Assembly: GCF_001636405.1 (NCBI RefSeq)
Contig: NZ_KV440950.1
Coordinates: forward strand, 2,937,712 to 3,001,711
Direction of reading: 5' to 3'
DNA from: Peribacillus frigoritolerans
GTDB taxonomy: Bacteria; Bacillota; Bacilli; Bacillales; DSM-1321
Length of the DNA: 64,000 nt
Shown here piece after piece: positions 1 to 64,000 of the stretch (position 1 is the first letter of the stretch; every line of letters begins with the position of its first letter). Position numbers and translations under genes: made by a program. The notes beneath the pieces are model-generated. The model did no database searches and was not told where the DNA came from. It worked only from the letters and a program-made list of their open reading frames with translations.

Positions 1-34
1 GCGAATATAGACTATTAATCCGAGGTGAAACGAT

Positions 35-1246
35 ATGAAGGTAAATGCTCATTCGAATTTTTGGTTAAGGTCTTCGGTTTACAGTGGCACTAACACTCGT
101 TCACTCATACCGGGCCTATTCAATGGTCTTGGGGCAAGAAGGATTCTGCTCGTGAGCGATGCTGGCTTGGAAAATGCAGGCGTCGTTAAAAAAGTTGCCG
201 AAACTTTTGAGGAGCAGAAGTTGGGTGCCGAAGCTGAAATAGTTGGACAGTTTCTGGGTGTAACACAAGACGCAGCGAGTAAATGTGTAAATGAAGCATT
301 GAAATATGCACGCGAAGTTCATGCCGATGCCATCCTTGCCATTGGTGGAGGGAGTGTCATCGATACCGCAAAAGCATTGAAATACGGATTATATAAAGGA
401 ATTACGGATATAAACGATTCAATGCCAAGCGGTTTTCTATATGAGGGTTTTCCAAAAGCACAATCCATGAATATCCCGCATATTTCCGTAGCCACAACAG
501 CAGGAACCGGCTCTGAAGTGTCCCCGATCGCAGTCATATATAATGAACATAAAAAAGTCAAAATGAATATTTACAATGTTTTTTTAAGTTCGGATGTTGC
601 GATTCTAGATCCCGAGTTAACAGTCGGACTGCCGTCTGACATTACGGCGTTTACTGGTGCCGATGCATTGACACATGCATTTGAAGCGATCATTTCACCT
701 GCTGCGACATCAATAACCGATGCATATGCATATCAGGCCATTCGAGTTATTGAAAGAAATTTACCGAGGGCCGTAAAGGATGGAACGAATATTGAGGCTA
801 GAATGGAAATGCTGCATGGAAGCATGATGGGAATCACTGCATTTTGTAGTGCATTGAATGCGATTCCTGTTCATAACTTTGCCCACGCATATGGGGCGTT
901 ATTCCGTATTCCGCATGGACTGGCCAATGCCGTATTATTACCGGTCGTCATGGAATCAATCCCGGATTTATATCTTCAAAAGGCCCATTTGATAGCTGAA
1001 GCCTTTAGTGTGAAAGTACAGGATGAAGATTCAAAAGGGATCTTAGCGAAAGTGGTAGAAAAGCTACGTGTTTTCCTATCTGATCTTGGGCTGCCCTCCG
1101 ACTTCAGCGCCTATGGAATTAACCAGTCGGATATGGAAAGAATTCTGAAAGCAGTAATGACCGACCCAGCTGCCGCTAATTACCCGATGTCGGAGGAAGT
1201 AATAATGTCAGTTGTTTCAAGAGTTTCACCCGTAAGAATTAACTGA
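35..1246 (+). CDS. Iron-containing alcohol dehydrogenase
   Basis: A 403-residue group III, iron-dependent alcohol dehydrogenase that interconverts an alcohol and an aldehyde or ketone with NAD(P) in the cytosol. The nucleotide-binding GGGSVID motif lies near residue 105. The four expected metal ligands are in place with the family spacing: D210, H214, H280 and H294 (the last in PHGLANA). Length is normal for the family. The ATG at 35 follows an AGGTGAAACG ribosome binding site at about 22-31. A hairpin terminator follows directly, so the gene ends its transcription unit; anything upstream lies outside the window. The substrate cannot be told from sequence; annotations such as 1,3-propanediol or butanol dehydrogenase would be guesses. 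Confidence 0.93.
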   Translation: MKVNAHSNFWLRSSVYSGTNTRSLIPGLFNGLGARRILLVSDAGLENAGVVKKVAETFEEQKLGAEAEIVGQFLGVTQDAASKCVNEALKYAREVHADAILAIGGGSVIDTAKALKYGLYKGITDINDSMPSGFLYEGFPKAQSMNIPHISVATTAGTGSEVSPIAVIYNEHKKVKMNIYNVFLSSDVAILDPELTVGLPSDITAFTGADALTHAFEAIISPAATSITDAYAYQAIRVIERNLPRAVKDGTNIEARMEMLHGSMMGITAFCSALNAIPVHNFAHAYGALFRIPHGLANAVLLPVVMESIPDLYLQKAHLIAEAFSVKVQDEDSKGILAKVVEKLRVFLSDLGLPSDFSAYGINQSDMERILKAVMTDPAAANYPMSEEVIMSVVSRVSPVRIN

Positions 1247-1251
1247 TACTA

Positions 1252-1283
1252 AAAAAGCCAGCCCGTAAAGGTTGGCTTTTATT
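1252..1283 (+). terminator. Terminator after the alcohol dehydrogenase
   Basis: An 11-bp stem (AAAAGCCAGCC paired with GGTTGGCTTTT, one G-U pair) is followed by TATT. It lies 6 bases after the stop codon. Confidence 0.7.
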
Positions 1284-1370
1284 GCGTTATAACGTGTTAA
1301 GTCCCGAATTTTACCATTCAAAAGTTCATTTCGTTATCTGATGTCTAAGAATTACAGTGATAGACTCTGG

Positions 1371-1625
1371 TTAATTTTTTTTTCCTAAGTTTTCCTGTGC
1401 CATCTTTATAAGTTCCTTGACCATGCCTCCGCCTAACTTTCCGCCTATTTTTCCATTCTGCTTGGATGTCAGTTCACCGTTATAGTCTTTTTTCAACGGT
1501 ACGCCCATTTCTTTCGCTACTTCAAACTTCGCCTCTTCGGGATTCTTCGTACCAGCGATTTTGGCTTTTAAATCATCAAGGCCTTGTCGCGCTTCAGATA
1601 CTAATATTCTCCTTCTCCTTGCCAT
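1371..1625 (-). CDS. Alpha/beta-type small acid-soluble spore protein, extended form
   Basis: An 84-residue DNA-binding spore protein of the alpha/beta SASP family, which coats forespore DNA and is degraded by the GPR protease at germination. It starts MARRRRILV like classical SASPs. It has a GPR-type site KFE|VAKE near residue 34 and the conserved C-terminal helix NGKIGGKLGGGMVKELI. Classical members have about 60-72 residues; this one is longer because of an extra stretch (AGTKNPEEA) before the cleavage site. An AGGAGG ribosome binding site lies at about 1631-1637 on the minus strand. It is monocistronic, convergent with the alcohol dehydrogenase and divergent from the next gene. Expression under the forespore sigma factor G is expected from the family; I did not identify that promoter. 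Confidence 0.85.
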   Translation of the reverse strand: MARRRRILVSEARQGLDDLKAKIAGTKNPEEAKFEVAKEMGVPLKKDYNGELTSKQNGKIGGKLGGGMVKELIKMAQENLGKKN

Positions 1626-1758
1626 TTAGCAACCTCCTCCTATTTTTTTCTTAGGTTATCCTAATGAAATGAAAATGATAAACCTGATTTGAAATTAGAA
1701 GAAGTTTTAGTTTATTTAAAGCGGGTAACATATAATAAAACGACGATTTAAGGAGAAA

Positions 1759-2496
1759 ATGATGCTGACTGCGAATTCAAGTTTGTTAACAAAAGAAGAT
1801 ATGACAAATCCCGATCGAGTGCCGCAATGGCTAATCAAGGAATATCAAACATTCCATGAAAAAGTGACCGATAAAACCTTTCCTTGTTATTTTGGTATGA
1901 AAGCTGAAAATAAAGGGGAACTTCGTTATGCTTATATCACACAGGAAGATTGGTCCAATCTCCCAAAAGCAGTGGAAAGCTTTCTTGATTTATTTCAGGA
2001 ACCACCATATATAAGGCATGGACTTTTCGTTTTTATGGAGCCTGATTCGATAGAGGGTGATATAGAATTTTACCGTAAAAGGTTTTGGGAGATCCTGCAA
2101 TACCTGCATCAAGCGGATGAAAAACCTTGGCCAATTGAAAAGCCGAAAGATCCGGATCATTATTTATGGGACTATCATTTTGCCGGGGAACCAATCTTTG
2201 TCTTTGGTAATGCACCTGCTTATAAACAGCGTAAAACTCGCGATTTAGGAAATAGCCTCGTCCTTGGTTTCCAGCCCCGGATGATCTTTGAAGGATTGGA
2301 AGGAACGGAAAAAGGCGGAATCATGTCGCGGGAAAAGGTCCGGGAACGGGTGGAGAAATGGGATAATCTCCCGAAGCATCCTGATATCAGTCACTTTGGC
2401 GATGTAAATCATAATGAATGGAAACAATTTTTCATAGGGGATGATATAGAACCGATAAAAGGTAAGTGTCCCTTCCATCATAAACAATTAACGTAA
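1759..2496 (+). CDS. YqcI/YcgG family protein
   Basis: A 245-residue protein of the YqcI/YcgG family, whose biochemical function is not established. Recognisable blocks are FPCYFGMKAENKGELRYAY near residue 40, DYHFAGEPIFVFGNAPAY near residue 137, LVLGFQPRMIFEGL near residue 168 and the C-terminal KGKCPFHHK. The KCPFHH tail with one Cys and two His is typical of the family and could bind a metal or haem, but that is inference. The length is normal. The ATG at 1759 follows AAGGAGAAAATG. A second in-frame ATG at 1762 is equally possible. A hairpin terminator begins at the stop codon. Confidence 0.8.
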   Translation: MMLTANSSLLTKEDMTNPDRVPQWLIKEYQTFHEKVTDKTFPCYFGMKAENKGELRYAYITQEDWSNLPKAVESFLDLFQEPPYIRHGLFVFMEPDSIEGDIEFYRKRFWEILQYLHQADEKPWPIEKPKDPDHYLWDYHFAGEPIFVFGNAPAYKQRKTRDLGNSLVLGFQPRMIFEGLEGTEKGGIMSREKVRERVEKWDNLPKHPDISHFGDVNHNEWKQFFIGDDIEPIKGKCPFHHKQLT

Positions 2497-2525
2497 CCGT
2501 GAGCAAATTGCTCTCGGTTTTTTTG
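2495..2525 (+). terminator. Terminator after the YqcI/YcgG gene
   Basis: Stem ACCGTGAGC / GCTCTCGGT with one mismatch and a 5-base loop, followed by a T run. Confidence 0.75.
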
Positions 2526-2550
2526 CGTTTGAAAATAAAAAACATAATCC

Positions 2551-2579
2551 TTGCCTTATTGGATTTTCAGTTTTATAAT
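2551..2579 (+). promoter_or_regulatory. Sigma-A-type promoter for the azoreductase gene
   Basis: TTGCCT at 2551-2556 and a perfect TATAAT at 2574-2579 are separated by 17 bases. The -10 box is about 90 bases before the start codon, leaving room for an operator in the untranslated leader. Azoreductases of this class are often controlled by thiol- or quinone-sensing repressors, but no such site is identified here. Confidence 0.5.
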
Positions 2580-2668
2580 GTGAAAGTAGCAATTGCAGTT
2601 AATTCGAGATATATGGATTAAATGCTATTTTTATTAAATATACAAAATTAACAATTGGGGGAACGAAA

Positions 2669-3295
2669 ATGTCTAAAGTATTGTTTGTTAAATCAAATGA
2701 CCGCCCAGCGGATCAAGCTATCAGTGTCAAAATGTATGAAACGTTTTTGAACGCATATAAGGAAGCTAATAGTAGCGATGAAATAACTGAATTGGATTTA
2801 TTTGAATTGAATTTGCCTTATTACGGAAATACTGCAATCACTGCCTTATATAAACGCAACCAAGGCATGGAATTGACTGAAGAAGAAGTGGAAATTGCTG
2901 ATATCGTGCAACAATACTTGAATCAATTCCTTGCTGCCGATAAAGTAGTATTTGCCTTCCCGCTATGGAACGCAACGGTTCCGGCACCATTGGTAACTTA
3001 TATTTCTTATCTTGCCCAAGCGGGAACAACATTCAAATATACAGCTGAAGGCCCAGTTGGCTTAGCTGGAGATAAAAAAGTGGCTTTACTCAATGCACGC
3101 GGATCCGATTATGCATTGCCTGGAATGGAAGCTGGCGAAATGGCTGAGAAATACGTAACGATGAATCTAAACTTATGGGGCATTAAAAACCCAGAAACGG
3201 TCGTAATCGAGGGACATAATCAATACCCAGATCGCTCACAGGATATCGTTGCAGAAGGATTGGCGAAAGTTGCTGAAACTGCAGCAAAATTCTAA
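2669..3295 (+). CDS. azoR: FMN-dependent NADH:azo/quinone oxidoreductase
   Basis: A 208-residue flavodoxin-fold FMN oxidoreductase of the AzoR family. These reduce azo dyes in vitro and quinones by two electrons, and are thought to protect against electrophile and quinone stress. Seen are the N-terminal beta strand VLFVKSNDRP, the FMN-binding region FAFPLWNATVPAPLVTYI near residue 95, and the later block LLNARGSDY. Length is as usual for the family. The start has an AATTGGGGGAACGAAAATG ribosome binding site. It is flanked by a clear sigma-A promoter and a strong terminator, so it is monocistronic. Other names in use are AzoJ or YvaB-like; which orthologue it is cannot be fixed here. Confidence 0.92.
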   Translation: MSKVLFVKSNDRPADQAISVKMYETFLNAYKEANSSDEITELDLFELNLPYYGNTAITALYKRNQGMELTEEEVEIADIVQQYLNQFLAADKVVFAFPLWNATVPAPLVTYISYLAQAGTTFKYTAEGPVGLAGDKKVALLNARGSDYALPGMEAGEMAEKYVTMNLNLWGIKNPETVVIEGHNQYPDRSQDIVAEGLAKVAETAAKF

Positions 3296-3307
3296 TTTTT
3301 TAAAAGG

Positions 3308-3345
3308 AAAACCAGTATGTATTTTTAGCATACTGGTTTTTCTAT
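3308..3345 (+). terminator. Terminator after azoR
   Basis: An 11-bp perfect stem AAACCAGTATG / CATACTGGTTT followed by TTTCT. Confidence 0.8.
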
Positions 3346-3412
3346 GCAGATTTTTCTGAAAGTCGATTATAATAAAGGGTAAGCTAAAAGCATGAAAGGA
3401 AGTGCAGACGAT

Positions 3413-5209
3413 ATGCAAACGTTTAAATCACGTGACGAATTAAAGATAGAAGAAACTTGGAATTTAAAGGATATTTACGAAGATCAGGCTAATTGGGAAA
3501 AAGATTATCAAGAAGTCCTGAAGATGACAGAAAAATTAAAAACTTACGATGGCCATATTCAGTCAGCCCAAGATTTGTTCGAGTATTTACGGTTAAGTGA
3601 GGAAGTTGGCTACATTTATAACAAGCTATATGTATTTGCCATGCTTCAAGCCGATTTGGATACACGGGTCACCTCATCACAAGCATTGCTGGATCGAGCT
3701 GGTAAGTTAGGGCAGAAAATAAGTAATGCTTCCGCATTCTTCATGCCGTTTCTTCTAAGCCTGGAAGAACAAACATTAAAAGGGTACATAAAAGAAGTCG
3801 AGGGTTTGAAATATTTTGAAGAGGATTTATTGGATTCCTTCCGCTATAAAGCCCATGTATTAACGAAAGAACAAGAAGAAGTGCTTTCGCAAATAGGCGA
3901 AGCCTTTTCAGCTCCACAAAAAACGTTCGGAATGATCAACAATGCGGATATAAAATTTGGGGAAGTTACGAATGAAGACGGTGAGAGGGTAGAGCTGACG
4001 CGAGGAATGTATTCCAAATTGATTGAAGATGATGATCGGGATAAAAGAAAAGAGGCTTATTTCGCATATTATCAGCCATATGTACAATTGAAGAATACAA
4101 TCGCTTCCACACTTGCAACGGCAATCAAAAATAATGTGAATCTTTCAAAGCTGAGAAATTATCCATCTGCCTTGGAAAAATCCTTATTTGGAGATCAAGT
4201 TCCAAAAGAAGTTTATGATAATTTGATTATGTCTACTAAGCAAAATATCGGACCCATGCATAAATACATTCATTTAAGAAAAAAATTGCTGGGTGTAGAA
4301 GAATTACGTGCCTATGATTTAAGTGTACCATTAGTCGAAGGGGCTAAAGAGGAGATTTCTTACGATGATGGTTTTGCTTTGATGGTGGATGCACTAAAGC
4401 CGCTTGGCGAAGAGTATATCACAATCCTTAAAACCTTTAAGGAAAACAGGTATATCGACGTCAGGGAAACACCTGGAAAACGTTCAGGTGCTTACAATTT
4501 AGGACTTTATGGTGTTCACCCTTTCATCCTATTAAATCATCGTGATGATTTAGACAGTGTATTTACACTTGCACATGAATCTGGACATGGCATGCATTCA
4601 TACTATAGCTCAAAATACCAACCGCAAATAAGTGCTGGGTATTCCATTTTTGTCGCTGAAGTTGCTTCCACTGTGAATGAAATCCTTTTGATTCGCCATT
4701 TAATTAAGACAACAAAAGACGTACAAAAGAAAAAACATTTACTTAACCATTTCATAGATAGTTTTAAAGGGACATTCTTCACACAAGTGATGTTTGCGGA
4801 GTTCGAAAAGATTGTACATGAAAAAGCTGAAAATGAAGAACCTCTAAATGCCGAGGTTTTTAATACAGCCTATGAATCGATATTTCGAGCATATAATGGA
4901 GATGAAATAAGTTTCGATGAAGAAGTGAAGTATGGCTGGTCACGCATCCCACACTTTTATCGTCCGTTTTATGTCTACAAATATGCTACTGGTTACGTTT
5001 CAGCCATTACGATCGCTGATAAGATCCTTTCTGGTGACAAAAAAACACTTGAAAGTTATTTGACTTTCTTGAAAAGCGGGAGTTCCGATTTCCCATTGGA
5101 GCTGCTTAAGAAAACAGGAGTAGATTTAACGAAACCTGAGCCGATCGAAAATGCAATGAAGATTTTCAGTGATCTCGTCGACCAATTCAGTGAGTTGACA
5201 GAAGGCTAA
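3413..5209 (+). CDS. pepF: Oligoendopeptidase F (M3 zinc peptidase)
   Basis: A 598-residue cytosolic zinc metallopeptidase of family M3 that cleaves short peptides (roughly 5-20 residues). The zinc site is H388-E-S-G-H392 in LAHESGHGMHSYY, and a downstream Glu in FVAEVASTVNE supplies the third ligand. The N-terminal part is helical and the catalytic domain covers about residues 205-590, as in other PepF proteins of about 600 residues. An ATG at 3392 is in frame, but the ribosome binding site AAAGGAAGTG at 3395-3404 fits the ATG at 3413, giving the start MQTFKSRDE; I chose that. It stands alone between azoR and a terminator. In Bacillus relatives such enzymes help in peptide turnover and possibly in controlling signal peptides. 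Confidence 0.93.
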   Translation: MQTFKSRDELKIEETWNLKDIYEDQANWEKDYQEVLKMTEKLKTYDGHIQSAQDLFEYLRLSEEVGYIYNKLYVFAMLQADLDTRVTSSQALLDRAGKLGQKISNASAFFMPFLLSLEEQTLKGYIKEVEGLKYFEEDLLDSFRYKAHVLTKEQEEVLSQIGEAFSAPQKTFGMINNADIKFGEVTNEDGERVELTRGMYSKLIEDDDRDKRKEAYFAYYQPYVQLKNTIASTLATAIKNNVNLSKLRNYPSALEKSLFGDQVPKEVYDNLIMSTKQNIGPMHKYIHLRKKLLGVEELRAYDLSVPLVEGAKEEISYDDGFALMVDALKPLGEEYITILKTFKENRYIDVRETPGKRSGAYNLGLYGVHPFILLNHRDDLDSVFTLAHESGHGMHSYYSSKYQPQISAGYSIFVAEVASTVNEILLIRHLIKTTKDVQKKKHLLNHFIDSFKGTFFTQVMFAEFEKIVHEKAENEEPLNAEVFNTAYESIFRAYNGDEISFDEEVKYGWSRIPHFYRPFYVYKYATGYVSAITIADKILSGDKKTLESYLTFLKSGSSDFPLELLKKTGVDLTKPEPIENAMKIFSDLVDQFSELTEG

Positions 5210-5283
5210 TCTAAACCATTTCTTCCAAAAGAGCCCATGGTATGATGTTATAAAAAATGCTATAGTTAAAACATTGGCGTATG

Positions 5284-5316
5284 AAAGGCCCAATCAATAG
5301 ATTGGGCCTTATTTTA
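5284..5316 (+). terminator. Terminator after pepF
   Basis: Stem AAGGCCCAATC / GATTGGGCCTT with a short loop, followed by ATTTTAT. It is about 75 bases after the stop. Confidence 0.75.
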
Positions 5317-5441
5317 TATGCAAAAGAAACAGTTAATTCGCGAAAAAAGTCATGATGACAGCGTTATTTTCAACATCGGAGCCTAGCCAATGGGCCAGTT
5401 TCTTCGTACTACAATGGCATATTTTGTGAGGAAAGTGAAAA

Positions 5442-7688
5442 ATGAATTCGACAGTTAATTATATAAAAGAATGGCAGCAGGCACTTCAACTTGAAATCCT
5501 GCATTTGAAAAAATATGGCAGCACAAAATACTTGGTTTCGAACGGCCATCTGCTTACAAGCGACGGTTCCTTCAACTATTATTTTGAAACAGGTTCATCG
5601 GTAAAAATCCCTGTTGGTTCCCTCGTTCGACTTGAATGGGGAGGGATTAAACAGGATGGAAGAATCCTCTCATCGGAAGGGAAAAGTATAATCATTGTTT
5701 TTGATCGCTCGTTAGGCGATATCATCAGTGAAGCCTTTTTATACCATGATCCCTGGGAATTGCTGGAACAATTGATCATCCGCTTGGATGAAATCATGAG
5801 GAGTAAAAGGAAAAGGCTTCGAATCAAGCGCCTGATGGATCCGTCCATGCCGCAAAAACATCCTTTAACTGAAAAACAAAGCAGTGTGAAAGAATTATAT
5901 TCCCGCTCGAAGTTCAATCCTGTCACTTTTGTTTGGGGACCGCCTGGAACAGGAAAAACCTATACTTTGGCTCGTACAGTTGCCAATCATTATTTACAAG
6001 CTAAAAAAGTTCTGGTTTTGTCCCATAGCAACCAGGCTGTAGATGTTTTGATGGCTGAAATTTCATCATTCATTAAAAAGAAAGATCGTTTCAAAGAAGG
6101 CGATGTACTTCGCTATGGATCTCAAATCGGTGAATCACTAGCTATCCATGATGATATTGTTACGGGGCAATTATTAGGTAAACATGAACCGACATTAATT
6201 AAAGAAAAAGAAGAACTTGGCGAAGAAAAACGTCTTTTAAAATATGATTTGGCAGGTTCCTTCAGTAAAAGGGATACAGATCATTTAATTGAGATAGAGA
6301 AAAAGCTGGCCAAAGTATTGGAGAAAATCCGCCAAAAAGAGATTCAATTCGTAAAAGAAGCAAAAGTAATCGGGACGACCTTAGCTAAAGCCGCAAATGA
6401 CGAAACGGTTTATCAAAAGGAGTATGACCTGGTCATCTTGGATGAAGCGAGTATGGCTTACGTTCCTCAGGTGGCTTTTGCTGCAGCGTTAGCCAAGCAT
6501 ATTATCGTTTGTGGTGATTTCAAACAATTGCCGCCCATTGCTTCGGCTCGTGATTCCCTCGTGAAACTTTGGCTGAAGGAAGACATATTTCATCGGGCCG
6601 GTGTCGCCCAGTCTGTTGAAGAAGGAGAACTTCATCCCCATTTATTCCTATTAAAGGAACAGCGCCGCATGCATCCGGATATTTCAGCATTCACTAATCG
6701 TGTCGTCTATAACAATTTTGTTGGCGATCATAAAAGTGTTGCGACTAGCAGGGAGGGCATAATGCTGGCGGAACCGTTTGCCAATAGGGCATCGGCACTT
6801 CTTGATACTAGCTTAGCAGGGGAATATTGCATCACTGAACGGACATCCCACTCGAGAATGAATTTATGGCAATTGCTTTTATCTTTTCAGTTGATTCATG
6901 AAGCTTATGTGGGCGGTTCAAGGTCAATTGGTTATGTCGCACCATATCGGGCTCAGGCAGAATTGATGGAAAAGCTATTGGATGACTTATATGAAAAAGA
7001 ACGGCAAACTGCGGATATCATCGCTGCAACTGTACATCGTTTCCAGGGAAGTGAACGTGAGATGATGATCTTTGACACAGTAGATAGTTATCCGCAAAAC
7101 AGGGCTGGAATGTTATTGACAGGGAGAGAAAGTGAAAGGCTGATTAACGTGGCCATAACAAGGACGAAAGGTAAGTTCGTACATGTATGTGACACTTCGT
7201 TTGTTAACAAACACGTTTATCGCAGTAAAACACTTCGTCAGCTTGTCGATCATCAAATTCAAAATGATCAGATTGTATCAAAGAAAGACATTGGAAAATG
7301 GGTTAACCACCAGCACCCGAAATTACGATGGATGCATGCCCGTAAATTGGGGGACTTTCAGGAAGATATTGAAACTACAAAACATGACATGGTTATCGCT
7401 GTACCGGATTTGAACAGTCTGTCAGAAGAATGGCAGCAATATTTAATGAAACGGAACCCTGCAGTGAAATTGACGATCATATCAGCAAAAAGAAATCCTG
7501 ATATCAACTCGGATCATTTTATTTGTTCACCTATTTCCTTTTCCTTTATCATCTTTGATCATCGAGTTATTTGGCTAGGTTTGCCCGTGGAGTCCAATAA
7601 TCGGGTTCAGCCCCCATATATAGCGGCTCGTTTGGATTCAAAAATCATGGCAGATGAATTACTATCTCAATTCAAAAAAAGTGAATAG
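5442..7688 (+). CDS. Superfamily I DNA/RNA helicase of the DNA2/NAM7 type
   Basis: A 748-residue AAA-type superfamily I helicase. The Walker A motif GPPGTGKT is at residues 166-173. Motif II is VILDEASMA, followed by CGDFKQLPPIA (motif III). Motif IV-like LKEQRRMHPDIS, motif V ATVHRFQGSERE and motif VI NVAITRTKG come in the right order. The N-terminal 150 residues contain a beta-rich segment and the C-terminal 130 residues are unassigned. The combination resembles the Upf1-like / DNA2-NAM7 group of bacterial helicases of unknown substrate. The start ATG follows GAGGAAAGTG. It is a single gene between two terminators, so context gives no partner. A role in nucleic acid repair or RNA handling is inference. 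Confidence 0.85.
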   Translation: MNSTVNYIKEWQQALQLEILHLKKYGSTKYLVSNGHLLTSDGSFNYYFETGSSVKIPVGSLVRLEWGGIKQDGRILSSEGKSIIIVFDRSLGDIISEAFLYHDPWELLEQLIIRLDEIMRSKRKRLRIKRLMDPSMPQKHPLTEKQSSVKELYSRSKFNPVTFVWGPPGTGKTYTLARTVANHYLQAKKVLVLSHSNQAVDVLMAEISSFIKKKDRFKEGDVLRYGSQIGESLAIHDDIVTGQLLGKHEPTLIKEKEELGEEKRLLKYDLAGSFSKRDTDHLIEIEKKLAKVLEKIRQKEIQFVKEAKVIGTTLAKAANDETVYQKEYDLVILDEASMAYVPQVAFAAALAKHIIVCGDFKQLPPIASARDSLVKLWLKEDIFHRAGVAQSVEEGELHPHLFLLKEQRRMHPDISAFTNRVVYNNFVGDHKSVATSREGIMLAEPFANRASALLDTSLAGEYCITERTSHSRMNLWQLLLSFQLIHEAYVGGSRSIGYVAPYRAQAELMEKLLDDLYEKERQTADIIAATVHRFQGSEREMMIFDTVDSYPQNRAGMLLTGRESERLINVAITRTKGKFVHVCDTSFVNKHVYRSKTLRQLVDHQIQNDQIVSKKDIGKWVNHQHPKLRWMHARKLGDFQEDIETTKHDMVIAVPDLNSLSEEWQQYLMKRNPAVKLTIISAKRNPDINSDHFICSPISFSFIIFDHRVIWLGLPVESNNRVQPPYIAARLDSKIMADELLSQFKKSE

Positions 7689-7693
7689 CTCGG

Positions 7694-7722
7694 GAAAGGC
7701 CCTTATAAGGGCTTTTCTTTTT
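7694..7722 (+). terminator. Terminator after the helicase gene
   Basis: Stem AAAGGCCCTTA / TAAGGGCTTTT followed by a T-rich run, 6 bases after the stop. Confidence 0.75.
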
Positions 7723-7967
7723 TACATAAATCCCTAAAAAGACCTCGCAGAATAAATGATGACCATTTGAGCCACTTGCGTCCTTGATATATTAAACCAA
7801 ATACCTCGCTAGAATATATAATTCACTTATACTCCCCAATTTGGATTCAACTCCTTATATTTTCTGCTAAAGGCTGCAAACTAAACAACAAAGCAAGCGT
7901 TTCAGGCGACTTTCGGCTGGTTATGATTTACGATTAAGTTACGAAAGCCAAGAAAGGAGGTAACAAA

Positions 7968-8966
7968 TTGAAATTGAGCATATTGGATCAATCCCCGATT
8001 GCATCCGGGCAATCAGCACAAGAAGCTTTGCAGGCTTCACTTCAACTAGCTCAAGAAGGAGATAGGCTGGGTTATAGCAGAATCTGGTTTACTGAACATC
8101 ATGATTTGCCTGGCTTGGCCTGTTCCGTTCCAGAGGTTTTGATAAGCTATATTAGTTCACAAACAAAAAATATCCGGATTGGATCAGGGGCAGTACTGCT
8201 TCCACATTATAAGCCATACCGAATAGCAGAGACATATAATATGCTAGCCACGCTTTTTCCAGGCCGGATTGATATAGGAATGGGACGTGCTCCTGGTGGA
8301 TCTGCCGAAGCAACGATGGCCTTATCCGATAATTTCCTTCAAAATGTATACAAAATGCCCGAACTTGTTCAAGAACTGTTGAATTTTCTAAGAGATGAAT
8401 TTCCGAAAGAACATCCGTTTTCAAATGTCTCTGCTGCTCCTATCCCAATGGTATCCCCTGAACCATGGATATTGGGAACAAGCGGGAAAAGTGCAAAACT
8501 CGCCGCTGAGAATGGAACTGCATACGCCTTTGGCGAATTCATGAGCGAAAATGATGGCGTGCAGAGTTTTAAACAGTACCGTGAGCACTTTCAAACAAAA
8601 GGGTTGCTCAAAGCACCTAAAACGATTATTACGGTATCGGCCATTTGTGCTGAAACGGAAGAATATGCGAAAGAAATCGCCCTCAGCAACACCCTGTGGA
8701 AAATTCAAAGTGGACATGGGGAAAGAAAGCAAGTTCCAATTATAGAAGAAGTAAGGAATCATGAATGGACTGAAAAAGAAAAAACACAGATGGAAACCAT
8801 GCATAAAAAACTGATTTTTGGTACCCCTTCACAAGTTAAGGATCGCCTATTGACGATTCAGGAGAAATATCAGGCAGATGAAATCATGCTGATAACCATC
8901 ACTCATAAGTTGGAGGATCGGCTTAATTCGTTTCGATTGATTGCCAGGGAAATTCTTAACAGTTAA
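7968..8966 (+). CDS. Luciferase-like (LLM class) flavin-dependent oxidoreductase 1
   Basis: A 332-residue bacterial-luciferase-like TIM-barrel monooxygenase using reduced flavin. It belongs to the MsnO1 subgroup, shown by the opening LSILDQSPIASG, then RIWFTEHHD, IRIGSGAVLLPHYKPYRIAE and FPGRIDIGMGRAPGG. The start is TTG at 7968, fixed by a near-perfect AAAGGAGGTAACAAA Shine-Dalgarno region at 7953-7967. Length is normal. The second LLM gene at 9058 is a diverged paralogue in the same orientation 91 bases away, so the pair may be cotranscribed. Substrates of this subgroup are mostly unknown. Members are often annotated as YwcH-like, which is not proof of function. Confidence 0.88.
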   Translation: MKLSILDQSPIASGQSAQEALQASLQLAQEGDRLGYSRIWFTEHHDLPGLACSVPEVLISYISSQTKNIRIGSGAVLLPHYKPYRIAETYNMLATLFPGRIDIGMGRAPGGSAEATMALSDNFLQNVYKMPELVQELLNFLRDEFPKEHPFSNVSAAPIPMVSPEPWILGTSGKSAKLAAENGTAYAFGEFMSENDGVQSFKQYREHFQTKGLLKAPKTIITVSAICAETEEYAKEIALSNTLWKIQSGHGERKQVPIIEEVRNHEWTEKEKTQMETMHKKLIFGTPSQVKDRLLTIQEKYQADEIMLITITHKLEDRLNSFRLIAREILNS

Positions 8967-9057
8967 TCCTTAAGCATTTTATGTGCATTTTTTGTGTATT
9001 TTCTATATGATGGCTTTGCGTCCGATTTATCATAATTGAAAGAAAGAAGATGAAGAT

Positions 9058-10080
9058 ATGAATGCTGATCAATATGCAAAAAAACTTGGCGACATTTCTT
9101 TTTCCGTTCTGGACCTGGCTTCTATTGTTGAAGGTGGTACAGTTTCGGGAGCTTTTAAAAATACAGTAGAATTAGCTAAACATGCGGAGCAATGGAATTA
9201 CAACCGTTTCTGGGTTGCAGAACATCATAGCATGCCTGGGATTGCAAGCTCTGCAACGTCAGTGCTTATAGGCTATGTTGCAGGCAGGACGGAAAGAATT
9301 CGGGTAGGTTCTGGAGGCATAATGCTACCGAATCATGCACCGCTGGTTATCGCAGAACAATTTGGAACATTGGAAGCAATGTATCCTGGCAGAATAGATT
9401 TAGGTCTGGGGCGTGCTCCGGGAAGCGACCAATATACAGCCATGGCACTTCGGGGTGATGTACGTAATAACGGTCAGGATTTTCCTGAACAATTGGCGCA
9501 GCTCCGTAGCTATTTAGATGCGGATTCTAAACATAATCGTGTTCGCGCCATTCCTGGAGAAGGGCAGGACATCCCGATTTGGCTGCTTGGTTCAAGTGGG
9601 TTCAGTGCAGCATTATCAGCACAGCTGGGATTGCCATTTTCATTTGCAAGCCATTTTTCCCCTGAAAATACTCAACCAGCTTTAGCCCGCTACCGCAATA
9701 ATTTCCAACCATCCGACGTTCTAGATAAACCTTATGTCATGGTTGGTATCAATGTTTTTGCAGCCGATACTACGGAAGAAGCACAAAGGATTGCTACATC
9801 ATATCAACAGCAGTTCTTGAATTTGATACGGAACACACCCGGTCAACTAGCTCCTCCAGTTGATACGATGGAAGGCCTTTGGACAGAATATGAAAAAGCC
9901 ATTGTCATGAAGCAGCTGAACGCTTCCATTATAGGTAATCCAAAAGAGGTAAAAGAGCAGTTGCAGGGATTTTTAAATGAAACACAGGCGGATGAAATGA
10001 TTATAAACTCTGCCATTTATGATCAGGATGCACGCCTTCGTTCTTATGAAATCATTGCAGAGGTTACTGGAATGAAATAA
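9058..10080 (+). CDS. Luciferase-like (LLM class) flavin-dependent oxidoreductase 2
   Basis: A 340-residue paralogue of the preceding gene with the same landmarks in the same order: [46 protein letters not shown] and [15 protein letters not shown]. It should be a flavin-dependent oxidoreductase working with a flavin reductase encoded elsewhere; the SsuE-like reductase at 18836 is a candidate but not linked. The ATG at 9058 follows AAAGAAGATGAAGAT. A strong terminator starts 13 bases after the stop, ending the LLM pair. Substrate unknown. Confidence 0.88.
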
Positions 10081-10093
10081 TTGTTAAAGAATG

Positions 10094-10126
10094 AGCTTGC
10101 AGATCCCGTGTCTGCAAGCTTTTTTA
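10094..10126 (+). terminator. Terminator after the LLM pair
   Basis: A perfect 10-bp stem AGCTTGCAGA / TCTGCAAGCT followed by TTTTTTAT. Confidence 0.85.
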
Positions 10127-10173
10127 TAAAAATACATACCGATTGGCTTCATAAACAAAGTTAGGAGAGAGTA

Positions 10174-11922
10174 ATGAAACGAGAAGATCCTTTATCCTTA
10201 ATATTTCACTTCACAGATAAACAAGGTGACAGCAGGCCACTATATTTTGCGAATCCGAAAAAAGTGATCACCGCCCATTCAATTGAGGATGTCCTTCCCC
10301 AATTCCAAAAAGTCCAGGAAGCGATCGAACAGGGGAATTATGCAGCGGGATATGTTTCCTATGAAGCGGCACCTGCTTTTGAACAATCCTTTAAAGTAAA
10401 AGATGGAGCCAAAATGCCATTATTATGGTTCGGGATTTTTGATAAACCGGAAGCGGAAATACCTGAAAAAATGACCGGGGCTTTTCATTTAGCTGAATGG
10501 CAATCAGAAACGGATTCAAATGCCTATCGTACCGGATTTCAAAGAATAAAATCAGAAATTAAGAAAGGCAACACATACCAAGTCAATTATACGATGCGTT
10601 TGCAATCTCAGTTCGAAGGGGATGACTTCGCTTTTTTTGAACGTTTGAAGAGAGCCCAACGCTCGAACTATAGTGCATATTTGAACGTGGGTTCACATCG
10701 AATCCTATCGGCTTCACCCGAGTTGTTTTTTCGTTGGGAAGATGGTCAGCTGATTACTCGGCCCATGAAGGGAACGGTAAAGCGGGGAACGACACTGAAA
10801 GGGGATCGGCTCAATGCTGAATGGTTGGCAGCCTCGGAAAAGAATCAAGCTGAAAACTACATGATTGTGGACCTGCTAAGAAATGATTTGGGAATGATTG
10901 CGGAACCAGGAAGTGTCGAAGTTCCACAACTTAAGGCAATTGAAAAATATCCGACAGTTTGGCAAATGACATCCACGATTACAGCCGATACGAATCCAGG
11001 AACAACAATCATTGATATATTCAAGGCCCTTTTTCCTTGTGGATCGATAACAGGGGCACCTAAAATTAAAACGATGGAAATCATCGCTGATATCGAGAAT
11101 TCACCGCGTGAAGTTTATTGCGGTGCAATCGGGTTTATCACTCCTGAATCCGAAGCCGTTTTTAATGTGCCGATTCGTACGGTCGTGATTGATAAGGAAA
11201 CAGGGAAAGCCGAGTATGGGGTTGGCGGGGGGATCACTTGGGATTCCGAGTTATCGGAAGAATATGACGAAGCCTTTTTAAAAGCCAAATTATTAACGGT
11301 TGAACGGCCTGCTTACAAACTATTGGAATCGATAAAGCTCAGCGATGGTGAATATTATTTGTTGAATGATCATATCGACCGGATGAAACAATCGGCTGAG
11401 TACTTCAATTATCGATTCTCTGAAATGAATCTTAGAGATCGACTCCAAAAGTATGCGGAAATAAACCATGGGACGCTGCAAAAAGTAAGGGTACTACTAC
11501 ATGAAAATGGTGAAATTGAAGTCTTGGGACAAGCAATCAAGCCCCTTGATCCAGAATTCAAGGCCATACTGGCGGAAGATCCAATATCAAGGGCAAATCC
11601 ATTTCTATTTCATAAGACCACCAATCGTGATGTCTATGAAGGCTTTCAAATGAATAATCCCGACTTCCAGGATGTTCTGCTTTGGAATGAAGAAGGATAC
11701 ATCACGGAATTCACGAACGGAAATGTAGTGGTAAAGATAAATGGTGACCTCTATACCCCTCCGGTGGAATCAGGTCTGCTTGCAGGAACATTTCGTCAAG
11801 AATTGATCAGGAAGAAGGAAATCAAGGTGAAAAACATTTCAAAGGCTGACCTCAATAACGCTGAGGAAATTTGGTTCATTAATAGTGTGCGAGGGAAATT
11901 AAAAGTGAATTTAACTTTCTAA
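10174..11922 (+). CDS. pabB: Fused aminodeoxychorismate synthase component I and aminodeoxychorismate lyase (PabB-PabC)
   Basis: A 582-residue bifunctional enzyme of 4-aminobenzoate (folate precursor) synthesis. Residues about 1-375 are a chorismate-binding PabB domain with the signatures YQVNYTMRL, SASPELFFRW, RPMKGTVKRG, NDLGMI, ALFPCGSITGAPK and GAIGF. Residues about 385-580 are a class IV PLP lyase domain (PabC) with HIDRMKQSAEYF, TTNRDVYEGF, TEFTNGNVV and ESGLLAGTFRQEL. The amidotransferase subunit PabA is not in this window and is probably shared with the tryptophan pathway elsewhere. The ATG at 10174 follows AGGAGAGAGTA. Fusion of these two domains is known in several bacteria, so it is not novel. 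Confidence 0.93.
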   Translation: MKREDPLSLIFHFTDKQGDSRPLYFANPKKVITAHSIEDVLPQFQKVQEAIEQGNYAAGYVSYEAAPAFEQSFKVKDGAKMPLLWFGIFDKPEAEIPEKMTGAFHLAEWQSETDSNAYRTGFQRIKSEIKKGNTYQVNYTMRLQSQFEGDDFAFFERLKRAQRSNYSAYLNVGSHRILSASPELFFRWEDGQLITRPMKGTVKRGTTLKGDRLNAEWLAASEKNQAENYMIVDLLRNDLGMIAEPGSVEVPQLKAIEKYPTVWQMTSTITADTNPGTTIIDIFKALFPCGSITGAPKIKTMEIIADIENSPREVYCGAIGFITPESEAVFNVPIRTVVIDKETGKAEYGVGGGITWDSELSEEYDEAFLKAKLLTVERPAYKLLESIKLSDGEYYLLNDHIDRMKQSAEYFNYRFSEMNLRDRLQKYAEINHGTLQKVRVLLHENGEIEVLGQAIKPLDPEFKAILAEDPISRANPFLFHKTTNRDVYEGFQMNNPDFQDVLLWNEEGYITEFTNGNVVVKINGDLYTPPVESGLLAGTFRQELIRKKEIKVKNISKADLNNAEEIWFINSVRGKLKVNLTF

Positions 11923-12023
11923 GCTGATAATTCGTAAAAAAGTGAAAATTGTAATCTTTATTACAGTTTGTTGAGTTATAGTAGATGATGAATACTACAT
12001 TTCCGGGAGGGACTGCTGAGGAG

Positions 12024-13355
12024 ATGCATAAAATCGCAGGATTATCGATTAACGAATGGAAAGCGAAAGATCCTATACTTAATAATGTGATAAAGATGAA
12101 TGAGGTCTTCTGGAAGAATCCAGATTACGGTAACAAACAAGAAAATCCAATCGTCCAAGCTGAACAAGTTAAATCGGCTGAAGAAAGATTAAATAGTTTT
12201 GCCAATTATATAATTAAAGCATTTCCAGAAACTGAACCAATGGAGGGGATCATTGAATCACCTCTAGTCGAGATTCCTTTCATGCAAAAAAACTTGGAAA
12301 AATCCTATGGAACTAAAATTGCGGGAAAACTTTTACTGAAATGTGACAGTCATTTGCCTATATCAGGTTCAATCAAGGCACGCGGAGGTATTTATGAGGT
12401 CTTAAAACGTGCTGAGGAAATAGCAATGAAGCATGGCGGTTTAAAGCGGACTGATAATTATGGAATACTTGCGAGTGATGAATATAAGGAGCTATTTTCA
12501 AAATATTCGATTGCTGTCGGTTCAACCGGCAATTTAGGAATGAGTATTGGAATAATAAGCGCGAAGCTGGGATTTAAAGTAACGGTCCATATGTCTGCAG
12601 ATGCCAAACAGTGGAAAAAGGATAAATTAACAAGTCTGGGTGTCATTGTAAAGGAATATGATGATGATTATAGTAAAGCTGTAGAAGAAGGCCGTAAAGA
12701 AGCATCACTTAATCCCGATTGCCACTTTATTGATGATGAAAATTCCATGGATCTGCTGCTAGGTTATGCGACAGCTGCAACGCGCCTGAAGAAACAATTG
12801 AAAGATATGTCCATTACCGTAGATGAAGGTCATCCTTTGTTTGTGTACTTACCATGCGGAGTCGGCGGCGGGCCCGGCGGCATAACATATGGGCTCAAGT
12901 TAGCCTTTGAAGATGATGTGCATTGTTTTTTTGCAGAGCCGACACATTCACCATGCATGACGCTCGGATTGATGACAGGACTTCATGACAAAGTTTCGGT
13001 TCAGGACTTTGGCATCGATAATAAGACGGAAGCGGATGGTCTTGCAGTAGGAAGGCCTTCAGCATTGGTTTCCAGCATGATGACGACCATGTTAAGCGGC
13101 AGCTATACCATAGAGGATAGAAGGTTATTCGAACTGCTCAAGGAAATGGCAGAGACGGAAGGCCATTATTTAGAGCCATCTGCCTTAGCAGGAGCATTTG
13201 GTCCGATACAACTTTTGTCAGCTAAAGAAGGAAGGGAATATCTTATGGATCAAAAACTGCTGGATAAAATGAACCAGTCGACGCATGTCATCTGGGCGAC
13301 CGGCGGGAGCATGGTACCAAAAGATATGATGGAACTGTATTTATCTAAAAGTTAA
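12024..13355 (+). CDS. dsdA: D-serine ammonia-lyase
   Basis: A 443-residue PLP enzyme that deaminates D-serine to pyruvate and ammonia. It matches the E. coli DsdA family over its whole length, with [12 protein letters not shown] (the PLP Schiff-base lysine), the phosphate-binding [30 protein letters not shown] and AEPTHSPCM. An in-frame ATG at 11985 would add 13 residues without a ribosome binding site. I chose the ATG at 12024, just after GGGAGGG and GAGGAG, because the PLP lysine then falls at K118, the same number as in E. coli. It has its own strong terminator and lies next to the PLP-synthesis genes, though there is no operon with them. A D-serine-sensing regulator and transporter are not present here. 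Confidence 0.93.
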
Positions 13356-13384
13356 AAAAATCCACAAGAGTGAAATTTTCAGAA

Positions 13385-13424
13385 GCAGGCAAACTCGTAG
13401 AAAAGTGAGTTTGCCTGCATTATT
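13385..13424 (+). terminator. Terminator after dsdA
   Basis: A 12-bp perfect stem GCAGGCAAACTC / GAGTTTGCCTGC, followed by ATTATTTTTATT. Confidence 0.85.
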
Positions 13425-13596
13425 TTTATTTGAAAAACCTCTCAGTTGTTTTCAGACGAAGCCGTTTTTCGTCCAAACCGCACTTTATTTGACCGACAAC
13501 GAATTATTCGAACCCCGGAGCATACATTTTGCGGTCCGGATGATGATTCCCTTCCCTTAAGGTCGACGTCCTGCCAAATACTCCTCACCGCAAGCT

Positions 13597-13812
13597 TCAA
13601 GCAGGGGCTGGGTTCCAGACATTGAATCCGAATTTCATCACAAAGAAAAGTCTTGTATTAAAATCAGGGTAATCATCCCGATACAATCGTGAGAGGGAAT
13701 CAGGATGAGACCATTCCGAACCTCTTTTGGCATTTTCATTGAAATATCTCCTAAAGTTAGGTTTTAGATCTAAAAATGACGCAGATGATCTGCATCTTCC
13801 ACGATATGCTTG
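13597..13812 (-). pseudogene. Start-less coding remnant of unknown function
   Basis: On the minus strand this frame is open for 71 codons before a TGA at 13597-13599, and reads as natural protein, for example YFNENAKRGSEWSHPD and YRDDYPDFNTRLFF. It has no usable start codon. Upstream it runs into a TGA and then a repeat-like GC-rich block. It is not in any gene-like context. I read it as the tail of a decayed gene, but I do not recognise the family. Further minus-strand fragments with protein-like composition occur at 13450-13550. Confidence 0.3.
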
Positions 13813-13838
13813 TCAGAAATGCCGTGCCATTACTAAAA

Positions 13839-13964
13839 GCGAGTCTAGGGGAGACCCCCCTCAGGCGAAAGCCGAGGGCCGACCGCCGGCGGAAAGCAAG
13901 TGCAACGTTCAATATGTAAAATCTAAAAAACTGTAGACAAACTCGATCGAAAGTTTGTCTACAG
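13839..13964. repeat. Degenerate copy of a Bacillaceae GC-rich intergenic repeat plus hairpin
   Basis: The block at 13839-13906 (GCGAGTCTAGGGGAGACCCC, then CAGGCGAAAGCCGAGGGC and GGCGGAAAGCAAGTGC) is GC-rich in an otherwise AT-rich gap. It aligns with the full copy at 54754-54882 and a deleted copy at 42910-42974. A 13-bp perfect stem CTGTAGACAAACT / AGTTTGTCTACAG follows at 13931-13964 and could also terminate pdxR transcription from the other side. The rest of the gap 13425-13998 holds only the coding remnant. Confidence 0.5.
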
Positions 13965-13998
13965 TTCGTTAAGTTCACGACAGTGAACTTCTATATAT

Positions 13999-15393
13999 TT
14001 ATAACCCCCATGAGTTCAATAAAAGGTGAATGGCTTTTTCCAATTCGGATTCAGGAATCCCTGCAAAGCCCAATATGATTTTTGGAGGATGTTCGTCAAT
14101 TTTCTCGATTGAATATGTTGATAATCCATAAATTTTAATATGGTCTTCGTTTGCCTTTTGAATAAGTGTCTGTTCATCCATGCCGTTCTTGACGATGAGG
14201 ACGATATGCAAACCTGACCTCTCTCCAATGATTTTTATTTGTTGATGTGGCTTAAAAAGATCGATCACTTTCTCCAACTTCCGACGGTACACTTTCCTCA
14301 TGCGATTCAAATGCTTTTCGAAATCACCTTCCTTCATGAATTGTGTCAATACATGCTGATCAATCCGAGAAACGGTTGAATGGTAAAAAGACAATTCCTG
14401 TTGGTGAATTTGTAACAATGGAGCGGGAAGAACCATATAACTGATCCGAATTGATGGCATCAATGATTTGGAAAATGACCCTAAATAAATCACTTTATCA
14501 CCAGCATCCATACTCTGCAAGGAAGGAATTGTTTTTCCACTATAACGAAATTCACTATCATAATCGTCTTCGATAATATAGCGGTTTGCTGCCCCTTGAG
14601 CCCAGTTCAACAATCGCGTCCGTCTGTTAACGGATAGGATCGTCCCATTGGGGAAGTGGTGTGAGGGAGTGACATACACAACGTCGATCTTTGAATCTTC
14701 AATTTGGTTCACCTTTACGCCCTCTTCATCAATTTGCAGTGGATGGACTTCATTTGGGTAGCTGCGTAAAATCCGATGAATCAAGTGATACCCAGGATCT
14801 TCAACACCATAGATGGCATGTTTATCGAATAGAAGGACAAGTTGCTGCAATAAAATTTCCATTCCTGCACCAATGATGATCTGTTCTGGAACACATTGTA
14901 CACCACGTGCATGATACAAATAATGGGCAATTTCACATCGTAATTCATATTCCCCTTGAGAATCCCCAAGTAAAAGAAGATCTTGATGTGATTCATCGAT
15001 TTTGCTTTTCATGTATTTTCTCCATTTTTCAAATGGGAAATGTTCCGTGTCAATTTGGCTGGGATGAAAATGATATAGCAATTCCCCTTCTTTATGATTG
15101 CTTTGTTCCAATGATACTTGGTTAGTTTGTGTATACTCTAAATCCTCGAATGTTTGAATATAGTACCCTTTTCTTGGTATGACTTCAACGTATCCCTCAG
15201 CAGTCAATTGTTCATATGCAGTCTCGACAGTATTTTGACTTATTTGAAGGAACTCTGCCAATTTCCGTTTGGAAGGCAGTTTTGTGCCGTAAAGAAGACG
15301 GCCATCAATAATTTCTTTTTTAATATATGAATATAATTGTTCGTACAAAGGTACTTCACTTAACCGATTTAAATCACAAGAAAGCATATTCAT
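13999..15393 (-). CDS. pdxR: MocR-type transcriptional regulator PdxR
   Basis: A 464-residue MocR/GntR regulator. An N-terminal winged HTH (about residues 10-80, with PLYEQLYSYIKKEI, GTKLPSKRKLAE and TVETAYEQLTAEGYVE) is joined to a class I aminotransferase-like domain that binds PLP. The PLP domain has YVTPSHHFPNG, IIEDDYDSEFRY and GSFSKSLMPSIR, whose lysine should form the Schiff base. In this family PLP binding switches the protein from activating pdxST to repressing it. The gene is divergent from pdxS across 135 bases, which fits exactly. The start ATG at 15393 follows AAAGGTGG; an internal ATG two codons later is an alternative. Confidence 0.92.
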   Translation of the reverse strand: MNMLSCDLNRLSEVPLYEQLYSYIKKEIIDGRLLYGTKLPSKRKLAEFLQISQNTVETAYEQLTAEGYVEVIPRKGYYIQTFEDLEYTQTNQVSLEQSNHKEGELLYHFHPSQIDTEHFPFEKWRKYMKSKIDESHQDLLLLGDSQGEYELRCEIAHYLYHARGVQCVPEQIIIGAGMEILLQQLVLLFDKHAIYGVEDPGYHLIHRILRSYPNEVHPLQIDEEGVKVNQIEDSKIDVVYVTPSHHFPNGTILSVNRRTRLLNWAQGAANRYIIEDDYDSEFRYSGKTIPSLQSMDAGDKVIYLGSFSKSLMPSIRISYMVLPAPLLQIHQQELSFYHSTVSRIDQHVLTQFMKEGDFEKHLNRMRKVYRRKLEKVIDLFKPHQQIKIIGERSGLHIVLIVKNGMDEQTLIQKANEDHIKIYGLSTYSIEKIDEHPPKIILGFAGIPESELEKAIHLLLNSWGL

Positions 15394-15420
15394 TTTTAGT
15401 TACCACCTTTTTGAAAAAAA

Positions 15421-15482
15421 TACTGACCCCATTAAATTTATTAAAACTGACACTTTCAATGCGGTCAACTCTTTTTTATACT
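15421..15482. promoter_or_regulatory. Divergent pdxR / pdxST promoter region with repeat motifs
   Basis: For pdxR (minus strand) a good sigma-A promoter is visible: TTGACC at 15463-15468 and TTTAAT at 15440-15445, 17 bases apart. For pdxS (plus strand) TATACT lies at 15477-15482 with only a poor -35 (TTTCAA at 15454-15459), as expected for an activated promoter. The motif ACTGAC occurs as a direct repeat at 15422 and 15446, and a GGTCA half-site in the opposite sense lies at 15463. These are candidate PdxR sites overlapping both promoters. Confidence 0.45.
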
Positions 15483-15528
15483 AAGCCTAACAAATCTAAA
15501 AAATGAAAATATTAGGGGGAAGAAAGAA

Positions 15529-16416
15529 ATGGAAAAATTATTAGGAACTGACACAGTAAAAAGAGGAATGGCACAAATGCAAAAGGGTGGCGTAATCATG
15601 GACGTCATTAACGCAGAACAAGCAAAAATCGCAGAAGCATCCGGTGCGGTCGCTGTCATGGCATTGGAAAGGGTTCCTTCCGACATCCGTGCAGCTGGCG
15701 GCGTAGCAAGAATGGCAGATCCGCGAATTGTCGAGGAAGTAATGAATGCAGTCTCAATCCCGGTCATGGCTAAGGCAAGGATTGGCCATATCGTTGAATC
15801 AAGGGTCCTGGAATCCATGGGAGTGGATTATATCGATGAAAGTGAAGTGCTGACTCCTGCGGATGAAGAATACCATATTCTAAAAAGTGATTTCACAGTA
15901 CCTTTCGTTTGTGGCTGCCGTGATTTAGGCGAAGCTGCGCGCCGTATTGGTGAAGGAGCATCCATGCTTCGTACAAAAGGAGAACCAGGAACAGGTAATA
16001 TTGTGGAAGCTGTGCGTCATATGAGAAAGGTACAGTCACAAATTCGCAAAGTGAGCATCATGAGTGATGATGAATTAATGACTGAGGCAAAAAATCTTGG
16101 AGCCCCATTTGAAATTTTAAGAGAAATCAAACGCACAGGTAAATTGCCTGTAGTTAACTTTGCAGCGGGCGGAATTGCCACTCCAGCAGATGCTGCATTG
16201 ATGATGGAATTGGGAGCAGATGGCGTTTTCGTTGGGTCTGGTATTTTTAAATCTGAAACTCCAGAAAAATTCGCATCCGCAATCGTTCAAGCAACTACAT
16301 ATTTCACCGATTATGAGTTGATTGGCAAGTTGTCAAAAGAATTGGGCAGTGCAATGAAAGGCATTGATATTTCCAAACTAGCTCCGGCAGAACGGATGCA
16401 GGAACGTGGATGGTAA
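15529..16416 (+). CDS. pdxS: Pyridoxal 5'-phosphate synthase, lyase subunit
   Basis: A 295-residue TIM-barrel synthase subunit that builds PLP from ribose 5-phosphate, glyceraldehyde 3-phosphate and ammonia, working as a dodecamer with PdxT. Conserved blocks are [43 protein letters not shown] (catalytic lysine at position 82), [11 protein letters not shown] and [29 protein letters not shown]. The length is as in B. subtilis. The ATG at 15529 follows AGGGGGAAGAAAGAA. It overlaps the pdxT region and forms a two-gene operon with it, driven from the promoter shared with pdxR. Confidence 0.97.
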
Positions 16417-16417
16417 T

Positions 16418-17017
16418 ATGATAACGATCGGTGTTTTGGGATTACAGGGAGCGGTTGAAGAACACTTGAACCAAATCAAAGCTGCCGGCGAACAAGCGAT
16501 TATAGTAAAAAAACCGGAACAGTTGCGGGAAATCGATGGCTTGATCATTCCAGGCGGAGAAAGCACGACGATGAGGAAGCTAATGGATCGTTATGGATTT
16601 ATGGAACCGATCAAATCTTTCTTCGAAGGTAAAAAACCTATTTTCGGTACATGTGCGGGGATGGTATTGGCGGCAAAAGAGTTGACTGGCGATGAGGTGG
16701 CCTATCTCGGACTAATGGACATTTCCGTGAAAAGGAACGGATTTGGACGTCAACGGGAAAGTTTCGAGGCTGACCTATCCATCAAAGGAATGGAAGCACC
16801 TTATAAGGCAGTATTCATCCGGGCGCCATTTGCTGATGAAGTTGGAGAAGGTGTAGAAGTATTGGCTGTTTATGAAGAGAATGTAGTGGCTGCGAGACAA
16901 GACCATGTCCTCGTAAGTGCATTTCATCCAGAATTGACAGGTGATGATCGCTTCCTTCAACTTTTCATTGAAATGGTGAAGACATCCGTAATTAAGGCCG
17001 AATTGAAAACTTGCTAA
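16418..17017 (+). CDS. pdxT: Pyridoxal 5'-phosphate synthase, glutaminase subunit
   Basis: A 199-residue class I glutamine amidotransferase that feeds ammonia to PdxS. The nucleophile is C79 in FGTCAGMV, and the oxyanion and substrate loops IPGGESTTMRKL and the His-x-Glu pair in AFHPEL are present. An in-frame ATG at 16406 inside pdxS is possible. I chose the ATG at 16418 because AGGAACGTGG lies 8 bases upstream and the nucleophile then has the same number as in B. subtilis PdxT. It follows pdxS by one base. A terminator ends the operon. Confidence 0.96.
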   Translation: MITIGVLGLQGAVEEHLNQIKAAGEQAIIVKKPEQLREIDGLIIPGGESTTMRKLMDRYGFMEPIKSFFEGKKPIFGTCAGMVLAAKELTGDEVAYLGLMDISVKRNGFGRQRESFEADLSIKGMEAPYKAVFIRAPFADEVGEGVEVLAVYEENVVAARQDHVLVSAFHPELTGDDRFLQLFIEMVKTSVIKAELKTC

Positions 17018-17023
17018 ACAAAT

Positions 17024-17057
17024 GAAGCTGTCCTATTAATAGGACAGCTTTACTTTT
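17024..17057 (+). terminator. Terminator after pdxST
   Basis: An 11-bp stem AAGCTGTCCTA / TAGGACAGCTT followed by TACTTTT. Confidence 0.75.
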
Positions 17058-17092
17058 GAAAGCTCAAAACTGAATTTACTATTCTTTACTTT

Positions 17093-17121
17093 TATAATAA
17101 AAAGTAAGTGATCACTTACTT
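17093..17121 (+). promoter_or_regulatory. -10 box and 20-bp palindromic operator for a TetR repressor
   Basis: A perfect 20-bp palindrome AAGTAAGTGATCACTTACTT occupies 17102-17121. It sits 3 bases after a perfect TATAAT (17093-17098) and just before the SDR ribosome binding site. Palindromes of this length overlapping the transcription start are typical TetR-family operators, and a TetR gene lies one gene downstream. The -35 (CTGAAT at 17070-17075) is weak. Confidence 0.6.
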
Positions 17122-17140
17122 AATTGGGAGGGGAATGTAT

Positions 17141-17887
17141 ATGACAGCAAGAGTTGCAGTTATCACAGGGGGAGCAAGCGGTATAGGCCGAGCCACATGC
17201 CTGAAATTCGCAGCAAAAGGGGACAAGGTCGTTGTTGCGGATTTTAATGAAGAAATGGGCCGGGAAACCGTTGATCAGATAACAGCTAATGGTGGAGTGG
17301 CCATTTATGTTAAAACGGATGTTTCTAAGCAGGAAGATGTTGAATCGTTAATCAATAAAGCAGTGGAAACATACGGAAGGCTCGATATCATGTTTAATAA
17401 TGCCGGCATTGGTGCGGGCGGTATGATCCTAGATCAAGATATGGAAGGTTACTACAAAACGATTGGGGTGAACCAGCACGGAGTGGCCTTTGGAATCATG
17501 GCAGCAGGCCGGAAAATGAAGGAACTGGGTAACAAGGGAGTCATTATAAATACCGCTTCTGTATTTGGCTACTTAGCTTCCCATGGGACTTTTGCCTATC
17601 AGGCGACTAAAGGCGCTGTAAGAATGATGACACAGACAGCAGCTTTGGAATTGGGTGCTCATGGCATACGCGTTGTGGGCATTGCGCCGGGCGGGGTCGA
17701 CACTCCTATCATACAAGGTTATAAAGACATGGGAATCATCGATAAATTGAATGCAAGTCAAATGCGCGGTGAATTGATTAAGCCAGAAGCCATTGCAAAT
17801 GCCGTCTATTTATTATCGTTAGAGGAAGCGGATGCGATCAATGGAAGTGTAGTCATGGTCGATGATGGCTATGCATCTTTTAAGTGA
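17141..17887 (+). CDS. Short-chain dehydrogenase/reductase
   Basis: A 248-residue classical SDR of NAD(P)-dependent oxidoreductases. It has the nucleotide motif TGGASGIG (residues 9-16), the NNAG structural motif, the catalytic Ser in NTASVFG and the catalytic YQATK pair, then the C-terminal APGGVDTPI. An acidic residue after strand 2 (VVADFN) favours NAD over NADP. I chose the ATG at 17141 because the GGGAGGGG ribosome binding site at 17126-17133 is 7 bases away; ATGs at 17108 and 17135 are in frame but worse placed. It carries a palindromic operator upstream and is followed by a TetR gene, so it is probably inducible by its substrate, which is unknown. Confidence 0.88.
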   Translation: MTARVAVITGGASGIGRATCLKFAAKGDKVVVADFNEEMGRETVDQITANGGVAIYVKTDVSKQEDVESLINKAVETYGRLDIMFNNAGIGAGGMILDQDMEGYYKTIGVNQHGVAFGIMAAGRKMKELGNKGVIINTASVFGYLASHGTFAYQATKGAVRMMTQTAALELGAHGIRVVGIAPGGVDTPIIQGYKDMGIIDKLNASQMRGELIKPEAIANAVYLLSLEEADAINGSVVMVDDGYASFK

Positions 17888-17891
17888 TTTT

Positions 17892-17938
17892 CATAAATAG
17901 AAAACATCGTCCCAACCAGACGATGTTTTCTATTTATG
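17892..17938 (+). terminator. Long-stem terminator after the SDR gene
   Basis: A stem of about 19 bp, CATAAATAGAAAACATCGT paired with its complement ending CTATTTATG, with a short loop. It separates the SDR gene from the TetR gene. Confidence 0.75.
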
Positions 17939-18060
17939 ATATATGGGAATATTGAATTCTAATAGATCAAAGGTAATATTGACCGATTGATACCAGCGAT
18001 ATATCATGGGAAATAGATGGGTGAAACCGGTCTTATCTTTATAAAAGAAGGTTGATATTT

Positions 18061-18648
18061 TTGAAAAAAGGGCAGCAAACCAAAGAACGAATCATAAATG
18101 TAGCCCGGACTCTTTTTGCCACTAAAGGTTTTGACATGACAAGAACGAATGAAATTGCCTCTGCATGCAATGTTTCCGAAGCTACTATTTACAAATACTT
18201 TGACAGCAAAAAAGATTTGCTTTTGGCTACAATTACCCCTAATGAAAAAGAGGAATCTGAAGATGGGACTAGCCATCTATCCACGGATGATCTAGTGGAG
18301 AATCATGTTACTACCATGATAAAAAAAATTCTTGAAAATAAAGAACAGTTTTCGATATTATTTAGGGAAACACAATTCGATCAAGATATTTCAAAGCAAT
18401 ATGTAGATCAGATTTTCAGGCCAAATGCCAGGCATATTGAAATACAGAAGAGAATAGATAGCGGAGAGATACAATATATCTCTGATATTATATTATTTAA
18501 TGTAGGGATCATTTCTTTCACATTGGCTTTATCTACACATTATGAGATCCATCAACAAAAAAAAGAGCCATATTTTACTTCTGAACGAATTAAGAGCATT
18601 GCTCAGCTTTTGGTATATGGTATTCATGGGAAACAAAATCATACATAA
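18061..18648 (+). CDS. TetR/AcrR family transcriptional regulator
   Basis: A 195-residue repressor with a typical TetR HTH at residues about 1-50: TKERIINVARTLFATKGFDMTRTNEIASACNVS and then EATIYKYFDSKKDLL (given here in two parts). The remainder is the variable ligand-binding and dimerisation domain. The start is TTG at 18061 because AGAAGG at 18046-18051 is 9 bases upstream; an in-frame TTG at 18052 is too close. It lies directly downstream of the SDR gene, whose promoter carries a 20-bp palindrome, so it most likely represses that gene. No second copy of the palindrome is seen before its own start. Confidence 0.88.
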   Translation: MKKGQQTKERIINVARTLFATKGFDMTRTNEIASACNVSEATIYKYFDSKKDLLLATITPNEKEESEDGTSHLSTDDLVENHVTTMIKKILENKEQFSILFRETQFDQDISKQYVDQIFRPNARHIEIQKRIDSGEIQYISDIILFNVGIISFTLALSTHYEIHQQKKEPYFTSERIKSIAQLLVYGIHGKQNHT

Positions 18649-18650
18649 TG

Positions 18651-18708
18651 AAACGGTCATATTTAAGGGCATGAGCATCAAGCCGTAAATATGACCGTTT
18701 CTTTTTTC
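18651..18708 (+). terminator. Terminator after the TetR gene
   Basis: A 14-bp stem AAACGGTCATATTT / AAATATGACCGTTT followed by CTTTTTT. Confidence 0.8.
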
Positions 18709-18835
18709 ATTCAGAGTAGATGTCCAGAGTGTAAGATTTGACTTATATTTTTCAGACAATTACGATAAATGTATACTTCACGAAATGCTTTAAGAAAATT
18801 ATATCTGGAAATCTTGTAACATTGGAGGGTATCAA

Positions 18836-19369
18836 ATGAGCGATATCGTAATTTTATCAGGAAGTCCGGCTATTCCATCAAGAACGGACATTTCACTAAA
18901 ACATATTCAATCATTAGTCGAAAATGCAGGATTTACTACAGCTTATTTCTCGATTACGGATTTCAAAGCAGATGATTTATTCCAAGGGAAATATAATAGC
19001 GAGGATATCTCAAAGCTTTCAGAGAGAATTCAAGCAGCCAGAGGAGTCATTATAGGTTCACCGGTTTATAAGGCTTCCTATACAGGTGTATTGAAAGCAT
19101 TGATTGATTTGCTGCCAGAAGGTGCTTTTAAGGGTAAGCCGGTGCTGCCAATCATGATTGGTGGAAGTAACAGGCATCTATTGGCGATTGACTATGCGCT
19201 TAAACCATTAATTTCAATATTAAAAGGCGAGCCGCTGCAGGGGATTTATTTTGTTGATAAGGAAATAGATAAACAGAATCCGGAAAACCCGATCAATGAT
19301 TTGCATTTAATTGATCGCGTCCAGAGTCAGGTTCAAGAATTTGTAGAAGCGATACAGTTAAGAAATTAA
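18836..19369 (+). CDS. ssuE: NADPH-dependent FMN reductase, SsuE type
   Basis: A 177-residue flavodoxin-fold FMN reductase. The opening DIVILSGSPAIPSRTDISL is the phosphate-binding loop of the SsuE/FMN_red family, followed by GVIIGSPVYKASYTGVLKALIDLLP and PIMIGGSNRH. Enzymes of this type supply reduced FMN to two-component monooxygenases such as alkanesulfonate monooxygenase SsuD. The ssuD gene is not nearby; the sulfate assimilation operon starts 500 bases downstream, which supports a sulfur role, and the two LLM oxidoreductases at 7968-10080 are possible acceptors. The start follows TTGGAGGGTATCAA. The gene symbol is by family, not proven orthology. Confidence 0.82.
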   Translation: MSDIVILSGSPAIPSRTDISLKHIQSLVENAGFTTAYFSITDFKADDLFQGKYNSEDISKLSERIQAARGVIIGSPVYKASYTGVLKALIDLLPEGAFKGKPVLPIMIGGSNRHLLAIDYALKPLISILKGEPLQGIYFVDKEIDKQNPENPINDLHLIDRVQSQVQEFVEAIQLRN

Positions 19370-19459
19370 TGACTTCAATAAATTAATTCCTTCTATAAAA
19401 AGACTGGAACCCTAGAAATTTTTTTTAGAATAACACGCGTTAATAATAGGCCTATTAAT

Positions 19460-19515
19460 GAAAATAGACTCATTTTTTTGGAGACTTTATCTAAAAAGAC
19501 GAGTCTATTTTCGTA
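19460..19515 (+). terminator. Hairpin after ssuE
   Basis: AAAATAGACTC at 19461-19471 pairs with GAGTCTATTTT at 19501-19511 across a long loop. It is a probable terminator, though the loop is larger than usual. Confidence 0.45.
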
Positions 19516-19609
19516 TTTATATGAACATAAAATCATAAATTGAATAGTGTGTATAAAAATAACAGTTCATCCATAATATTAAACCAAGTTATTTTATAAG
19601 AAAACTCCA

Positions 19610-19637
19610 TTGACAAGGATTAAATATATGTTAATAT
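19610..19637 (+). promoter_or_regulatory. Sigma-A promoter of the sulfate assimilation operon
   Basis: A perfect TTGACA at 19610-19615 and TAATAT at 19632-19637, 16 bases apart, ending about 15 bases before the first conserved helix of the S-box leader. Confidence 0.55.
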
Positions 19638-19650
19638 TTAAAATAATAAA

Positions 19651-19808
19651 ACTTATCCAGAGCGACGGAGGGAATTGGCCCTTTGAAGTCCAGCAACCTG
19701 CATGATGGATGCAAGGTGCTACCTCCAACAAAATGTTGATCATTTTGGAAGATAAGGTAAAGATATTTACCTTGCGATCTTTCCATCATGGAAAGATTTT
19801 TGTTTTTT
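19651..19808 (+). ncRNA. SAM-I (S-box) riboswitch with transcription terminator
   Basis: Classic S-box leader. P1 is CTTATC (19652-19657) paired with GATAAG (19751-19756). The core GAGGGAATTGGCCCTTTGAAG, written here as two overlapping parts GAGGGAATTGGCC and CCTTTGAAG, is followed by CCAGCAACC, the GCATGATGGATGC hairpin and the conserved GGTGCTACCTCCAAC. A hairpin ATCTTTCCAT / ATGGAAAGAT at 19777-19797 with a T-rich tail is the intrinsic terminator. With SAM bound, transcription should stop before yezD and cysH, so sulfate reduction is on only when SAM is low. Confidence 0.93.
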
Positions 19809-19914
19809 GTGAAAATTTTAGGCGGACCATAACAATTTTAGGTTGTATGGAATTATATAAATCTAAGAAATTTAAAATAAAATATTCGCGGATTTTCTTA
19901 AAGGAGGAACTGGT

Positions 19915-20058
19915 TTGGATAAAGAGAATCAGCTTGAAGAAATTTTTGAACGACTTCAAGAAATGCTTAATTCAATGAAATATGGATCCATTACACTTAT
20001 TGTCCAGGATGGTAAAATCATTCAAATGGAAAGAAATGAAAAACTAAGAATTAAATAA
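19915..20058 (+). CDS. yezD: YezD-like small protein (DUF2292)
   Basis: A 47-residue protein read from a TTG start at 19915 behind a perfect AAGGAGGAA ribosome binding site at 19901-19909. The sequence has an acidic helix (ENQLEEIFERLQEML) followed by a beta hairpin (GSITLIVQDGKIIQMERNEK). This resembles the YezD/DUF2292 family, which recurs at the start of sulfur metabolism operons in Bacillaceae; the match is from memory. It is the first gene under the S-box riboswitch. Its function is unknown; small size and context suggest a regulator or accessory factor. Confidence 0.72.
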   Translation: MDKENQLEEIFERLQEMLNSMKYGSITLIVQDGKIIQMERNEKLRIK

Positions 20059-20080
20059 GGTATCTGCTGACTAGAAAAAC

Positions 20081-20131
20081 TAGAGGCGGGTTTAACTGAT
20101 ATAAAGAGAGTATTGGTTAGATTCGTCTCTT
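20081..20131 (+). terminator. Hairpin between yezD and cysH
   Basis: AGAGGCGGGTTTA pairs with TAGATTCGTCTCT (several G-U pairs) and a short TTTT follows. It may be a weak terminator or processing site that lowers expression of the downstream genes. Confidence 0.4.
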
Positions 20132-20227
20132 TTTCCTAGATTCAAATAACCCGGGGAATATTACAACGGGAATTGATCAACAGTTACTCTAACCTGATAC
20201 AGCAAGTTTTTAGAGGGGGCTACAAAG

Positions 20228-20944
20228 TTGGCTGCATTAATAAACTATGAAAATTTCAATACAGGGGACTTCCCTGTATTTCCTGAAGACACTGAGACAA
20301 AAGGTGCTTTGGAAGTTCTTAAATGGGCGAATGACCATTATGGTGACAAACTGATTTATGCTTGCAGTTTTGGTATTGAAGGCATCGTGCTTACGGATTT
20401 ATTGGCGAAGGTCAATCCTTCGGCAAAAATAGTTTTCCTAGATACAGATGTTCATTTTGAGGAAACTTACCAATTGATCGAGGAAGTGAAGAAGCGATAT
20501 CCGAAGCTTTTGATCGAAATGAAGAAACCTGACTTGACGCTTGAGGAACAAGCGGCGGAATATGGCGATGAATTATGGCTTAGAGATTCCAATAAGTGCT
20601 GTAACATCCGTAAAATCGTTCCGCTTACAGATGTGCTTTCATCGGCAACAGCCTGGCTTTCGGGACTGCGGAGGGAGCAATCCGAAACAAGAGCTAAGAC
20701 CGAGTATATCAATAAGGATAATAAGTTCAAATCAGTTAAAATATGCCCACTCATACATTGGACATGGAAAGATGTTTGGCGCTATGCCCACAAAAATGGA
20801 CTTCCATATAATGTCCTGCATGATAATGGATATCCGAGCATTGGATGTAAAACGTGTACTGCACCTGCCTTCAATGCAGATGATTTACGCTCTGGCCGTT
20901 GGCAAGGGGCTCAAAAAACGGAATGCGGATTGCATTTATCTTAA
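20228..20944 (+). CDS. cysH: Phosphoadenylyl/adenylyl-sulfate reductase
   Basis: A 238-residue thioredoxin- or glutathione-dependent reductase that turns activated sulfate into sulfite. It has the PAPS/APS-binding SFGIEGIVLTDLL, the paired cysteines NKCCNIRK and the distal SIGCKTCTAP that together ligate a [4Fe-4S] cluster, the LSGLRREQSETRA loop and the catalytic C-terminal ECGLH. Presence of the iron-sulfur cysteines suggests it accepts APS, as B. subtilis CysH does, although cysC here also allows PAPS. The start is TTG at 20228 after AGAGGGGGC. It leads the sat-cysC-sir genes in one transcription unit under SAM riboswitch control. Confidence 0.94.
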   Translation: MAALINYENFNTGDFPVFPEDTETKGALEVLKWANDHYGDKLIYACSFGIEGIVLTDLLAKVNPSAKIVFLDTDVHFEETYQLIEEVKKRYPKLLIEMKKPDLTLEEQAAEYGDELWLRDSNKCCNIRKIVPLTDVLSSATAWLSGLRREQSETRAKTEYINKDNKFKSVKICPLIHWTWKDVWRYAHKNGLPYNVLHDNGYPSIGCKTCTAPAFNADDLRSGRWQGAQKTECGLHLS

Positions 20945-20996
20945 ATAAATAGAAAGTATAGGCTTAAATAAATAGAAACCATAGGGGGAAATTAGC

Positions 20997-22145
20997 ATGA
21001 CAATCAGTTTACCGCACGGAGGAACATTAATCGATCTTTGGGAACCAAAATATGATTTTAGTAAAATAACGAAGTCAATCGAAATCGATGAAATTGCTTT
21101 GAGCGATCTTGAATTGATAGGGACTGGTGCCTACAGCCCGATTAAAGGATTCTTTACAAAAAGTGACTATGAGACAGTGGTAAAGGATATGAGGCTTAGC
21201 AGCGGACATGTATGGAGCATCCCGATTACGCTGCCTTTGACCGAAGAAACTGCGGGAAGCCTTACTATAGGTGAAGAAGTAACATTAACCCATGATGGTG
21301 AAACATACGGGGTTCTCTCCGTTTCTGATATTTACACTCCAGATAAGCAATTGGAAGCGACATTGGTATATCAAACAGCTGATGAGAAGCATCCTGGAGT
21401 GAAAAATTTATATAACCGCGGGGATGTATATGTCGGCGGGGAAATAAAGTTGATCAAGAGAATAGAGCGTCCGCTATTTCAAGCTCATTATTTGGATCCA
21501 GTCGAGACAAGGAAGGCTTTCGCTGAAAAAGGATGGGAAACGGTTGTCGGTTTCCAAACGAGGAACCCTGTTCACCGTGCACATGAATATATTCAAAAGA
21601 CAGCATTGGAAATCGTCGACGGCTTATTCTTAAATCCTCTCGTCGGTGCCACTAAATCAGATGACATTCCGGCAGATGTAAGAATGGAAAGCTATAAAGT
21701 GCTGCTTGACAAATATTATCCTAAGGATCGCGTCTCCCTTGCAGTTTTCCCTGCTGCGATGCGTTATGCAGGACCTAGAGAAGCCATTTTCCATGCGATG
21801 GTCCGTAAAAATTACGGTTGCACCCATTTTATCGTCGGACGCGATCATGCGGGTGTGGGCGATTATTATGGCACATACGATGCCCAAAAAATCTTCGGGA
21901 ACTTTAACGCAGATGAGTTAGGAATCACGCTATTATTCTTTGAACATAGTTTTTACTGTAAAGCATGTGGCAATATGGCTTCCGCTAAAACTTGTCCGCA
22001 TGGCAAGGAAGACCATGTCATCCTGTCCGGAACGAAGGTAAGGGAAATGTTGCGTAATGGAGAAATTCCTCCAGCTACCTTTAGCCGTAAGGAAGTCATC
22101 GAGGTGTTGATAGAAGGTCTAAAAAAAAATGAAGTTTATAACTGA
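20997..22145 (+). CDS. sat: Sulfate adenylyltransferase (ATP sulfurylase)
   Basis: A 382-residue ATP sulfurylase that makes adenylyl sulfate (APS) from ATP and sulfate, the first step of assimilation. The signature [12 protein letters not shown] with its HxxH, the region [16 protein letters not shown] and GRDHAGVG are intact. A C-terminal Cys-rich block [16 protein letters not shown] could bind zinc, as in other Bacillus homologues. Start ATG follows AGGGGGAAATTAGC. It sits 52 bases after cysH and 42 before cysC. In B. subtilis a sulfate permease gene (cysP) lies between cysH and sat; it is absent here. Confidence 0.96.
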
Positions 22146-22187
22146 TTGGACATAAATGGAAGGGTCACATGAAGAGGGGGATTACAA

Positions 22188-22787
22188 ATGAGTAAAAGTA
22201 CGAATGTCACATGGCATGAGACGTCATTGACAAAGGAGCACCGACGGAAGCAGAACGGGCATGAAAGCACGGTTCTATGGTTTACAGGACTATCGGGTTC
22301 CGGAAAATCAACGATTGCAAACGCGGTCGCTAAAGAGTTATACAATCGGAATATTCGAAGTTATGTTTTGGATGGTGATAATATCCGTCATGGCTTAAAT
22401 AAAGATTTAGGTTTTTCTGAAGAAGATAGAACCGAGAATATTAGGCGGATTGGTGAGGTTTCCAAGTTATTCGTGGATAGTGGGCAGTTCGTATTGACCG
22501 CTTTCATATCACCTTTCAGGGCAGATCGGCAGATTGTACGTGATTTACTCGAAGAAGGGGAGTTTATTGAAGTATACATAAAGTGTCCGATCGAAGAGTG
22601 TGAAGTGCGTGATCCAAAAGGGCTTTATGACAAGGCCCGTAAAGGCATCATTAAAGATTTTACCGGAATCGACTCTCCATACGAAGAACCTGAACAACCG
22701 GAAATCATTTTAGAATCCGACCAATACAGCATTGAAGAGTGCGTTGAACAGGTAATCGGTTATTTAACAGCAAAGAAAGCGATTTAA
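22188..22787 (+). CDS. cysC: Adenylylsulfate kinase
   Basis: A 199-residue APS kinase that phosphorylates APS to PAPS with ATP. The P-loop GLSGSGKST is near residue 33, followed by [16 protein letters not shown] and [12 protein letters not shown], which bind APS, and FISPFRADR and [10 protein letters not shown] in the lid. Length is normal. The start ATG follows AGAGGGGGATTACAA. It lies inside the cysH operon between sat and the sulfite reductase gene. Confidence 0.95.
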
Positions 22788-22803
22788 TCAAGGAGGAAAT
22801 GTA

Positions 22804-24429
22804 ATGGTTTACGAGAAATTTTGGTCGGAAAATCCACTAATCGCTAAAAATAAAACGGAAATCTGGAAATTGGAAAAAGATGGCTTGAAGATATTTGATG
22901 ATATTCCACATTACGCAGCAAATGGGTTTGATTCCATCCCTAAAGAGAAATGGGATATGTTCAAGTGGGCAGGTTTATACCTGCAACGGCCAAAAGAAGC
23001 TGGTTATTGGATGATGCGAGTCGTAATTCCCGGAGGTATCCTGACTTATGATCAACAAATAACTCTAGCTAACATCGCTAAAGATTACGGGAGGGATGTA
23101 TATGACATTACAACCCGTCAAGCCATTCAATTCCATTGGCTGACCATCGAACAGGTCCCGGATATATTGAATCGTTTAGAAAAGGTTGGAATGACTACGG
23201 CTGGAGCTTGTGGTGATATAACCCGTAATATCATCGGTAATGCATTGGCAGGCATCGATCCTGATGAACTTTTTGATACACGCGAGGTACTTTATGATGT
23301 ATTTGAGTATTTCCGCCTTAACGAAGACTATTCGAACCTTCCGAGGAAATATAAAATGTCCATAAGTGCCAATATCCATAATGCTTCAAATGCTGAAATC
23401 AACTGTGTTTCATTCAATCCAGCTACTAAAGTAATTGATGGAGTAACGGAAGTCGGTTTTCACGTAAAAGTAGGGGGTGGGCTTTCCTCCGTTCCGATGC
23501 TGGCAGAAGAACTTGACTTATTCATTTTACCTGAAAAAACTGTGGAAGTGGCTGCCGCCATCACGACGATATTCCGTGACTTTGGGTACCGTGAAAAGCG
23601 TCATCGCTCACGTTTGAAATTCCTTGTCGCTGACTGGGGTCCTGAACAATTCAAGGAAAAATTGCTGGAATACACCGGTCCGCTTCCTGAAAAGGGAGAA
23701 AGTGCGGTGAAAGGATGGAATGCAGGGTATTTCTATGGCATCCATAAACAAAAGCAAGATGGTCTGAACTATGTTGGCGTCAATATACCAGTTGGTCGTT
23801 TAAATCCAGACGAAGTGATCGAATTTGCCGAACTTGCAAAAAAATATGGAAATGGTGAAATCCGCAACTGTAATTCTCAAAATCTAATCATTCCTAATGT
23901 GCCGGATGCAAAACTTGAGGAATTAAAGCAGGAATCCATCTTTGAAAGATTTCCATATCAACCAAAGAAATTCATTGGGTATTCCGTTTCGTGTACAGGC
24001 ATCGAGTATTGCAACCTGGCTCTGGTTGAAACGAAAAACCGAATGAGGACCATATCTGAATCACTTGACAAGGAAATAGATCTCGATGTGCCTGTAAGGA
24101 TGCATATGGTCGGCTGTCCGAATAATTGCGGTCAAAGAGCCATCGCCGAAATAGGGCTGCAAGGCATAAAAATGAAAAACCAGGATAAAAAGATGGTCGA
24201 GGCTTTTGAGATATACGTTGGAGGAACGCTTAATGAGGGCGGGAAGTTCAATGAAAAGCTTAAAGGAAAAGTGGAAGCTGAAAAGCTCCATCATGTTCTG
24301 AAAGAAATGATCCTATTTTTCAAAGAAACAAAACTACTATCCGAAACCTTTCTCGATTTTGTGGAAAGGGTAGGGGTGGACGAATTACAAAGTAAACTTG
24401 ATGATATATTAGCGGAAGTGGCCGTTTAA
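22804..24429 (+). CDS. Ferredoxin-type sulfite (or nitrite) reductase
   Basis: A 541-residue single-chain haemoprotein reductase with siroheme and a [4Fe-4S] cluster. It carries two ferredoxin-like half domains and two reductase domains. The cofactor cysteines are in SCTGIEYCNLA and VGCPNNCGQRAIAE. The motif ACGDITRNIIGN is the characteristic Arg-rich substrate site. The family includes plant-type sulfite and nitrite reductases, and sequence alone does not separate them. Position after cysC, with siroheme genes following, makes sulfite the likely substrate. B. subtilis uses the two-subunit CysJI instead, so the electron donor here is probably ferredoxin. Start ATG follows AAGGAGGAAATGTA. Confidence 0.9.
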   Translation: MVYEKFWSENPLIAKNKTEIWKLEKDGLKIFDDIPHYAANGFDSIPKEKWDMFKWAGLYLQRPKEAGYWMMRVVIPGGILTYDQQITLANIAKDYGRDVYDITTRQAIQFHWLTIEQVPDILNRLEKVGMTTAGACGDITRNIIGNALAGIDPDELFDTREVLYDVFEYFRLNEDYSNLPRKYKMSISANIHNASNAEINCVSFNPATKVIDGVTEVGFHVKVGGGLSSVPMLAEELDLFILPEKTVEVAAAITTIFRDFGYREKRHRSRLKFLVADWGPEQFKEKLLEYTGPLPEKGESAVKGWNAGYFYGIHKQKQDGLNYVGVNIPVGRLNPDEVIEFAELAKKYGNGEIRNCNSQNLIIPNVPDAKLEELKQESIFERFPYQPKKFIGYSVSCTGIEYCNLALVETKNRMRTISESLDKEIDLDVPVRMHMVGCPNNCGQRAIAEIGLQGIKMKNQDKKMVEAFEIYVGGTLNEGGKFNEKLKGKVEAEKLHHVLKEMILFFKETKLLSETFLDFVERVGVDELQSKLDDILAEVAV

Positions 24430-24449
24430 TAGGGGAAGGTAAGCATTCC

Positions 24450-24665
24450 ATGAATCTATACCGTTTTGAAGTCACTATCAAGGAAAAACCAATTCATGTC
24501 ATCATTGTTGCCGATTCAGATGAAAAGGCGTTTGAACTTGTTGATATCGAGCTGGAAAAGCATTATTTGAAAATGCCTGAAGTGGATGACATCTCATTAT
24601 ATGAAAAAAGGAAAATTAAAAATGGAGCAGGTTTCGTTTTATCGGAATTCGAAACAATTCTCTAA
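24450..24665 (+). CDS. Small DUF3906-like protein
   Basis: A 71-residue protein beginning NLYRFEVTIKEKPIHVIIVADSD, written here as two parts: NLYRFEVTIKEKPIH and VIIVADSDEKAFELVD. It resembles the DUF3906 family of Bacillaceae. It has an alpha/beta composition and no membrane segment. It lies 20 bases after the sulfite reductase and 19 before cobA, so it should be made with them. Function unknown; a role in siroheme or sulfite reductase assembly is only inferred from position. Confidence 0.7.
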   Translation: MNLYRFEVTIKEKPIHVIIVADSDEKAFELVDIELEKHYLKMPEVDDISLYEKRKIKNGAGFVLSEFETIL

Positions 24666-24684
24666 GGGAAGGCAGGATGCAAAA

Positions 24685-25461
24685 ATGGGGAAAGTATATC
24701 TAGTAGGAGCCGGTCCCGGAGATCCAGATTTAATTACATTAAAAGGATTAAAATGCATCCAAGAAGCTGATGTCATTTTATATGATCGACTTGTCAATAA
24801 AGAACTTTTGAATCATGCAAAAGATGGTGTCGAGCTGATTAATTGCGGTAAACTGCCGGATTATCATTTGTTGCAGCAGGATACCATCAATCGGTTCCTC
24901 GTTAAATATGCAAAAAAGGGGAAAATAGTCACCCGTTTGAAAGGCGGCGATCCATTCGTCTTTGGGAGAGGCGGTGAGGAAGCGGAAGCCCTAGCCAAAA
25001 GTGGCGTGAGCTTTGAAATCGTACCAGGAATTACGGCTGGAATCGCCGCTACAGCCTATGCGGGAATTCCAGTTACACATAGGGACCATGCTTCATCATT
25101 TGCAATTGTTACCGGTCATCGGAAAAAAGATGAAGAGGATAATATCAAGTGGGAATCCCTTGCAAAAGGAATCGATACATTAGCCATTTATATGGGTGTT
25201 AAAAACCTGCCATATATTCAAGGAAAACTTTTGGAACATGGGAAAAGCCCGGAGACTCCGGTAGCCCTTATTCATTGGGGTACATTAACAACGCAAAAAA
25301 CAGCTGTCAGTACGTTGGCTAAAGTAGTGGAAACCGCCAATAACGAACAAATTTCGAATCCTTGCATGATAGTCGTGGGAGATGTCGTTAATTTACGGGA
25401 AAAAATCAAATGGTTTGAAGGAAAACAAACCGAAAATTTGTTGGCGAATGAGGCCTTTTAA
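24685..25461 (+). CDS. cobA: Uroporphyrinogen-III C-methyltransferase
   Basis: A 258-residue SAM-dependent methyltransferase (SUMT) that converts uroporphyrinogen III to precorrin-2, the first step of siroheme synthesis. Motifs are VYLVGAGPGDPDLITLKGL, LKGGDPFVFGRGGEE, EIVPGITAGIAA and GIPVTHRDHA. An earlier in-frame start at 24586 overlaps the previous gene; I chose ATG 24685 behind AAGGGAAGGCAGG, which gives the canonical N-terminus MGKVYLVGAG. It corresponds to B. subtilis YlnD. Its stop overlaps the sirB start by one base. Confidence 0.95.
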   Translation: MGKVYLVGAGPGDPDLITLKGLKCIQEADVILYDRLVNKELLNHAKDGVELINCGKLPDYHLLQQDTINRFLVKYAKKGKIVTRLKGGDPFVFGRGGEEAEALAKSGVSFEIVPGITAGIAATAYAGIPVTHRDHASSFAIVTGHRKKDEEDNIKWESLAKGIDTLAIYMGVKNLPYIQGKLLEHGKSPETPVALIHWGTLTTQKTAVSTLAKVVETANNEQISNPCMIVVGDVVNLREKIKWFEGKQTENLLANEAF

Positions 25462-26222
25462 TGGAAGCCATTTTATATATTTGCCATGGCAGCCGTGTTA
25501 AAGAAGCTTCAGCCCAAGCCATTGATTTTATTAAAGTTTGTATGCAAGCTCAGCCATATTCCATTCAAGAGTATTGCTTCTTGGAATTGGAAACTCCTAC
25601 GATTGAAGAGGCCTACGAACGATGCGTCCAAAAAGGTGCGACGAGTATATTGGCCATTCCTGTTCTATTGCTGACAGCTGTACATGCAAAACATGATATT
25701 CCAGTCATATTGAATAAAATGAAAGAACGTTACCCTGCCGTTGACTTGAAATACGGGAGGCCGATTGGTGTCAGCGAGAAAATGGTTGACATTTTAGTGG
25801 AACGGTTGGAGGAAACAAATGTAAGTGTTACAGAGGATTCCTTGGTATTATTGGTTGGAAGGGGCAGCAGTGATCCCGACGTGAAAAGGGATTTATCTCG
25901 ATTGGCCGTTTTGCTAAGGAACAGGTTTCCAAAAATCCGGGTGCAAGAGTGTTATTTGACAGCTGCCACACCAAGCTTTGGAGAAGCGTTGGAATTTGCG
26001 GTGGAATCTCGATCAAACCAAGTATTTATCATTCCTTACTTATTGTTTACAGGTCTCTTAATGCAGTCGATTGAAAATAGTATAAAAAAGATCCAAAAAA
26101 AGGGGAAGCAAAGATTCATACTTTGCCGATATTTAGGTTATCACCCAAAGATTGAACAAGCAATATCGGAACGAATTCATGAAGTGAGTGGGGAGGGAGC
26201 CTATGTATCCAATTACGCTTAA
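25461..26222 (+). CDS. sirB: Sirohydrochlorin ferrochelatase
   Basis: A 253-residue CbiX/SirB chelatase that inserts iron into sirohydrochlorin. Each half has a chelatase fold: residues 1-125 open with ILYICHGSRVKEA (metal-binding His in CHGSR), with a second His in LLTAVHAKHDIP. The second half opens LVLLVGRGSSDPD, where the HGS position has become GRG, as usual for this family. It is translationally coupled to cobA (TAATG overlap) and its end overlaps sirC by 20 bases. Matches B. subtilis YlnE in position and length. Confidence 0.93.
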   Translation: MEAILYICHGSRVKEASAQAIDFIKVCMQAQPYSIQEYCFLELETPTIEEAYERCVQKGATSILAIPVLLLTAVHAKHDIPVILNKMKERYPAVDLKYGRPIGVSEKMVDILVERLEETNVSVTEDSLVLLVGRGSSDPDVKRDLSRLAVLLRNRFPKIRVQECYLTAATPSFGEALEFAVESRSNQVFIIPYLLFTGLLMQSIENSIKKIQKKGKQRFILCRYLGYHPKIEQAISERIHEVSGEGAYVSNYA

Positions 26223-26835
26223 TATCGAGAACAGAAAGTGTGTCATCATCGGCGGTGGTAAAATAGCTTACTTTAAAGCGGGCCCCTTATTGGAAGCTGG
26301 TGCTGAAGTTACCGTCGTAAGCCCCGAAATATGCACAGGTTTTCAAGTGTTGGAGAAAGAAGGTAAGATTCGGGTCTTACTTAAAGAAGTGGAAGAAACT
26401 GACTATAATGATGCATTTTTAATCATTGTAGCTACCAATTCTACTGAAGTAAATGAACGAGTTTACGAGAATGCATCCGAAAGTCAGTTGGTTAATGTAA
26501 TCAGCAATCATGAGTTGGGTAATTTTCATATACCGGCCACATTGAATAGAGGCATGCTTTCCATAAGTGTTTCTACCAATGGAGCAAGTCCAACGCTCGC
26601 AAAAAAAATACGGAATGACCTAGGTAAAGTATATGATGAATCGTATGAAGAATATCTTGAATTCCTTTTTGAAGCAAGAATGATTATAAAGAGTGGGTCA
26701 TTTTCAAAAGAAGAAAAATCTAAATTATTGAAAGATTCAATAGAGGATATTTATAAATATTCCTTAAAAGAAAGATATCGTTTTTTAGCTAGGCTTTTAC
26801 CTGTAGAAGCTGAAGAAAATATATCGATGGGCTGA
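26203..26835 (+). CDS. sirC: Precorrin-2 dehydrogenase
   Basis: A 210-residue NAD-dependent dehydrogenase that oxidises precorrin-2 to sirohydrochlorin. The Rossmann motif is GGGKIAYFKAGPLLEAGA, followed by VVSPE; the second domain has NRGMLSISVSTNGASPTLAKKIR, written here as two parts: NRGMLSISVSTNG and ASPTLAKKIR. It is the single-domain form, like B. subtilis YlnF. I chose ATG 26203 after GGGGAGGGA rather than 26188. It completes the siroheme pathway for the sulfite reductase upstream. A strong terminator follows, closing the operon before the transporter gene. Confidence 0.92.
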   Translation: MYPITLNIENRKCVIIGGGKIAYFKAGPLLEAGAEVTVVSPEICTGFQVLEKEGKIRVLLKEVEETDYNDAFLIIVATNSTEVNERVYENASESQLVNVISNHELGNFHIPATLNRGMLSISVSTNGASPTLAKKIRNDLGKVYDESYEEYLEFLFEARMIIKSGSFSKEEKSKLLKDSIEDIYKYSLKERYRFLARLLPVEAEENISMG

Positions 26836-26848
26836 TCAGAAAAACTGA

Positions 26849-26896
26849 AGGCACCTAACCAACATGTCATTTCATTTTGGTTAGGTGCCTCTTTGT
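26849..26896 (+). terminator. Terminator after the siroheme genes
   Basis: A 12-bp perfect stem AGGCACCTAACC / GGTTAGGTGCCT followed by CTTTG. Confidence 0.7.
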
Positions 26897-26987
26897 GCCT
26901 TAAAGGAAATCTAAATGATTTATACAGGCAAACGGTACCATCGGGTCGATGATATAGGTTCTATTTTAGTGAAAAAAGGGGAATGTC

Positions 26988-27887
26988 ATGAAAAAGTTAA
27001 TCGTTTTGGCCTTTATCGGGTTTTTAGCCCAATTAATTGATGGTTCGCTTGGAATGGGGTATGGAGTGAGTTCCACTTCCTTATTGTTGACATTCGGGAT
27101 TGCCCCTGCAGTAGCATCAGCATCCGTTCATTTATCGGAAGTAGTGACCACAGCAGTATCCGGAGCTTCACATATAAAGTTTGGGAACGTTGATAAAAAT
27201 ATGGTCTATCGCTTGATCATTCCAGGTTCTGTTGGTGCATTTGTAGGTGCATGTTTCCTGAGTAACCTGCCAGCCGAATTAGCAAAACCGTATATTGCCA
27301 TATTTTTATTTGGTCTTGGTGTATACGTTTTATTCCGCTTTTTATTTATTTTTAAACCGTCAAAGGAAAATGAAACCGTAAAGCCATTGACCGCAAAACA
27401 ATCCATTCCGTTAGGGCTTTTTGCAGGCTTTTGTGATGCAACAGGCGGAGGCGGTTGGGGACCGATTGCAACACCTGTTTTATTGTCAAAAAAAGGCATG
27501 ACGGCGAGAAAAGCTGTAGGAACTGTAGATACGAGTGAATTTGCCATTGCTTTCTTTGGAAGTCTTGGTTTTATCATTTCTCTTGGATGGGAAGCTGTCA
27601 ATTGGCTTTGGGTCGTAGCGTTGATAATTGGAGGGGTGGTTGCCGCACCAATTGCAGCCTGGCTCGTCAGGATGCTTCCTGCTCAATTAATGGGTGTTTT
27701 AGTGGGCGGTTTCATTATCTTAATCAATGTAAGAACATTATTAGCTACATGGATTCCGATTGAAGCCCATATATACATCTATACTGGCATCGTGATAATA
27801 TGGTTTTCTGGAATTCTTCTTACCATCAATAAAATGGCCAATGCGAGAAAACTTGATCATATCGAACACCGCCAGAATGTTTCCTGA
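26988..27887 (+). CDS. TauE/SafE family membrane transporter
   Basis: A 299-residue protein with about 8-9 hydrophobic segments, of the TauE/SafE family (sulfite exporters and related sulfur-compound permeases). The N-terminal IGFLAQLIDGSLGMGYGVSST, given here as IGFLAQLIDGSLG and MGYGVSST, and the second-half GGGGWGPIATPVLL are the inverted-repeat signatures. It has its own leader after the siroheme terminator, with AAAAAAGGGGAATGTC before the ATG. Because the window lacks the cysP sulfate permease expected between cysH and sat, this protein could import sulfate or export excess sulfite; direction is not decidable from sequence. Confidence 0.85.
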   Translation: MKKLIVLAFIGFLAQLIDGSLGMGYGVSSTSLLLTFGIAPAVASASVHLSEVVTTAVSGASHIKFGNVDKNMVYRLIIPGSVGAFVGACFLSNLPAELAKPYIAIFLFGLGVYVLFRFLFIFKPSKENETVKPLTAKQSIPLGLFAGFCDATGGGGWGPIATPVLLSKKGMTARKAVGTVDTSEFAIAFFGSLGFIISLGWEAVNWLWVVALIIGGVVAAPIAAWLVRMLPAQLMGVLVGGFIILINVRTLLATWIPIEAHIYIYTGIVIIWFSGILLTINKMANARKLDHIEHRQNVS

Positions 27888-27944
27888 TTCCCGAGTTTGA
27901 AAGAAGCGAATGTACACAAGAAGCATATTCCGATGCGTAAATAA

Positions 27945-27985
27945 ACTCGTAGGTATGTATGTGCCTACGAGTAAAGTCGTTTTTG
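27945..27985 (+). terminator. Probable terminator after the TauE gene
   Basis: Stem ACTCGTAGG / CCTACGAGT, then AAAGTCGTTTTT; the T run is displaced by seven bases. Confidence 0.5.
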
Positions 27986-28827
27986 CCAAATGGAATTCCG
28001 ACTATAAAGTTGCTGCGGTTTTAATAAAGGATCTTGATCTTATTTAATAGATTCATTACCATTTTTAATGGTTCCTAAAAATCGAGAGACTTATCACTCC
28101 AATGTATAAGAATTCATAGTACCCCTTACTAAAGAAAACCATCGGAGAGATTTGAATGATTTTAGAAACAGAAGCAGAATCAATAATTTATAGGCCCTAC
28201 TGTTCAAATGAGTGATTTACACTTTCACATAATATAATAGGAGGAACTATTTCTTTTACTCTATCGAATTTAAATCCCTGCCTGTTTGGATATCAGCATT
28301 TGATTGATGGAGGCTAATTCAGCGTCCAAAAATCCCCTTGATTTCCACCAGAAATAACGGGTCTTTCGCTTGTCTTGGTTTCCCCAATAGTCCTCCCCGT
28401 GCCTACAATAGTCATCAGTTCACTACTAGTAAATGAATGGGCACTCAGCCATATACTTAATGTCCTTTAGCTGTTTGTCATTTCCGACGATGAGTACATG
28501 AAAAAAACGCGGATATCCTTTAATTTAAATCCCTGCAAGCTTTGAAAAGCATGCAGGTTTTTGCTTTATGCCGGGACATCGGAAAAATCGGTTATCAATT
28601 TATTCCTTGGAAAAAATCTTTACCTCCACTATGGTATCCTTTTCATATCTAATGTTTGGCAATGTGTCCAGTGAAGGCGAACGTAATGTTTTAGGGGCAA
28701 TAGGTCTTCCATATACAATTTGTCAGGTCTGCACCCATACTATGGAGCCGTCACCGTTCAAAAGGTAGTTAAATATTTTTCAGTTTTGTACAATGATTAA
28801 ATAGCAAATTTGAAAAGGAGTTTTAAA
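27986..28827. other. Intergenic gap with decayed coding fragments
   Basis: No intact gene is supported in these 840 bases. A 19-codon plus-strand start (MILETEAESIIYRPYCSNE) behind GGAGAG at about 28145 looks like a truncated N-terminus, possibly of an acetyltransferase. A minus-strand fragment is listed separately. A hairpin CCTGCAAGCTTT / AAAGCATGCAGG with TTTTTG lies at about 28530-28562. A plus-strand open frame at 28568-28768 has no ribosome binding site and unconvincing composition. Confidence 0.4.
28270..28419 (-). pseudogene. Start-less coding remnant, Trp/Tyr-rich
   Basis: A minus-strand frame of 49 codons plus stop, open between TGA at 28420-28422 and TAA at 28270-28272, with strongly protein-like content: HGEDYWGNQDKRKTRYFWW and then KSRGFLDAELASINQMLI. 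There is no start codon in it. It looks like the C-terminal end of a lost gene. I do not recognise the family. Confidence 0.35.
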
Positions 28828-29346
28828 ATGGAAGGCATCTCTGATCATTTAAAGGAAAATTTGGATATTTTGTTCGTAGGTTTCAACCCAAGCATTCGTT
28901 CAGGTGAGACTGGTCATCATTATGCGAATCCAAATAATCGCTTTTGGAAAATCCTCTTCGAGTCCGGGCTGACACCAAGGAAATATGAACCGACTGAAGA
29001 CTCGTCATTGCTGGATTTAGGTTATGGTTTTACCAATATCGTTTCCAGACCTACAAAAGGAGCGGACGATATCACTAAAGAAGAGTACATAAAAGGAAGG
29101 AAACAATTAAAAAGGAAAATAAAAAAGTATAAACCTAAACTTGTCTGTTTTGTAGGAAAGGGTGTCTATCAGGAATATCGTCAATTACGAAAAATCTCAT
29201 GGGGGCTGCAAGAAGAAACTACATTCAATGAGACCATGGAATTCGTTGCCCCATCTTCCAGCGGTTTAGTTAGAATGCCGATAAATGAGATCATCGAAAT
29301 ATATAGTGAGTTGCCCATTCTGCTTGGCCAGCTGAAAAGCAATTGA
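28828..29346 (+). CDS. mug: G/U mismatch-specific DNA glycosylase
   Basis: A 172-residue uracil-DNA glycosylase superfamily member of the Mug/TDG type, which removes uracil or thymine opposite guanine in base excision repair. The active-site motif is VGFNPSIRSGETGHHYANP (Asn of GFNPS), followed by NNRFW, FVGKGVY and the minor-groove loop VAPSSSGLVR. I chose ATG 28828, which follows AAAAGGAGTTTTAAA; an in-frame ATG at 28810 has no ribosome binding site. It stands alone between two gene-poor gaps. Regulation is not visible. Confidence 0.9.
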   Translation: MEGISDHLKENLDILFVGFNPSIRSGETGHHYANPNNRFWKILFESGLTPRKYEPTEDSSLLDLGYGFTNIVSRPTKGADDITKEEYIKGRKQLKRKIKKYKPKLVCFVGKGVYQEYRQLRKISWGLQEETTFNETMEFVAPSSSGLVRMPINEIIEIYSELPILLGQLKSN

Positions 29347-29967
29347 AGAAACTTATTAAAACAACGGTGAAATTATACGAGTCAGGATAATTCTAAAATG
29401 GAAAAGCGGTGGCTTTTCCGAGGTCGAAGGCTTTTGCCAAGGAGTAAAGGGTTGTAAATTTATTTTATGGGATACCTAAGTATCGGTTTTGCTAAACAGG
29501 GTCTTCGATAGGGACTTTCATACCTAGAATCGATCCTTTGGCGCTGCTTAGTAATATGCAGATTCCTGAATGGGGCATCGATTGGCTACGGTTATGATTG
29601 GATTGCTTTCCTTGATGAAATTACGAAATTTCTTTTGATCATTACTAAACATTTTAATGATAGGCCGATATAACCAGTAATGGATTGCCATTACTGGTTT
29701 TTTATTTCCCAAGAACATATTTCATAAACCGCACCTTTTTGAGTTCGTTCATTACGGTTAGGCAAATGACGCTTTTTAATGAACATTGGAAGCTTGATTA
29801 TCAAAATGGCCAGTGATTACATAAACTAGGGTGAATGTACTTCTGAATGATCGGTTTGGTTAGCAGAAATGAAAGCGCTTCTAATTGAAAATGAAACAAC
29901 CAACGTTTAGAAAACGGGAGTCTGTCTACAATGGGAATAAGCAAATAACTATGGAGGTGTTCAATTG
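29347..29967. other. Intergenic gap with a possible gene relic, a terminator and a cre-like site
   Basis: At 29512-29673 a plus-strand frame reads ASIGYGYDWIAFLDEITKF and ends with TAA just before a terminator. Upstream of a stop at 29509 the same frame continues as MGYLSIGFAKQGLR. It could be a decayed small gene. A strong stem AACCAGTAATGG / CCATTACTGGTT plus T run lies at 29672-29706. The sequence ATGAAAGCGCTTCTA at 29869-29883 resembles a CcpA catabolite-response element with one mismatch and sits about 85 bases before the glycogen-cluster gene. Confidence 0.4.
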
Positions 29968-30981
29968 ATGAATGTTAATGGTGCCCTAGAGGTTCTTGAT
30001 CGCATGCGGCTTCCTAATGGTGCATATACTGCAAGCGTTTCCGATGATTATAATTATGTCTGGATAAGGGATGTCGTTTATACAGTAATACCTTTTATAA
30101 ATGATCCGTCCAATCGTTACGAAAAAGCATATCATGCTTTATTCGACTTATTTCAAACCTATGAGTGGAAGATAGATATTCATACGGTGCAGAAACCCCA
30201 GTTTCTATTTGAACATATCCATGCAAGGTATTCCACTGAGCTAAAAGAACTGCCCGATGAGTGGGGGCATGCCCAAAATGATGCGGTAGGTGCCTTTTTA
30301 TGGGGTGTCGGTGAAGGATATAGGCATGGTAAAAAGGTGATAAGAAACCAACGTGATTTAGAAATTGTCCAAAAGCTGGTCAATTACTTGGAATGCCTGC
30401 AATATTGGCAGTCGGAAGATAACGGGATGTGGGAAGAAAATATAGAAATCCACGCTTCAAGCATAGGTGCATGTGTTGCTGGATTGAATTCAGTCAAAAT
30501 GCTGGTAAACGTCAAGGAAGAACTGATTAAAAAGGGAGAAGAAACACTTCGTTTCCTACTTCCAAGGGAAAGTTATTCAAAAGAGACGGATTTGGCCCTT
30601 TTATCGTTGATTTATCCGTATCGGCTGGTAGACCGTGAAATAGCACTTGAAATATTGAAGAATGTCACAGAAAGACTAGAAAGAACAAATGGTTGCATTA
30701 GATATGAGAAGGACCTTTATTATAATGACGGTCAAGAAGCGGAATGGTGTTTCGGGCTTCCATGGTTGGGCTTATGCTACCTTGAACTCGGCATGATGAA
30801 CAAAGTTAATGAATATATAGATAAAACAAAAATGATCATTCCGGAAAATTGGGAAGTTCCTGAGTTATATATTGGAGGCAGTAATTTACCAAACGGGAAT
30901 ACTCCTTTGGCATGGTCAGTCTCATTATCCTATTTATTCTTGACGAAAACTTCCATGATTCGAAATGAACAAATAACATGA
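29968..30981 (+). CDS. Glycoside hydrolase family 15-like protein
   Basis: A 337-residue (alpha/alpha)6-type protein related to GH15 glucoamylases and phosphorylase kinase alpha chains. Seen are YNYVWIRDVVYTVIPF near residue 30 (the W-x-RD substrate motif), EWGHAQNDAVGAFLW near residue 100, WEENIEIHASSIGACVAGL near residue 157 with an acid residue, and EWCFGLPWLGLCYLELGM near 255. It is much shorter than secreted glucoamylases and has no signal peptide, so it should act on intracellular glucan. It lies just before glgBCDA, apparently where glycogen turnover would be expected since no glgP follows. I chose ATG 29968, 8 bases after GGAGGTG; TTG 29965 is also in frame. Confidence 0.75.
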   Translation: MNVNGALEVLDRMRLPNGAYTASVSDDYNYVWIRDVVYTVIPFINDPSNRYEKAYHALFDLFQTYEWKIDIHTVQKPQFLFEHIHARYSTELKELPDEWGHAQNDAVGAFLWGVGEGYRHGKKVIRNQRDLEIVQKLVNYLECLQYWQSEDNGMWEENIEIHASSIGACVAGLNSVKMLVNVKEELIKKGEETLRFLLPRESYSKETDLALLSLIYPYRLVDREIALEILKNVTERLERTNGCIRYEKDLYYNDGQEAEWCFGLPWLGLCYLELGMMNKVNEYIDKTKMIIPENWEVPELYIGGSNLPNGNTPLAWSVSLSYLFLTKTSMIRNEQIT

Positions 30982-31005
30982 AGCATTCATACTGGATACC
31001 TTAAA

Positions 31006-31037
31006 GCTCTTCCCAAAAAAAGGGGAGAGTTTTTCTT
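31006..31037 (+). terminator. Terminator between the GH15-like gene and glgB
   Basis: Stem CTCTTCCC / GGGGAGAG with an A-rich loop, followed by TTTTTCTT. glgB therefore needs its own promoter; TTAATA at 31143-31148 and TATAAT at 31167-31172 (18 bases apart) is a candidate. Confidence 0.6.
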
Positions 31038-31227
31038 GGTATAATAATATTTTTACAATAAATGTCTTTTTTCTTTGAAAAAGTGTTTAAATTTACAAAA
31101 AAACGGCTATTTATAACAATAACTTCACCTCCATTTGAAGGATTAATATCATTTTCATCGAATATATATAATAACTGGGGAAGGATGGGTAAAATACTAT
31201 CGAGTTAATACTGATGGAGGGGTTTTA

Positions 31228-33168
31228 TTGAGTACAATTATTGACCAGCTACAAGAGATTTATCCAAGCGATTTCGATTTGTATTTGTTTCATGAAGGCA
31301 CCCTTTATGAAAGCTATAAAATGCTTGGTGCACACATTGTGACAACATTAGGTAATGAAGGAGTACGCTTCACCGTTTGGGCCCCCCATGCCAAGCAAGT
31401 TTCAGTAGTCGGTAATTTTAATAATTGGGACGGAAAAGATCATGCGATGAAACGGATCGAGCGTTCAGGTATCTGGGTGTTGTTCGTACCAGGATTACAA
31501 GAAGGGGAACTCTATAAATATGAAATACATACACCCGGAAATAAACGTATCCTAAAAGCCGATCCATATGCCTTTTATTCGGAGGTCAGACCAAATACTG
31601 CTTCGGTCATTAAAAGGCTGGATAATTTTGAATGGCAAGATTCGAAGTGGATAGCCGATAGGAAAAAGGAAAATATTTATCAAAAACCCATGTCCATTTA
31701 TGAAGTGCACCCAGGAACATGGAAACAGAAAGAAGATGGTGAATTTTATTCGTACCGTGAATTGGCTGATAGATTAGTTGAATATGTGATTGATAATAGT
31801 TTTACACATATTGAAATCATGGCCATAATGGAACACCCTTTTGATAAATCGTGGGGATACCAGGTCACGGGTTATTATTCCGTAAACAGTCGGTACGGTT
31901 CACCGGAAGATTTTAAATATTTAATTAACCTTTGCCACCAAAAGGGCATAGGTGTAATCCTTGACTGGGTTCCCGCCCATTTTTGCAAAGACGCGCATGG
32001 ACTTTCCCGTTTTGATGGCACGCCTCTCTATGAACCAATTGATTACACGAGAGCAGATCGCCCGTTATGGGGGACATACAACTTTGATTTTACTAAACCA
32101 GAAGTAATAAGTTTCCTTATATCAAATGTAATGTTTTGGATGGATGTATACCATATTGATGGGGTCCGTGTCGATGCGGTATCGTCAATGGTTTACTTGA
32201 ATCATGATAATCCATTGCCGGTCAAGCTGAAAAACCAGTTTGGCGGTGAGGAAAACCTGGAAGCCATACAATTTTTACAAAAACTTAACGAAGTGGTTTT
32301 TAAGAAATATCCCAATGCATTAATGATGGCTGAAGAAGCGACAGACCGGCCACTTATAACTTCTCCTACCGATATAGGCGGCCTGGGCTTTAATTACAAA
32401 TGGAATATGGGATGGACTAACGATATCCTTCGTTATATGAAACTTGAAACAAATGAAAGGCCATATCATCATAACCTCTTAACATTTTCATTTTTCTATG
32501 CTTTTTCAGAAAATTTCGTCTTGCCCTTTTCACATGATGAAGTGGTTCATGGCAAGAAGTCATTATTGAATAAAATGCCAGGTGACTATTGGCAGAAGTT
32601 TGCAAATTTACGGTTGCTTTTTGGGTATTTCATGACGCATCCTGGAAAGAAGCTTCTATTTATGGGAGGAGAATTTGGCCAATTCATAGAATGGAAAGAT
32701 GAAGAACAATTGGATTGGCTGCTTTTGGAATATGAATCCCACGAAAAGATGGCATATTACTTCCGTACCCTTCAGGACTTTTACAGCCAAACTTCCTCCC
32801 TTTGGAGACTGGATCATGTCCAGGAAGGTTTTGAATGGATCGATCCGAACAATAGTGAACAAAGTATCATCACCTTTATGAGAAAAGGTAAACGCAAAGG
32901 CGATTATTGCATTGTTGTCTGTAATTTTTCTGCACAGGCTCATGCTCACTATCAAATAGGTGTACCATCCCAAGGCAAATATATAGAAGTTTTCAGCAGT
33001 GATTCAGCAGCTTTCGGAGGATCGGGTCAGATCAATGAAGAACCCATTAATGTCAAAAAGATACCATACCATAATCAACCATACAGCATGGAAATAACTG
33101 TACCTCCATTAGGCATTTCTATTTTTATGAAGCAAACAAAAAAAAGACGGGGGAGAGTGACCGAATAA
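31228..33168 (+). CDS. glgB: 1,4-alpha-glucan branching enzyme
   Basis: A 646-residue GH13 branching enzyme that introduces alpha-1,6 branches into glycogen. An N-terminal carbohydrate-binding E-set domain ([24 protein letters not shown], given here as [12 protein letters not shown] and [12 protein letters not shown]) is followed by the TIM barrel. The barrel has [18 protein letters not shown] (catalytic Asp), [10 protein letters not shown] (catalytic Glu) and [12 protein letters not shown]. Length is typical of Bacillus GlgB. The start is TTG at 31228, 7 bases after GGAGG. The stop overlaps the glgC start by one base, so the genes are translationally coupled. Confidence 0.97.
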
Positions 33169-34334
33169 TGGGAGCGAAAAAATGGATAGCAATGTTATTG
33201 GCAGGAGGCCAGGGGTCAAGGTTAGGTGAATTGACGATTGGTTTGGCAAAACCAGCTGTTCCCTTTGGCGGTAAATATAGAATCATCGATTTTCCATTAA
33301 GTAACTGCACTCATTCTGGTATAGATACGGTTGGGGTACTGACCCAATACCAGCCATTGATTCTAAATGATTATGTTGGTAATGGCAAAGCTTGGGACCT
33401 TGATTTGGATGTTGGCGGAGTTTCCGTACTTCCTCCTTATCAAGGGAAAGAAGGCGGTGAATGGTATAAAGGGACGGCAAATGCTGTTTATCAAAATATC
33501 CAATACATTGATAACTATGATCCGGAACATGTACTGATCCTCTCTGGTGACCATATTTATAAGATGGACTACAGTAAGATGCTGGATTATCACATCGAAA
33601 AAAATGCAGAGGCAACAATAGCGGTCATTCAAGTGCCGTGGCAGGAAGCAAGTCGTTTCGGAATCATGAATACCAATGATGATGATAAAGTCACACAATT
33701 TGACGAAAAACCAAAATTCCCAAAAAGTAATCTTGCTTCCATGGGAGTTTACCTTTTCAATTGGAAAACCCTAAGACGGTATTTAATCAATGATGAAAAA
33801 GACGAAAATTCTTCCAATGATTTTGGCAGCAACATCATTCCCAAAATGCTTGAAGATCGAAAAAAGCTATATGCCTACCGTTTTAATGATTATTGGAAAG
33901 ATGTTGGAACGGTCGAAAGCCTTTGGCAGGCACATATGGACTTATTGGAGGATACGCCAAATTTCCAATTGAATGATCAGCAATGGAAAATTTTTGCCCG
34001 CAATGCAAATCATCCGCCGCAATATATATCACCGGATGCCGAGGTCAGTCAGTCGCTTATCAATGAAGGATGCATGATTCATGGGAAAATTGAACATTCG
34101 GTTTTATCCTATAATGTACAGGTGGGCTATGGTTCAACCATAATAGATTCAGTCATCATGCCTAATGTCACGATTGGTGAAAACGTTCATATAGAAAGAA
34201 GCATCATAGCCAGTAATTGTGTTATAGAAGATGGTGCCGTAGTTGGCAATTCAGCTGTGACATCCGATATTACCTTAATTGGTGAAAATCAAACCATTAT
34301 CAATCCAAACAAAAAAAAGATTACTCTTAACTAG
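33168..34334 (+). CDS. glgC: Glucose-1-phosphate adenylyltransferase, catalytic subunit
   Basis: A 388-residue ADP-glucose pyrophosphorylase that makes the glucosyl donor for glycogen synthesis. It has the nucleotide loop [31 protein letters not shown], the catalytic region [13 protein letters not shown] and the substrate loop [11 protein letters not shown] left-handed beta helix with hexapeptide repeats follows from about residue 285. It is coupled to glgB (TAATG) and followed 17 bases later by glgD. In Bacillaceae GlgC works with GlgD as a heterotetramer. Confidence 0.97.
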
Positions 34335-34351
34335 AAAAAGGGGAAGATGCT

Positions 34352-35458
34352 ATGGAAAATGTGTTGGGTATTATAAACTTAATCAATGAAAGACAACATT
34401 TAAAAGATCTGACTGCTCACCGTAATGTAGCATCTGTGCCATTTGGTGGACGCTACCGTTTGATTGACTTTACTATGTCGAATCTCATTAATGCAGATGT
34501 ATCAAAAGTAGCCGTTTTCCCAAAAGAAAAGTATCTTTCAGTTATGGATCATCTTGGCTCAGGTAAAGAATGGAACTTGGATCGGCGTTCAGGAGGCTTA
34601 TACATCTTGCCCCCTATCCATCCGGATGAAACGGTAACAGGCGATATGAAGCAATTTTATGATCATCTCAGCTTTTTCGAACGTGCAGAGGCAGATACTG
34701 TCATCATTTCCCCAGGAAGCCATGTATGCAAATTGGATTTTAATGAAGTGCTTGATTATCACAAAAAACATAAAGCGGATATCACTGTGGTATATAAGGA
34801 TTATGTAGGGGAATTGATTGAAAAACCAATCTATCACACCTGCTCGGTAGATTCGGATGAAGACATAACTGACATTAGCTTTTATACCATCCCTAGACCT
34901 GGTGACCATGTTTGTCTAGAAACTTTCATCATAAGTAAATCGCTATTGGTGAATTTGATCAAAAGCTGTGTTGCCAGTGGGGAATATGACTTTTTGAAAG
35001 ATGCTGTGAAAGCAAATCTTCATCGTTTTACCGTAAAAGGCTATAACTTTACAGGTGATATGCCATTCATCCATTCCATTGAAAGCTTTCATGCCAGTAA
35101 TATGAATTTCCTGAACCCTTCGGTAATCCGTTCTTTCTTCGGGGATACTTGGGATGTTTATACGAAAATCAAACATGAGGCACCGACCAAATATTCAAGT
35201 TCTTCGAAGGTTACCAATTCATTGATAGCCAATGGTTGTGATATTGAAGGGATTGTCGAAAACAGTATACTCTTCCGTGGGGTAAAGGTGAAAAAGGGTG
35301 CGATAGTAAGAAATAGCATCATCATGCAAAAAGGCGTGATTGAAGAAGGAGCCATCGTTGAAAATATCATAACTGATAAAGAAGTGAGAGTTACTAGTGA
35401 AAAATCAGTAATTGGTTTAAAACAGCCTACTGTAATAAAAAAAGCGGAAATAATTTAA
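34352..35458 (+). CDS. glgD: Glucose-1-phosphate adenylyltransferase, GlgD subunit
   Basis: A 368-residue paralogue of GlgC with the same layout: VPFGGRYRLIDFTMSNLI, VIISPGSHVCKLDF at the active-site position and a C-terminal hexapeptide beta helix. The N-terminal nucleotide loop lacks the G-G-Q-G-S-R-L sequence of GlgC and SGDH is replaced by SPGSH, so it is the non-catalytic or modulatory partner, as known for Bacillus and Geobacillus GlgCD. ATG follows AAAAAGGGGAAGATGCT. Confidence 0.94.
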   Translation: MENVLGIINLINERQHLKDLTAHRNVASVPFGGRYRLIDFTMSNLINADVSKVAVFPKEKYLSVMDHLGSGKEWNLDRRSGGLYILPPIHPDETVTGDMKQFYDHLSFFERAEADTVIISPGSHVCKLDFNEVLDYHKKHKADITVVYKDYVGELIEKPIYHTCSVDSDEDITDISFYTIPRPGDHVCLETFIISKSLLVNLIKSCVASGEYDFLKDAVKANLHRFTVKGYNFTGDMPFIHSIESFHASNMNFLNPSVIRSFFGDTWDVYTKIKHEAPTKYSSSSKVTNSLIANGCDIEGIVENSILFRGVKVKKGAIVRNSIIMQKGVIEEGAIVENIITDKEVRVTSEKSVIGLKQPTVIKKAEII

Positions 35459-35481
35459 TAGAGGATAGAGGAGGTGCGGCA

Positions 35482-36918
35482 ATGAACGTTGTATTTGCTG
35501 CTTCAGAATGCGCCCCTTTTATAAAAACGGGAGGGCTCGGAGACGTTATAGGCGCGCTCCCGAAAGCGCTGAAAAAACAGGGAGTCCATGTAAGTGTCAT
35601 CCTACCTAAATACGGGGATCTTCCTAACCAATTCAAACAGGAATTGGAACATATGACGAGTATTGAAGTACCTGTTGGCTGGCGCCAGCAATTTTGTGGC
35701 ATCGAAAAACTTGTTGCTAACGGAATTACATATTATTTTCTGGATAATGAATATTATTTCAAAAGGCATGGTAGTTATGGTTTCTTCGATGATGGCGAAA
35801 GGTTCGCCTTCTTTTCCCGTGCAATTTTAGAGGCATTACCCTATTTGGAAGAAAAACCGGATGTTATACACTGTCATGATTGGCAAACGGGCCTTGTCAG
35901 CGTTTTGAAGAAAGCCCATTATCATAACCATCCATTCTATCAGGATATTAAAACGATATTTACGATACATAATTTACGCTATCAAGGAGTTTATCCTAAA
36001 GTTGTATTAGCTGAATTACTCGATTTGAGTGAGTTATATTTTAATATCGATGGTCTTGAATTTCATGGGAATGTAAGTTATTTGAAAGCCGGCCTGGCTT
36101 TTTCTAACATCGTAACAACGGTAAGCCCAAGTTATGCGGAAGAAATTCAGATACCTTATTTCGGGGAAAATCTGGATGGGTTTTTACGTAAGAGAAAAGG
36201 TGAGCTTAAAGGGATTATCAATGGAATCGATTATGAGGAATATAATCCTGCAGCAGATGAACATCTTGCTGTTCCATTCGATTCTTATGAGGGTAAGATG
36301 GAGAATAAACGTCAGCTACAGGAATCGCTGGGTCTTCCTGTCAATGATGACGTCCCGGTTTTATCAATGGTAACGAGGCTTGTTGATCAAAAAGGAATAG
36401 ATCTTGTTCTACATGTTTTTCATGAAATGATGAACCAAGGAATTCAATTCATTCTTTTAGGTACGGGTGAAGAGCAATATGAATCGGCATTTCGTCATTT
36501 AGCTGACCAATATCCAAATCAGGTTTCAGTACATACATATTTTGATGAGGGGTTAGCAAGAAGGATATATGCAGGTTCTGATTTATTCCTGATGCCATCA
36601 CAATTCGAACCATGTGGTATCGGCCAACTCTTGGCACTGCGTTATGGTACACTGCCTTTAGTGAGGGAAACTGGCGGACTTCGTGATACGGTCATACCGT
36701 ATAACCAATTTACTGGTGAAGGCAATGGCTTCAGTTTTACGAATTATAATGCACACGATATGCTCCATACAATTGAGCAATCTGTTGGTCTGTACAAATT
36801 CCAGCCGAAAAGATGGAGGAAAATGGCCGAAAATGCAATGAAGTTAGACTTTAGTTGGACATCATCGTCATTAAAGTATATGGAGCTGTATGAAAGTTTG
36901 ATTCCTGTCATGAAGTGA
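35482..36918 (+). CDS. glgA: Glycogen synthase (ADP-glucose)
   Basis: A 478-residue GT5 glycogen synthase that transfers glucose from ADP-glucose to the growing alpha-1,4 chain. The N-terminal donor loop KTGGLGDVIGALPKAL is intact. HDWQTGLV, VTRLVDQKGIDLV and the C-terminal QFEPCGIGQLLALRYGTLPLVRETGG, written here as QFEPCGIGQLLALRYG and TLPLVRETGG, contain the retaining GT-B catalytic residues. ATG follows AGAGGAGGTGCGGCA. A terminator follows, and the next gene is a cardiolipin synthase, so the glgP phosphorylase that ends the B. subtilis operon is missing from this locus. Confidence 0.97.
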   Translation: MNVVFAASECAPFIKTGGLGDVIGALPKALKKQGVHVSVILPKYGDLPNQFKQELEHMTSIEVPVGWRQQFCGIEKLVANGITYYFLDNEYYFKRHGSYGFFDDGERFAFFSRAILEALPYLEEKPDVIHCHDWQTGLVSVLKKAHYHNHPFYQDIKTIFTIHNLRYQGVYPKVVLAELLDLSELYFNIDGLEFHGNVSYLKAGLAFSNIVTTVSPSYAEEIQIPYFGENLDGFLRKRKGELKGIINGIDYEEYNPAADEHLAVPFDSYEGKMENKRQLQESLGLPVNDDVPVLSMVTRLVDQKGIDLVLHVFHEMMNQGIQFILLGTGEEQYESAFRHLADQYPNQVSVHTYFDEGLARRIYAGSDLFLMPSQFEPCGIGQLLALRYGTLPLVRETGGLRDTVIPYNQFTGEGNGFSFTNYNAHDMLHTIEQSVGLYKFQPKRWRKMAENAMKLDFSWTSSSLKYMELYESLIPVMK

Positions 36919-36938
36919 TAACTGGATAGGTAATACAC

Positions 36939-36982
36939 AAAGCACTTGCGAACATTGTTTTCGTAAGTGTTTTGTTTCTTTT
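36939..36982 (+). terminator. Terminator after glgA
   Basis: Stem AAAGCACTTGCGAA / TTCGTAAGTGTTTT with a short loop and a T-rich tail. Confidence 0.75.
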
Positions 36983-37044
36983 ACCATCAAATATGGGTAT
37001 ATGATATTTATATATAAAATATTGCTGTGTAGGAGAATGAAAAA

Positions 37045-38550
37045 ATGAAAAGAAGAAGGATGGAAATTGTATTTTTATTTATATTAATTGCTTCAGTTTA
37101 TATGATCCTGTTCACTCAAGTTAGCTTCGACGTGAAGCTATTTTTTATTGGATTATATATTTTGGTCATGTTTATCACCCTATTTTCACTAATGCTCGAA
37201 AATAGATTTGCCCACGAGACACTTTTATGGATGTATGTGCTTTTATTTTTCCCGGTATTTGGATATGTGTTTTATCTATTCTCAGGTCAGCTCTATTTAA
37301 AGGGGTATTTATTCCGAAGTAAAAGGAAAAAAGATCGAGAAGAATGGAAGAGTCTTGTTACACGGGTATCCTCTCCAGATTTATCGTTCTTGAATGATCA
37401 TCAGAAATCATTCGCAGCTTTTGCCAAAAATGCATCTGAGACCACAATTAGTACATCATCGAAAACGGAAGTATTGAAAAATGGCAACGAAACGTTTACA
37501 GAAATCATAAAACAATTAAGAAAAGCTGAGAAATTCATCCATATTGAATACTATATTTTTCGTTCCGACAGGCTTGGTACTGAAATTATAGATATCCTTA
37601 TTGAAAAAGCAAAAAATGGTGTGGAGGTTTTATTCATTTTTGATGCGGCAGGAAGTTTAAGCCTCTCAAATAATGAGGTTAAACGGATGAAAAATGCAGG
37701 GGTTAAAGCCTATCCCTTTTCGCCATTGAAACACGGTTTTTTCAATCAAAAATTTAATTTTAGGAATCACCGTAAAATCATCATCATAGATGGGGAAGTT
37801 GGCTTTGTAGGAGGTTTAAACGTAGGAGAGGAATATTTAGGCCGAAATAAAAGCATTGGTTTTTGGAGAGATACACATATGATCCTTAAAGGTGAAGCGG
37901 TATATATGCTTCATACCGTTTTCCTTTTGGATTGGGAATATGTCAGCGGCGAAGATGTATTGCAAGGACGTCCAGAATTCAAGAATAAAGTGGTACAAGG
38001 GGATGGAGCTGTCCAGGTGGTAGCGAGCGGACCTGATACACAACAGGGGATCATGAGTGATTTTTACTATTCACTTATCACGAACGCCACAAAATCAATC
38101 TGGATTGCAAGTCCATACTTCGTACCAAATCAAGCGATTAAAGCAGCAATTAAACATGCCGCAATTAAGGGGATACAAGTCAGGGTTATGGTTCCGGCAA
38201 TAAATGATGGGTTTTTAACCCAATACGGCAGTCGCTCCTATTTCGGTGAGCTGCTTCAATTCGGCGTAGAGGTATACTCGTACAACAAAGGTTTTCTACA
38301 TCAGAAACTTATTATCGTAGATGGTGATATGGCTTCCATAGGAACGGCAAATATGGATATGAGGAGTTTCCACCTGAATTTTGAAGTGAATGTCTTTCTT
38401 ATGGGCAGCCGTACCATTGAAGATCTCATCACTCATTACAAAGAGGATATGATGGATAGTGACAAACTAGATCCTATCGGGTATAACAATCGTGGTTTAC
38501 TGGAACGTTCAAAAGAATCATTTGCCAGATTGTTTTCGAATGTACTCTAA
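37045..38550 (+). CDS. cls: Cardiolipin synthase
   Basis: A 501-residue membrane phospholipase D superfamily enzyme that condenses two phosphatidylglycerols to cardiolipin. Two N-terminal membrane helices (about residues 5-60) precede the two HKD motifs: NFRNHRKIIIIDGEVGFVGG near residue 235 and FLHQKLIIVDGDMASIGTAN near residue 415. The C-terminus is the usual amphipathic tail. ATG follows TAGGAGAATGAAAA. It stands alone after the glycogen operon. Confidence 0.95.
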   Translation: MKRRRMEIVFLFILIASVYMILFTQVSFDVKLFFIGLYILVMFITLFSLMLENRFAHETLLWMYVLLFFPVFGYVFYLFSGQLYLKGYLFRSKRKKDREEWKSLVTRVSSPDLSFLNDHQKSFAAFAKNASETTISTSSKTEVLKNGNETFTEIIKQLRKAEKFIHIEYYIFRSDRLGTEIIDILIEKAKNGVEVLFIFDAAGSLSLSNNEVKRMKNAGVKAYPFSPLKHGFFNQKFNFRNHRKIIIIDGEVGFVGGLNVGEEYLGRNKSIGFWRDTHMILKGEAVYMLHTVFLLDWEYVSGEDVLQGRPEFKNKVVQGDGAVQVVASGPDTQQGIMSDFYYSLITNATKSIWIASPYFVPNQAIKAAIKHAAIKGIQVRVMVPAINDGFLTQYGSRSYFGELLQFGVEVYSYNKGFLHQKLIIVDGDMASIGTANMDMRSFHLNFEVNVFLMGSRTIEDLITHYKEDMMDSDKLDPIGYNNRGLLERSKESFARLFSNVL

Positions 38551-38626
38551 TGGGAAAAAAAGCAGATAAATAGTATAGTTGAAATGTAAAGAAATTAAAT
38601 TGGCCATAAGGAGAATTTAAGAGAAT

Positions 38627-39382
38627 ATGAAATTGGTTTCCTGGAATGTAAATGGAATTAGGGCTTGTGTTAAAAAAGGATTTTTAGATTACTTTAAAGA
38701 CGTGGATGCAGATATTTTCTGCCTTCAAGAAACTAAGCTTCAAGAAGGGCAGATTTCACTTGAGTTGGAAGGGTACCATCAATATTGGAATTATGCACTG
38801 AAAAAAGGATATTCAGGTACAGCCATTTTCACGAAGGAAAAACCGCTTTCAGTGAAATATGGTGTAGGAGAGCTGGATGAGGAGCCGGAAGGCAGGATCA
38901 TAACACTTGAATTCGAGAGTTTTTATATGGTGAATGTTTATACCCCCAATGCAAAAAGGGATTTATCGAGACTGAATTACCGTCTCGAATGGGAAGATGA
39001 GATGATAAAATATCTTAAGGAACTGGACCTGGTGAAGCCGGTTATCTTTTGTGGTGACCTCAATGTCGCACACCAGGAAATCGACTTGAAAAACCCAAAA
39101 CCCAATATAGGGAATTCCGGTTTTACAAATGAAGAACGTGGAAAGATGACTGAATTACTTGATTCAGGGTTTATCGATACATTTCGCCATTTTTATCCAG
39201 ACCAGGAAGGCTCTTATACTTGGTGGTCATATATGGCAAAAGTCAGGGAGCGGAATATTGGGTGGAGAATCGATTATTTCATTGTTTCAAAACGTCTGGC
39301 GGATTCTTTAATGGAGGCAAACATTCACTGCGATGTCATGGGCAGCGATCATTGCCCGGTCGTTTTGGAAACAAACCTCTAA
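38627..39382 (+). CDS. exoA: Exodeoxyribonuclease III / AP endonuclease
   Basis: A 251-residue Mg-dependent AP endonuclease and 3'-5' exonuclease of the ExoIII family, acting in base excision repair. Motifs: LVSWNVNGIRAC, DIFCLQETKLQ (metal-binding Glu), YTPNAKRDLSRLNYR, FCGDLNVAHQEIDL, IGWRIDYF and the C-terminal GSDHCPV catalytic His. Length as in B. subtilis ExoA. The AAGGAG at about 38608 is rather far (13 bases) from the ATG at 38627 but no better start exists, and MKLVSWNVNG is the canonical N-terminus. Confidence 0.96.
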   Translation: MKLVSWNVNGIRACVKKGFLDYFKDVDADIFCLQETKLQEGQISLELEGYHQYWNYALKKGYSGTAIFTKEKPLSVKYGVGELDEEPEGRIITLEFESFYMVNVYTPNAKRDLSRLNYRLEWEDEMIKYLKELDLVKPVIFCGDLNVAHQEIDLKNPKPNIGNSGFTNEERGKMTELLDSGFIDTFRHFYPDQEGSYTWWSYMAKVRERNIGWRIDYFIVSKRLADSLMEANIHCDVMGSDHCPVVLETNL

Positions 39383-39445
39383 ATGGAATAAATTCGGTTA
39401 AATGGGGATACTAATGGTTATCCATATTCAACAGGAGGTTTGATT

Positions 39446-39850
39446 ATGAACACATTTATCGTGGGCTTTCATCAAGAAGATAATGTAGACAGCATGCAAG
39501 TGCAAAAATTGACGTCGCCTGAGTTTGAAAAAGCAACATCACGCGGATTTCGCAGATTATTTGAACTGGATACAAATATCGGTTATTTCGTATTTTTTGA
39601 TGCTGAAGATGATGAGGGTGATTTATCCCATCTAGTTTTACAGTATGAAGAAGATAATCAGGATCCAAGTGATTGTTACTCCTTTACTAAAAATGATTTT
39701 TATGAGTTCATGGCACTTTATTTACAAGGGATGGATGAAGTGGAAGTGGAGGATGAAGAAGATGATGACAATGAAGAGTACGGACCAATCCATCATCTTG
39801 CCCATTTGATGTTTCATATTGTTGAAGAAGGAAAATCCGTAAAGCCATAA
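39446..39850 (+). CDS. Acidic hypothetical protein
   Basis: A 134-residue protein I do not recognise. It opens MNTFIVGFHQEDNVDSM, has a central FFDAEDDEGDLSHLVLQYEE and a highly acidic segment (DEVEVEDEEDDDNEEYG) near residue 100, and ends with a His-rich helix (IHHLAHLMFHIVEE). There are no membrane segments. ATG 39446 is 7 bases after AGGAGG; the earlier TTG at 39440 is too close. It is followed 16 bases later by an HNH gene, and the two are probably cotranscribed. The run of acidic residues could bind metal or mimic DNA, but nothing establishes this. Confidence 0.75.
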   Translation: MNTFIVGFHQEDNVDSMQVQKLTSPEFEKATSRGFRRLFELDTNIGYFVFFDAEDDEGDLSHLVLQYEEDNQDPSDCYSFTKNDFYEFMALYLQGMDEVEVEDEEDDDNEEYGPIHHLAHLMFHIVEEGKSVKP

Positions 39851-39866
39851 TTGGCCGAGTAATGTA

Positions 39867-40145
39867 ATGATAGGTACTTGTGAGCTTTGTGATAGGGATG
39901 AGATAGAACTGACCATCCATCATTTAACACCCAGAGAATTTGGCGGAAGCCATTTATCAATAGCCTATCTCTGTAAATCTTGCCACAAACAGATTCACGC
40001 ACTGTATATAAACCGAGAACTGGCCATCCGACTAAATACCGTGCTTTTGTTAAAAGATGATGAAGCATTAAAAAAATATTTAAAGTGGATTAAAAAACAA
40101 CCGGTAACGAGGGCAGTGAGAATAAGAAAATCAAAAACGATATAA
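39867..40145 (+). CDS. Small HNH domain protein
   Basis: A 92-residue protein with a compact HNH endonuclease-like zinc fold: CELCDRDEIELTIHHLTPRE (one CxxC and the catalytic-type HH), then LCKSCHKQIHALY (second CxxC and the last His). The rest is a basic helical tail. Stand-alone HNH proteins of this size are common in Bacillus, and their targets are unknown. It follows the acidic hypothetical gene and precedes a bidirectional terminator. There is no phage or homing context. Confidence 0.8.
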   Translation: MIGTCELCDRDEIELTIHHLTPREFGGSHLSIAYLCKSCHKQIHALYINRELAIRLNTVLLLKDDEALKKYLKWIKKQPVTRAVRIRKSKTI

Positions 40146-40146
40146 A

Positions 40147-40184
40147 GCAAAAGCCCATCTTAATAAGATGGGCTTTTGCTTTTC
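40147..40184. terminator. Bidirectional terminator
   Basis: A 14-bp perfect stem GCAAAAGCCCATCT / AGATGGGCTTTTGC between the convergent HNH and UPF0316 genes, with T runs on both strands. Confidence 0.85.
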
Positions 40185-40188
40185 ATTT

Positions 40189-40710
40189 TCAGCTTGCTTT
40201 ATTTTTCAACCGATCCAATAAAAATCCACCTTTAAAATAACGTGGTTCATATGAAATGATGAAAGCCTTAGGTTCAAACTTTTCAACGGTTGCTATCAAT
40301 TCTTGTTCCCGATTGCGTTTGGTCAAGATTTCCATACGATAACGGTTGCTATCCCTGCCCTCGCCCGTATAAAGAGTTACACCAAATCCGTTGTTCCTCA
40401 ATGTATCTACCAAATGTTCATTTTTGGTTTGAGTATTAACGGTTACATTAATAAAACCGATGGCAAGTTTTTGCTCAATTTTCGTACCAAAAATTATTCC
40501 GATTCCAAAACCGACTGCATATACAACCATGGCGAGTATGCTTTGGTCACCGCCAAATACGAGGGATAATCCAAAAACGTATATTAACATTTCTGCAATA
40601 CCCAGTATCGAGGCTAGTATGGTAATATTTTTTACTAAGAAAATGGTTCGCAATGTGTAAATCGGAACATAAATAAGTTGTAATAGTAGAATCAGAAGTA
40701 TTTCTTTCAC
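40189..40710 (-). CDS. UPF0316 / DUF2179 membrane protein
   Basis: A 173-residue protein with three N-terminal membrane helices (about residues 3-90) and a cytosolic C-terminal DUF2179 domain (YRMEILTKRNREQELIATVE and FIISYEPRYFKGG). It matches the YebE/UPF0316 family of Bacillus by layout and length. Function is unknown; the DUF2179 domain is a ligand-binding-like fold. The ATG at 40710 follows GAGGTG on the minus strand. It is monocistronic and convergent with the HNH gene. Confidence 0.85.
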   Translation of the reverse strand: MKEILLILLLQLIYVPIYTLRTIFLVKNITILASILGIAEMLIYVFGLSLVFGGDQSILAMVVYAVGFGIGIIFGTKIEQKLAIGFINVTVNTQTKNEHLVDTLRNNGFGVTLYTGEGRDSNRYRMEILTKRNREQELIATVEKFEPKAFIISYEPRYFKGGFLLDRLKNKAS

Positions 40711-40952
40711 TTGAGCACCTCACCAAAATCTTCCAGTTTAATTAGACGTTTCAAATTGGGGATTATTCATTCCATAAGTAACATCTTCCCTAATATAACC
40801 ACATCATAATAGGGGAATTCAATGGGGAATATTATGTATTTTTTGTGTCATTTCCATGGACACAGATTTATAAATCCCATAAGATTTTTCAATATTCTTT
40901 TTTTAATTAATTTGGTATCATTATCCTTATTAATTCATATGGGGGAATGATG

Positions 40953-41297
40953 ATGTTTAATTATGATGGTCGGATATTCAAAGCTAAAATCAATTCTGAA
41001 AATGGAGAAGTGTCAGGAAATACTACCTTCCACTATTCACAAGACGGCTCAATTCTTTCAGCAAGTTATCAGGGGGGAGAGATTGTTAAAGGGACTTTAA
41101 TAGGGCTGGTCAATCTGGATGGAACTCTGGAATTCAGGTATAATCATATCAATGAAAAAGGTGAAATTAGAGGAGGCAGCTGCCTTTCCACCCCTGAAAT
41201 GCTTCCTGATGGAAGGCTGCGCTTGCATGAAAAGTGGAAATGGTCAGATCTCGAACGGACTGAAGGACATTCCATCATTGAAGAAGTGAGAAAATAA
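40953..41297 (+). CDS. Small beta-sheet protein often labelled N-acetylglutamate synthase
   Basis: A 114-residue protein with repeating beta-strand units: [37 protein letters not shown] and [17 protein letters not shown]. It resembles the MORN-like small proteins that are widely labelled n-acetylglutamate synthase in Bacillus annotations; no acetyltransferase motif is visible, so that label is doubtful. Three consecutive in-frame ATGs (40947, 40950, 40953) occur; the GGGGG at 40941-40945 is best spaced for the last. It lies 27 bases before the histidine phosphatase gene and may be cotranscribed with it. Confidence 0.75.
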
Positions 41298-41324
41298 CAA
41301 TCTACTTAGAGGGGTTTGAGGACA

Positions 41325-41894
41325 ATTACTACTATTTGTTTAGTGCGGCATGGTCAAACAGATTGGAATGCACTAGGAAAGCTGCAAGGGCAGACTGATA
41401 TTCCTTTAAATGAACTTGGAAAGATACAGGCACGGCAATGTGGTGAATTTTTATCAAAAGATGATTGGGATGTAATTATTACAAGCCCCCTGAAGAGGGC
41501 AAGGGAGACGGCGGATATCATTTCGCACTATATTGAAGTACCGGTTATTGAAAAAATGGAATTCATTGAAAAGAATTTTGGCGCCGCTGAAGGAATGACT
41601 GCAGCGGAAAGGAAGTCTGCATTCAGGGATAAAGATTATCCTGGTCAGGAAAATCAGGAATCTCTACGAAACAGGCTGATGAATGGGCTCCAGGAAATTC
41701 AGAAGGAGTATCCTGAGAAGAAAGTTATACTTGTTGCCCATGGAGCCGTCATTCATTTTATTTTACGCTTGATGTCAAATGAGTCGATCGTATCAAACGA
41801 AATGCGCTTGTTCAATGCATGTTTGAGTACGATCAGATTTGAAGTTGATTCCTGGATAATTGATGATTTCAATCAAGTGAATCATTTATCTTAG
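41325..41894 (+). CDS. phoE: Histidine phosphatase (PhoE/YhfR-like), apparent AUU start
   Basis: A 189-residue phosphoglycerate mutase-like phosphatase. It has CLVRHGQTDWNALGKLQGQT with the phosphohistidine RHG, TSPLKRARETADII, EKNFGAAEGM and the second catalytic His in LVAHGAVIHF. The homologous B. subtilis YhfR begins MTTVCLVRHG. Here the matching codon is ATT at 41325 (reading xTTICLVRHG), 10 bases after AGAGGGG (41308-41314). The only standard start upstream is TTG 41316, just one base after that ribosome binding site, which seems unusable. I therefore place the start at the ATT codon. Substrate specificity of this family is broad. Confidence 0.83.
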   Translation: MTTICLVRHGQTDWNALGKLQGQTDIPLNELGKIQARQCGEFLSKDDWDVIITSPLKRARETADIISHYIEVPVIEKMEFIEKNFGAAEGMTAAERKSAFRDKDYPGQENQESLRNRLMNGLQEIQKEYPEKKVILVAHGAVIHFILRLMSNESIVSNEMRLFNACLSTIRFEVDSWIIDDFNQVNHLS

Positions 41895-41963
41895 TCCTAT
41901 TAAGCTAGGTTAGTTAAAAAGGAAATGGTTGATTGAAAAGCAAAGTATAGAAAGAAGGAAATC

Positions 41964-42671
41964 ATGACTATTAAGAAGGCATTGATTTTAGGCGCTACAG
42001 GTATGGTAGGCACCCAGTTGGTTAAAGAGCTAGGCAAAAGCAAAATCTATAGTGAAATCCATTTGCTGACAAGAAGGGCACTGAAACTCGCCGATCCAAA
42101 ATGCATAGGACATGTTGTGGATTTCGATAATTTATCCAAGTATGCCGATTTGTTCAAAGTCACCGATGTGTTCATTTGTTTGGGTACAACTATTAAAAAG
42201 GCTAAATCGAAGGAAGCATTTCGTAAAGTGGATTATGACTATGTAATTGAAGCAGCTAGATTGGCAAAGACATCCAATGTTGAAAAAATACTCGTCATTA
42301 CGGCCATGGGTGCCAATTCCAAATCAAAGTTCTTCTACAGCCGTGTTAAAGGTGATGTGGAAGGTACACTACAACATCTGGCATTGAATACTGTACATAT
42401 TTTCCGTCCTTCCTTACTTCTTGGAGAACGAAAGGAATTCAGGGCAGGTGAAAAGATTTCTGGGCTGCTAAGTACTTTTGCAAAATTTGTCTTTGTAGGC
42501 CCTTTACGTCCATATCGTGCAATAGAAGCAAACAAAGTAGCTGCTGCAATGTACGTTGCGGCCCAAACGACGGCAAAAGGATATCATTTTTATGATTCTG
42601 CTGAAATAGAGGAACTTGCACAAAGAGTTACGATTAATAGTGATCATCCGGATAAAATAGTAAAAAAATAG
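41964..42671 (+). CDS. Atypical SDR, NAD(P)-binding oxidoreductase
   Basis: A 235-residue protein with an N-terminal Rossmann motif LILGATGMVGTQLV and downstream ICLGTTIKKAKSKEAFRKVD, ITAMGANSKSKFFYSRVKGD and FRPSLLLGERKEFR. It belongs to the atypical SDRs related to HTATIP2 and YbjT. The active-site YxxxK of classical SDRs is replaced by YSRVK. Function unknown; a stress-related NADPH oxidoreductase is possible. ATG 41964 follows AGAAGGAAATC. It stands alone, ended by a terminator. Confidence 0.8.
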   Translation: MTIKKALILGATGMVGTQLVKELGKSKIYSEIHLLTRRALKLADPKCIGHVVDFDNLSKYADLFKVTDVFICLGTTIKKAKSKEAFRKVDYDYVIEAARLAKTSNVEKILVITAMGANSKSKFFYSRVKGDVEGTLQHLALNTVHIFRPSLLLGERKEFRAGEKISGLLSTFAKFVFVGPLRPYRAIEANKVAAAMYVAAQTTAKGYHFYDSAEIEELAQRVTINSDHPDKIVKK

Positions 42672-42725
42672 ATTCAAGTTTCCTGTAAAAATGAAGGTTT
42701 GGGAAGACCATGCCGACGATATACT

Positions 42726-42760
42726 GAAAACGAGCCCCAATAAGGCTCGTTTTTAAATTC
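42726..42760 (+). terminator. Terminator after the atypical SDR gene
   Basis: A 10-bp stem AAAACGAGCC / GGCTCGTTTT followed by TAAATT. Confidence 0.75.
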
Positions 42761-42848
42761 CTGGACAAATTTTGATCCCCCTTTGAGGTAATGGAGGACA
42801 AAGGATTACTATTAATTATTGAAACGTGCCTGTAAAAGGCTCGAATTA

Positions 42849-42974
42849 GACTGTAGTCAAACTCGAATAAAAGCCAGTTTATCTACATTTTTTATTTATA
42901 AACGTTTCAGTTGATTGGAACGGAAGGTAGGAGACTCCTGAGATGAAAGCAAGTACCTGGAGTGGAAATCAACG
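42849..42974. repeat. Deleted copy of the GC-rich intergenic repeat with hairpin
   Basis: TGTAGTCAAACTCG / CAGTTTATCTACA forms an imperfect stem at 42852-42887, like the one at 13931-13964. It is followed by TTGATTGGAACGGAAGGTAG, GAGACTCCTGAGATGAAAGC and CTGGAGTGGAAATCAACG. These match both ends of the full repeat at 54754-54882 with the GC-rich middle missing. Confidence 0.5.
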
Positions 42975-43014
42975 TTCATATCTTCCGGATGAAACTTGAT
43001 TGTAACAGTGATTT

Positions 43015-43033
43015 CCACTACAATTTGTAGTGG
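43015..43033. promoter_or_regulatory. BlaI/CopY-type dyad operator 1
   Basis: CCACTACAATTTGTAGTGG, an inverted repeat of two 9-base arms around one central base, located just before and touching the blaI ribosome binding site. It has the TACA-N-TGTA-like core typical of BlaI/MecI/CopY repressors. A second near-identical copy precedes the doxX gene. Confidence 0.65.
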
Positions 43034-43046
43034 GAGGTGGAAAAGG

Positions 43047-43463
43047 ATGAAAATTAAAAATTTTAAATATGATGAAGTTGGACTGAATCGTTTCTTTGGT
43101 CCATTGGAAGCAAATATCATGGAATATTTATGGGATAAAGATGAACAAAGCATTAAAGCGGTTCAACAATCATTGGAACTTGACAAACCTATCAATTTCA
43201 ACACAGTAATGACCGTCATGAATCGTTTAGTTGAAAAAGGCATTCTTGAAAAGAGGTCTGAAGGAAGGCTTTCATTATTTCGCCCGGTGCAGTCCAAAGA
43301 GGAGTTTTTTGAAGAGCAGTCAAAGAAACTGACTGAGAACTTGCTGGATGAATTTGGTGGAGCGGTCATAAGCCATATGCTGGATGCCATGAAAGACGCT
43401 GACCAAGGTTTAATTGAAAAATTGGAACAAAAAATTCAATCGTTAAAAAAGGATAAATTATAA
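43047..43463 (+). CDS. BlaI/MecI/CopY family repressor
   Basis: A 138-residue winged-HTH repressor. Seen are LEANIMEYLWDKDEQSIKAVQ, given here as LEANIMEYLWDK and EQSIKAVQQSL, then NTVMTVMNRLVEKGILEKR (recognition helix) and the C-terminal dimerisation helices. In known systems the paired M56 protease cleaves the repressor when a signal is sensed. I chose ATG 43047 after GGGAGGTGG; earlier in-frame starts would place the operator inside the gene. It overlaps the M56 gene by one base. Two copies of the dyad operator, one here and one before doxX, indicate autoregulation plus control of doxX. Confidence 0.88.
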   Translation: MKIKNFKYDEVGLNRFFGPLEANIMEYLWDKDEQSIKAVQQSLELDKPINFNTVMTVMNRLVEKGILEKRSEGRLSLFRPVQSKEEFFEEQSKKLTENLLDEFGGAVISHMLDAMKDADQGLIEKLEQKIQSLKKDKL

Positions 43464-44314
43464 TGTGGAAGAGAAAGTCTTATTTTGTGATAAGCCTGAG
43501 TCTTTTAATTGCCTGTGTAGTATGGTGCCAAATGGGAGCTTTTTTAGTACACATCTTTTTTGGCGTGAATATTAAAGCTAATTTCTTTAAATTTTGTTTT
43601 AGTTTATTCAAGGAAGATTCAGTATACTACTTTGTGGTCGTCACACTGCTCAGTATAATAATATCCTATAGTATATTAAGTACCTTATTCAAAATTGCAG
43701 AGCAATATTTCTTATCCAGAAGGTTTAAACAAAAGCTTTTTCTTTCAAAAAACGTTGATATGACAAGGAATGTAAATGAAACATTCAATCGGGACAACAA
43801 TGATATCTTAGTTGTGAACGCTGAACTGCCTCTTGCGTTTACGCTTGGTTTCAGGCGGCCTTTCATTGTGTTCAGTACTGGTTTAATTCGATTACTGGAC
43901 TTTGATGAACTAGAAGCGGTAGTGGAGCATGAAGCTTTTCACCAAAAGAAATATGATCCACTCGTCATCTTTATTTTACAGTTGATTTCAAATGCGTTAT
44001 GGTTTGTCCCACTGACAAAATGGTGTCATAAAAATTACAAAATAATAAGTGAATTATCAGCCGACGAGAATGCGATTCATAAAATGGGGACTGAATTAGG
44101 AATAAGTGCCGCTTTATTGAAGTTAATTAAACATGGGTGCACTGATAAATCCTCTCCTGTCCTTGTTCATTTCTCGAATGAATCAGTTAACTATAGACTT
44201 CAGCAATTGATTGATCCCCATAAAACAATTCCTTTAAGGGCTGAAACTACCACGATTTTTGTTTCCATTTATGTTTTGGTTATCCTTATAGGAATGACTA
44301 TAGTGATTGTCTGA
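43463..44314 (+). CDS. M56 family membrane metallopeptidase (BlaR1-like, no sensor domain)
   Basis: A 283-residue membrane protein with N-terminal helices (about residues 8-30 and 50-80), a zinc peptidase core with H156-E-x-x-H160 in VVEHEAFHQKKYDPL, an ELSADENAI block with a further ligand, and a C-terminal helix (VSIYVLVILIGMTIVIV). BlaR1 and MecR1 have an additional extracellular penicillin-binding sensor; this one ends after the last helix, so the signal it senses is not a classical beta-lactam domain. It is coupled to the BlaI gene (TAATG) and should inactivate that repressor. Confidence 0.85.
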   Translation: MWKRKSYFVISLSLLIACVVWCQMGAFLVHIFFGVNIKANFFKFCFSLFKEDSVYYFVVVTLLSIIISYSILSTLFKIAEQYFLSRRFKQKLFLSKNVDMTRNVNETFNRDNNDILVVNAELPLAFTLGFRRPFIVFSTGLIRLLDFDELEAVVEHEAFHQKKYDPLVIFILQLISNALWFVPLTKWCHKNYKIISELSADENAIHKMGTELGISAALLKLIKHGCTDKSSPVLVHFSNESVNYRLQQLIDPHKTIPLRAETTTIFVSIYVLVILIGMTIVIV

Positions 44315-44343
44315 TGACTTTCACTTGATTTTTTTACCACTCT

Positions 44344-44362
44344 ACACTACACTTTGTAGTGT
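44344..44362. promoter_or_regulatory. BlaI/CopY-type dyad operator 2
   Basis: ACACTACACTTTGTAGTGT, sharing 16 of 17 core bases (CACTACAnTTTGTAGTG) with operator 1 at 43015-43033. It ends 24 bases before the doxX start codon. Confidence 0.65.
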
Positions 44363-44385
44363 TAAATAAAAAAAGGAGATGTGTC

Positions 44386-44814
44386 ATGAATAAACAAGAA
44401 ATCGGTACCTTTTTATTAAGAGTTATGTTGGGAATTTCTTTTTTCTTGCATGGTTTGTCAAAATTTAAAGGTGGATTGGAAAACACTTCAGGGTGGTTTC
44501 AAAGTATAGGCATTCCGGGATTCATGGCCTATGTAGTCGGTATTATTGAATTGGTTGGAGGAATTGCTTTAATAATAGGTCTTGGAACAAGAATAATTTC
44601 TGCCCTCCTTGTATTCATCATGGCTGGTGCAATTGTTTATGTGAAATTCCCAGCAGGTTTTATGGGGAATGGAGAAGGCTCAGGGTATGAACTGGATCTC
44701 GTTCTTATGATTATTGCCCTTCACCTAGTATTGAATGGAAGCCGCTTCCTATCTATAGACTCTAAGTTACCAAAACTAAAAAAAACACAGGATTCGGAAA
44801 GGATAGCAGGTTAA
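44386..44814 (+). CDS. DoxX family membrane protein
   Basis: A 142-residue protein with four hydrophobic helices. The opening EIGTFLLRVMLGISFFLHGLSKFKGG, written here as LLRVMLGISFFLHGLSKF, is the DoxX signature, then GFMAYVVGIIELVGGIALII and PAGFMGNGEGSGYELDLVLM. DoxX proteins are linked to quinol oxidation and thiol or oxidative stress in several bacteria. I chose ATG 44386 after AAAAGGAGATGTGTC; the earlier TTG at 44359 lies in the operator. Control by the BlaI-type repressor is inferred from the operator copy in front of it. Confidence 0.88.
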   Translation: MNKQEIGTFLLRVMLGISFFLHGLSKFKGGLENTSGWFQSIGIPGFMAYVVGIIELVGGIALIIGLGTRIISALLVFIMAGAIVYVKFPAGFMGNGEGSGYELDLVLMIIALHLVLNGSRFLSIDSKLPKLKKTQDSERIAG

Positions 44815-44865
44815 TAAGATTAAGCGACATTACAAAAATTCCAACACTTTTTAAGCATTCTTGAG

Positions 44866-44906
44866 GCATGATACCGGTGATCTACTAGGGTTATGCCTTT
44901 TTCATT
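44866..44906 (+). terminator. Probable terminator after doxX
   Basis: AGGCATGATACC pairs imperfectly with GGTTATGCCT and TTTTTC follows. The remaining bases to 45206 show no other gene; a start-like frame at 45102 has no ribosome binding site. Confidence 0.45.
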
Positions 44907-45206
44907 TCATCTATTCTTATTTGAAATGCTACATGATTTGAAAAACCATGAATAAAAGAAGTTTCCCATAACTGCCATAACGTGACATACTTTGTCTATA
45001 CATCAAGAATCTTGGAATTTTCAATTCAACATTTAGAAAATTTGATAGTTTTCAGTAAAATTTCGTTGACGAACGCATGTTCTGAGTTGTAAAATTCAAT
45101 CATGGGCAATAATGGTATAGTGATTATTGCCATTGACAGTTCAAAAGCAAGCCTGGAAATTTCCCAGCTTAGTAAAAAAATTCAAAGCAAAAGGAGTTAT
45201 CTAATT

Positions 45207-45632
45207 ATGACCATGCGATTATCTCCATATTTAATGATGAACGGAAATGCGAAGGAAGCGATTCAATTTTACGAAAAGGCATTGGATGCAAAAGTCCTCT
45301 TTAAACAAACTTTTGGAGAAATGCCAGAAAATCCTGAATTTCCTCTTCCAGAAGAAGCAAAGGATCTTGTGGCACACGCAATGTTAAAGGTAGGGGAAAC
45401 GGACTTCATGTTTTCGGATACGTTTCCAGGTCAAACCAGTCAATCTGGAGATCAAGTCACGATCTGCATTTCAATTAACGAAATTGAAAAATCAAAACGA
45501 ATCTTTGAAACTTTGTCGCAAGGTGGAGAAGTGAAAATGCCTCTGCAGGAAGCTTTTTTCAGCCCTGCTTATGGGATTGTAACAGACAAATTCGGTGTAA
45601 CCTTTCAAATTTATACAGAGGGTGAAAAATAA
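45207..45632 (+). CDS. VOC family protein (PhnB-like)
   Basis: A 141-residue vicinal-oxygen-chelate fold protein of the PhnB / 3-demethylubiquinone methyltransferase-like group. It contains LSPYLMMNGNAKEAIQFYEKAL, given here as LSPYLMMNGNAKEAIQF, then EAKDLVAHAMLKVGE and GDQVTICISIN, and ends AYGIVTDKFGVTFQIY. These small dimers usually bind a metal or a hydrophobic ligand, and many are of unknown function. I chose ATG 45207, 10 bases after AAGGAG; a second ATG follows two codons later. Single gene with a strong terminator. Confidence 0.87.
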   Translation: MTMRLSPYLMMNGNAKEAIQFYEKALDAKVLFKQTFGEMPENPEFPLPEEAKDLVAHAMLKVGETDFMFSDTFPGQTSQSGDQVTICISINEIEKSKRIFETLSQGGEVKMPLQEAFFSPAYGIVTDKFGVTFQIYTEGEK

Positions 45633-45690
45633 TTTGTTAAATAATAACAGCTGTTTTTGTGAATAGTTGCAGCTGCAATGTGTGAATAAA

Positions 45691-45740
45691 TAAATCCCGA
45701 TTTCTCATTAATATCACTGAGAGATCGGGATTTTTAAGTA
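45691..45740. terminator. Bidirectional terminator after the VOC gene
   Basis: A 16-bp stem beginning AAATCCCGAT and closing TGAGAGATCGGGATTT, with a T run on the plus strand and an A-rich flank serving the minus strand. Confidence 0.75.
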
Positions 45741-45755
45741 TGACTCTTATCTCTT

Positions 45756-45956
45756 TTAATAGGGCATCAAAAGATCCCCCACGGAAGCATATAAGATAAC
45801 ATCACGTTTATAGATTAAGTAGGCGTCCATTCTCACTGTCACTGGATTCTAGATTCAATCTGAATGTATATATACTGCCCGTAACTCCACCAATGATATC
45901 ATGAATACGTAGTTACCGATATTTTTTTCTGGCTCCACAATTTTACTCTGATACAT
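45756..45956 (-). pseudogene. Frameshifted small gene, unknown
   Basis: On the minus strand an ATG at 45956 behind AGGGAG opens MYQSKIVEPEKNIGNYVF. The protein-like reading then shifts frame to HDIIGGVTGSIYTFRLNLES and again to MDAYLIYKRDVILYASVGD, ending LLMPY at 45756. Each part looks natural and each frame is broken by stops elsewhere. This suggests a roughly 65-residue gene damaged by two frameshifts. I do not recognise the family. The rest of the gap to 46153 is AT-rich and shows nothing more. Confidence 0.35.
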
Positions 45957-46153
45957 TATCGTTATCTCCCTGTGATATTCGTCATATATTCTTCATCTAT
46001 TTGTTCTTTGTTTAGAATATGCCTATGCTATTATTTAAAACATTGACATACAAATTAGGCTCCTTCTTTGTAAAAATTTTTCCTTTTAATAAGGTACTAT
46101 CATATCATTCGAAGTAACAATTCATTGCGTAATAAGGGGAAAGGGGGAACAAT

Positions 46154-46933
46154 GTGAATACAGATCAAGCTTTCGACCTGCTAAAGGATGCAGGAGTAAC
46201 AGAAAGCAGTAGTATACAAACTGTTAGACGCTGGCTTCGTGAAGGTAAGATTAAATATGAGGGAGGCAACGGGAATAGGAAAACCGGATACATAATGGAT
46301 GACACAGATCAAGCATTTGAAATGTTAAAAGATGCAGGAGTAACAGAAAGTATTAGTGTACAGACTGTCAGGCGCTGGCTTGGCGAAGGTAAGATTAAAT
46401 ACGCGGGGAACGGAAAGAGGAACACCGGATACATAAGCGATGACACAGCTTCAAAGCTGGCTATAAATGATAGTATAATTCAAAATAAGGACGAAATCAT
46501 ACACCGATTAAAATTAAAAATACAAGCTCAAGAAAAGCATATAGAAGGTATCGAAGAGCTTCATGAGACAGCAAAAAGAATATTGATTCAGCAAAGGGAT
46601 ATGTTCAAAAAGGAAGTTGCCATTCTAAAGAATGAGAAAAGTGAATTACAAAATGAATCAAAGGATTTATTAAAAGAAAATATTGAATTACGTAATGAAT
46701 TGATAAAATTAAAAGAAAAAATCAGAAACAATTACATGATTGACTCCACTATTCAATCCAATGATTATAGTGAAAAATTAGGGCTTTCTAAAATGGCGAG
46801 CGATAAAGAAGTATTAGCAGAATATAAAGGGTTACTAAAAATAACTCATCCTGACCATAATGGCAACGCGAAGGTATTTCATTACATTAAGACTGATTAC
46901 GATAATTTTAGAAAGAGCAACAAAGGTAAATGA
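46154..46933 (+). CDS. Tandem HTH, coiled-coil and J-domain protein
   Basis: A 259-residue protein of unusual architecture. Residues 3-50 and 51-97 are a duplicated DNA-binding-like unit (TDQAFDLLKDAGVTES, then QTVRRWLREGKIKY) of MerR/excisionase-like winged-helix type. Residues about 98-195 are a long charged coiled coil (KKEVAILKNEKSELQNESK). Residues about 205-259 look like a J-domain: ASDKEVLAEYKGLLKITHPD with the diagnostic H232-P-D234, then HYIKTDYDNFRKS. The start is GTG at 46154 after AAGGGGGAA. It is flanked by gene-poor DNA. An overall likeness to chromosome-anchoring proteins of the RacA type is only in layout. A role in recruiting Hsp70 (DnaK) to DNA or to a filament is inference. 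Confidence 0.75.
   Translation: MNTDQAFDLLKDAGVTESSSIQTVRRWLREGKIKYEGGNGNRKTGYIMDDTDQAFEMLKDAGVTESISVQTVRRWLGEGKIKYAGNGKRNTGYISDDTASKLAINDSIIQNKDEIIHRLKLKIQAQEKHIEGIEELHETAKRILIQQRDMFKKEVAILKNEKSELQNESKDLLKENIELRNELIKLKEKIRNNYMIDSTIQSNDYSEKLGLSKMASDKEVLAEYKGLLKITHPDHNGNAKVFHYIKTDYDNFRKSNKGK
46160..46444 (+). repeat. Internal tandem duplication of the HTH unit
   Basis: Two in-frame copies of about 144 bases: copy 1 at 46160-46303 and copy 2 at 46304-46444. Both begin ACAGATCAAGC and share GATGCAGGAGTAACAGAAAG and GAAGGTAAGATTAAATA. Many differences are at third codon positions, so both copies appear selected. Confidence 0.8.
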
Positions 46934-47165
46934 ATAGTGAATGCATGCAAAGGTATTTTGACATCAAACCTAAAGAAAAACCTAGGGTAAAAGCGTAATT
47001 TGAAACGTCGCAAATAGTTTGATGGGACAAAACAGTGCCAATTCAGACTATTGATCATTATTTTTTGTTTGGCGACTTTAAATAGGAGATTTTTAAATGA
47101 ACGAATAGGTGCCTTTGTTCATTAGGCACCTAAAATTGAGGCTTTTAAAGTCTATCGTTTATACA

Positions 47166-47819
47166 TCATGAGCGGCTACTCTGTCTCCTCATCCATTGTG
47201 TTGCAACCCATTTTTCCCCAGTGATAACGGGCGCCCCACCGTGTAAAGTTAGTTCGTTTAGGTTTTTATCGTTGTAAAAATATTCGAAATACACAGCCCT
47301 TCCCTTTCGCGGGGATACTGAAAAATTCAATTTAGGAAAAAAGGTTTCCCCTCCATGCTCCACATCATTTAAGTACAAGATGATTGTGCTAATTCTATTA
47401 TTTTTTGCTGCAATACTTGAAGATGTAAAAAAATCAAAATGAGCTTTATACTCTTGTCCAGGAGTGTATTTAAGAATTTGAATACCCTCTCCATGTTCAA
47501 CGGGTATATTCATGATTGTTGATATCCTTTTTTCAATTTTGGTAAGGATGTCATATTCATTTTCTTGAAAAAACATACTGCTGCTTGTTCTTATCTCATT
47601 TACTTCGTGCGTAACTCCAATTTTGGAACGATTCATTTTGTCTTTTGACAATTCAATAAGTCCGTCACATTCTTCGTCACTCAAAACATTTTCTAAAACT
47701 ACAATTAGTGGTTCTTCTAATCTAGCAACTACATTGATTTCTCTGTCTTCCGTTTTGATTTTATTTCCAATATGATTAAAAATCGTTTGTTCTTTACTTG
47801 TTTTTTTATCCACTGTCAA
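47166..47819 (-). CDS. Prolyl 4-hydroxylase-type 2-oxoglutarate/Fe(II) oxygenase
   Basis: A 217-residue oxygenase of the P4Hc family, similar along its length to the prolyl 4-hydroxylase known from Bacillus anthracis. Iron ligands are the H-x-D in YKAHFDFFTSSS and the distal His in LTLHGGAPV. The 2-oxoglutarate-binding lysine is in ITGEKWVATQW. Other conserved blocks are ISTIILYLNDVEHGGETFFP and VYFEYFYNDKN. Such enzymes hydroxylate proline in collagen-like or peptide substrates using O2 and 2-oxoglutarate. The ATG at 47819 is preceded by a weak ribosome binding site. It lies next to the spore-surface-type locus, and spore filaments of relatives are collagen-like, so a surface protein substrate is an attractive inference. 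Confidence 0.88.
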   Translation of the reverse strand: MTVDKKTSKEQTIFNHIGNKIKTEDREINVVARLEEPLIVVLENVLSDEECDGLIELSKDKMNRSKIGVTHEVNEIRTSSSMFFQENEYDILTKIEKRISTIMNIPVEHGEGIQILKYTPGQEYKAHFDFFTSSSIAAKNNRISTIILYLNDVEHGGETFFPKLNFSVSPRKGRAVYFEYFYNDKNLNELTLHGGAPVITGEKWVATQWMRRQSSRS

Positions 47820-48333
47820 CTTTCATCGACTCCCAAAAGAATGAATTTTCAGAACAAAAAGTTTGGATTATTCTGTAAGCGTTTTCCCATGTTAATTATA
47901 CCATGAACATTGTTATGTATCTGTTACTTATTTCCGTCGACCAGTAAAAATTACTGGATGAACTGGCGCTTGACTATAGCAAACTTTAATCTTTTACATA
48001 AAATATAGGAAGCTCACAATATGAAAAAGTCTCTTTGCATAGATTTTCATGTGTGTATTTTCACTAAAATCCTTACGTGAATTTTTCCTTCTGTTCAAAT
48101 AAGAGTAAAAATGATGCTTGCTTGTTCACACTTTTGTGAAAGGTATATCATTCCTCTTTTATTATAAAAGGGTTTATATAAGCTATTCTCTTAACCCTAT
48201 AATCAAAGCCGTTTTCTTTCAGAATGTGCACAATGACAAGGGGACGAAGGATTCATCACCAAGAATCTTAGAGAAAAAGAGACAAAGGATAAAAAGTAAT
48301 AGTGCGATAGGGAATGTTAAGGAGTGATTGAAA
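47820..48333. other. Intergenic gap without a supported gene
   Basis: An open frame at 48118-48327 has no ribosome binding site and reads as AT-rich translated noise (FLFYYKRVYISYS), so I do not call it. CATAAAATA at 47997-48005 fits the -10 of mother-cell sigma K promoters (CATAnnnTA) but lies over 300 bases before the next gene. Otherwise nothing recognisable is seen. Confidence 0.35.
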
Positions 48334-48903
48334 GTGGAGGACTTTAAATCTATCTGTGTTACTGAAGGAATTAAAAAAGTGGATGTGATAAAAAATCCGA
48401 CGTCGTTTCCACTGATCGGAAAGGGGGCGCAAGGGGCCGTTTTTAAAATTTCCTCAGATAAATGTGTGAAAATTTGTGCAAAACCAGAATTTGCGGCTAA
48501 AGAGGGAAATGTATTAAAAATTGCACAGGAGTCTCCCGCTATTCCACGGCTTTATGAGGTGGGGCATAACTATATTATTATGGAATATCTTGAAGGGCCA
48601 ACTTTATTTCAATATTTAGAATCTGGGGGGATCCTATCCGAAAAATTGATGAGGCAAATTCTTTTTGTTTTAAAAGAAATGAAGCGATTAAAGTTTACCA
48701 GATTGGATGCCGATTTGCGCCACATTATTGTAACTAAGGAAGATGAATTAAAAGTAATAGATCATTATAGCTCCTTTACACGGATTCGAAACAAGCCAGA
48801 ATTGATATTCAAAGGCCTAAAAAAGTTAGGTTTATTACCAATGTTCTTGGAAGAATTAAAAGAAATGGATCCCGAATCCTATATAGAATGGAAAAATTTA
48901 TAA
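48334..48903 (+). CDS. Small protein-kinase-fold protein (YrzF-like) 1
   Basis: A 189-residue compact kinase-fold protein. It has the glycine loop LIGKGAQGAVFKI, the ATP-lysine K46 in CVKICA, the hinge YIIMEYLEGPTL, a catalytic-loop equivalent RLDADLRHIIV with D125, and the metal Asp D143 in VIDHYSS. The Asn normally five residues after the catalytic Asp is His (H130) and the DFG motif is D-H-Y. The activation and C-lobe parts are much shorter than in eukaryotic-type kinases. It resembles B. subtilis YrzF/YbdM-type proteins. The start is GTG 48334, 9 bases after AAGGAG, matching the MEDFK start of the related gene at 59355. Substrate unknown. Confidence 0.78.
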   Translation: MEDFKSICVTEGIKKVDVIKNPTSFPLIGKGAQGAVFKISSDKCVKICAKPEFAAKEGNVLKIAQESPAIPRLYEVGHNYIIMEYLEGPTLFQYLESGGILSEKLMRQILFVLKEMKRLKFTRLDADLRHIIVTKEDELKVIDHYSSFTRIRNKPELIFKGLKKLGLLPMFLEELKEMDPESYIEWKNL

Positions 48904-48904
48904 A

Positions 48905-48950
48905 TAAAAAAAGTAACTCCTTTAAAGCAAATAAGAGTTACTTTTTTCTA
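48905..48950. terminator. Bidirectional terminator
   Basis: A strong stem AAAAAAGTAACTC / GAGTTACTTTTTT between the convergent kinase-like and HipA-like genes. Confidence 0.8.
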
Positions 48951-48965
48951 TGGAAAAATCCAGCG

Positions 48966-49754
48966 TTATTTGGGATTGCTATGATGCTGGATGATACGTT
49001 CAACGATTTCAGGCAATTTATTTTTCTGTTCTAAAAGAAACTTGTAGAGAGCATCCCTATCCTTCGTTTTCACATTCCACTCTTTAGGGATGGATTCGAT
49101 TACTTGATAGATCGATTCGTTCGGCAATTTTACAATTTTTTCTATAAATGATGTAAGCTCTTTGTGATCATCGAGAAGAGAGAAGGCCCACTTATAAAAA
49201 GGCCAATGGTAATTATATACTGGTGTTTCACTTAGCGTTTGAGCAGACCATTGGTAGCGTCCTGGAAAAACTCTGCCATGATCAATCATATGGACATAAT
49301 AGCCGCCATCGCTGAGATTTTCCAAAATGACATTCATCGTACCTCGATCAGAGTTATTCACCCATTGGTCGAATACCGTTATACCGGCAAGCATATCCCG
49401 GTTTTTAACATCCATCTTTGTGGGAGGATTTTCTCTAACATTCTCGAAAACGGTACTGTTTTTAATAAATACACAGCCATATTGGTATCCAGAACTATAG
49501 TTGTGTTTAGTGGATTGTAATTCAGGCGTCTTCTTGATGAAATCTTCCGGTATATATACAAGATCAAATGGGATAACGGGAAGTGAAAGAAGCTCTGCCA
49601 ACTTTCCGATCAGGTATTCATTGACCACTTCCTTTTCTCTGCCTTTCTTAGTATCGAACCACTTCACGACATATTCTTTACCATCGCTGAAAAGAATGAC
49701 ATGTGCGGTTCCGCCCCTTAATGTTTGTACATATTTAACTGGATATTTTGTCAT
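48966..49754 (-). CDS. HipA-like kinase family protein
   Basis: A 262-residue protein of the HipA-like / PI3K-like kinase group, found in spore formers and of unknown substrate. Blocks are GGTAHVILFSDGKEYVVKWF (nucleotide lysine), EVVNEYLIGKLAELLSLPVI, MLAGITVFDQWVNNSDRGTM (catalytic D..N, here DRGTMN) and HMIDHGRVF (metal Asp). It lacks the HipB partner expected for a toxin system, and nothing here suggests toxicity. It is the last gene of a minus-strand series nudix, glycosyltransferase, decayed paralogue, this gene. The ATG at 49754 follows AAAGGAGACAAAGTG. Confidence 0.78.
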   Translation of the reverse strand: MTKYPVKYVQTLRGGTAHVILFSDGKEYVVKWFDTKKGREKEVVNEYLIGKLAELLSLPVIPFDLVYIPEDFIKKTPELQSTKHNYSSGYQYGCVFIKNSTVFENVRENPPTKMDVKNRDMLAGITVFDQWVNNSDRGTMNVILENLSDGGYYVHMIDHGRVFPGRYQWSAQTLSETPVYNYHWPFYKWAFSLLDDHKELTSFIEKIVKLPNESIYQVIESIPKEWNVKTKDRDALYKFLLEQKNKLPEIVERIIQHHSNPK

Positions 49755-49823
49755 ATCACTTTGTCTCCTTTAAAAATATTTGTCTAGCTCTTTTTCACTT
49801 TCACCATATCTTTTTTATTAACA

Positions 49824-50391
49824 TTATTGCTTCTGTATTGATTGATGAAATTCGTTATAAGTTTCGGTAAATGACTTTTCTTTTCTAAAAAGAAATTTGT
49901 ACAGCGCTTCACTTTTCTTCTTTGGGTAGGAATACAAATGATGTTAAATCCCTTCATTTAGCATAGAGAAGGCAAATGGATAAGTTTCTTGGTAACTGAT
50001 ACTGTACCTGACAACTCATTTTTGCATACTACGATATCACCCGAATTCTGGGATCAATCATATGGACAAAATTGACGCCTTCCCTAAGTTCTAGTAAAAC
50101 TTTTCGATAAATAAACACGAATATTGAATCTGAACAAAATTGTATTTTTGGAATGTAATTTGGGAGTGTTTTTATGATTTCGTTTGGGTATAAATTAGTC
50201 CGACGGGGACAAAAGGAAGGAACATTGCTAATTTATTGCACACATACTCAATTACTACTATTATTGGTTCTTTTATTTTCAGTGCCATTCATTTAATTAC
50301 AAACTTTTTACCATCGCTAAAAAGAATGACATGTACCTTTCCACAAATTAATGATTTTACGACCTCAACAGGTTATTTTGGACTGACCCAT
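49824..50391 (-). pseudogene. Decayed paralogue of the HipA-like kinase gene
   Basis: On the minus strand, VHVILFSDGKKFVIK (about 50283-50327) matches AHVILFSDGKEYVVK of the intact gene, ALYKFLFRKEKS near 49890 matches ALYKFLLEQKNK, and a QSYGQN-like stretch near 50070 matches the VHMIDHG region. The reading is interrupted by stops and frameshifts, and about 220 bases are missing relative to the intact 789-base gene. It lies between the glycosyltransferase and the intact copy, so this was a tandem duplication. Only the relic explains this 600-base gap. Confidence 0.75.
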
Positions 50392-50393
50392 GG

Positions 50394-51482
50394 TTAATTA
50401 ATTTCGTTGTTTTTTTCTATTATGCTGTATAGCCTTTGTTGTTCGATGATTTGTTTATTCAAATCGAAATTTTCATCAATTACCTGTCTTGCACTTCTGG
50501 TATATCTCTTCCATACTCTTGGATGACTCAGGAAATATTTTAGACCTTGAGCCAACTTTAAATCATCTTTCTCAGGAACAAGGTAACCTGTTTTTTTATG
50601 CTCAATCAATTCCGGAATCCCACCGTGAAAGGTGGAGATGACTGGTAAACCACTTGCCATAGCTTCTTTTAATGCATTTGGAATCCCTTCAACATCACCA
50701 TCTTCGCCTGTTTCACTGGCAAGGCAAAAGAGGTGGGAATCTCTTAATTCGTTAGAGATTTGGTTTGAATCCATTGGTCCTCTAAGAAAAACGCGTTCGT
50801 TTAATTGATTTTCATCAATGAAAATTCTTAACTTCTCTTCATCTTCTCCAGTCCCAATGATGTGCAGTGTCGTTCTAGGGTATTCCTGATGAATCCGTTG
50901 AAAAGCCTTCAAAAGTGTAAGGAACCCCTTTTTCTCGACAAGTCTGGCTACGGACAAGATTCGGATTTCTCCTTCATTAGGTAGGGAACGTTGGACAAAT
51001 GGGTATAAATCTAAATCCAGCCCCCCATATAGTACATGTATTTTATCTTCTTTAAATCCTAATTTTTTCAATTCATCTGCAAGAAAATGGCAAACTGAAA
51101 AACAAGCAGCTCCATGTTTTACTAAATTTTGATATCGGAGGACATTTTTGCGAAATCTCTTAAATGTTTGAGTGGAAGAATCACGTCCTCGAAAATGTAC
51201 AACCAAAGGTATATCATACTCTATTGCTGCTGGTAATATATCGATGGAATGTTTCCCCTGATGAGCGTGAATCGCGACGACATTTTGCTCCTTAAAGAAA
51301 GCTCCAAGGTCTTGAATTTCGTTCAAATTATAATAGTGTTCAAACTGATATTGAACATTGTCGCAATTTGGGTAAGGTCCTATAACAATAGGACGATATT
51401 GATCCAGCATAATGATCTGATTGTACATAAACCCTTGATTGATTTTTATTGGTTCTCTAATGTAAAAAGCGATTGTCTTCAC
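50394..51482 (-). CDS. CotSA/YtcC-like glycosyltransferase 1 (GT4)
   Basis: A 362-residue GT-B retaining glycosyltransferase of family 4. The N-terminal half reads TIAFYIREPIKINQGFMYNQ and VHFRGRDSS; the C-terminal half has VLYGGLDLDLYPF, ILSVARLVEKKGFLTLLKAF, GDVEGIPNALKEAMASGLPV and HGGIPELI with the E-x7-E donor site. It is closely similar to the protein at 62453 and less so to 57854. No signal peptide, so it works in the cytosol, likely the mother cell. Its start overlaps the stop of the upstream NUDIX gene by one base. The donor may be a UDP-sugar made by the 55-62 kb genes. Confidence 0.88.
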   Translation of the reverse strand: MKTIAFYIREPIKINQGFMYNQIIMLDQYRPIVIGPYPNCDNVQYQFEHYYNLNEIQDLGAFFKEQNVVAIHAHQGKHSIDILPAAIEYDIPLVVHFRGRDSSTQTFKRFRKNVLRYQNLVKHGAACFSVCHFLADELKKLGFKEDKIHVLYGGLDLDLYPFVQRSLPNEGEIRILSVARLVEKKGFLTLLKAFQRIHQEYPRTTLHIIGTGEDEEKLRIFIDENQLNERVFLRGPMDSNQISNELRDSHLFCLASETGEDGDVEGIPNALKEAMASGLPVISTFHGGIPELIEHKKTGYLVPEKDDLKLAQGLKYFLSHPRVWKRYTRSARQVIDENFDLNKQIIEQQRLYSIIEKNNEIN

Positions 51483-51955
51483 TATTTCAATCCCTTTCTT
51501 CTCTCTAAAATCAAATTTTCGATAAAACTTTGAAATATTTGTTGATCTCGTTCAGAAAGATCTTTCGGAAAAGCGGACCATTTAAAAAATTGTACTTTTT
51601 GTATTTCTATATCATCAGGTTTTAAATCTCCGCTGAGTATTTCTTCGGTAACGTAAGCAATGTTGACTGAAAAGTATTGATCACCATTAGGCAGCTTCGT
51701 AAAATAGTCCTTCCCTGAAAAAACGCCAATTAATTGAAGGTTTCCGATGTTAATTCCTGTTTCCTCCAAAATTTCACGTCTGCATGCCTCTTCCGCAGAT
51801 TCTCCTAATTCGATGAAGCCGCCCGGCAATTTCCACATTTTTTCGGATTGTACCATTAGAAAACGGCTGTTCTGATCGATAACCAAAACGGTGACCCCAG
51901 TAAGTATCAAAGCTCTAGTTCCTACGAGAGCACGTAAATCTTCAATATATCCCAT
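51482..51955 (-). CDS. NUDIX hydrolase
   Basis: A 157-residue NUDIX pyrophosphohydrolase. The Nudix box GFIELGESAEEACRREILEE followed by TGI is complete (G-x5-E-x7-R-E-x2-E-E-x-G-x). Flanking segments are VLVIDQNSRFLMVQSEKMWKL, written here as VIDQNSRFLMVQSEKMWKL, and VFSGKDYFTKLPNGDQYFSV. Substrates range from nucleotide sugars to oxidised nucleotides. Coupling to a glycosyltransferase (one-base overlap) suggests a nucleotide-sugar role, as inference. The ATG at 51955 follows AAGGAGACTTGAG. Confidence 0.88.
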   Translation of the reverse strand: MGYIEDLRALVGTRALILTGVTVLVIDQNSRFLMVQSEKMWKLPGGFIELGESAEEACRREILEETGINIGNLQLIGVFSGKDYFTKLPNGDQYFSVNIAYVTEEILSGDLKPDDIEIQKVQFFKWSAFPKDLSERDQQIFQSFIENLILERRKGLK

Positions 51956-52198
51956 CTCAAGTCTCCTTTCTGATCTTTCTGGTTAATCCACTTTTATAGT
52001 AAATGCAAAATGGAAAAGATTCGAAACGGACAAGTACATATATTTGTTTGTTTTTTGTAAAGTTCTTATTTTTATGTGTATGAGCATAAGAATCTGAAGA
52101 AATGCTAGGAAAGGCTTTCCTTAAGAACTCAATAAAAGAAGGTATGACTTAATTTTATGAATAAGTGTTATTATCCTAAAGCAACTATTCGATGATTT

Positions 52199-52207
52199 CA
52201 TAGTATA
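52199..52207 (+). promoter_or_regulatory. Sigma-K-like -10 element (CATAnnnTA)
   Basis: CATAGTATA lies 43 bases before the start of the kinase-like gene at 52251, a reasonable promoter distance. The expected AC at the -35 position is not at the standard spacing (an AC is found 13 bases upstream instead of about 16), so this is tentative. Confidence 0.3.
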
Positions 52208-52250
52208 GATATTATGGTTATTAATAAGCAGCAAAGAGGTGGTAGATTAG

Positions 52251-52847
52251 ATGAATGATTTTAAATTAATAAGGGTTGAAAGAATTGAAAAGAACGGTAA
52301 AAAGGACCTTCTTATTCATAATCCAACCACATTAAAACTAATTGGGGCAGGAAGTCAAGGTGCAGTTTTTCAGCTTGATGAAGATATTTGCGTAAAAATT
52401 TATGTCAATCCAAATGCAGCAACTAAAGAGGGAAAAGCACTTGAAGCAGCGAAGGATACTCATATTGTTCCGAGGTTATATGAAGTCGGACCAAACTATG
52501 TAATTATGGAATATTTAAAAGGTCCTAATCTAAAAGATTTTTTGAAAGGGAAGCAAGATATTCCCGAATCGATTACAGAACAAATCATAATGATTCGAAA
52601 GGAACTGAAGAGAGTTGGATTTATTAGAATCAAGACCTCAATCGGACATTTTGTTGTAACAAAGGGAAATGTGCTGAAAGCAATCGATCATTCAGATGGC
52701 CTCACAATGAATGATCCATATAATCCAAAGATGTTTCGTGATTTAAAGAAATTGGGGTTATTGGATACTTTCCTGAAACAAGCAAAGAAAATCGATCCTG
52801 AATCGTATGAAGAATGGCAAAAAAATATCGACTTCAATGCGATATAG
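52251..52847 (+). CDS. Small protein-kinase-fold protein (YrzF-like) 2, likely pseudokinase
   Basis: A 198-residue homologue of the gene at 48334. The glycine loop LIGAGSQGAVFQL, lysine K49 in CVKIYV and hinge YVIMEYLKGPNL are kept. The catalytic-loop equivalent reads RIKTSIGHFVV: the Asp present in the other copies is K128, and H133 again stands where Asn is expected. The metal-site D146-H is present. Loss of the catalytic Asp suggests a binding or scaffolding role. ATG 52251 follows AGAGGTGGTAGATTAG. Single gene with a terminator after a short gap. Confidence 0.78.
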   Translation: MNDFKLIRVERIEKNGKKDLLIHNPTTLKLIGAGSQGAVFQLDEDICVKIYVNPNAATKEGKALEAAKDTHIVPRLYEVGPNYVIMEYLKGPNLKDFLKGKQDIPESITEQIIMIRKELKRVGFIRIKTSIGHFVVTKGNVLKAIDHSDGLTMNDPYNPKMFRDLKKLGLLDTFLKQAKKIDPESYEEWQKNIDFNAI

Positions 52848-52965
52848 GAAACTAACCGATATAAATGAGATTATGCGAAATTTGGGCCTGGCCAGTATCG
52901 CTAACAGTGCATGATGATTTCTTACAAATCCAATTATGTCGTACAAGCAGGGAAAATTAAAAAAG

Positions 52966-53008
52966 GAAAGTCGAACCCTAAACATAAAGGAGTTCGACTT
53001 TTTAGTTT
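52966..53008 (+). terminator. Terminator downstream of the pseudokinase gene
   Basis: Stem AAAGTCGAAC / GTTCGACTTT followed by TTTAGTTT, about 120 bases after the stop. From here to 53458 no gene is supported. Confidence 0.7.
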
Positions 53009-53458
53009 GGAATTCTCCAGACTCTAAAATTCGCAATATGGGCGGAAATGCATTATTTCTCCCGTTTCTAAAAGTGCACGTTCGGCATTTATTAGGACAA
53101 ATTACAATATTCGTAAAATCATTTTTGCAACCAGATAACGTTTTTCCTTATTAAAGTGGTTTTTTTAAATTTTTTTTGGAAGATTGTATATGTTTAACAT
53201 TTACACATGACAAACGCTCAGTCATTCAAAGGCTTGTTGAATAACTATAGAAAGAAAGTGATGGTTGTTTATCTATGAAAGATCTGTCTATGCAAATAAG
53301 AAAATCGGAAACCACATGTATGGTTTCCTAAACTAAAATGAGGTGAATCATTTTCAAACATCCCTAAATTTGATGCCAAACATTTAGATTAAGACTGCTT
53401 AAACTGTACCATTTTTTGGGCTTCCATTACTCTTGAAGTATAGACCGGAATGATTACG

Positions 53459-53647
53459 ATGGATCAGTTGTTTTCCCGACACAATAAATTACAAGTACAT
53501 TGCTATCATTATGATCGGCAACGGCAACACAATCATGTCGACAATACTAAGAAATGGTTAAATAGCCTATCTCCGAATGTTCTTAAACTGATTCTGCAAC
53601 AAAAGCGATTTACTAGAAACATAAAAGGTGAATCCAAGGTCAATTGA
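53459..53647 (+). CDS. Doubtful small His/Gln-rich protein
   Basis: A 62-residue open frame starting at ATG 53459 (an alternative ATG is at 53450) with YHYDRQRQHNH near the N-terminus and the helical stretch KKWLNSLSPNVLKLILQQKR. Only a poor CCGGA-like ribosome binding site precedes it. Small His- and Tyr-rich proteins occur in spore coats, and the neighbouring gene is Gln-rich, which gives weak support. It may be chance. Confidence 0.3.
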   Translation: MDQLFSRHNKLQVHCYHYDRQRQHNHVDNTKKWLNSLSPNVLKLILQQKRFTRNIKGESKVN

Positions 53648-53727
53648 GAAGACGATTTTCTAACGACGCAATATGTAATTCAAATGTGCCTCCATAACCA
53701 ATAAATAGTGAAAAGGGTGGGAACCTA

Positions 53728-54342
53728 ATGGGTAAAAATGATCAAACAGATAATCACAAGGAAGACAATAGGAAGAAATATAACCATATATTAGAGAACA
53801 TTCAACTCCAACTCCAACTCCAAGAAAAACAACAGAAGGAACTTCAGGTGGAACTTCAGAATCAGTTAATTAAACAACAAAATGAGACTTTAAATAAAAT
53901 CTTACAAGAAATAACGAAGATTGCACAACCACTGGAAAAAGTTCAAGACCAACTCCAACACCAAGAAAAACAACAGAAGGAACTTCAGGTTCAACTTCAG
54001 AATAAATTATCTAAACAACAAGATGAGCATTTAGATAAAGTCTTACATGAAATATCGAAGCGTTCACAACCACTAGAAAAAATTCAAGTCCAACTCGAAC
54101 TCCAAGAAGAACAACAGAAGCAGCTTCAGATTCAACTTCAGAATCAGTTAATTAAACAACAAGATCAAACTTCAGATAAAATCTTGCAAGAAATAACGAA
54201 GATTGCACAACCACAACCACAACCCCTCTTATTAAAATCACCTTTTAGCATAATCGATACACTTGATTTAGATGTAGAAAAAAAGGCGCAAATTGCGATG
54301 TTTATAGCAAATAGCAGTAAAAATGAAGATGAAACTAAATAA
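53728..54342 (+). CDS. Gln-rich protein with three 47-residue coiled-coil repeats
   Basis: A 204-residue protein I do not recognise. After a charged N-terminus (residues 1-21) come three repeats of exactly 47 residues: 22-68, 69-115 and 116-162. Each is built as LEKIQxQLQLQEKQQKELQV, then QLQNQLIKQQ, then DKILQEITKIAQP. The repeats are alpha-helical and about one third Gln. The tail SPFSIIDTLDLDVEKKAQI is unlike the repeats and could be a separate binding element. No signal peptide or membrane segment. ATG 53728 follows AAAAGGGTGGGAACCTA. It lies within the spore-surface-type locus and is ended by a very strong terminator. A structural or scaffold role is inferred. Confidence 0.75.
   Translation: MGKNDQTDNHKEDNRKKYNHILENIQLQLQLQEKQQKELQVELQNQLIKQQNETLNKILQEITKIAQPLEKVQDQLQHQEKQQKELQVQLQNKLSKQQDEHLDKVLHEISKRSQPLEKIQVQLELQEEQQKQLQIQLQNQLIKQQDQTSDKILQEITKIAQPQPQPLLLKSPFSIIDTLDLDVEKKAQIAMFIANSSKNEDETK
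53791..54213 (+). repeat. Three tandem 141-bp coding repeats
   Basis: Units at 53791-53931, 53932-54072 and 54073-54213, all in frame and without insertions or deletions. They share CAAGAAAAACAACAGAAGGA (units 1 and 2 fully) and AAACAACAAGATGAG-like segments. Confidence 0.85.
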
Positions 54343-54383
54343 AGAAGAAGAGGCTGTTAAAGCCTCTTCTTCTTTATTTGGAA
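54336..54383 (+). terminator. Very strong terminator after the Gln-rich repeat gene
   Basis: A 19-bp stem AAATAAAGAAGAAGAGGCT paired across a short loop with its complement, overlapping the stop codon. Confidence 0.85.
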
Positions 54384-54753
54384 ACAAGTTCATTTCCATC
54401 GGATTCCGGTGCACAGTAGTTCCCATATGTCGAAACTAGACGAAGTTTGTAAATGGAGCGAAATGATTCATTAGAATTGTATCCAATATGCTAAGTTTTG
54501 CTCTTCATGTACCGAGAAAGTAAAAGTGTTGCATTACCCTCTAAAAGGATGATAAGTGTTGTTGCTTTAGAAGTAAAATTCCTTAACTATATCCATTCAA
54601 CATAGATCGAATTCTTATTAAAAATGGATGGGGTTAAAAAAACCTCCCCTTTCATTTGAAAATTCCCACCTCAAAATCATGAATACAGTCCATCATATAT
54701 TTTAAAATGGCTGTTTTCACATACTTTGTTCCTATTTACCAAGTAGTGAGGTG

Positions 54754-54882
54754 TGGTTGATTTCCCCTCCAGATGCTCGCTTTCCGCGGGGCGGGCGGTG
54801 AGCCCCCTCGGCGTAAACGCCTGTGGGGTCACACCTGTCCCGCCGCTCCCGCAGGAGTCTCGCACTTCCGCTCCAATCAACC
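54754..54882. repeat. Full copy of a GC-rich Bacillaceae intergenic repeat
   Basis: A GC-rich island bounded by inverted GGTTGATTTCCCCTCCAGAT and TTCCGCTCCAATCAACC. Inside are CGCTTTCCGCGGGGCGGGCG, CCCCTCGGCGTAAACGCCTG and GCTCCCGCAGGAGTCTCG, with several hairpins. Shorter, decayed copies are at 13839-13906 and 42910-42974. It has no coding content; frames across it are chance. Such elements are scattered in intergenic regions of related genomes (from memory). Confidence 0.6.
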
Positions 54883-55054
54883 TTAGATTGTTTCGTTTTA
54901 AAAACAACAACCTTTACGAAAAGAGCCTTTAAAATTAAACAAAAAACTGCCTGCGATGGAGTTTTTCAAAGAAAGGGAAAGGGAAATCGTTTAGGCTACT
55001 GTACCGCAAAAAGCTCCACAGCGGTTTATACAAACCGTATATCGACCATTTCAA

Positions 55055-55090
55055 TCTCCATTACATAAAAAGTGTAATGGAGGTTTTAAA
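55055..55090 (+). terminator. Hairpin terminator before galU
   Basis: Stem CTCCATTACA / TGTAATGGAG followed by GTTTTAAA. It would end transcription from an unidentified element in 54890-55055. GGCTGCGGGGC / GCCACAGCC-type GC-rich hairpin sequence follows at about 55103-55125. Confidence 0.6.
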
Positions 55091-55257
55091 GGGCACTAAC
55101 CGACAGGCTGCGGGGCCCGGCCACAGCCAGATTGGAATTCTTCCATATATAGCCTACTGGCCCCGTTAAATAAAAATGGACGAATTGGGCTACTAACTAG
55201 ACCGTAAGTTGTCCTATTGCATATAAAGGATTAATGAATGCAAAAGGGAGGCAGCTT

Positions 55258-56163
55258 ATGAAAATCCGAAAGGCCATTATTCCGGCCGCAGGTCTAGGGA
55301 CCCGATTTTTGCCTGCTACAAAAGCTCAGGCTAAGGAAATGCTGCCGATTGTTGATAAACCAACGATTCAATATATTGTTGAAGAAGCAGTAGCTTCGGG
55401 CATAGAGGAAATAATTATCATAATCGGTAGAGGAAAAAGATCAATAGAGGATCATTTTGATAAATCCTATGAGTTGGAAGATGCACTTTTAAGAAAAAAC
55501 CAGCTTGATATTTTAGAGGAAGTTCAGAAAATATCCAGCTTGGCAAATATCTATTATGTCCGCCAAAAGGAACCGATGGGTCTAGGACATGCAATTCTCT
55601 GTGCTAAAAGCTTCATTGGAAATGAACCTTTTGCCGTTTTGTTAGGGGATGACATCGTTATGTCTAAAACACCCTGTCTGAAACAAATCATCAGTGTTTT
55701 TGAGTATTGCAACAGTTCCGTCGTAGCTGTTCAGAATGTTCCGGAAAAGGATGTCAGTAAATATGGAATTATTAAGCCAAAAGGGACAATGATAGAGCCA
55801 AACCTTTTTCATATAGATTCTTTGGTGGAAAAACCGAAAAGGGAAGAGGCGCCTTCCAGATATGCGATAATGGGGCGTTATGTTTTTAGACCCGAGATTT
55901 TTGAAACGCTTTCCAAGCTTCCGGTTGGACATGGTAATGAATTACAACTTACTGATGCCATTAATGAGCTAAATAAACAGCAGGCTGTATTAGCATATAA
56001 CTTTGAGGGAAACCGATATGATATTGGTGATAAAGTTGGATTCATTAAGGCAACAATAGACTTTGCTCTGCGCAGGGATGATATAAGAGACGAGGTACTT
56101 TCCTATTTAAGGGATGTAAATAAGAAAGAAAACCTCCAAATTATAAAGAGAGAGCTTGAATAA
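55258..56163 (+). CDS. galU: UTP-glucose-1-phosphate uridylyltransferase
   Basis: A 301-residue nucleotidyltransferase making UDP-glucose. Motifs: IIPAAGLGTRFLPATKAQAK, EMLPIVDKPTIQYIVEEA, RQKEPMGLGHAILCAK, VLLGDDIV and the substrate loop LVEKPKREEAPS. It matches Bacillus GtaB/YtdA-type enzymes. I chose ATG 55258 behind GGGAGG; TTG 55234 lacks a ribosome binding site. It is followed one base later by UDP-glucose dehydrogenase, the same order as ytdA-ytcA in B. subtilis, where the genes serve the spore surface; chromosomal gtaB is probably elsewhere. Confidence 0.94.
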   Translation: MKIRKAIIPAAGLGTRFLPATKAQAKEMLPIVDKPTIQYIVEEAVASGIEEIIIIIGRGKRSIEDHFDKSYELEDALLRKNQLDILEEVQKISSLANIYYVRQKEPMGLGHAILCAKSFIGNEPFAVLLGDDIVMSKTPCLKQIISVFEYCNSSVVAVQNVPEKDVSKYGIIKPKGTMIEPNLFHIDSLVEKPKREEAPSRYAIMGRYVFRPEIFETLSKLPVGHGNELQLTDAINELNKQQAVLAYNFEGNRYDIGDKVGFIKATIDFALRRDDIRDEVLSYLRDVNKKENLQIIKRELE

Positions 56164-56164
56164 T

Positions 56165-57484
56165 ATGAAAATAGCAGTTTTGGGTACAGGTTATGTCGGG
56201 CTGTCCACTGGTGTTTGTTTGTCAGAAATAGGTCATAATGTCATTTGTATCGATACAGATGAACAGAAAATTAAAAGCCTACGTCAAGGGATTTCTCCAA
56301 TATATGAACCTGGTCTGGAGAATTTGCTTATTCAAAATGCTGCAGCGGGTAGACTGCTATTTACTACATCTCATCGAGAAGCGCTAAATGGTGCCGAGAT
56401 TATCATAATTGCCGTAGGAACACCGCAAATGGAGGATGGGGGAGCAGATTTATCTTATATTGTGCAGGCCGCGAAGGATATTGCTGCGAACCTGGTACAG
56501 AGTTCAGTAGTCGTTATAAAGAGTACTGTGCCTGTTGGTACGAATGATTTTATTAAAAGCATCATTGAAGAACATTGTAACGAAAGTGTCACCTTTAATA
56601 TGGTATCAAATCCTGAATTTTTAAGACAAGGGTCTGCCGTCATGGATACGATGCAAGCAGATCGAATCATAATCGGTTCTGAAAATGATGAGGCTGCTAA
56701 GAAAGTACAAGAAATGTATCGTCCATTAAATGTACCATTTATATTAACAAGCATACGAAGTGCGGAAATGATTAAGTACGCATCTAATGCCTTTTTGGCG
56801 ACCAAGATTAGCTTTATCAATGAAGTTGCCAATTTGTGCGGAGTAGTGGGTGCAGATGTTAAAGATGTAGCAAAGGGAATGGGAAAAGATAAAAGGATCG
56901 GAGAAGCTTTTTTACAGCCCGGCATTGGTTATGGAGGATCTTGTTTTCCAAAGGATGTTAAAGCGTTGCTTCATACTGCCAATTTAAATGGAGTACATTT
57001 TTCCCTGTTAAAAGAAACAGTAGCGATCAATGATTTTCAGCAGGAGCTCCTTGTAACCAAAGCGATAAATCGCTTAGGAGATTTAAAAGGGAAAAAAGTT
57101 GCAATGCTTGGTCTCGCTTTCAAGCCAGAGACAGACGACATGAGGGAAGCTCCATCAATCAAAATTGCGCGTTCATTAACCAAACTTGGAGCAGAAGTGG
57201 TAGCTTATGATCCGGTTGCAGTGGATAATGCGAAGAACATATTAGGGGATACAATCAGGTTTGCAAGCACAGTCCGCGAAGCGGCAGTGAATGCGGATGC
57301 TGTATTCATTGTTACCGAATGGAAAGAGTTTAGACTTTTAGATTTGAAAACATTGATGACAACAATGAGACGGCCAATCATTTTTGATGGTAGAAATTGT
57401 CTTGAAGAAGATCGAATCAGAGCGTGCAAGAAAATTGAATATTACCCAATAGGAAGACCAGCAATTGTTATTGGAATGACATAA
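56165..57484 (+). CDS. UDP-glucose 6-dehydrogenase
   Basis: A 439-residue enzyme that oxidises UDP-glucose twice with NAD to UDP-glucuronate. NAD motif AVLGTGYVGLSTGVCLSEIG, STVPVGT, EFLRQGSAV and the catalytic Cys in GYGGSCFPKDVKAL are intact; the UDP-binding domain has LGLAFKPETDDMREAPS. I chose ATG 56165, directly after the galU stop, rather than TTG 56156. It corresponds to YtcA/TuaD-type enzymes. Product UDP-glucuronate would be the substrate of the epimerase at 60885. A weak hairpin follows at 57556. Confidence 0.94.
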   Translation: MKIAVLGTGYVGLSTGVCLSEIGHNVICIDTDEQKIKSLRQGISPIYEPGLENLLIQNAAAGRLLFTTSHREALNGAEIIIIAVGTPQMEDGGADLSYIVQAAKDIAANLVQSSVVVIKSTVPVGTNDFIKSIIEEHCNESVTFNMVSNPEFLRQGSAVMDTMQADRIIIGSENDEAAKKVQEMYRPLNVPFILTSIRSAEMIKYASNAFLATKISFINEVANLCGVVGADVKDVAKGMGKDKRIGEAFLQPGIGYGGSCFPKDVKALLHTANLNGVHFSLLKETVAINDFQQELLVTKAINRLGDLKGKKVAMLGLAFKPETDDMREAPSIKIARSLTKLGAEVVAYDPVAVDNAKNILGDTIRFASTVREAAVNADAVFIVTEWKEFRLLDLKTLMTTMRRPIIFDGRNCLEEDRIRACKKIEYYPIGRPAIVIGMT

Positions 57485-57554
57485 AGCGAAAAAAATTTCT
57501 AACACTTCCTTAACTCAGACATGTTGAAAACGTATATTAGGTTCAAACTGGAAA

Positions 57555-57595
57555 TGCAGCACCTTTGATCTTATCTTGGGTGCTTTTTTATATTT
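57555..57595 (+). terminator. Probable terminator after the UDP-glucose dehydrogenase gene
   Basis: AGCACC / GGGTGCT stem with TTTTTTAT. The 260 bases to the next gene otherwise hold only a candidate promoter. Confidence 0.55.
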
Positions 57596-57792
57596 CTTAA
57601 ATAGAAGAAAAATCTTTATCGACGATTAAAACCTTAGATTAACATCAACTATAACATGTTGTTTTTATAATCATTGTTTGAAACTTGTGTCATGGCACCT
57701 ACTTAAATCCCCCTTTGTATTAGACAAACGCATACTCTCTGCCATTTAGCTTTACTGTATGTTATTAGTCCATGCGTACCTAGGGAGTCCTG

Positions 57793-57801
57793 CATAATAT
57801 A
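57793..57801 (+). promoter_or_regulatory. Sigma-K-like -10 element before the glycosyltransferase-kinase pair
   Basis: CATAATATA fits CATAnnnTA and lies 52 bases before the start codon at 57854. An AC is at 13 bases upstream, not at the usual spacing, as with the element at 52199. Tentative. Confidence 0.3.
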
Positions 57802-57853
57802 CTTGAAAAGGTCCAGGAAATTTGCTTACTATGCATGAAAGGAGATCATTTAT

Positions 57854-59368
57854 TTGCACACAGTTATGCATTTGAATTTAAGAGTTGATCCGACCCAATA
57901 TATCTCACAGATTCGAGAAGTTCCTGATTATGATTATATTCATATGGTACGACAACCTAAGTATATGATAGATCTTTCCCTTTTAAATGAGAAGGTTCAT
58001 TATCTCAATGAAGTTTTTTCACCAAAAGAATATGTCAAAAGAAATAATATCTCCCTATTACATGCTCATCATGGCCAATTAGGGATGTTATTACTTCCTT
58101 TTAAAGAGGAAACAAACCTTCCGTTGGTAACAAGTATTAGAGGCAGGGATGCAACCCTGGCTAATCAGCCCATTGGGTATCTAGATAACATGAAAATGCT
58201 ATTTGATCGAGGGGAGCGTTTTTTTCCAGTTTGTCAGTATTTAGCAGATAGGTTAATTGCTTGGGGTTGTCCTTCAGAAAAAATTAGAGTGCTATATGGG
58301 GGCGTTGACCTTAACGAATTCAAATACCGGGCACCACATAAAGGGGATTCTCAAAACATTCTTTCCATCGGTAGGTTGGTGGAAAAAAAAGGACATCACA
58401 TCTTAATGCAAGCTTTCCAAAAAATCAGAGGTAAATTTCCAAATGCAACCTTGACGATTATCGGTAGAGGGGGGCTTGAAGAATATCTCATTTCATTGGC
58501 AAATCAACTTAATTTAGGAGACTCTTTTCGCCTATTAAACCATCTCCCTAAAGATCAAGTTCGAGAACAAATGACCAATGCAGATATATTTTGTGCCGCG
58601 AGCTTAGAAGCTGCCGATGGAGATGTAGAAGGTATACCTAATACATTAAAAGAAGCTATGGCGATTGGAGTACCAGTGATTTCGACCAATCATGCGGGCA
58701 TCCCTGAATTAATAACAAATAACAAAGAAGGGGTTTTAGTACAAGAAAACAATGTGGATGAACTGGCAGATGCTCTTGAATTTATGCTATCTAACAGAGA
58801 GAAATGGGAAACATATACAGTAGCGGCTCGTCAAAAAGTAGAACAAAAATTTAACCTCGCCCAACAACTTCAACAACAAGCAGAATTTTATGATGAACTT
58901 GTAGCCCCTTATAAATTAGGTAAACGATATTTAGTAACACCGCGCCAAAAAGATAAAAAAGTCCTTAATGAGACGCCACAGCCTCAACAGCAAGGTAAGT
59001 ATGATGGCGAAAGGATAGCGCCTAGAAAAAAAGCCGAATTAGCCAAAAAAGCCCTTATTTATATGCAACAGCTACAACAGCTTCAAGGGCTTCCACAGTT
59101 ACAACAACTTAAACAGTTTCCGCAGCTTCAGCAGTTACAACAGCAGACTAATGATAAAGTCAAAGATGAACTTGTAACATCTATTAAAAAAGAAAAAGAA
59201 GCTAAAGTTCAACAGGGAGCTAAGGATCAAGATGAAAAAATAGCTTTTCGTAAAAAAGAAAAAAAGGCTCAGAAAGCCGAAAAAGTAAAAAAAGCCCTTT
59301 ATAAAATTCAAAAATTTCAACAGCAGGCCATAGATGAGCAGTTAGGAGGAGATCATGGAGGACTTTAA
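57854..59368 (+). CDS. CotSA/YtcC-like glycosyltransferase 2 (GT4) with Gln/Lys-rich tail
   Basis: A 504-residue protein. Residues about 1-350 are a GT4 enzyme with SLLHAHHGQLGMLLLPF, TSIRGRDATL, VLYGGVDLNEFKY, ILSIGRLVEKKGHHILMQAF and GDVEGIPNTLKEAMAIGVPV plus HAGIPELI. Residues about 375-500 are a low-complexity tail: first Gln-rich (MQQLQQLQGLPQLQQLKQF), then Lys/Gln-rich (RKKEKKAQKAEKVKKALYK). The start is TTG 57854, 9 bases after AAAGGAG. The last 14 bases overlap the start of the tandem kinase-like gene, so the two are translationally coupled. Expected to add sugars to a spore-surface polymer; acceptor unknown. Confidence 0.87.
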   Translation: MHTVMHLNLRVDPTQYISQIREVPDYDYIHMVRQPKYMIDLSLLNEKVHYLNEVFSPKEYVKRNNISLLHAHHGQLGMLLLPFKEETNLPLVTSIRGRDATLANQPIGYLDNMKMLFDRGERFFPVCQYLADRLIAWGCPSEKIRVLYGGVDLNEFKYRAPHKGDSQNILSIGRLVEKKGHHILMQAFQKIRGKFPNATLTIIGRGGLEEYLISLANQLNLGDSFRLLNHLPKDQVREQMTNADIFCAASLEAADGDVEGIPNTLKEAMAIGVPVISTNHAGIPELITNNKEGVLVQENNVDELADALEFMLSNREKWETYTVAARQKVEQKFNLAQQLQQQAEFYDELVAPYKLGKRYLVTPRQKDKKVLNETPQPQQQGKYDGERIAPRKKAELAKKALIYMQQLQQLQGLPQLQQLKQFPQLQQLQQQTNDKVKDELVTSIKKEKEAKVQQGAKDQDEKIAFRKKEKKAQKAEKVKKALYKIQKFQQQAIDEQLGGDHGGL

Positions 59369-60536
59369 AACCATTACTGTTACCAAGGGTGAAAAATCTT
59401 TGGAAATTCACAATCCGACAAGCTATCCGCTGATTGGAATGGGAGCTCAAGGTGCAGTTTTTCAACTTTCAGAAGATAAATGTGTAAAAATCTATTCAGA
59501 CCCAGTACAAGCGAAAATGGAGGAAGAAGCTCTTGCAGCAGGAAAACATCTACCCTTTATGCCTTTGGTATATGATACAGGACCAAACTATATAGTCATG
59601 GAATATTTTAATGCCCCGACCTTAAAAGAATATCTGAGAAATTGTACGTATATCCCTGATTCTATAGTAGAGAAACTTCTCTATATATTAAAGGAATTAA
59701 AACAAGCAAAGTTCACCATGATAGATGCCCCTCTACGCCATATTTTTGTCGTCGGTAATGAGGAACTTAAGGTGATTGACCATGTGAATTCCTTTAAAAG
59801 GATACACCCTGTACCATTAAAATTATTAAGAGATTTGAAAATAATCCTTTTAAAGGACTCGTTCCTAGATCAAGTGAAAAAGCTTGAACCGGACACCTTC
59901 AATGAGTGGGAGGGTTATTTCAATCAAAATAGTTTGGACTTTAGAAATATTCCAGTCCACTCAGGAGGTTCAGGTAACGGAGTGAAAGTGGATAGCGCCA
60001 TAACACAAACCCTCATTGGAAAAGGGCATCAAGGTGCTGTTTATCGAGTGTCTGAAGAGACATGCGTCAAACTTTATGGAAAAACTGAACATGCAAATCA
60101 GGAAAAAATGGTCCTTTTATCAAGTCAAGACTTGCCCTTTATACCGAAAGTCTTTGAAACAGGACCCAATTATATTTTAATGGAATATCTATTAGGACCA
60201 GATTTAAATACGTTTCTTAAAAAACAATCTGTACTTTCTGAGGACATCACAAAACGGTTACTCTATATATTGAAAACAATGGAAAAATCAGGTTTCAAAC
60301 AAATTGATGCTCCATTACGACATATCATTATAACCAAGAATGGTTTTAAATTAGTCGACCATGTGTACTCTTTTTCACGTGAACAAAAAAGACCTCTCGA
60401 GTTATTTAAAGACCTGCGGGAAAGAAATTTTTTAGATGCCTTTTTAGAACAAGTAAAGGCGATAGATCCCGATACGTATGCTGAATGGACAAAAACACCA
60501 ATCCCATTAGATGAAAATGAAAATACCCTTGTATAG
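59355..60536 (+). CDS. Tandem double kinase-fold protein (YrzF-like) 3
   Basis: A 393-residue protein made of two kinase-fold units homologous to the genes at 48334 and 52251. Unit 1 (about 1-195): loop LIGMGAQGAVFQL, K45 in CVKIYS, hinge YIVMEYFNAPTL, D124-A-P-L-R-H129 and D142-H-V. Unit 2 (about 205-385): loop LIGKGHQGAVYRV, K239 in CVKLYG, hinge YILMEYLLGPDL, D318-A-P-L-R-H323 and D335-H-V. Both units keep the catalytic Asp and replace the Asn five positions later by His. They are joined by a short Gly/Ser linker (SGGSGNG). ATG 59355 follows AGGAGGAGATC inside the preceding glycosyltransferase gene. Confidence 0.8.
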   Translation: MEDFKTITVTKGEKSLEIHNPTSYPLIGMGAQGAVFQLSEDKCVKIYSDPVQAKMEEEALAAGKHLPFMPLVYDTGPNYIVMEYFNAPTLKEYLRNCTYIPDSIVEKLLYILKELKQAKFTMIDAPLRHIFVVGNEELKVIDHVNSFKRIHPVPLKLLRDLKIILLKDSFLDQVKKLEPDTFNEWEGYFNQNSLDFRNIPVHSGGSGNGVKVDSAITQTLIGKGHQGAVYRVSEETCVKLYGKTEHANQEKMVLLSSQDLPFIPKVFETGPNYILMEYLLGPDLNTFLKKQSVLSEDITKRLLYILKTMEKSGFKQIDAPLRHIIITKNGFKLVDHVYSFSREQKRPLELFKDLRERNFLDAFLEQVKAIDPDTYAEWTKTPIPLDENENTLV

Positions 60537-60884
60537 TCTTAGTTATCTAACCGTAACCGAGCATATAAAAAACCGATGATGATTTCGCATTCACCGGTTT
60601 CCAAGATGGTTTTAGCATTAACTCACTTACGTAAGTGCTAATTCACAGCGGGTATAAGAGAGAATAACTCATGAGGCTTAGAGTGAAAAAAATAGCATGA
60701 CATTGGTGGTTTACGAATAAAACGTAAGTCTCTCTCCAATGAGAATTTTGAGTTTATTTCCTCTTTTTATCCGTCATAAATTGGTGTTCTGTTGGTGTAA
60801 AGAATCGAAAGTATCAATGTATAAATAATGATAATCAGTGTTCCGAAAAAGTGTCAGAATCCTAATGTAATAGAAAGGATTGAA

Positions 60885-61898
60885 ATGAATGCTATGAACA
60901 TTTTAGTAACAGGGGCAGCAGGATTCATTGGTTTCCATTTAACAAAACGTTTGTTAGCCCTAGATAACAAGGTTATTGGAGTAGACAATATTAATGATTA
61001 TTATGATGTTATTTTAAAAAACAATCGACTGAAGATATTAGAAGAAAATCCTGATTTTGAATTCCACAAAATGGATTTGTCAAATAAAGAGAAACTAAAT
61101 CAATTATTCAAAGACAGAACCATTGATATAGTCATTAACTTAGCAGCCCAGGCTGGAGTACGTTATAGCATAGAAAATCCGGATTCTTATGTTAATTCCA
61201 ACCTTGTTGGGTTTGTCAATATCTTGGAGGTTTGTCGACACAATAACGTAAAGCACTTAATTTATGCATCCTCTAGTTCTGTATATGGAGCAAATACAAA
61301 TATCCCCTTCTCAACCAAAGACCCAGTGGATCATCCAGTAAGTTTATACGCTGCCACTAAAAAGTCTAATGAATTAATGGCTCATACGTATAGTCATTTA
61401 TATAATATTCCAACCACAGGACTCCGTTTCTTTACGGTGTATGGTCCATGGGGGAGACCTGATATGGCTTATTACTCTTTTACTAAAAATATAATCGAAG
61501 AGAATACAATAAAGGTTTTTAATAATGGAGATATGAGAAGAGACTTCACTTATATTGATGATATTGTTGAAGGAATGGTCCGGTTACTTGATAAACCACC
61601 GGTTCATACTATTGGATGGGACAGAGCTAACCCTGATTCAAGTTCAAGCTATGCTCCATACAAAATTTATAATATCGGTAACAATAAACCTATAAAATTA
61701 ATGGATTTCATTAACACTTTAGAAAAACTAATTGGCAAAAAGGCAAAAGTAGAATTCTTACCAATGCAACCGGGAGATGTTAAGGAGACATATGCAGATA
61801 TTGCCGATTTACATGCTGATGTGGGGTTCCATCCTTCAACAACAATAGAAGAAGGTTTAGCTCATTTTGTAAATTGGTACAAAAAGTACAATAAATAA
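60885..61898 (+). CDS. UDP-sugar (glucuronate) 4-epimerase family protein
   Basis: A 337-residue extended SDR. The NAD motif GAAGFIGFHLTKRL, the Ser/Thr motif IYASSSSVYGAN and the catalytic SLYAATKKSNELMA are present, followed by TVYGPWGRPDMAYYSF and RDFTYIDDIVEGM. The sequence type matches UDP-glucuronate 4-epimerases and YtcB. With UDP-glucose dehydrogenase in the same locus, conversion of UDP-glucuronate to UDP-galacturonate is likely, as inference. I chose ATG 60885 after GAAAGGA; ATG 60894 is an alternative. The 348-base gap before it contains a weak hairpin (AAACCGATGA / TCACCGGTTT, 60570-60600) and nothing else I can name. Confidence 0.9.
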   Translation: MNAMNILVTGAAGFIGFHLTKRLLALDNKVIGVDNINDYYDVILKNNRLKILEENPDFEFHKMDLSNKEKLNQLFKDRTIDIVINLAAQAGVRYSIENPDSYVNSNLVGFVNILEVCRHNNVKHLIYASSSSVYGANTNIPFSTKDPVDHPVSLYAATKKSNELMAHTYSHLYNIPTTGLRFFTVYGPWGRPDMAYYSFTKNIIEENTIKVFNNGDMRRDFTYIDDIVEGMVRLLDKPPVHTIGWDRANPDSSSSYAPYKIYNIGNNKPIKLMDFINTLEKLIGKKAKVEFLPMQPGDVKETYADIADLHADVGFHPSTTIEEGLAHFVNWYKKYNK

Positions 61899-62178
61899 GG
61901 AAAAAAAACAGTGAGTTTTACCAAATGGGATATTAATCGATAAAAAATAAAAATAGGAATCTCTTTTGAAGTCCAGCCTTGAGGAAATATTACTAGTCAT
62001 GGTGTATGTGAAAAATAGGTGTTGTCAAACTTCAATGTGCATATTAGGGCAGCACTGATCAATAAATTTAAAGTTTAATATGTAAAAACCCAAAACCCAA
62101 GAATGGGTATAAGGACGAATAATGCTAGTGAAAAAGATAAATTAAAAATTTTGTAAGTCATTAAAAGGAGAAAGTAAT

Positions 62179-62451
62179 TTGAATCCTGTAAATATGAAAA
62201 CTCAATTGGAAGTTCTTAATGAGTATAATTTGTCAGATTTTCTCATGACAACCCTTAAACGAAATTCTACAAAAGATCCTCTATTCAAATTAAATCCTCT
62301 GTTTGAAAACTACTTTAAAGTTTGTTCTGAAGACCTGCCATATAAAGACATTTATAAAGCCGATTCTATTTCCCCTTCTGAATATCACAAGCAAGTGAAA
62401 CAAATTGCAGAACGGGAAAAGAGAAAATTTCTATTAAAGGGACTGAGGTGA
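62179..62451 (+). CDS. Small hypothetical protein coupled to the glycosyltransferase
   Basis: A 90-residue protein I do not recognise. It has LEVLNEYNLSDFLMTTLKRN near the N-terminus and ends with a basic helix (EYHKQVKQIAEREKRKFLLK). No membrane segment or signal. The start is TTG 62179 behind AAAGGAGAAAGTAA, a very good ribosome binding site. Its stop is one base before the ATG of the glycosyltransferase at 62453, so they should be made together. The gap before it (61899-62178) shows no promoter I can defend. Confidence 0.72.
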   Translation: MNPVNMKTQLEVLNEYNLSDFLMTTLKRNSTKDPLFKLNPLFENYFKVCSEDLPYKDIYKADSISPSEYHKQVKQIAEREKRKFLLKGLR

Positions 62452-62452
62452 G

Positions 62453-63703
62453 ATGAGAACCATTGCTTATTTTGTAAGTGAAAACATTAAAACACACCAA
62501 CGTTTTATATATAATCAAATCGTAAAAATAACTAACTATCGCACAATCGTAATCGGCCCATTCGACAATGCCGACCGTACAGAATTCCCCTTTGAAAACT
62601 ACTATAATATAAACAAAATTAAAGATCTAAAAAAGTTCTTCGAAGAACAAGATATCATAGCCATTCATGCTCATCACGGATCACACGGACAAGAGATTTT
62701 GCCATTATGTGAAAAATATAATATTCCTTTGATTGTTAGCATTAGAGGACGAGATGGTTCGGACAGACCGGAAATTTTCGAAAAAAATGCTAAGCGATAT
62801 TCAGCTTTAAATAAACATGGTGCACACTATTACCCTGTATGCCAATATCTTGCAGAAGGATTAAGAAGGTTAGGAATTCCGGCTAAGAATATGCATGTAT
62901 TATATGGTGGTATCGAATTAGATCTTTTCCCCTATGCTAACCGCACTCTTCCTACATTAGGCGAAATAAGAGTTCTATCGGTAGGTAGACTTGTAGACAA
63001 AAAAGGATTTGTTACTCTTATAAAAGCATTTAAACGCATTTATACACAATATCCAAATGCTAGACTGCATATTATTGGAGCAGGTGAAGATGAGAAAAAA
63101 ATCAAATCCACCATTGCAGAATATAACCTTAAAGATGTTGTGATTCTTAGAGGAGCTATGGATTCAAAACAGGTTTCGGACGAATTGAAAAAAGCCCATA
63201 TCTTCTGTCTAGCAAGTCAGACAGCTAAAAATGGTGATATCGAAGGTATTCCTAATGCCTTAAAAGAAGCAATGGCTAGCGGTTTACCTGTCGTTTCCAC
63301 TCGACACGCAGGAATCCCTGAATTAATTGAACATCAGAGAACAGGATACCTAGCGCCAGAAAAAAATGATATGGAGTTAGCGAAAGGCATACAATTCTTT
63401 ATAGAAAATCCAGATGTTTGGACCGACTATACGGAAAGAGCACGGAAAGTCATTGAAGAAAAATTTGATGTCAATAAACAAATTATTGAGCAACAAAGAC
63501 TATATTCTCTTGTAAATACAGTGAAAACTGAAAATGCAACGAAAAAGAAAACCAAAGCGGAAACGGAAAAGAAAACGTATACGCAAACGGAAACGGAAAA
63601 GAAAAAGAAAACCAAAGCGGAATCGGAAAAGAAAAAGGAAATGAAAAAGAAATCGAAAACAAAAACGAAAACGAAAACGGAAAAGAGTAAAAAGAAAAAA
63701 TAA
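62453..63703 (+). CDS. CotSA/YtcC-like glycosyltransferase 3 (GT4) with Lys-rich tail
   Basis: A 416-residue protein. The enzyme part (about 1-362) closely matches the glycosyltransferase at 50394: FVSENIKTHQRFIYNQ, IVSIRGRDGS, VLYGGIELDLFPY, VLSVGRLVDKKGFVTLIKAF, GDIEGIPNALKEAMASGLPV and HAGIPELI. The last 54 residues are almost only Lys, Thr and Glu (KKKTKAETEKKTYTQTETEK and so on), encoded by a degenerate AAACGGAAAAGAAAA-type tandem repeat at 63541-63700. B. subtilis YtcC is similar in length to this gene. Order epimerase, small protein, glycosyltransferase resembles ytcB-ytcC. The tail could be an anchor or cross-linking segment, as inference. Confidence 0.87.
   Translation: MRTIAYFVSENIKTHQRFIYNQIVKITNYRTIVIGPFDNADRTEFPFENYYNINKIKDLKKFFEEQDIIAIHAHHGSHGQEILPLCEKYNIPLIVSIRGRDGSDRPEIFEKNAKRYSALNKHGAHYYPVCQYLAEGLRRLGIPAKNMHVLYGGIELDLFPYANRTLPTLGEIRVLSVGRLVDKKGFVTLIKAFKRIYTQYPNARLHIIGAGEDEKKIKSTIAEYNLKDVVILRGAMDSKQVSDELKKAHIFCLASQTAKNGDIEGIPNALKEAMASGLPVVSTRHAGIPELIEHQRTGYLAPEKNDMELAKGIQFFIENPDVWTDYTERARKVIEEKFDVNKQIIEQQRLYSLVNTVKTENATKKKTKAETEKKTYTQTETEKKKKTKAESEKKKEMKKKSKTKTKTKTEKSKKKK
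63541..63700 (+). repeat. Purine-rich degenerate tandem repeat encoding the Lys-rich tail
   Basis: The units AAAACCAAAGCGGAA and CGGAAAAGAAAA recur, with the whole segment almost free of T on the plus strand. The repeat could expand or contract by slippage, changing tail length. Confidence 0.65.
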
Positions 63704-63816
63704 ATCAAGTTAGGAAACAGCAGTGCGTGAAGGAAAAGAAGAATATATGACACTCTTCCAAAGTATTGGTAGGTAAAATGTTTAGAGTGTAACCAACAAC
63801 TTTGGAGGAAGCGCAC

Positions 63817-64000
63817 TTGGCGATGCTACCACATCCGTTACGGGATGAAGGACGAGAAAAGGGAGCTCTAGGAACGATGGTTAGACTTCATATTCAATTG
63901 ATCGCTTGCAATGTGTACTACGATCAAAAAGAAGTTCCAAACAAAGCAAAAACATACAGGCAGGAAGGAGCTGTATTTTCATGGACTGGAAGTCTTTATA
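63817..64000 (+). CDS. Partial gene running off the window end
   Basis: An open frame of 61 codons to the last base, starting TTG 63817 (or ATG 63823) behind GGAGGA at 63804-63809. The visible part reads MLPHPLRDEGREKGALGTMV, then RLHIQLIACNVYYDQKEVPN, and GAVFSWTGSLY. I do not recognise it. The good ribosome binding site and absence of stops support a real gene in the same direction as the glycosyltransferase. Confidence 0.5.
   Translation, partial: MAMLPHPLRDEGREKGALGTMVRLHIQLIACNVYYDQKEVPNKAKTYRQEGAVFSWTGSLY

Follow-up and report, generated by a model that had tools for sequence, protein, structure and literature searches.

Glycosyltransferases beside kinase-fold partners of changing family at a probable spore-surface glycan locus of Peribacillus frigoritolerans

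In a clade of GT4 glycosyltransferases (GTs) the gene retains a kinase-fold gene as its neighbor while the family of that neighbor changes. This is a new result; among the open papers listed in literature searches, no title or abstract opening describes such pairings. One GT of each pairing type (tandem kinase, HipA_2 and CotS-type) is present at a 15-kb locus of P. frigoritolerans, within the 64,000-nucleotide stretch of DNA that was analyzed (the window). Dozens of related bacteria show the pairing again, which suggests that this sugar machinery, probably of the spore surface, generally requires a partner of kinase shape. We give a probability of roughly 0.55 to the reading that the locus comprises GT-plus-kinase-fold modules of a spore-surface glycan pathway, in which the partner docks the GT and the catalytically complete partners phosphorylate.

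The locus and its genes

The original prediction had listed three GT4 genes, four kinase-fold units in three genes, a HipA-like kinase with a dead paralogue, and genes for a NUDIX hydrolase, GalU, UDP-glucose dehydrogenase and a UDP-sugar epimerase, all within 15 kb. The open reading frames and domain scans match this inventory. The features are as follows.

48328..48903, plus strand: one kinase-fold unit of the YrzF-like type, probably starting at GTG 48334 (sequence comparison, profile search)
48966..49754, minus strand: HipA_2 kinase (PF20613, 71.6 bits, gathering cut-off 27)
~49842..50372, minus strand: decayed second HipA_2 gene copy in more than one frame, without a long frame (tblastn, best piece E 1.6e-14)
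50394..51482, minus strand: GT4 glycosyltransferase of the HipA_2-paired type (PF00534, profile, tree)
51482..51955, minus strand: NUDIX hydrolase, overlapping the GT start by 1 base (PF00293, E 3.9e-21)
51956..52250, no strand: divergent region with a TTGTCC box and CATAGTATA
52251..52847, plus strand: YrzF-like unit with Lys at the catalytic Asp position, likely a pseudokinase (residues, dN/dS)
53728..54342, plus strand: Q-rich, probably coiled-coil protein (homologue search)
55234..56163, plus strand: GalU-like UTP-glucose-1-phosphate uridylyltransferase (named from sequence)
56156..57484, plus strand: UDP-glucose 6-dehydrogenase, UGDH (named from sequence; homologue L157:2779-4062 matches TIGR03026)
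57769..57801, plus strand: promoter-like box, TCCATGC ... CATAATATA, conserved upstream of the GT
57854..59368, plus strand: GT4 of the tandem-kinase-paired type with a 152-residue Q/K-rich C-terminal tail (PF00534, profile, tree)
59355..60536, plus strand: tandem kinase-fold protein of two units (identity, pairing counts)
60828..61898, plus strand: UDP-sugar epimerase (nearest sequences in the PDB: 5u4q, E 1e-134, then 6zl6)
62179..62451, plus strand: remnant of a CotS-type kinase gene, a 90-residue open reading frame (profile match)
62453..63703, plus strand: GT4 grouping with the CotS-type-paired GTs, with a K/T/E-rich tail (PF00534, profile, tree)

The tandem kinase gene and GT 57854 overlap by 14 bases. 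The three GTs score 121.3, 135.3 and 137 bits against PF00534 (cut-off 26.4; E 4e-35 to 6e-40), and are thus GT4 members. In whole-genome searches, the strong matches to the kinase units (317-336 bits) and to the GTs (593-687 bits) were confined to the locus, the next matches scoring 66 and 93 bits, respectively. The likeness to CotSA and YtcC originally proposed for these GTs ends at GT4 membership: GTs taken to be CotSA-type from their position beside true CotS/CotI genes and an N-terminal motif reached 46-80 bits on the profile of the window GTs, and CotSA/YtcC identity at the clade level was rejected. The genome has a CotSA-type GT of its own, beside a true CotS-family gene 1.9 Mb from the locus. 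Homologues of the Q-rich protein were seen in Peribacillus-type loci only, within the set searched, and an Rfam scan of the locus at gathering thresholds returned no match.

The remnant at 62179-62451, absent from the original prediction, matches positions 238-298 of 332 in a profile of five CotS-like neighbors (44.5 bits; 44 bits in a search of all open reading frames), such that the C-terminal region is retained and the kinase core is gone; for its N-terminal piece (0.3 bits) the likeness is a visual one only. For three of the five profile neighbors the match to TIGR02906 has an E-value of 2.7e-23 to 2e-28 and stays below the cut-off of that model. The remnant is present in three Peribacillus-type genomes, and its counterpart in L182 scores 83 bits against the CotS-type profile.

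A kinase-fold neighbor that changes family

Among 69 distinct GTs of the clade scoring above 450 bits, the neighbor was a tandem kinase in 47, a HipA_2 kinase in 12, a divergent CotS-type kinase in 5 and a CotS remnant in 2, with no partner called in 3; these calls are partly circular because the HIP and COTS partner profiles were built from neighbors found in this analysis. Pfam and NCBIfam scans of three HipA_2 and three CotS-type neighbors agree with the calls. Counting only intact kinase-fold genes of the three families, 64 of the 69 GTs had one within 1.3 kb. Of 13 other GT4 matches in the P. frigoritolerans genome, one had such a neighbor, namely the CotS/CotSA-type pair. On the GT tree, one clade (100/99) holds the tandem-paired GTs, and its sister clade has the HipA_2-paired and CotS-type-paired GTs intermixed, with some of the forks among the latter two lacking strong support. 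The tight-clade GT of genome G042 has no partner within 1.3 kb, the CotS genes being some 4 kb off. Below 420 bits, most GTs of the family had no called partner; many of them were viewed with flanks of only 1.5 kb.

The original prediction had named adjacency in other genomes as its check, and adjacency proved far above background. A GT of this clade was encoded directly upstream of the tandem kinase, on the same strand and within 100 bases, in 40 of 42 tandem-kinase loci, a sample because entry was limited to the 80 top-ranking matches to two peptide patterns; here as in the other surveys the genomes are of related species and the counts are not independent. All 17 of the 299 genomes of the order with a kinase match at E<=1e-70 carry the GT, adjoining the kinase unit in each, and the GT occurs in 31 of the 299. 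When the survey was extended to 398 genomes in the class, the GT occurred at E<=1e-70 in 46, and only 10 of these had a kinase unit at E<=1e-40 too. HipA_2 genes adjoin the HipA_2-paired GT type in relatives as well: within the order, a GT4 gene lies within 1.8 kb at 36 of 54 HipA_2 places (rough expectation 0.7), and a YrzF-like unit is nearby at 23. The epimerase adjoins the module in most of 57 tandem loci, a survey that mixed two overlapping sets, unlike the 42-locus set.

Partner residues, promoter-like boxes and candidate functions

The kinase units, which are atypical and are here called YrzF-like after the small Ser/Thr kinase-like proteins of the YrzF type, have the Gly-loop, Lys, Glu and both Asp residues, and could be aligned with PDB kinases. 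Their best Pfam scores were 22.8 bits for PF00069 (cut-off 31.7) and 20.5 for RIO1 PF01163 (cut-off 22). PDB sequence searches with the units returned generic kinases only, and the HipA_2 protein had no match there; TIGR02906 and NF053880 (CotS/CotI) matched neither the units nor the HipA_2 protein at E<=1. Unit 48328-48903, to which the other three are 41-47% identical, retains the catalytic Asp (LDADLRH), with His in place of the metal-ligand Asn. Across 84 distinct tandem units the active-site Lys and Glu are invariant, the catalytic Asp is present in 82 and the Asn is replaced by His in 81. In unit 52251-52847 the catalytic Asp is replaced by Lys, a loss that the original prediction had missed, and dN/dS is 0.12-0.24, as for a likely pseudokinase under purifying selection. 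The pairing of GT with kinase-like protein, originally taken to suggest a functional pair, is borne out at the level of genes; phosphorylation cannot be assumed, because the partner slot is occupied by three families, one likely pseudokinase and one kinase remnant.

The favored reading treats the locus as three GT-plus-kinase-fold modules of a probable spore-surface glycan pathway. GalU, UGDH and the epimerase would supply, judging from their families, UDP-hexuronic acid or its 4-epimer. Each GT of the clade would be bound in a complex by the adjacently encoded partner, which would position it on the growing coat; a tandem YrzF-like protein, a CotS-type kinase or HipA_2 could each occupy the slot, HipA_2 being accompanied here by the YrzF-like pseudokinase transcribed divergently from it. 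Partners with a complete catalytic site probably phosphorylate the glycan or its coat acceptor as well.

We infer the spore role from the setting of the gene cluster and from conservation of a CATAnnnTA box, and the original link to spores is in this way indirectly supported. A tight-clade GT lies within about 10 kb of an above-cut-off CotS-family gene in 8 of the 26 genomes that have such a GT. CATAnnnTA precedes 25 of the 38 tandem-type GTs and 35 of 326 other genes (Fisher P 2e-13, a guide only because the species are related and the counts not independent; the controls had 100 bases of free upstream DNA and the GTs 80). Sigma-K, sigma-E and sigma-G patterns that include the -35 element matched none of the 38 GTs, and 9, 12 and 5 of the 326 controls, respectively, leaving CATAnnnTA as the only enriched motif. 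The full box had 14 matches genome-wide versus 13 in a reversed control, with no enrichment, and CATAnnnTA over the whole window was not above chance (37 versus 40 expected). Within the divergent region, the TTGTCC box (complement of 52028-52033) faces the NUDIX gene and CATAGTATA (52199-52207) faces the pseudokinase gene.

A different possibility, to which we lean less, is that the kinase-fold proteins are glycan kinases acting on the sugar added by the GT, the pairing being one of consecutive enzyme steps. Heptose and Kdo kinases of lipopolysaccharide (LPS) phosphorylate sugars. The near-invariance of Lys, Glu and both Asp in the tandem units, the kinase-GT gene overlap and the accompanying epimerase are in keeping with this, as are the weak RfaY profile similarity of unit 52251 (E 0.0028, far below the cut-off) and the Kdo-kinase similarity of the CotS-type neighbors. 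Against it, His replaces Asn in nearly all tandem units, the RfaY-similar unit is under purifying selection without its catalytic Asp, and the third GT (62453) adjoins a remnant devoid of the kinase core.

It appears improbable that coat proteins or the module's own charged tails are what the kinases phosphorylate, with the GT as a co-regulated neighbor. CotH does phosphorylate CotB and CotG, and the tails, with 60% K/R/H/D/E versus 28% in the protein body (25 proteins), occur on the kinase or the GT and never on both in 40 pairs; yet 11 of these pairs have no tail, and the tails examined are K/H/D/R-rich rather than Ser-rich. We likewise doubt a reading with no spore role, in which regulators neighbor a locus for a vegetative capsule or exopolysaccharide: among NCBIfam models the GTs come closest to WcaL of colanic acid (far below the cut-off), GalU, UGDH and epimerase serve capsules too and CATAnnnTA is absent from the 160 bases upstream of all 14 trio operons, but the ten locus proteins scanned include no flippase, polymerase or co-polymerase, the GT sits in a cotS/cotI/cotSA-type cluster in eight genomes, and the box stands upstream of tandem-type GTs.

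Meaning and relation to known systems

A 2009 study (PMC2860764) of the bacterial spore kinases (BSKs) reports that they cluster with CotSA/YtcC, that assembly of CotSA requires CotS, and that the GT class in question is invariably found together with CotS/YtaA, for a reason that the study left open. Here the rule extends to a different GT4 clade, whose partners come from other kinase families and switch along its tree, and the need for a kinase fold is thereby separable from any single kinase family. Occupation of the slot by BSK/CotS, HipA_2 and YrzF-like proteins, pseudokinases and a core-deleted remnant would point to a shared structural role. We propose tentatively, and at less than even odds, that spore-coat GT4s have in the kinase fold a generic, near-obligatory partner that docks the GT or presents the acceptor, phosphorylation being optional. 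Why a GT4 of spore-coat glycan needs a kinase fold becomes a testable question, to which the P. frigoritolerans locus is suited because one genome has all three pairing types, the pseudokinase and the core-deleted remnant.

The locus resembles the CotS/CotI (YtaA)-CotSA/YtcC-ytdA-ytcA-ytcB system, as described in PMC2860764, in having GT4 beside kinase-fold genes together with GalU, UGDH and epimerase, and in having active and pseudokinase versions; GT 62453 even adjoins a CotS-type remnant. In contrast, the locus GTs form another GT4 clade, and their partners are YrzF-like tandem or HipA_2 proteins rather than BSKs. The kinase at 48966-49754 is an above-cut-off member of HipA_2 (PF20613), set apart by its place beside a NUDIX-GT pair, an arrangement with similar GT4 neighbors across the order. 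YrzF-type proteins share the kinase motifs, and the genome has a distant single relative of its own (C1:951518, 66 bits); the locus units differ in being tandem or single, mostly with His for Asn in the catalytic loop, and beside GT4. The LPS core glycan kinases (RfaY/WaaY, KdkA) are likewise small kinase-fold enzymes beside glycosyltransferases with weak profile similarity, whereas they serve another pathway and the locus units are not members of their families.

Gene content and confinement of the locus

ORF and domain scans bear out the predicted gene list: three GT4 glycosyltransferase (GT) genes, four kinase-fold (YrzF-like) units in three genes, a HipA_2 kinase with a decayed copy, a NUDIX hydrolase, GalU, UDP-glucose dehydrogenase (UGDH) and an epimerase. 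A PDB sequence search placed 5u4q and 6zl6 nearest to the epimerase. The genes discussed below are designated by their start coordinates.

48328, unit 48328, single kinase-fold unit
48966-49754, HipA_2 kinase (PF20613)
50394, GT 50394
51956..52250, divergent region between NUDIX and unit 52251
52251, unit 52251, single kinase-fold unit
57854, GT 57854
59355-60536, tandem kinase of two units
62453, GT 62453

Searched with their own profile against the whole 5.46-Mb genome, the four kinase units scored 317-336 bits (next match, 66), and the three GTs scored 593-687 bits with the GT profile (next match, 93); both sets are therefore confined to this 15 kb in their own genome. Among named records, the kinase scan found the closest relatives in Peribacillus frigoritolerans; the best match of unit 48328 is 92% identical. 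Elsewhere in the window, an ordinary SAM riboswitch (19650-19758; Rfam RF00162, 85.9 bits) sits upstream of an apparent sulfur-assimilation gene run beginning at 20228. A GC-rich stretch in otherwise AT-rich surroundings (54760-54900, between a Q-rich gene and GalU) gave no match in an Rfam search.

Pairing of glycosyltransferases with kinase-fold proteins

A kinase-profile scan of 84,980 species genomes found 83 relatives, the best 80 of which gave 77 loci. Forty-two of these encode a tandem kinase, with two units. The proposal that GT and kinase-like protein form a pair was confirmed and widened: the GT lies upstream on the same strand in 40 of the 42 tandem loci, usually overlapping the kinase slightly (gap -76 to +61 bases). 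A second sample, 299 genomes from the order that share some species with the scan, included 17 genomes whose kinase match reached E<=1e-70; all 17 carry a GT (1.8 expected), with a kinase unit beside the GT in each. Kinase matches at E<=1e-25 occurred in 54 of the 299, and GT matches at E<=1e-70 in 31. The tandem exceptions are L083, a broken-frame record with a GT piece 938 bases off, and L041, without a GT. The 35 non-tandem loci comprise 16 with a single unit above 100 bits and 19 with weaker matches only. Across 398 genomes of the class, GT matches at E<=1e-70 were present in 46, mostly scoring around 300 bits, and kinase units at E<=1e-40 in 23; 10 had both, within 2 kb in seven; so the pairing is a property of the tight clade (GTs over 450 bits), not of the wider GT family.

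Broken frames affect GTs and kinases of L032 and L083 (P. frigoritolerans T7-IITJ record), perhaps through sequencing errors. L041 and L076 come from records titled Lutibacter sp. B2, a genus of Bacteroidota; they carry kinase units of spore-former type, and the title may be wrong.

The epimerase occurs in 51 of 57 tandem loci (50 by clustering, directly downstream in 37 of the 50), and by clustering every other neighbour, the GT aside, occurs in at most 13 of 57; thus GT, tandem kinase and epimerase travel as a cassette.

Lys and Glu do not vary across the 84 distinct tandem units compared (42 N and 42 C). The catalytic Asp and the DFG Asp are each retained in 82, both being absent from the N unit in L081 and in L085. 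Alignment to PDB kinases places the Asp of the iDapLRH motif on the HRD Asp and the His on the Asn; His replaces this Asn in 81 of 84. The tandem units could plausibly bind nucleotide. Unit 52251 reads as a conserved pseudokinase, because Lys replaces its catalytic Asp, as in Peribacillus and Halalkalibacter relatives, yet its dN/dS is 0.12-0.24.

Exchange of the kinase-fold partner

Tight-clade GTs without a tandem kinase adjoin other kinase-fold genes. The 69 different GT sequences with scores above 450 bits have as their partner within 1.3 kb a tandem kinase in 47 cases, HipA_2 in 12, a CotS-type gene (a divergent relative of the CotS/CotI spore kinases) in five and a CotS remnant in two. 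Of the three with none called, one is at a contig edge (L031_19143), one directly follows a 103-aa ORF that resembles a remnant (L035_13183) and one has CotS-family genes ~4 kb off (L172, genome G042). Three CotS-type neighbours scanned matched TIGR02906 at E 2.7e-23 to 2e-28, under its cut-off, and the PF20613 identity held for three HipA_2 neighbours and the window HipA_2. As a control, only one of 13 other GT4 matches of the window's own genome had a kinase-fold partner (~1.5 kb flanks), a CotS/CotSA-type pair. In a tree of 89 GTs, the tandem-paired GTs form a single clade (48 rows including the contig-edge row; support 100/99), and HipA_2- and CotS-type-paired GTs are intermixed in its 22-row sister clade. 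Strongly supported branches force at least three HipA_2-label and at least two CotS-label changes; some sister-clade forks are weaker.

All three pairings are represented in the window. Pairing with the tandem kinase is seen at GT 57854, where the two genes overlap. GT 50394 lies in a NUDIX-GT-HipA_2 arrangement with a divergently transcribed YrzF-like unit, also found in Peribacillus relatives, Halalkalibacter okhensis and genome G019. GT 62453 groups with the CotS-type-paired GTs. Just before it lies a 90-aa ORF whose match is to the final third of the CotS-type profile (44.5 bits). The opening residues of this ORF resemble those of CotS-type proteins by eye only (0.3 bits), so the kinase core of this CotS-type gene seems to have been lost. 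The ORF is also present in genome G185 and in P. muralis; its dN/dS is 0.37-0.53, compared with 0.16-0.41 for GT 62453, so constraint on it is weak. G185 also holds a kinase-unit relative with eight in-frame stops adjoining HipA_2 (G185:C1:2757798-2758322), which probably corresponds to unit 48328; in this sister genome the unit is decaying.

HipA_2 occurs at 54 places in 45 of the 299 order genomes; across the neighbourhoods of all 54, a GT4 lies within 1.8 kb at 36, a YrzF-like unit at 23 and neither at 14. At 18 places outside the window, HipA_2 is accompanied by both a YrzF-like unit and a GT4 (41-62 bits) belonging to a second GT4 group with these partners; the 14 of them listed run YrzF-like unit, GT4, HipA_2. 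In L254 (genome G125), two YrzF-like and two HipA_2 genes alternate, and the 16 kb contain no GT4 match. A YrzF-like unit adjoins a HipA_2 gene in L084 and L088 (gaps 4 and -3; Paenibacillus typhae and Ammoniphilus), L088 also having a weak GT4 match 888 bases away.

Proposed connection to spores and comparison with CotS/CotSA

Among tandem-type GTs, 25 of 38 have upstream the promoter-like box CATAnnnTA, the -10 element of the sporulation sigma factors E and K; for the other genes in these loci the count is 35 of 326. In 24 of the 25, 41-62 bases separate the box from the GT start. A conserved GTCCA-like box precedes it, with a C 22 bases before CATAnnnTA in 31 of 33 aligned. Against a spore link, the corresponding -35 parts were found upstream of none of the 38, and the full box was not enriched in a genome-wide search. 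CATAnnnTA was absent from the 160 bases upstream in all 14 YrzF-GT4-HipA_2 places. In the divergent region, a TTGTCC box is directed at NUDIX in 6/6 loci whose gene chain reached NUDIX, and CATAnnnTA at the pseudokinase in 7/7.

Charged tails in 40 GT-kinase pairs are on the kinase in 25, on the GT in four, on neither in 11 and on both in none, a distribution compatible with one tail serving a GT-kinase complex. The function suggested for the GT-kinase pairs is putative.

The window GTs had been called CotSA/YtcC-like; this is not supported at clade level, the genome's own CotSA-type GT lying elsewhere (~1.088 Mb), beside a CotS-family gene (324.8 bits). Among 26 genomes with a tight-clade GT, 14 have a CotS-family gene above the curated cut-off somewhere in the genome, and in eight it lies within ~10 kb of the GT, the surroundings including CotSA-type GTs as well as UGDH, GalU or epimerase homologues. 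These eight clusters resemble the one described for B. subtilis and relatives, in which CotSA requires CotS for assembly (PMC2860764). There is thus precedent for a GT4 together with a kinase fold on spores. What is new is that other kinase families occupy the partner position, that they are exchanged on the GT tree and that the epimerase forms part of the cassette.
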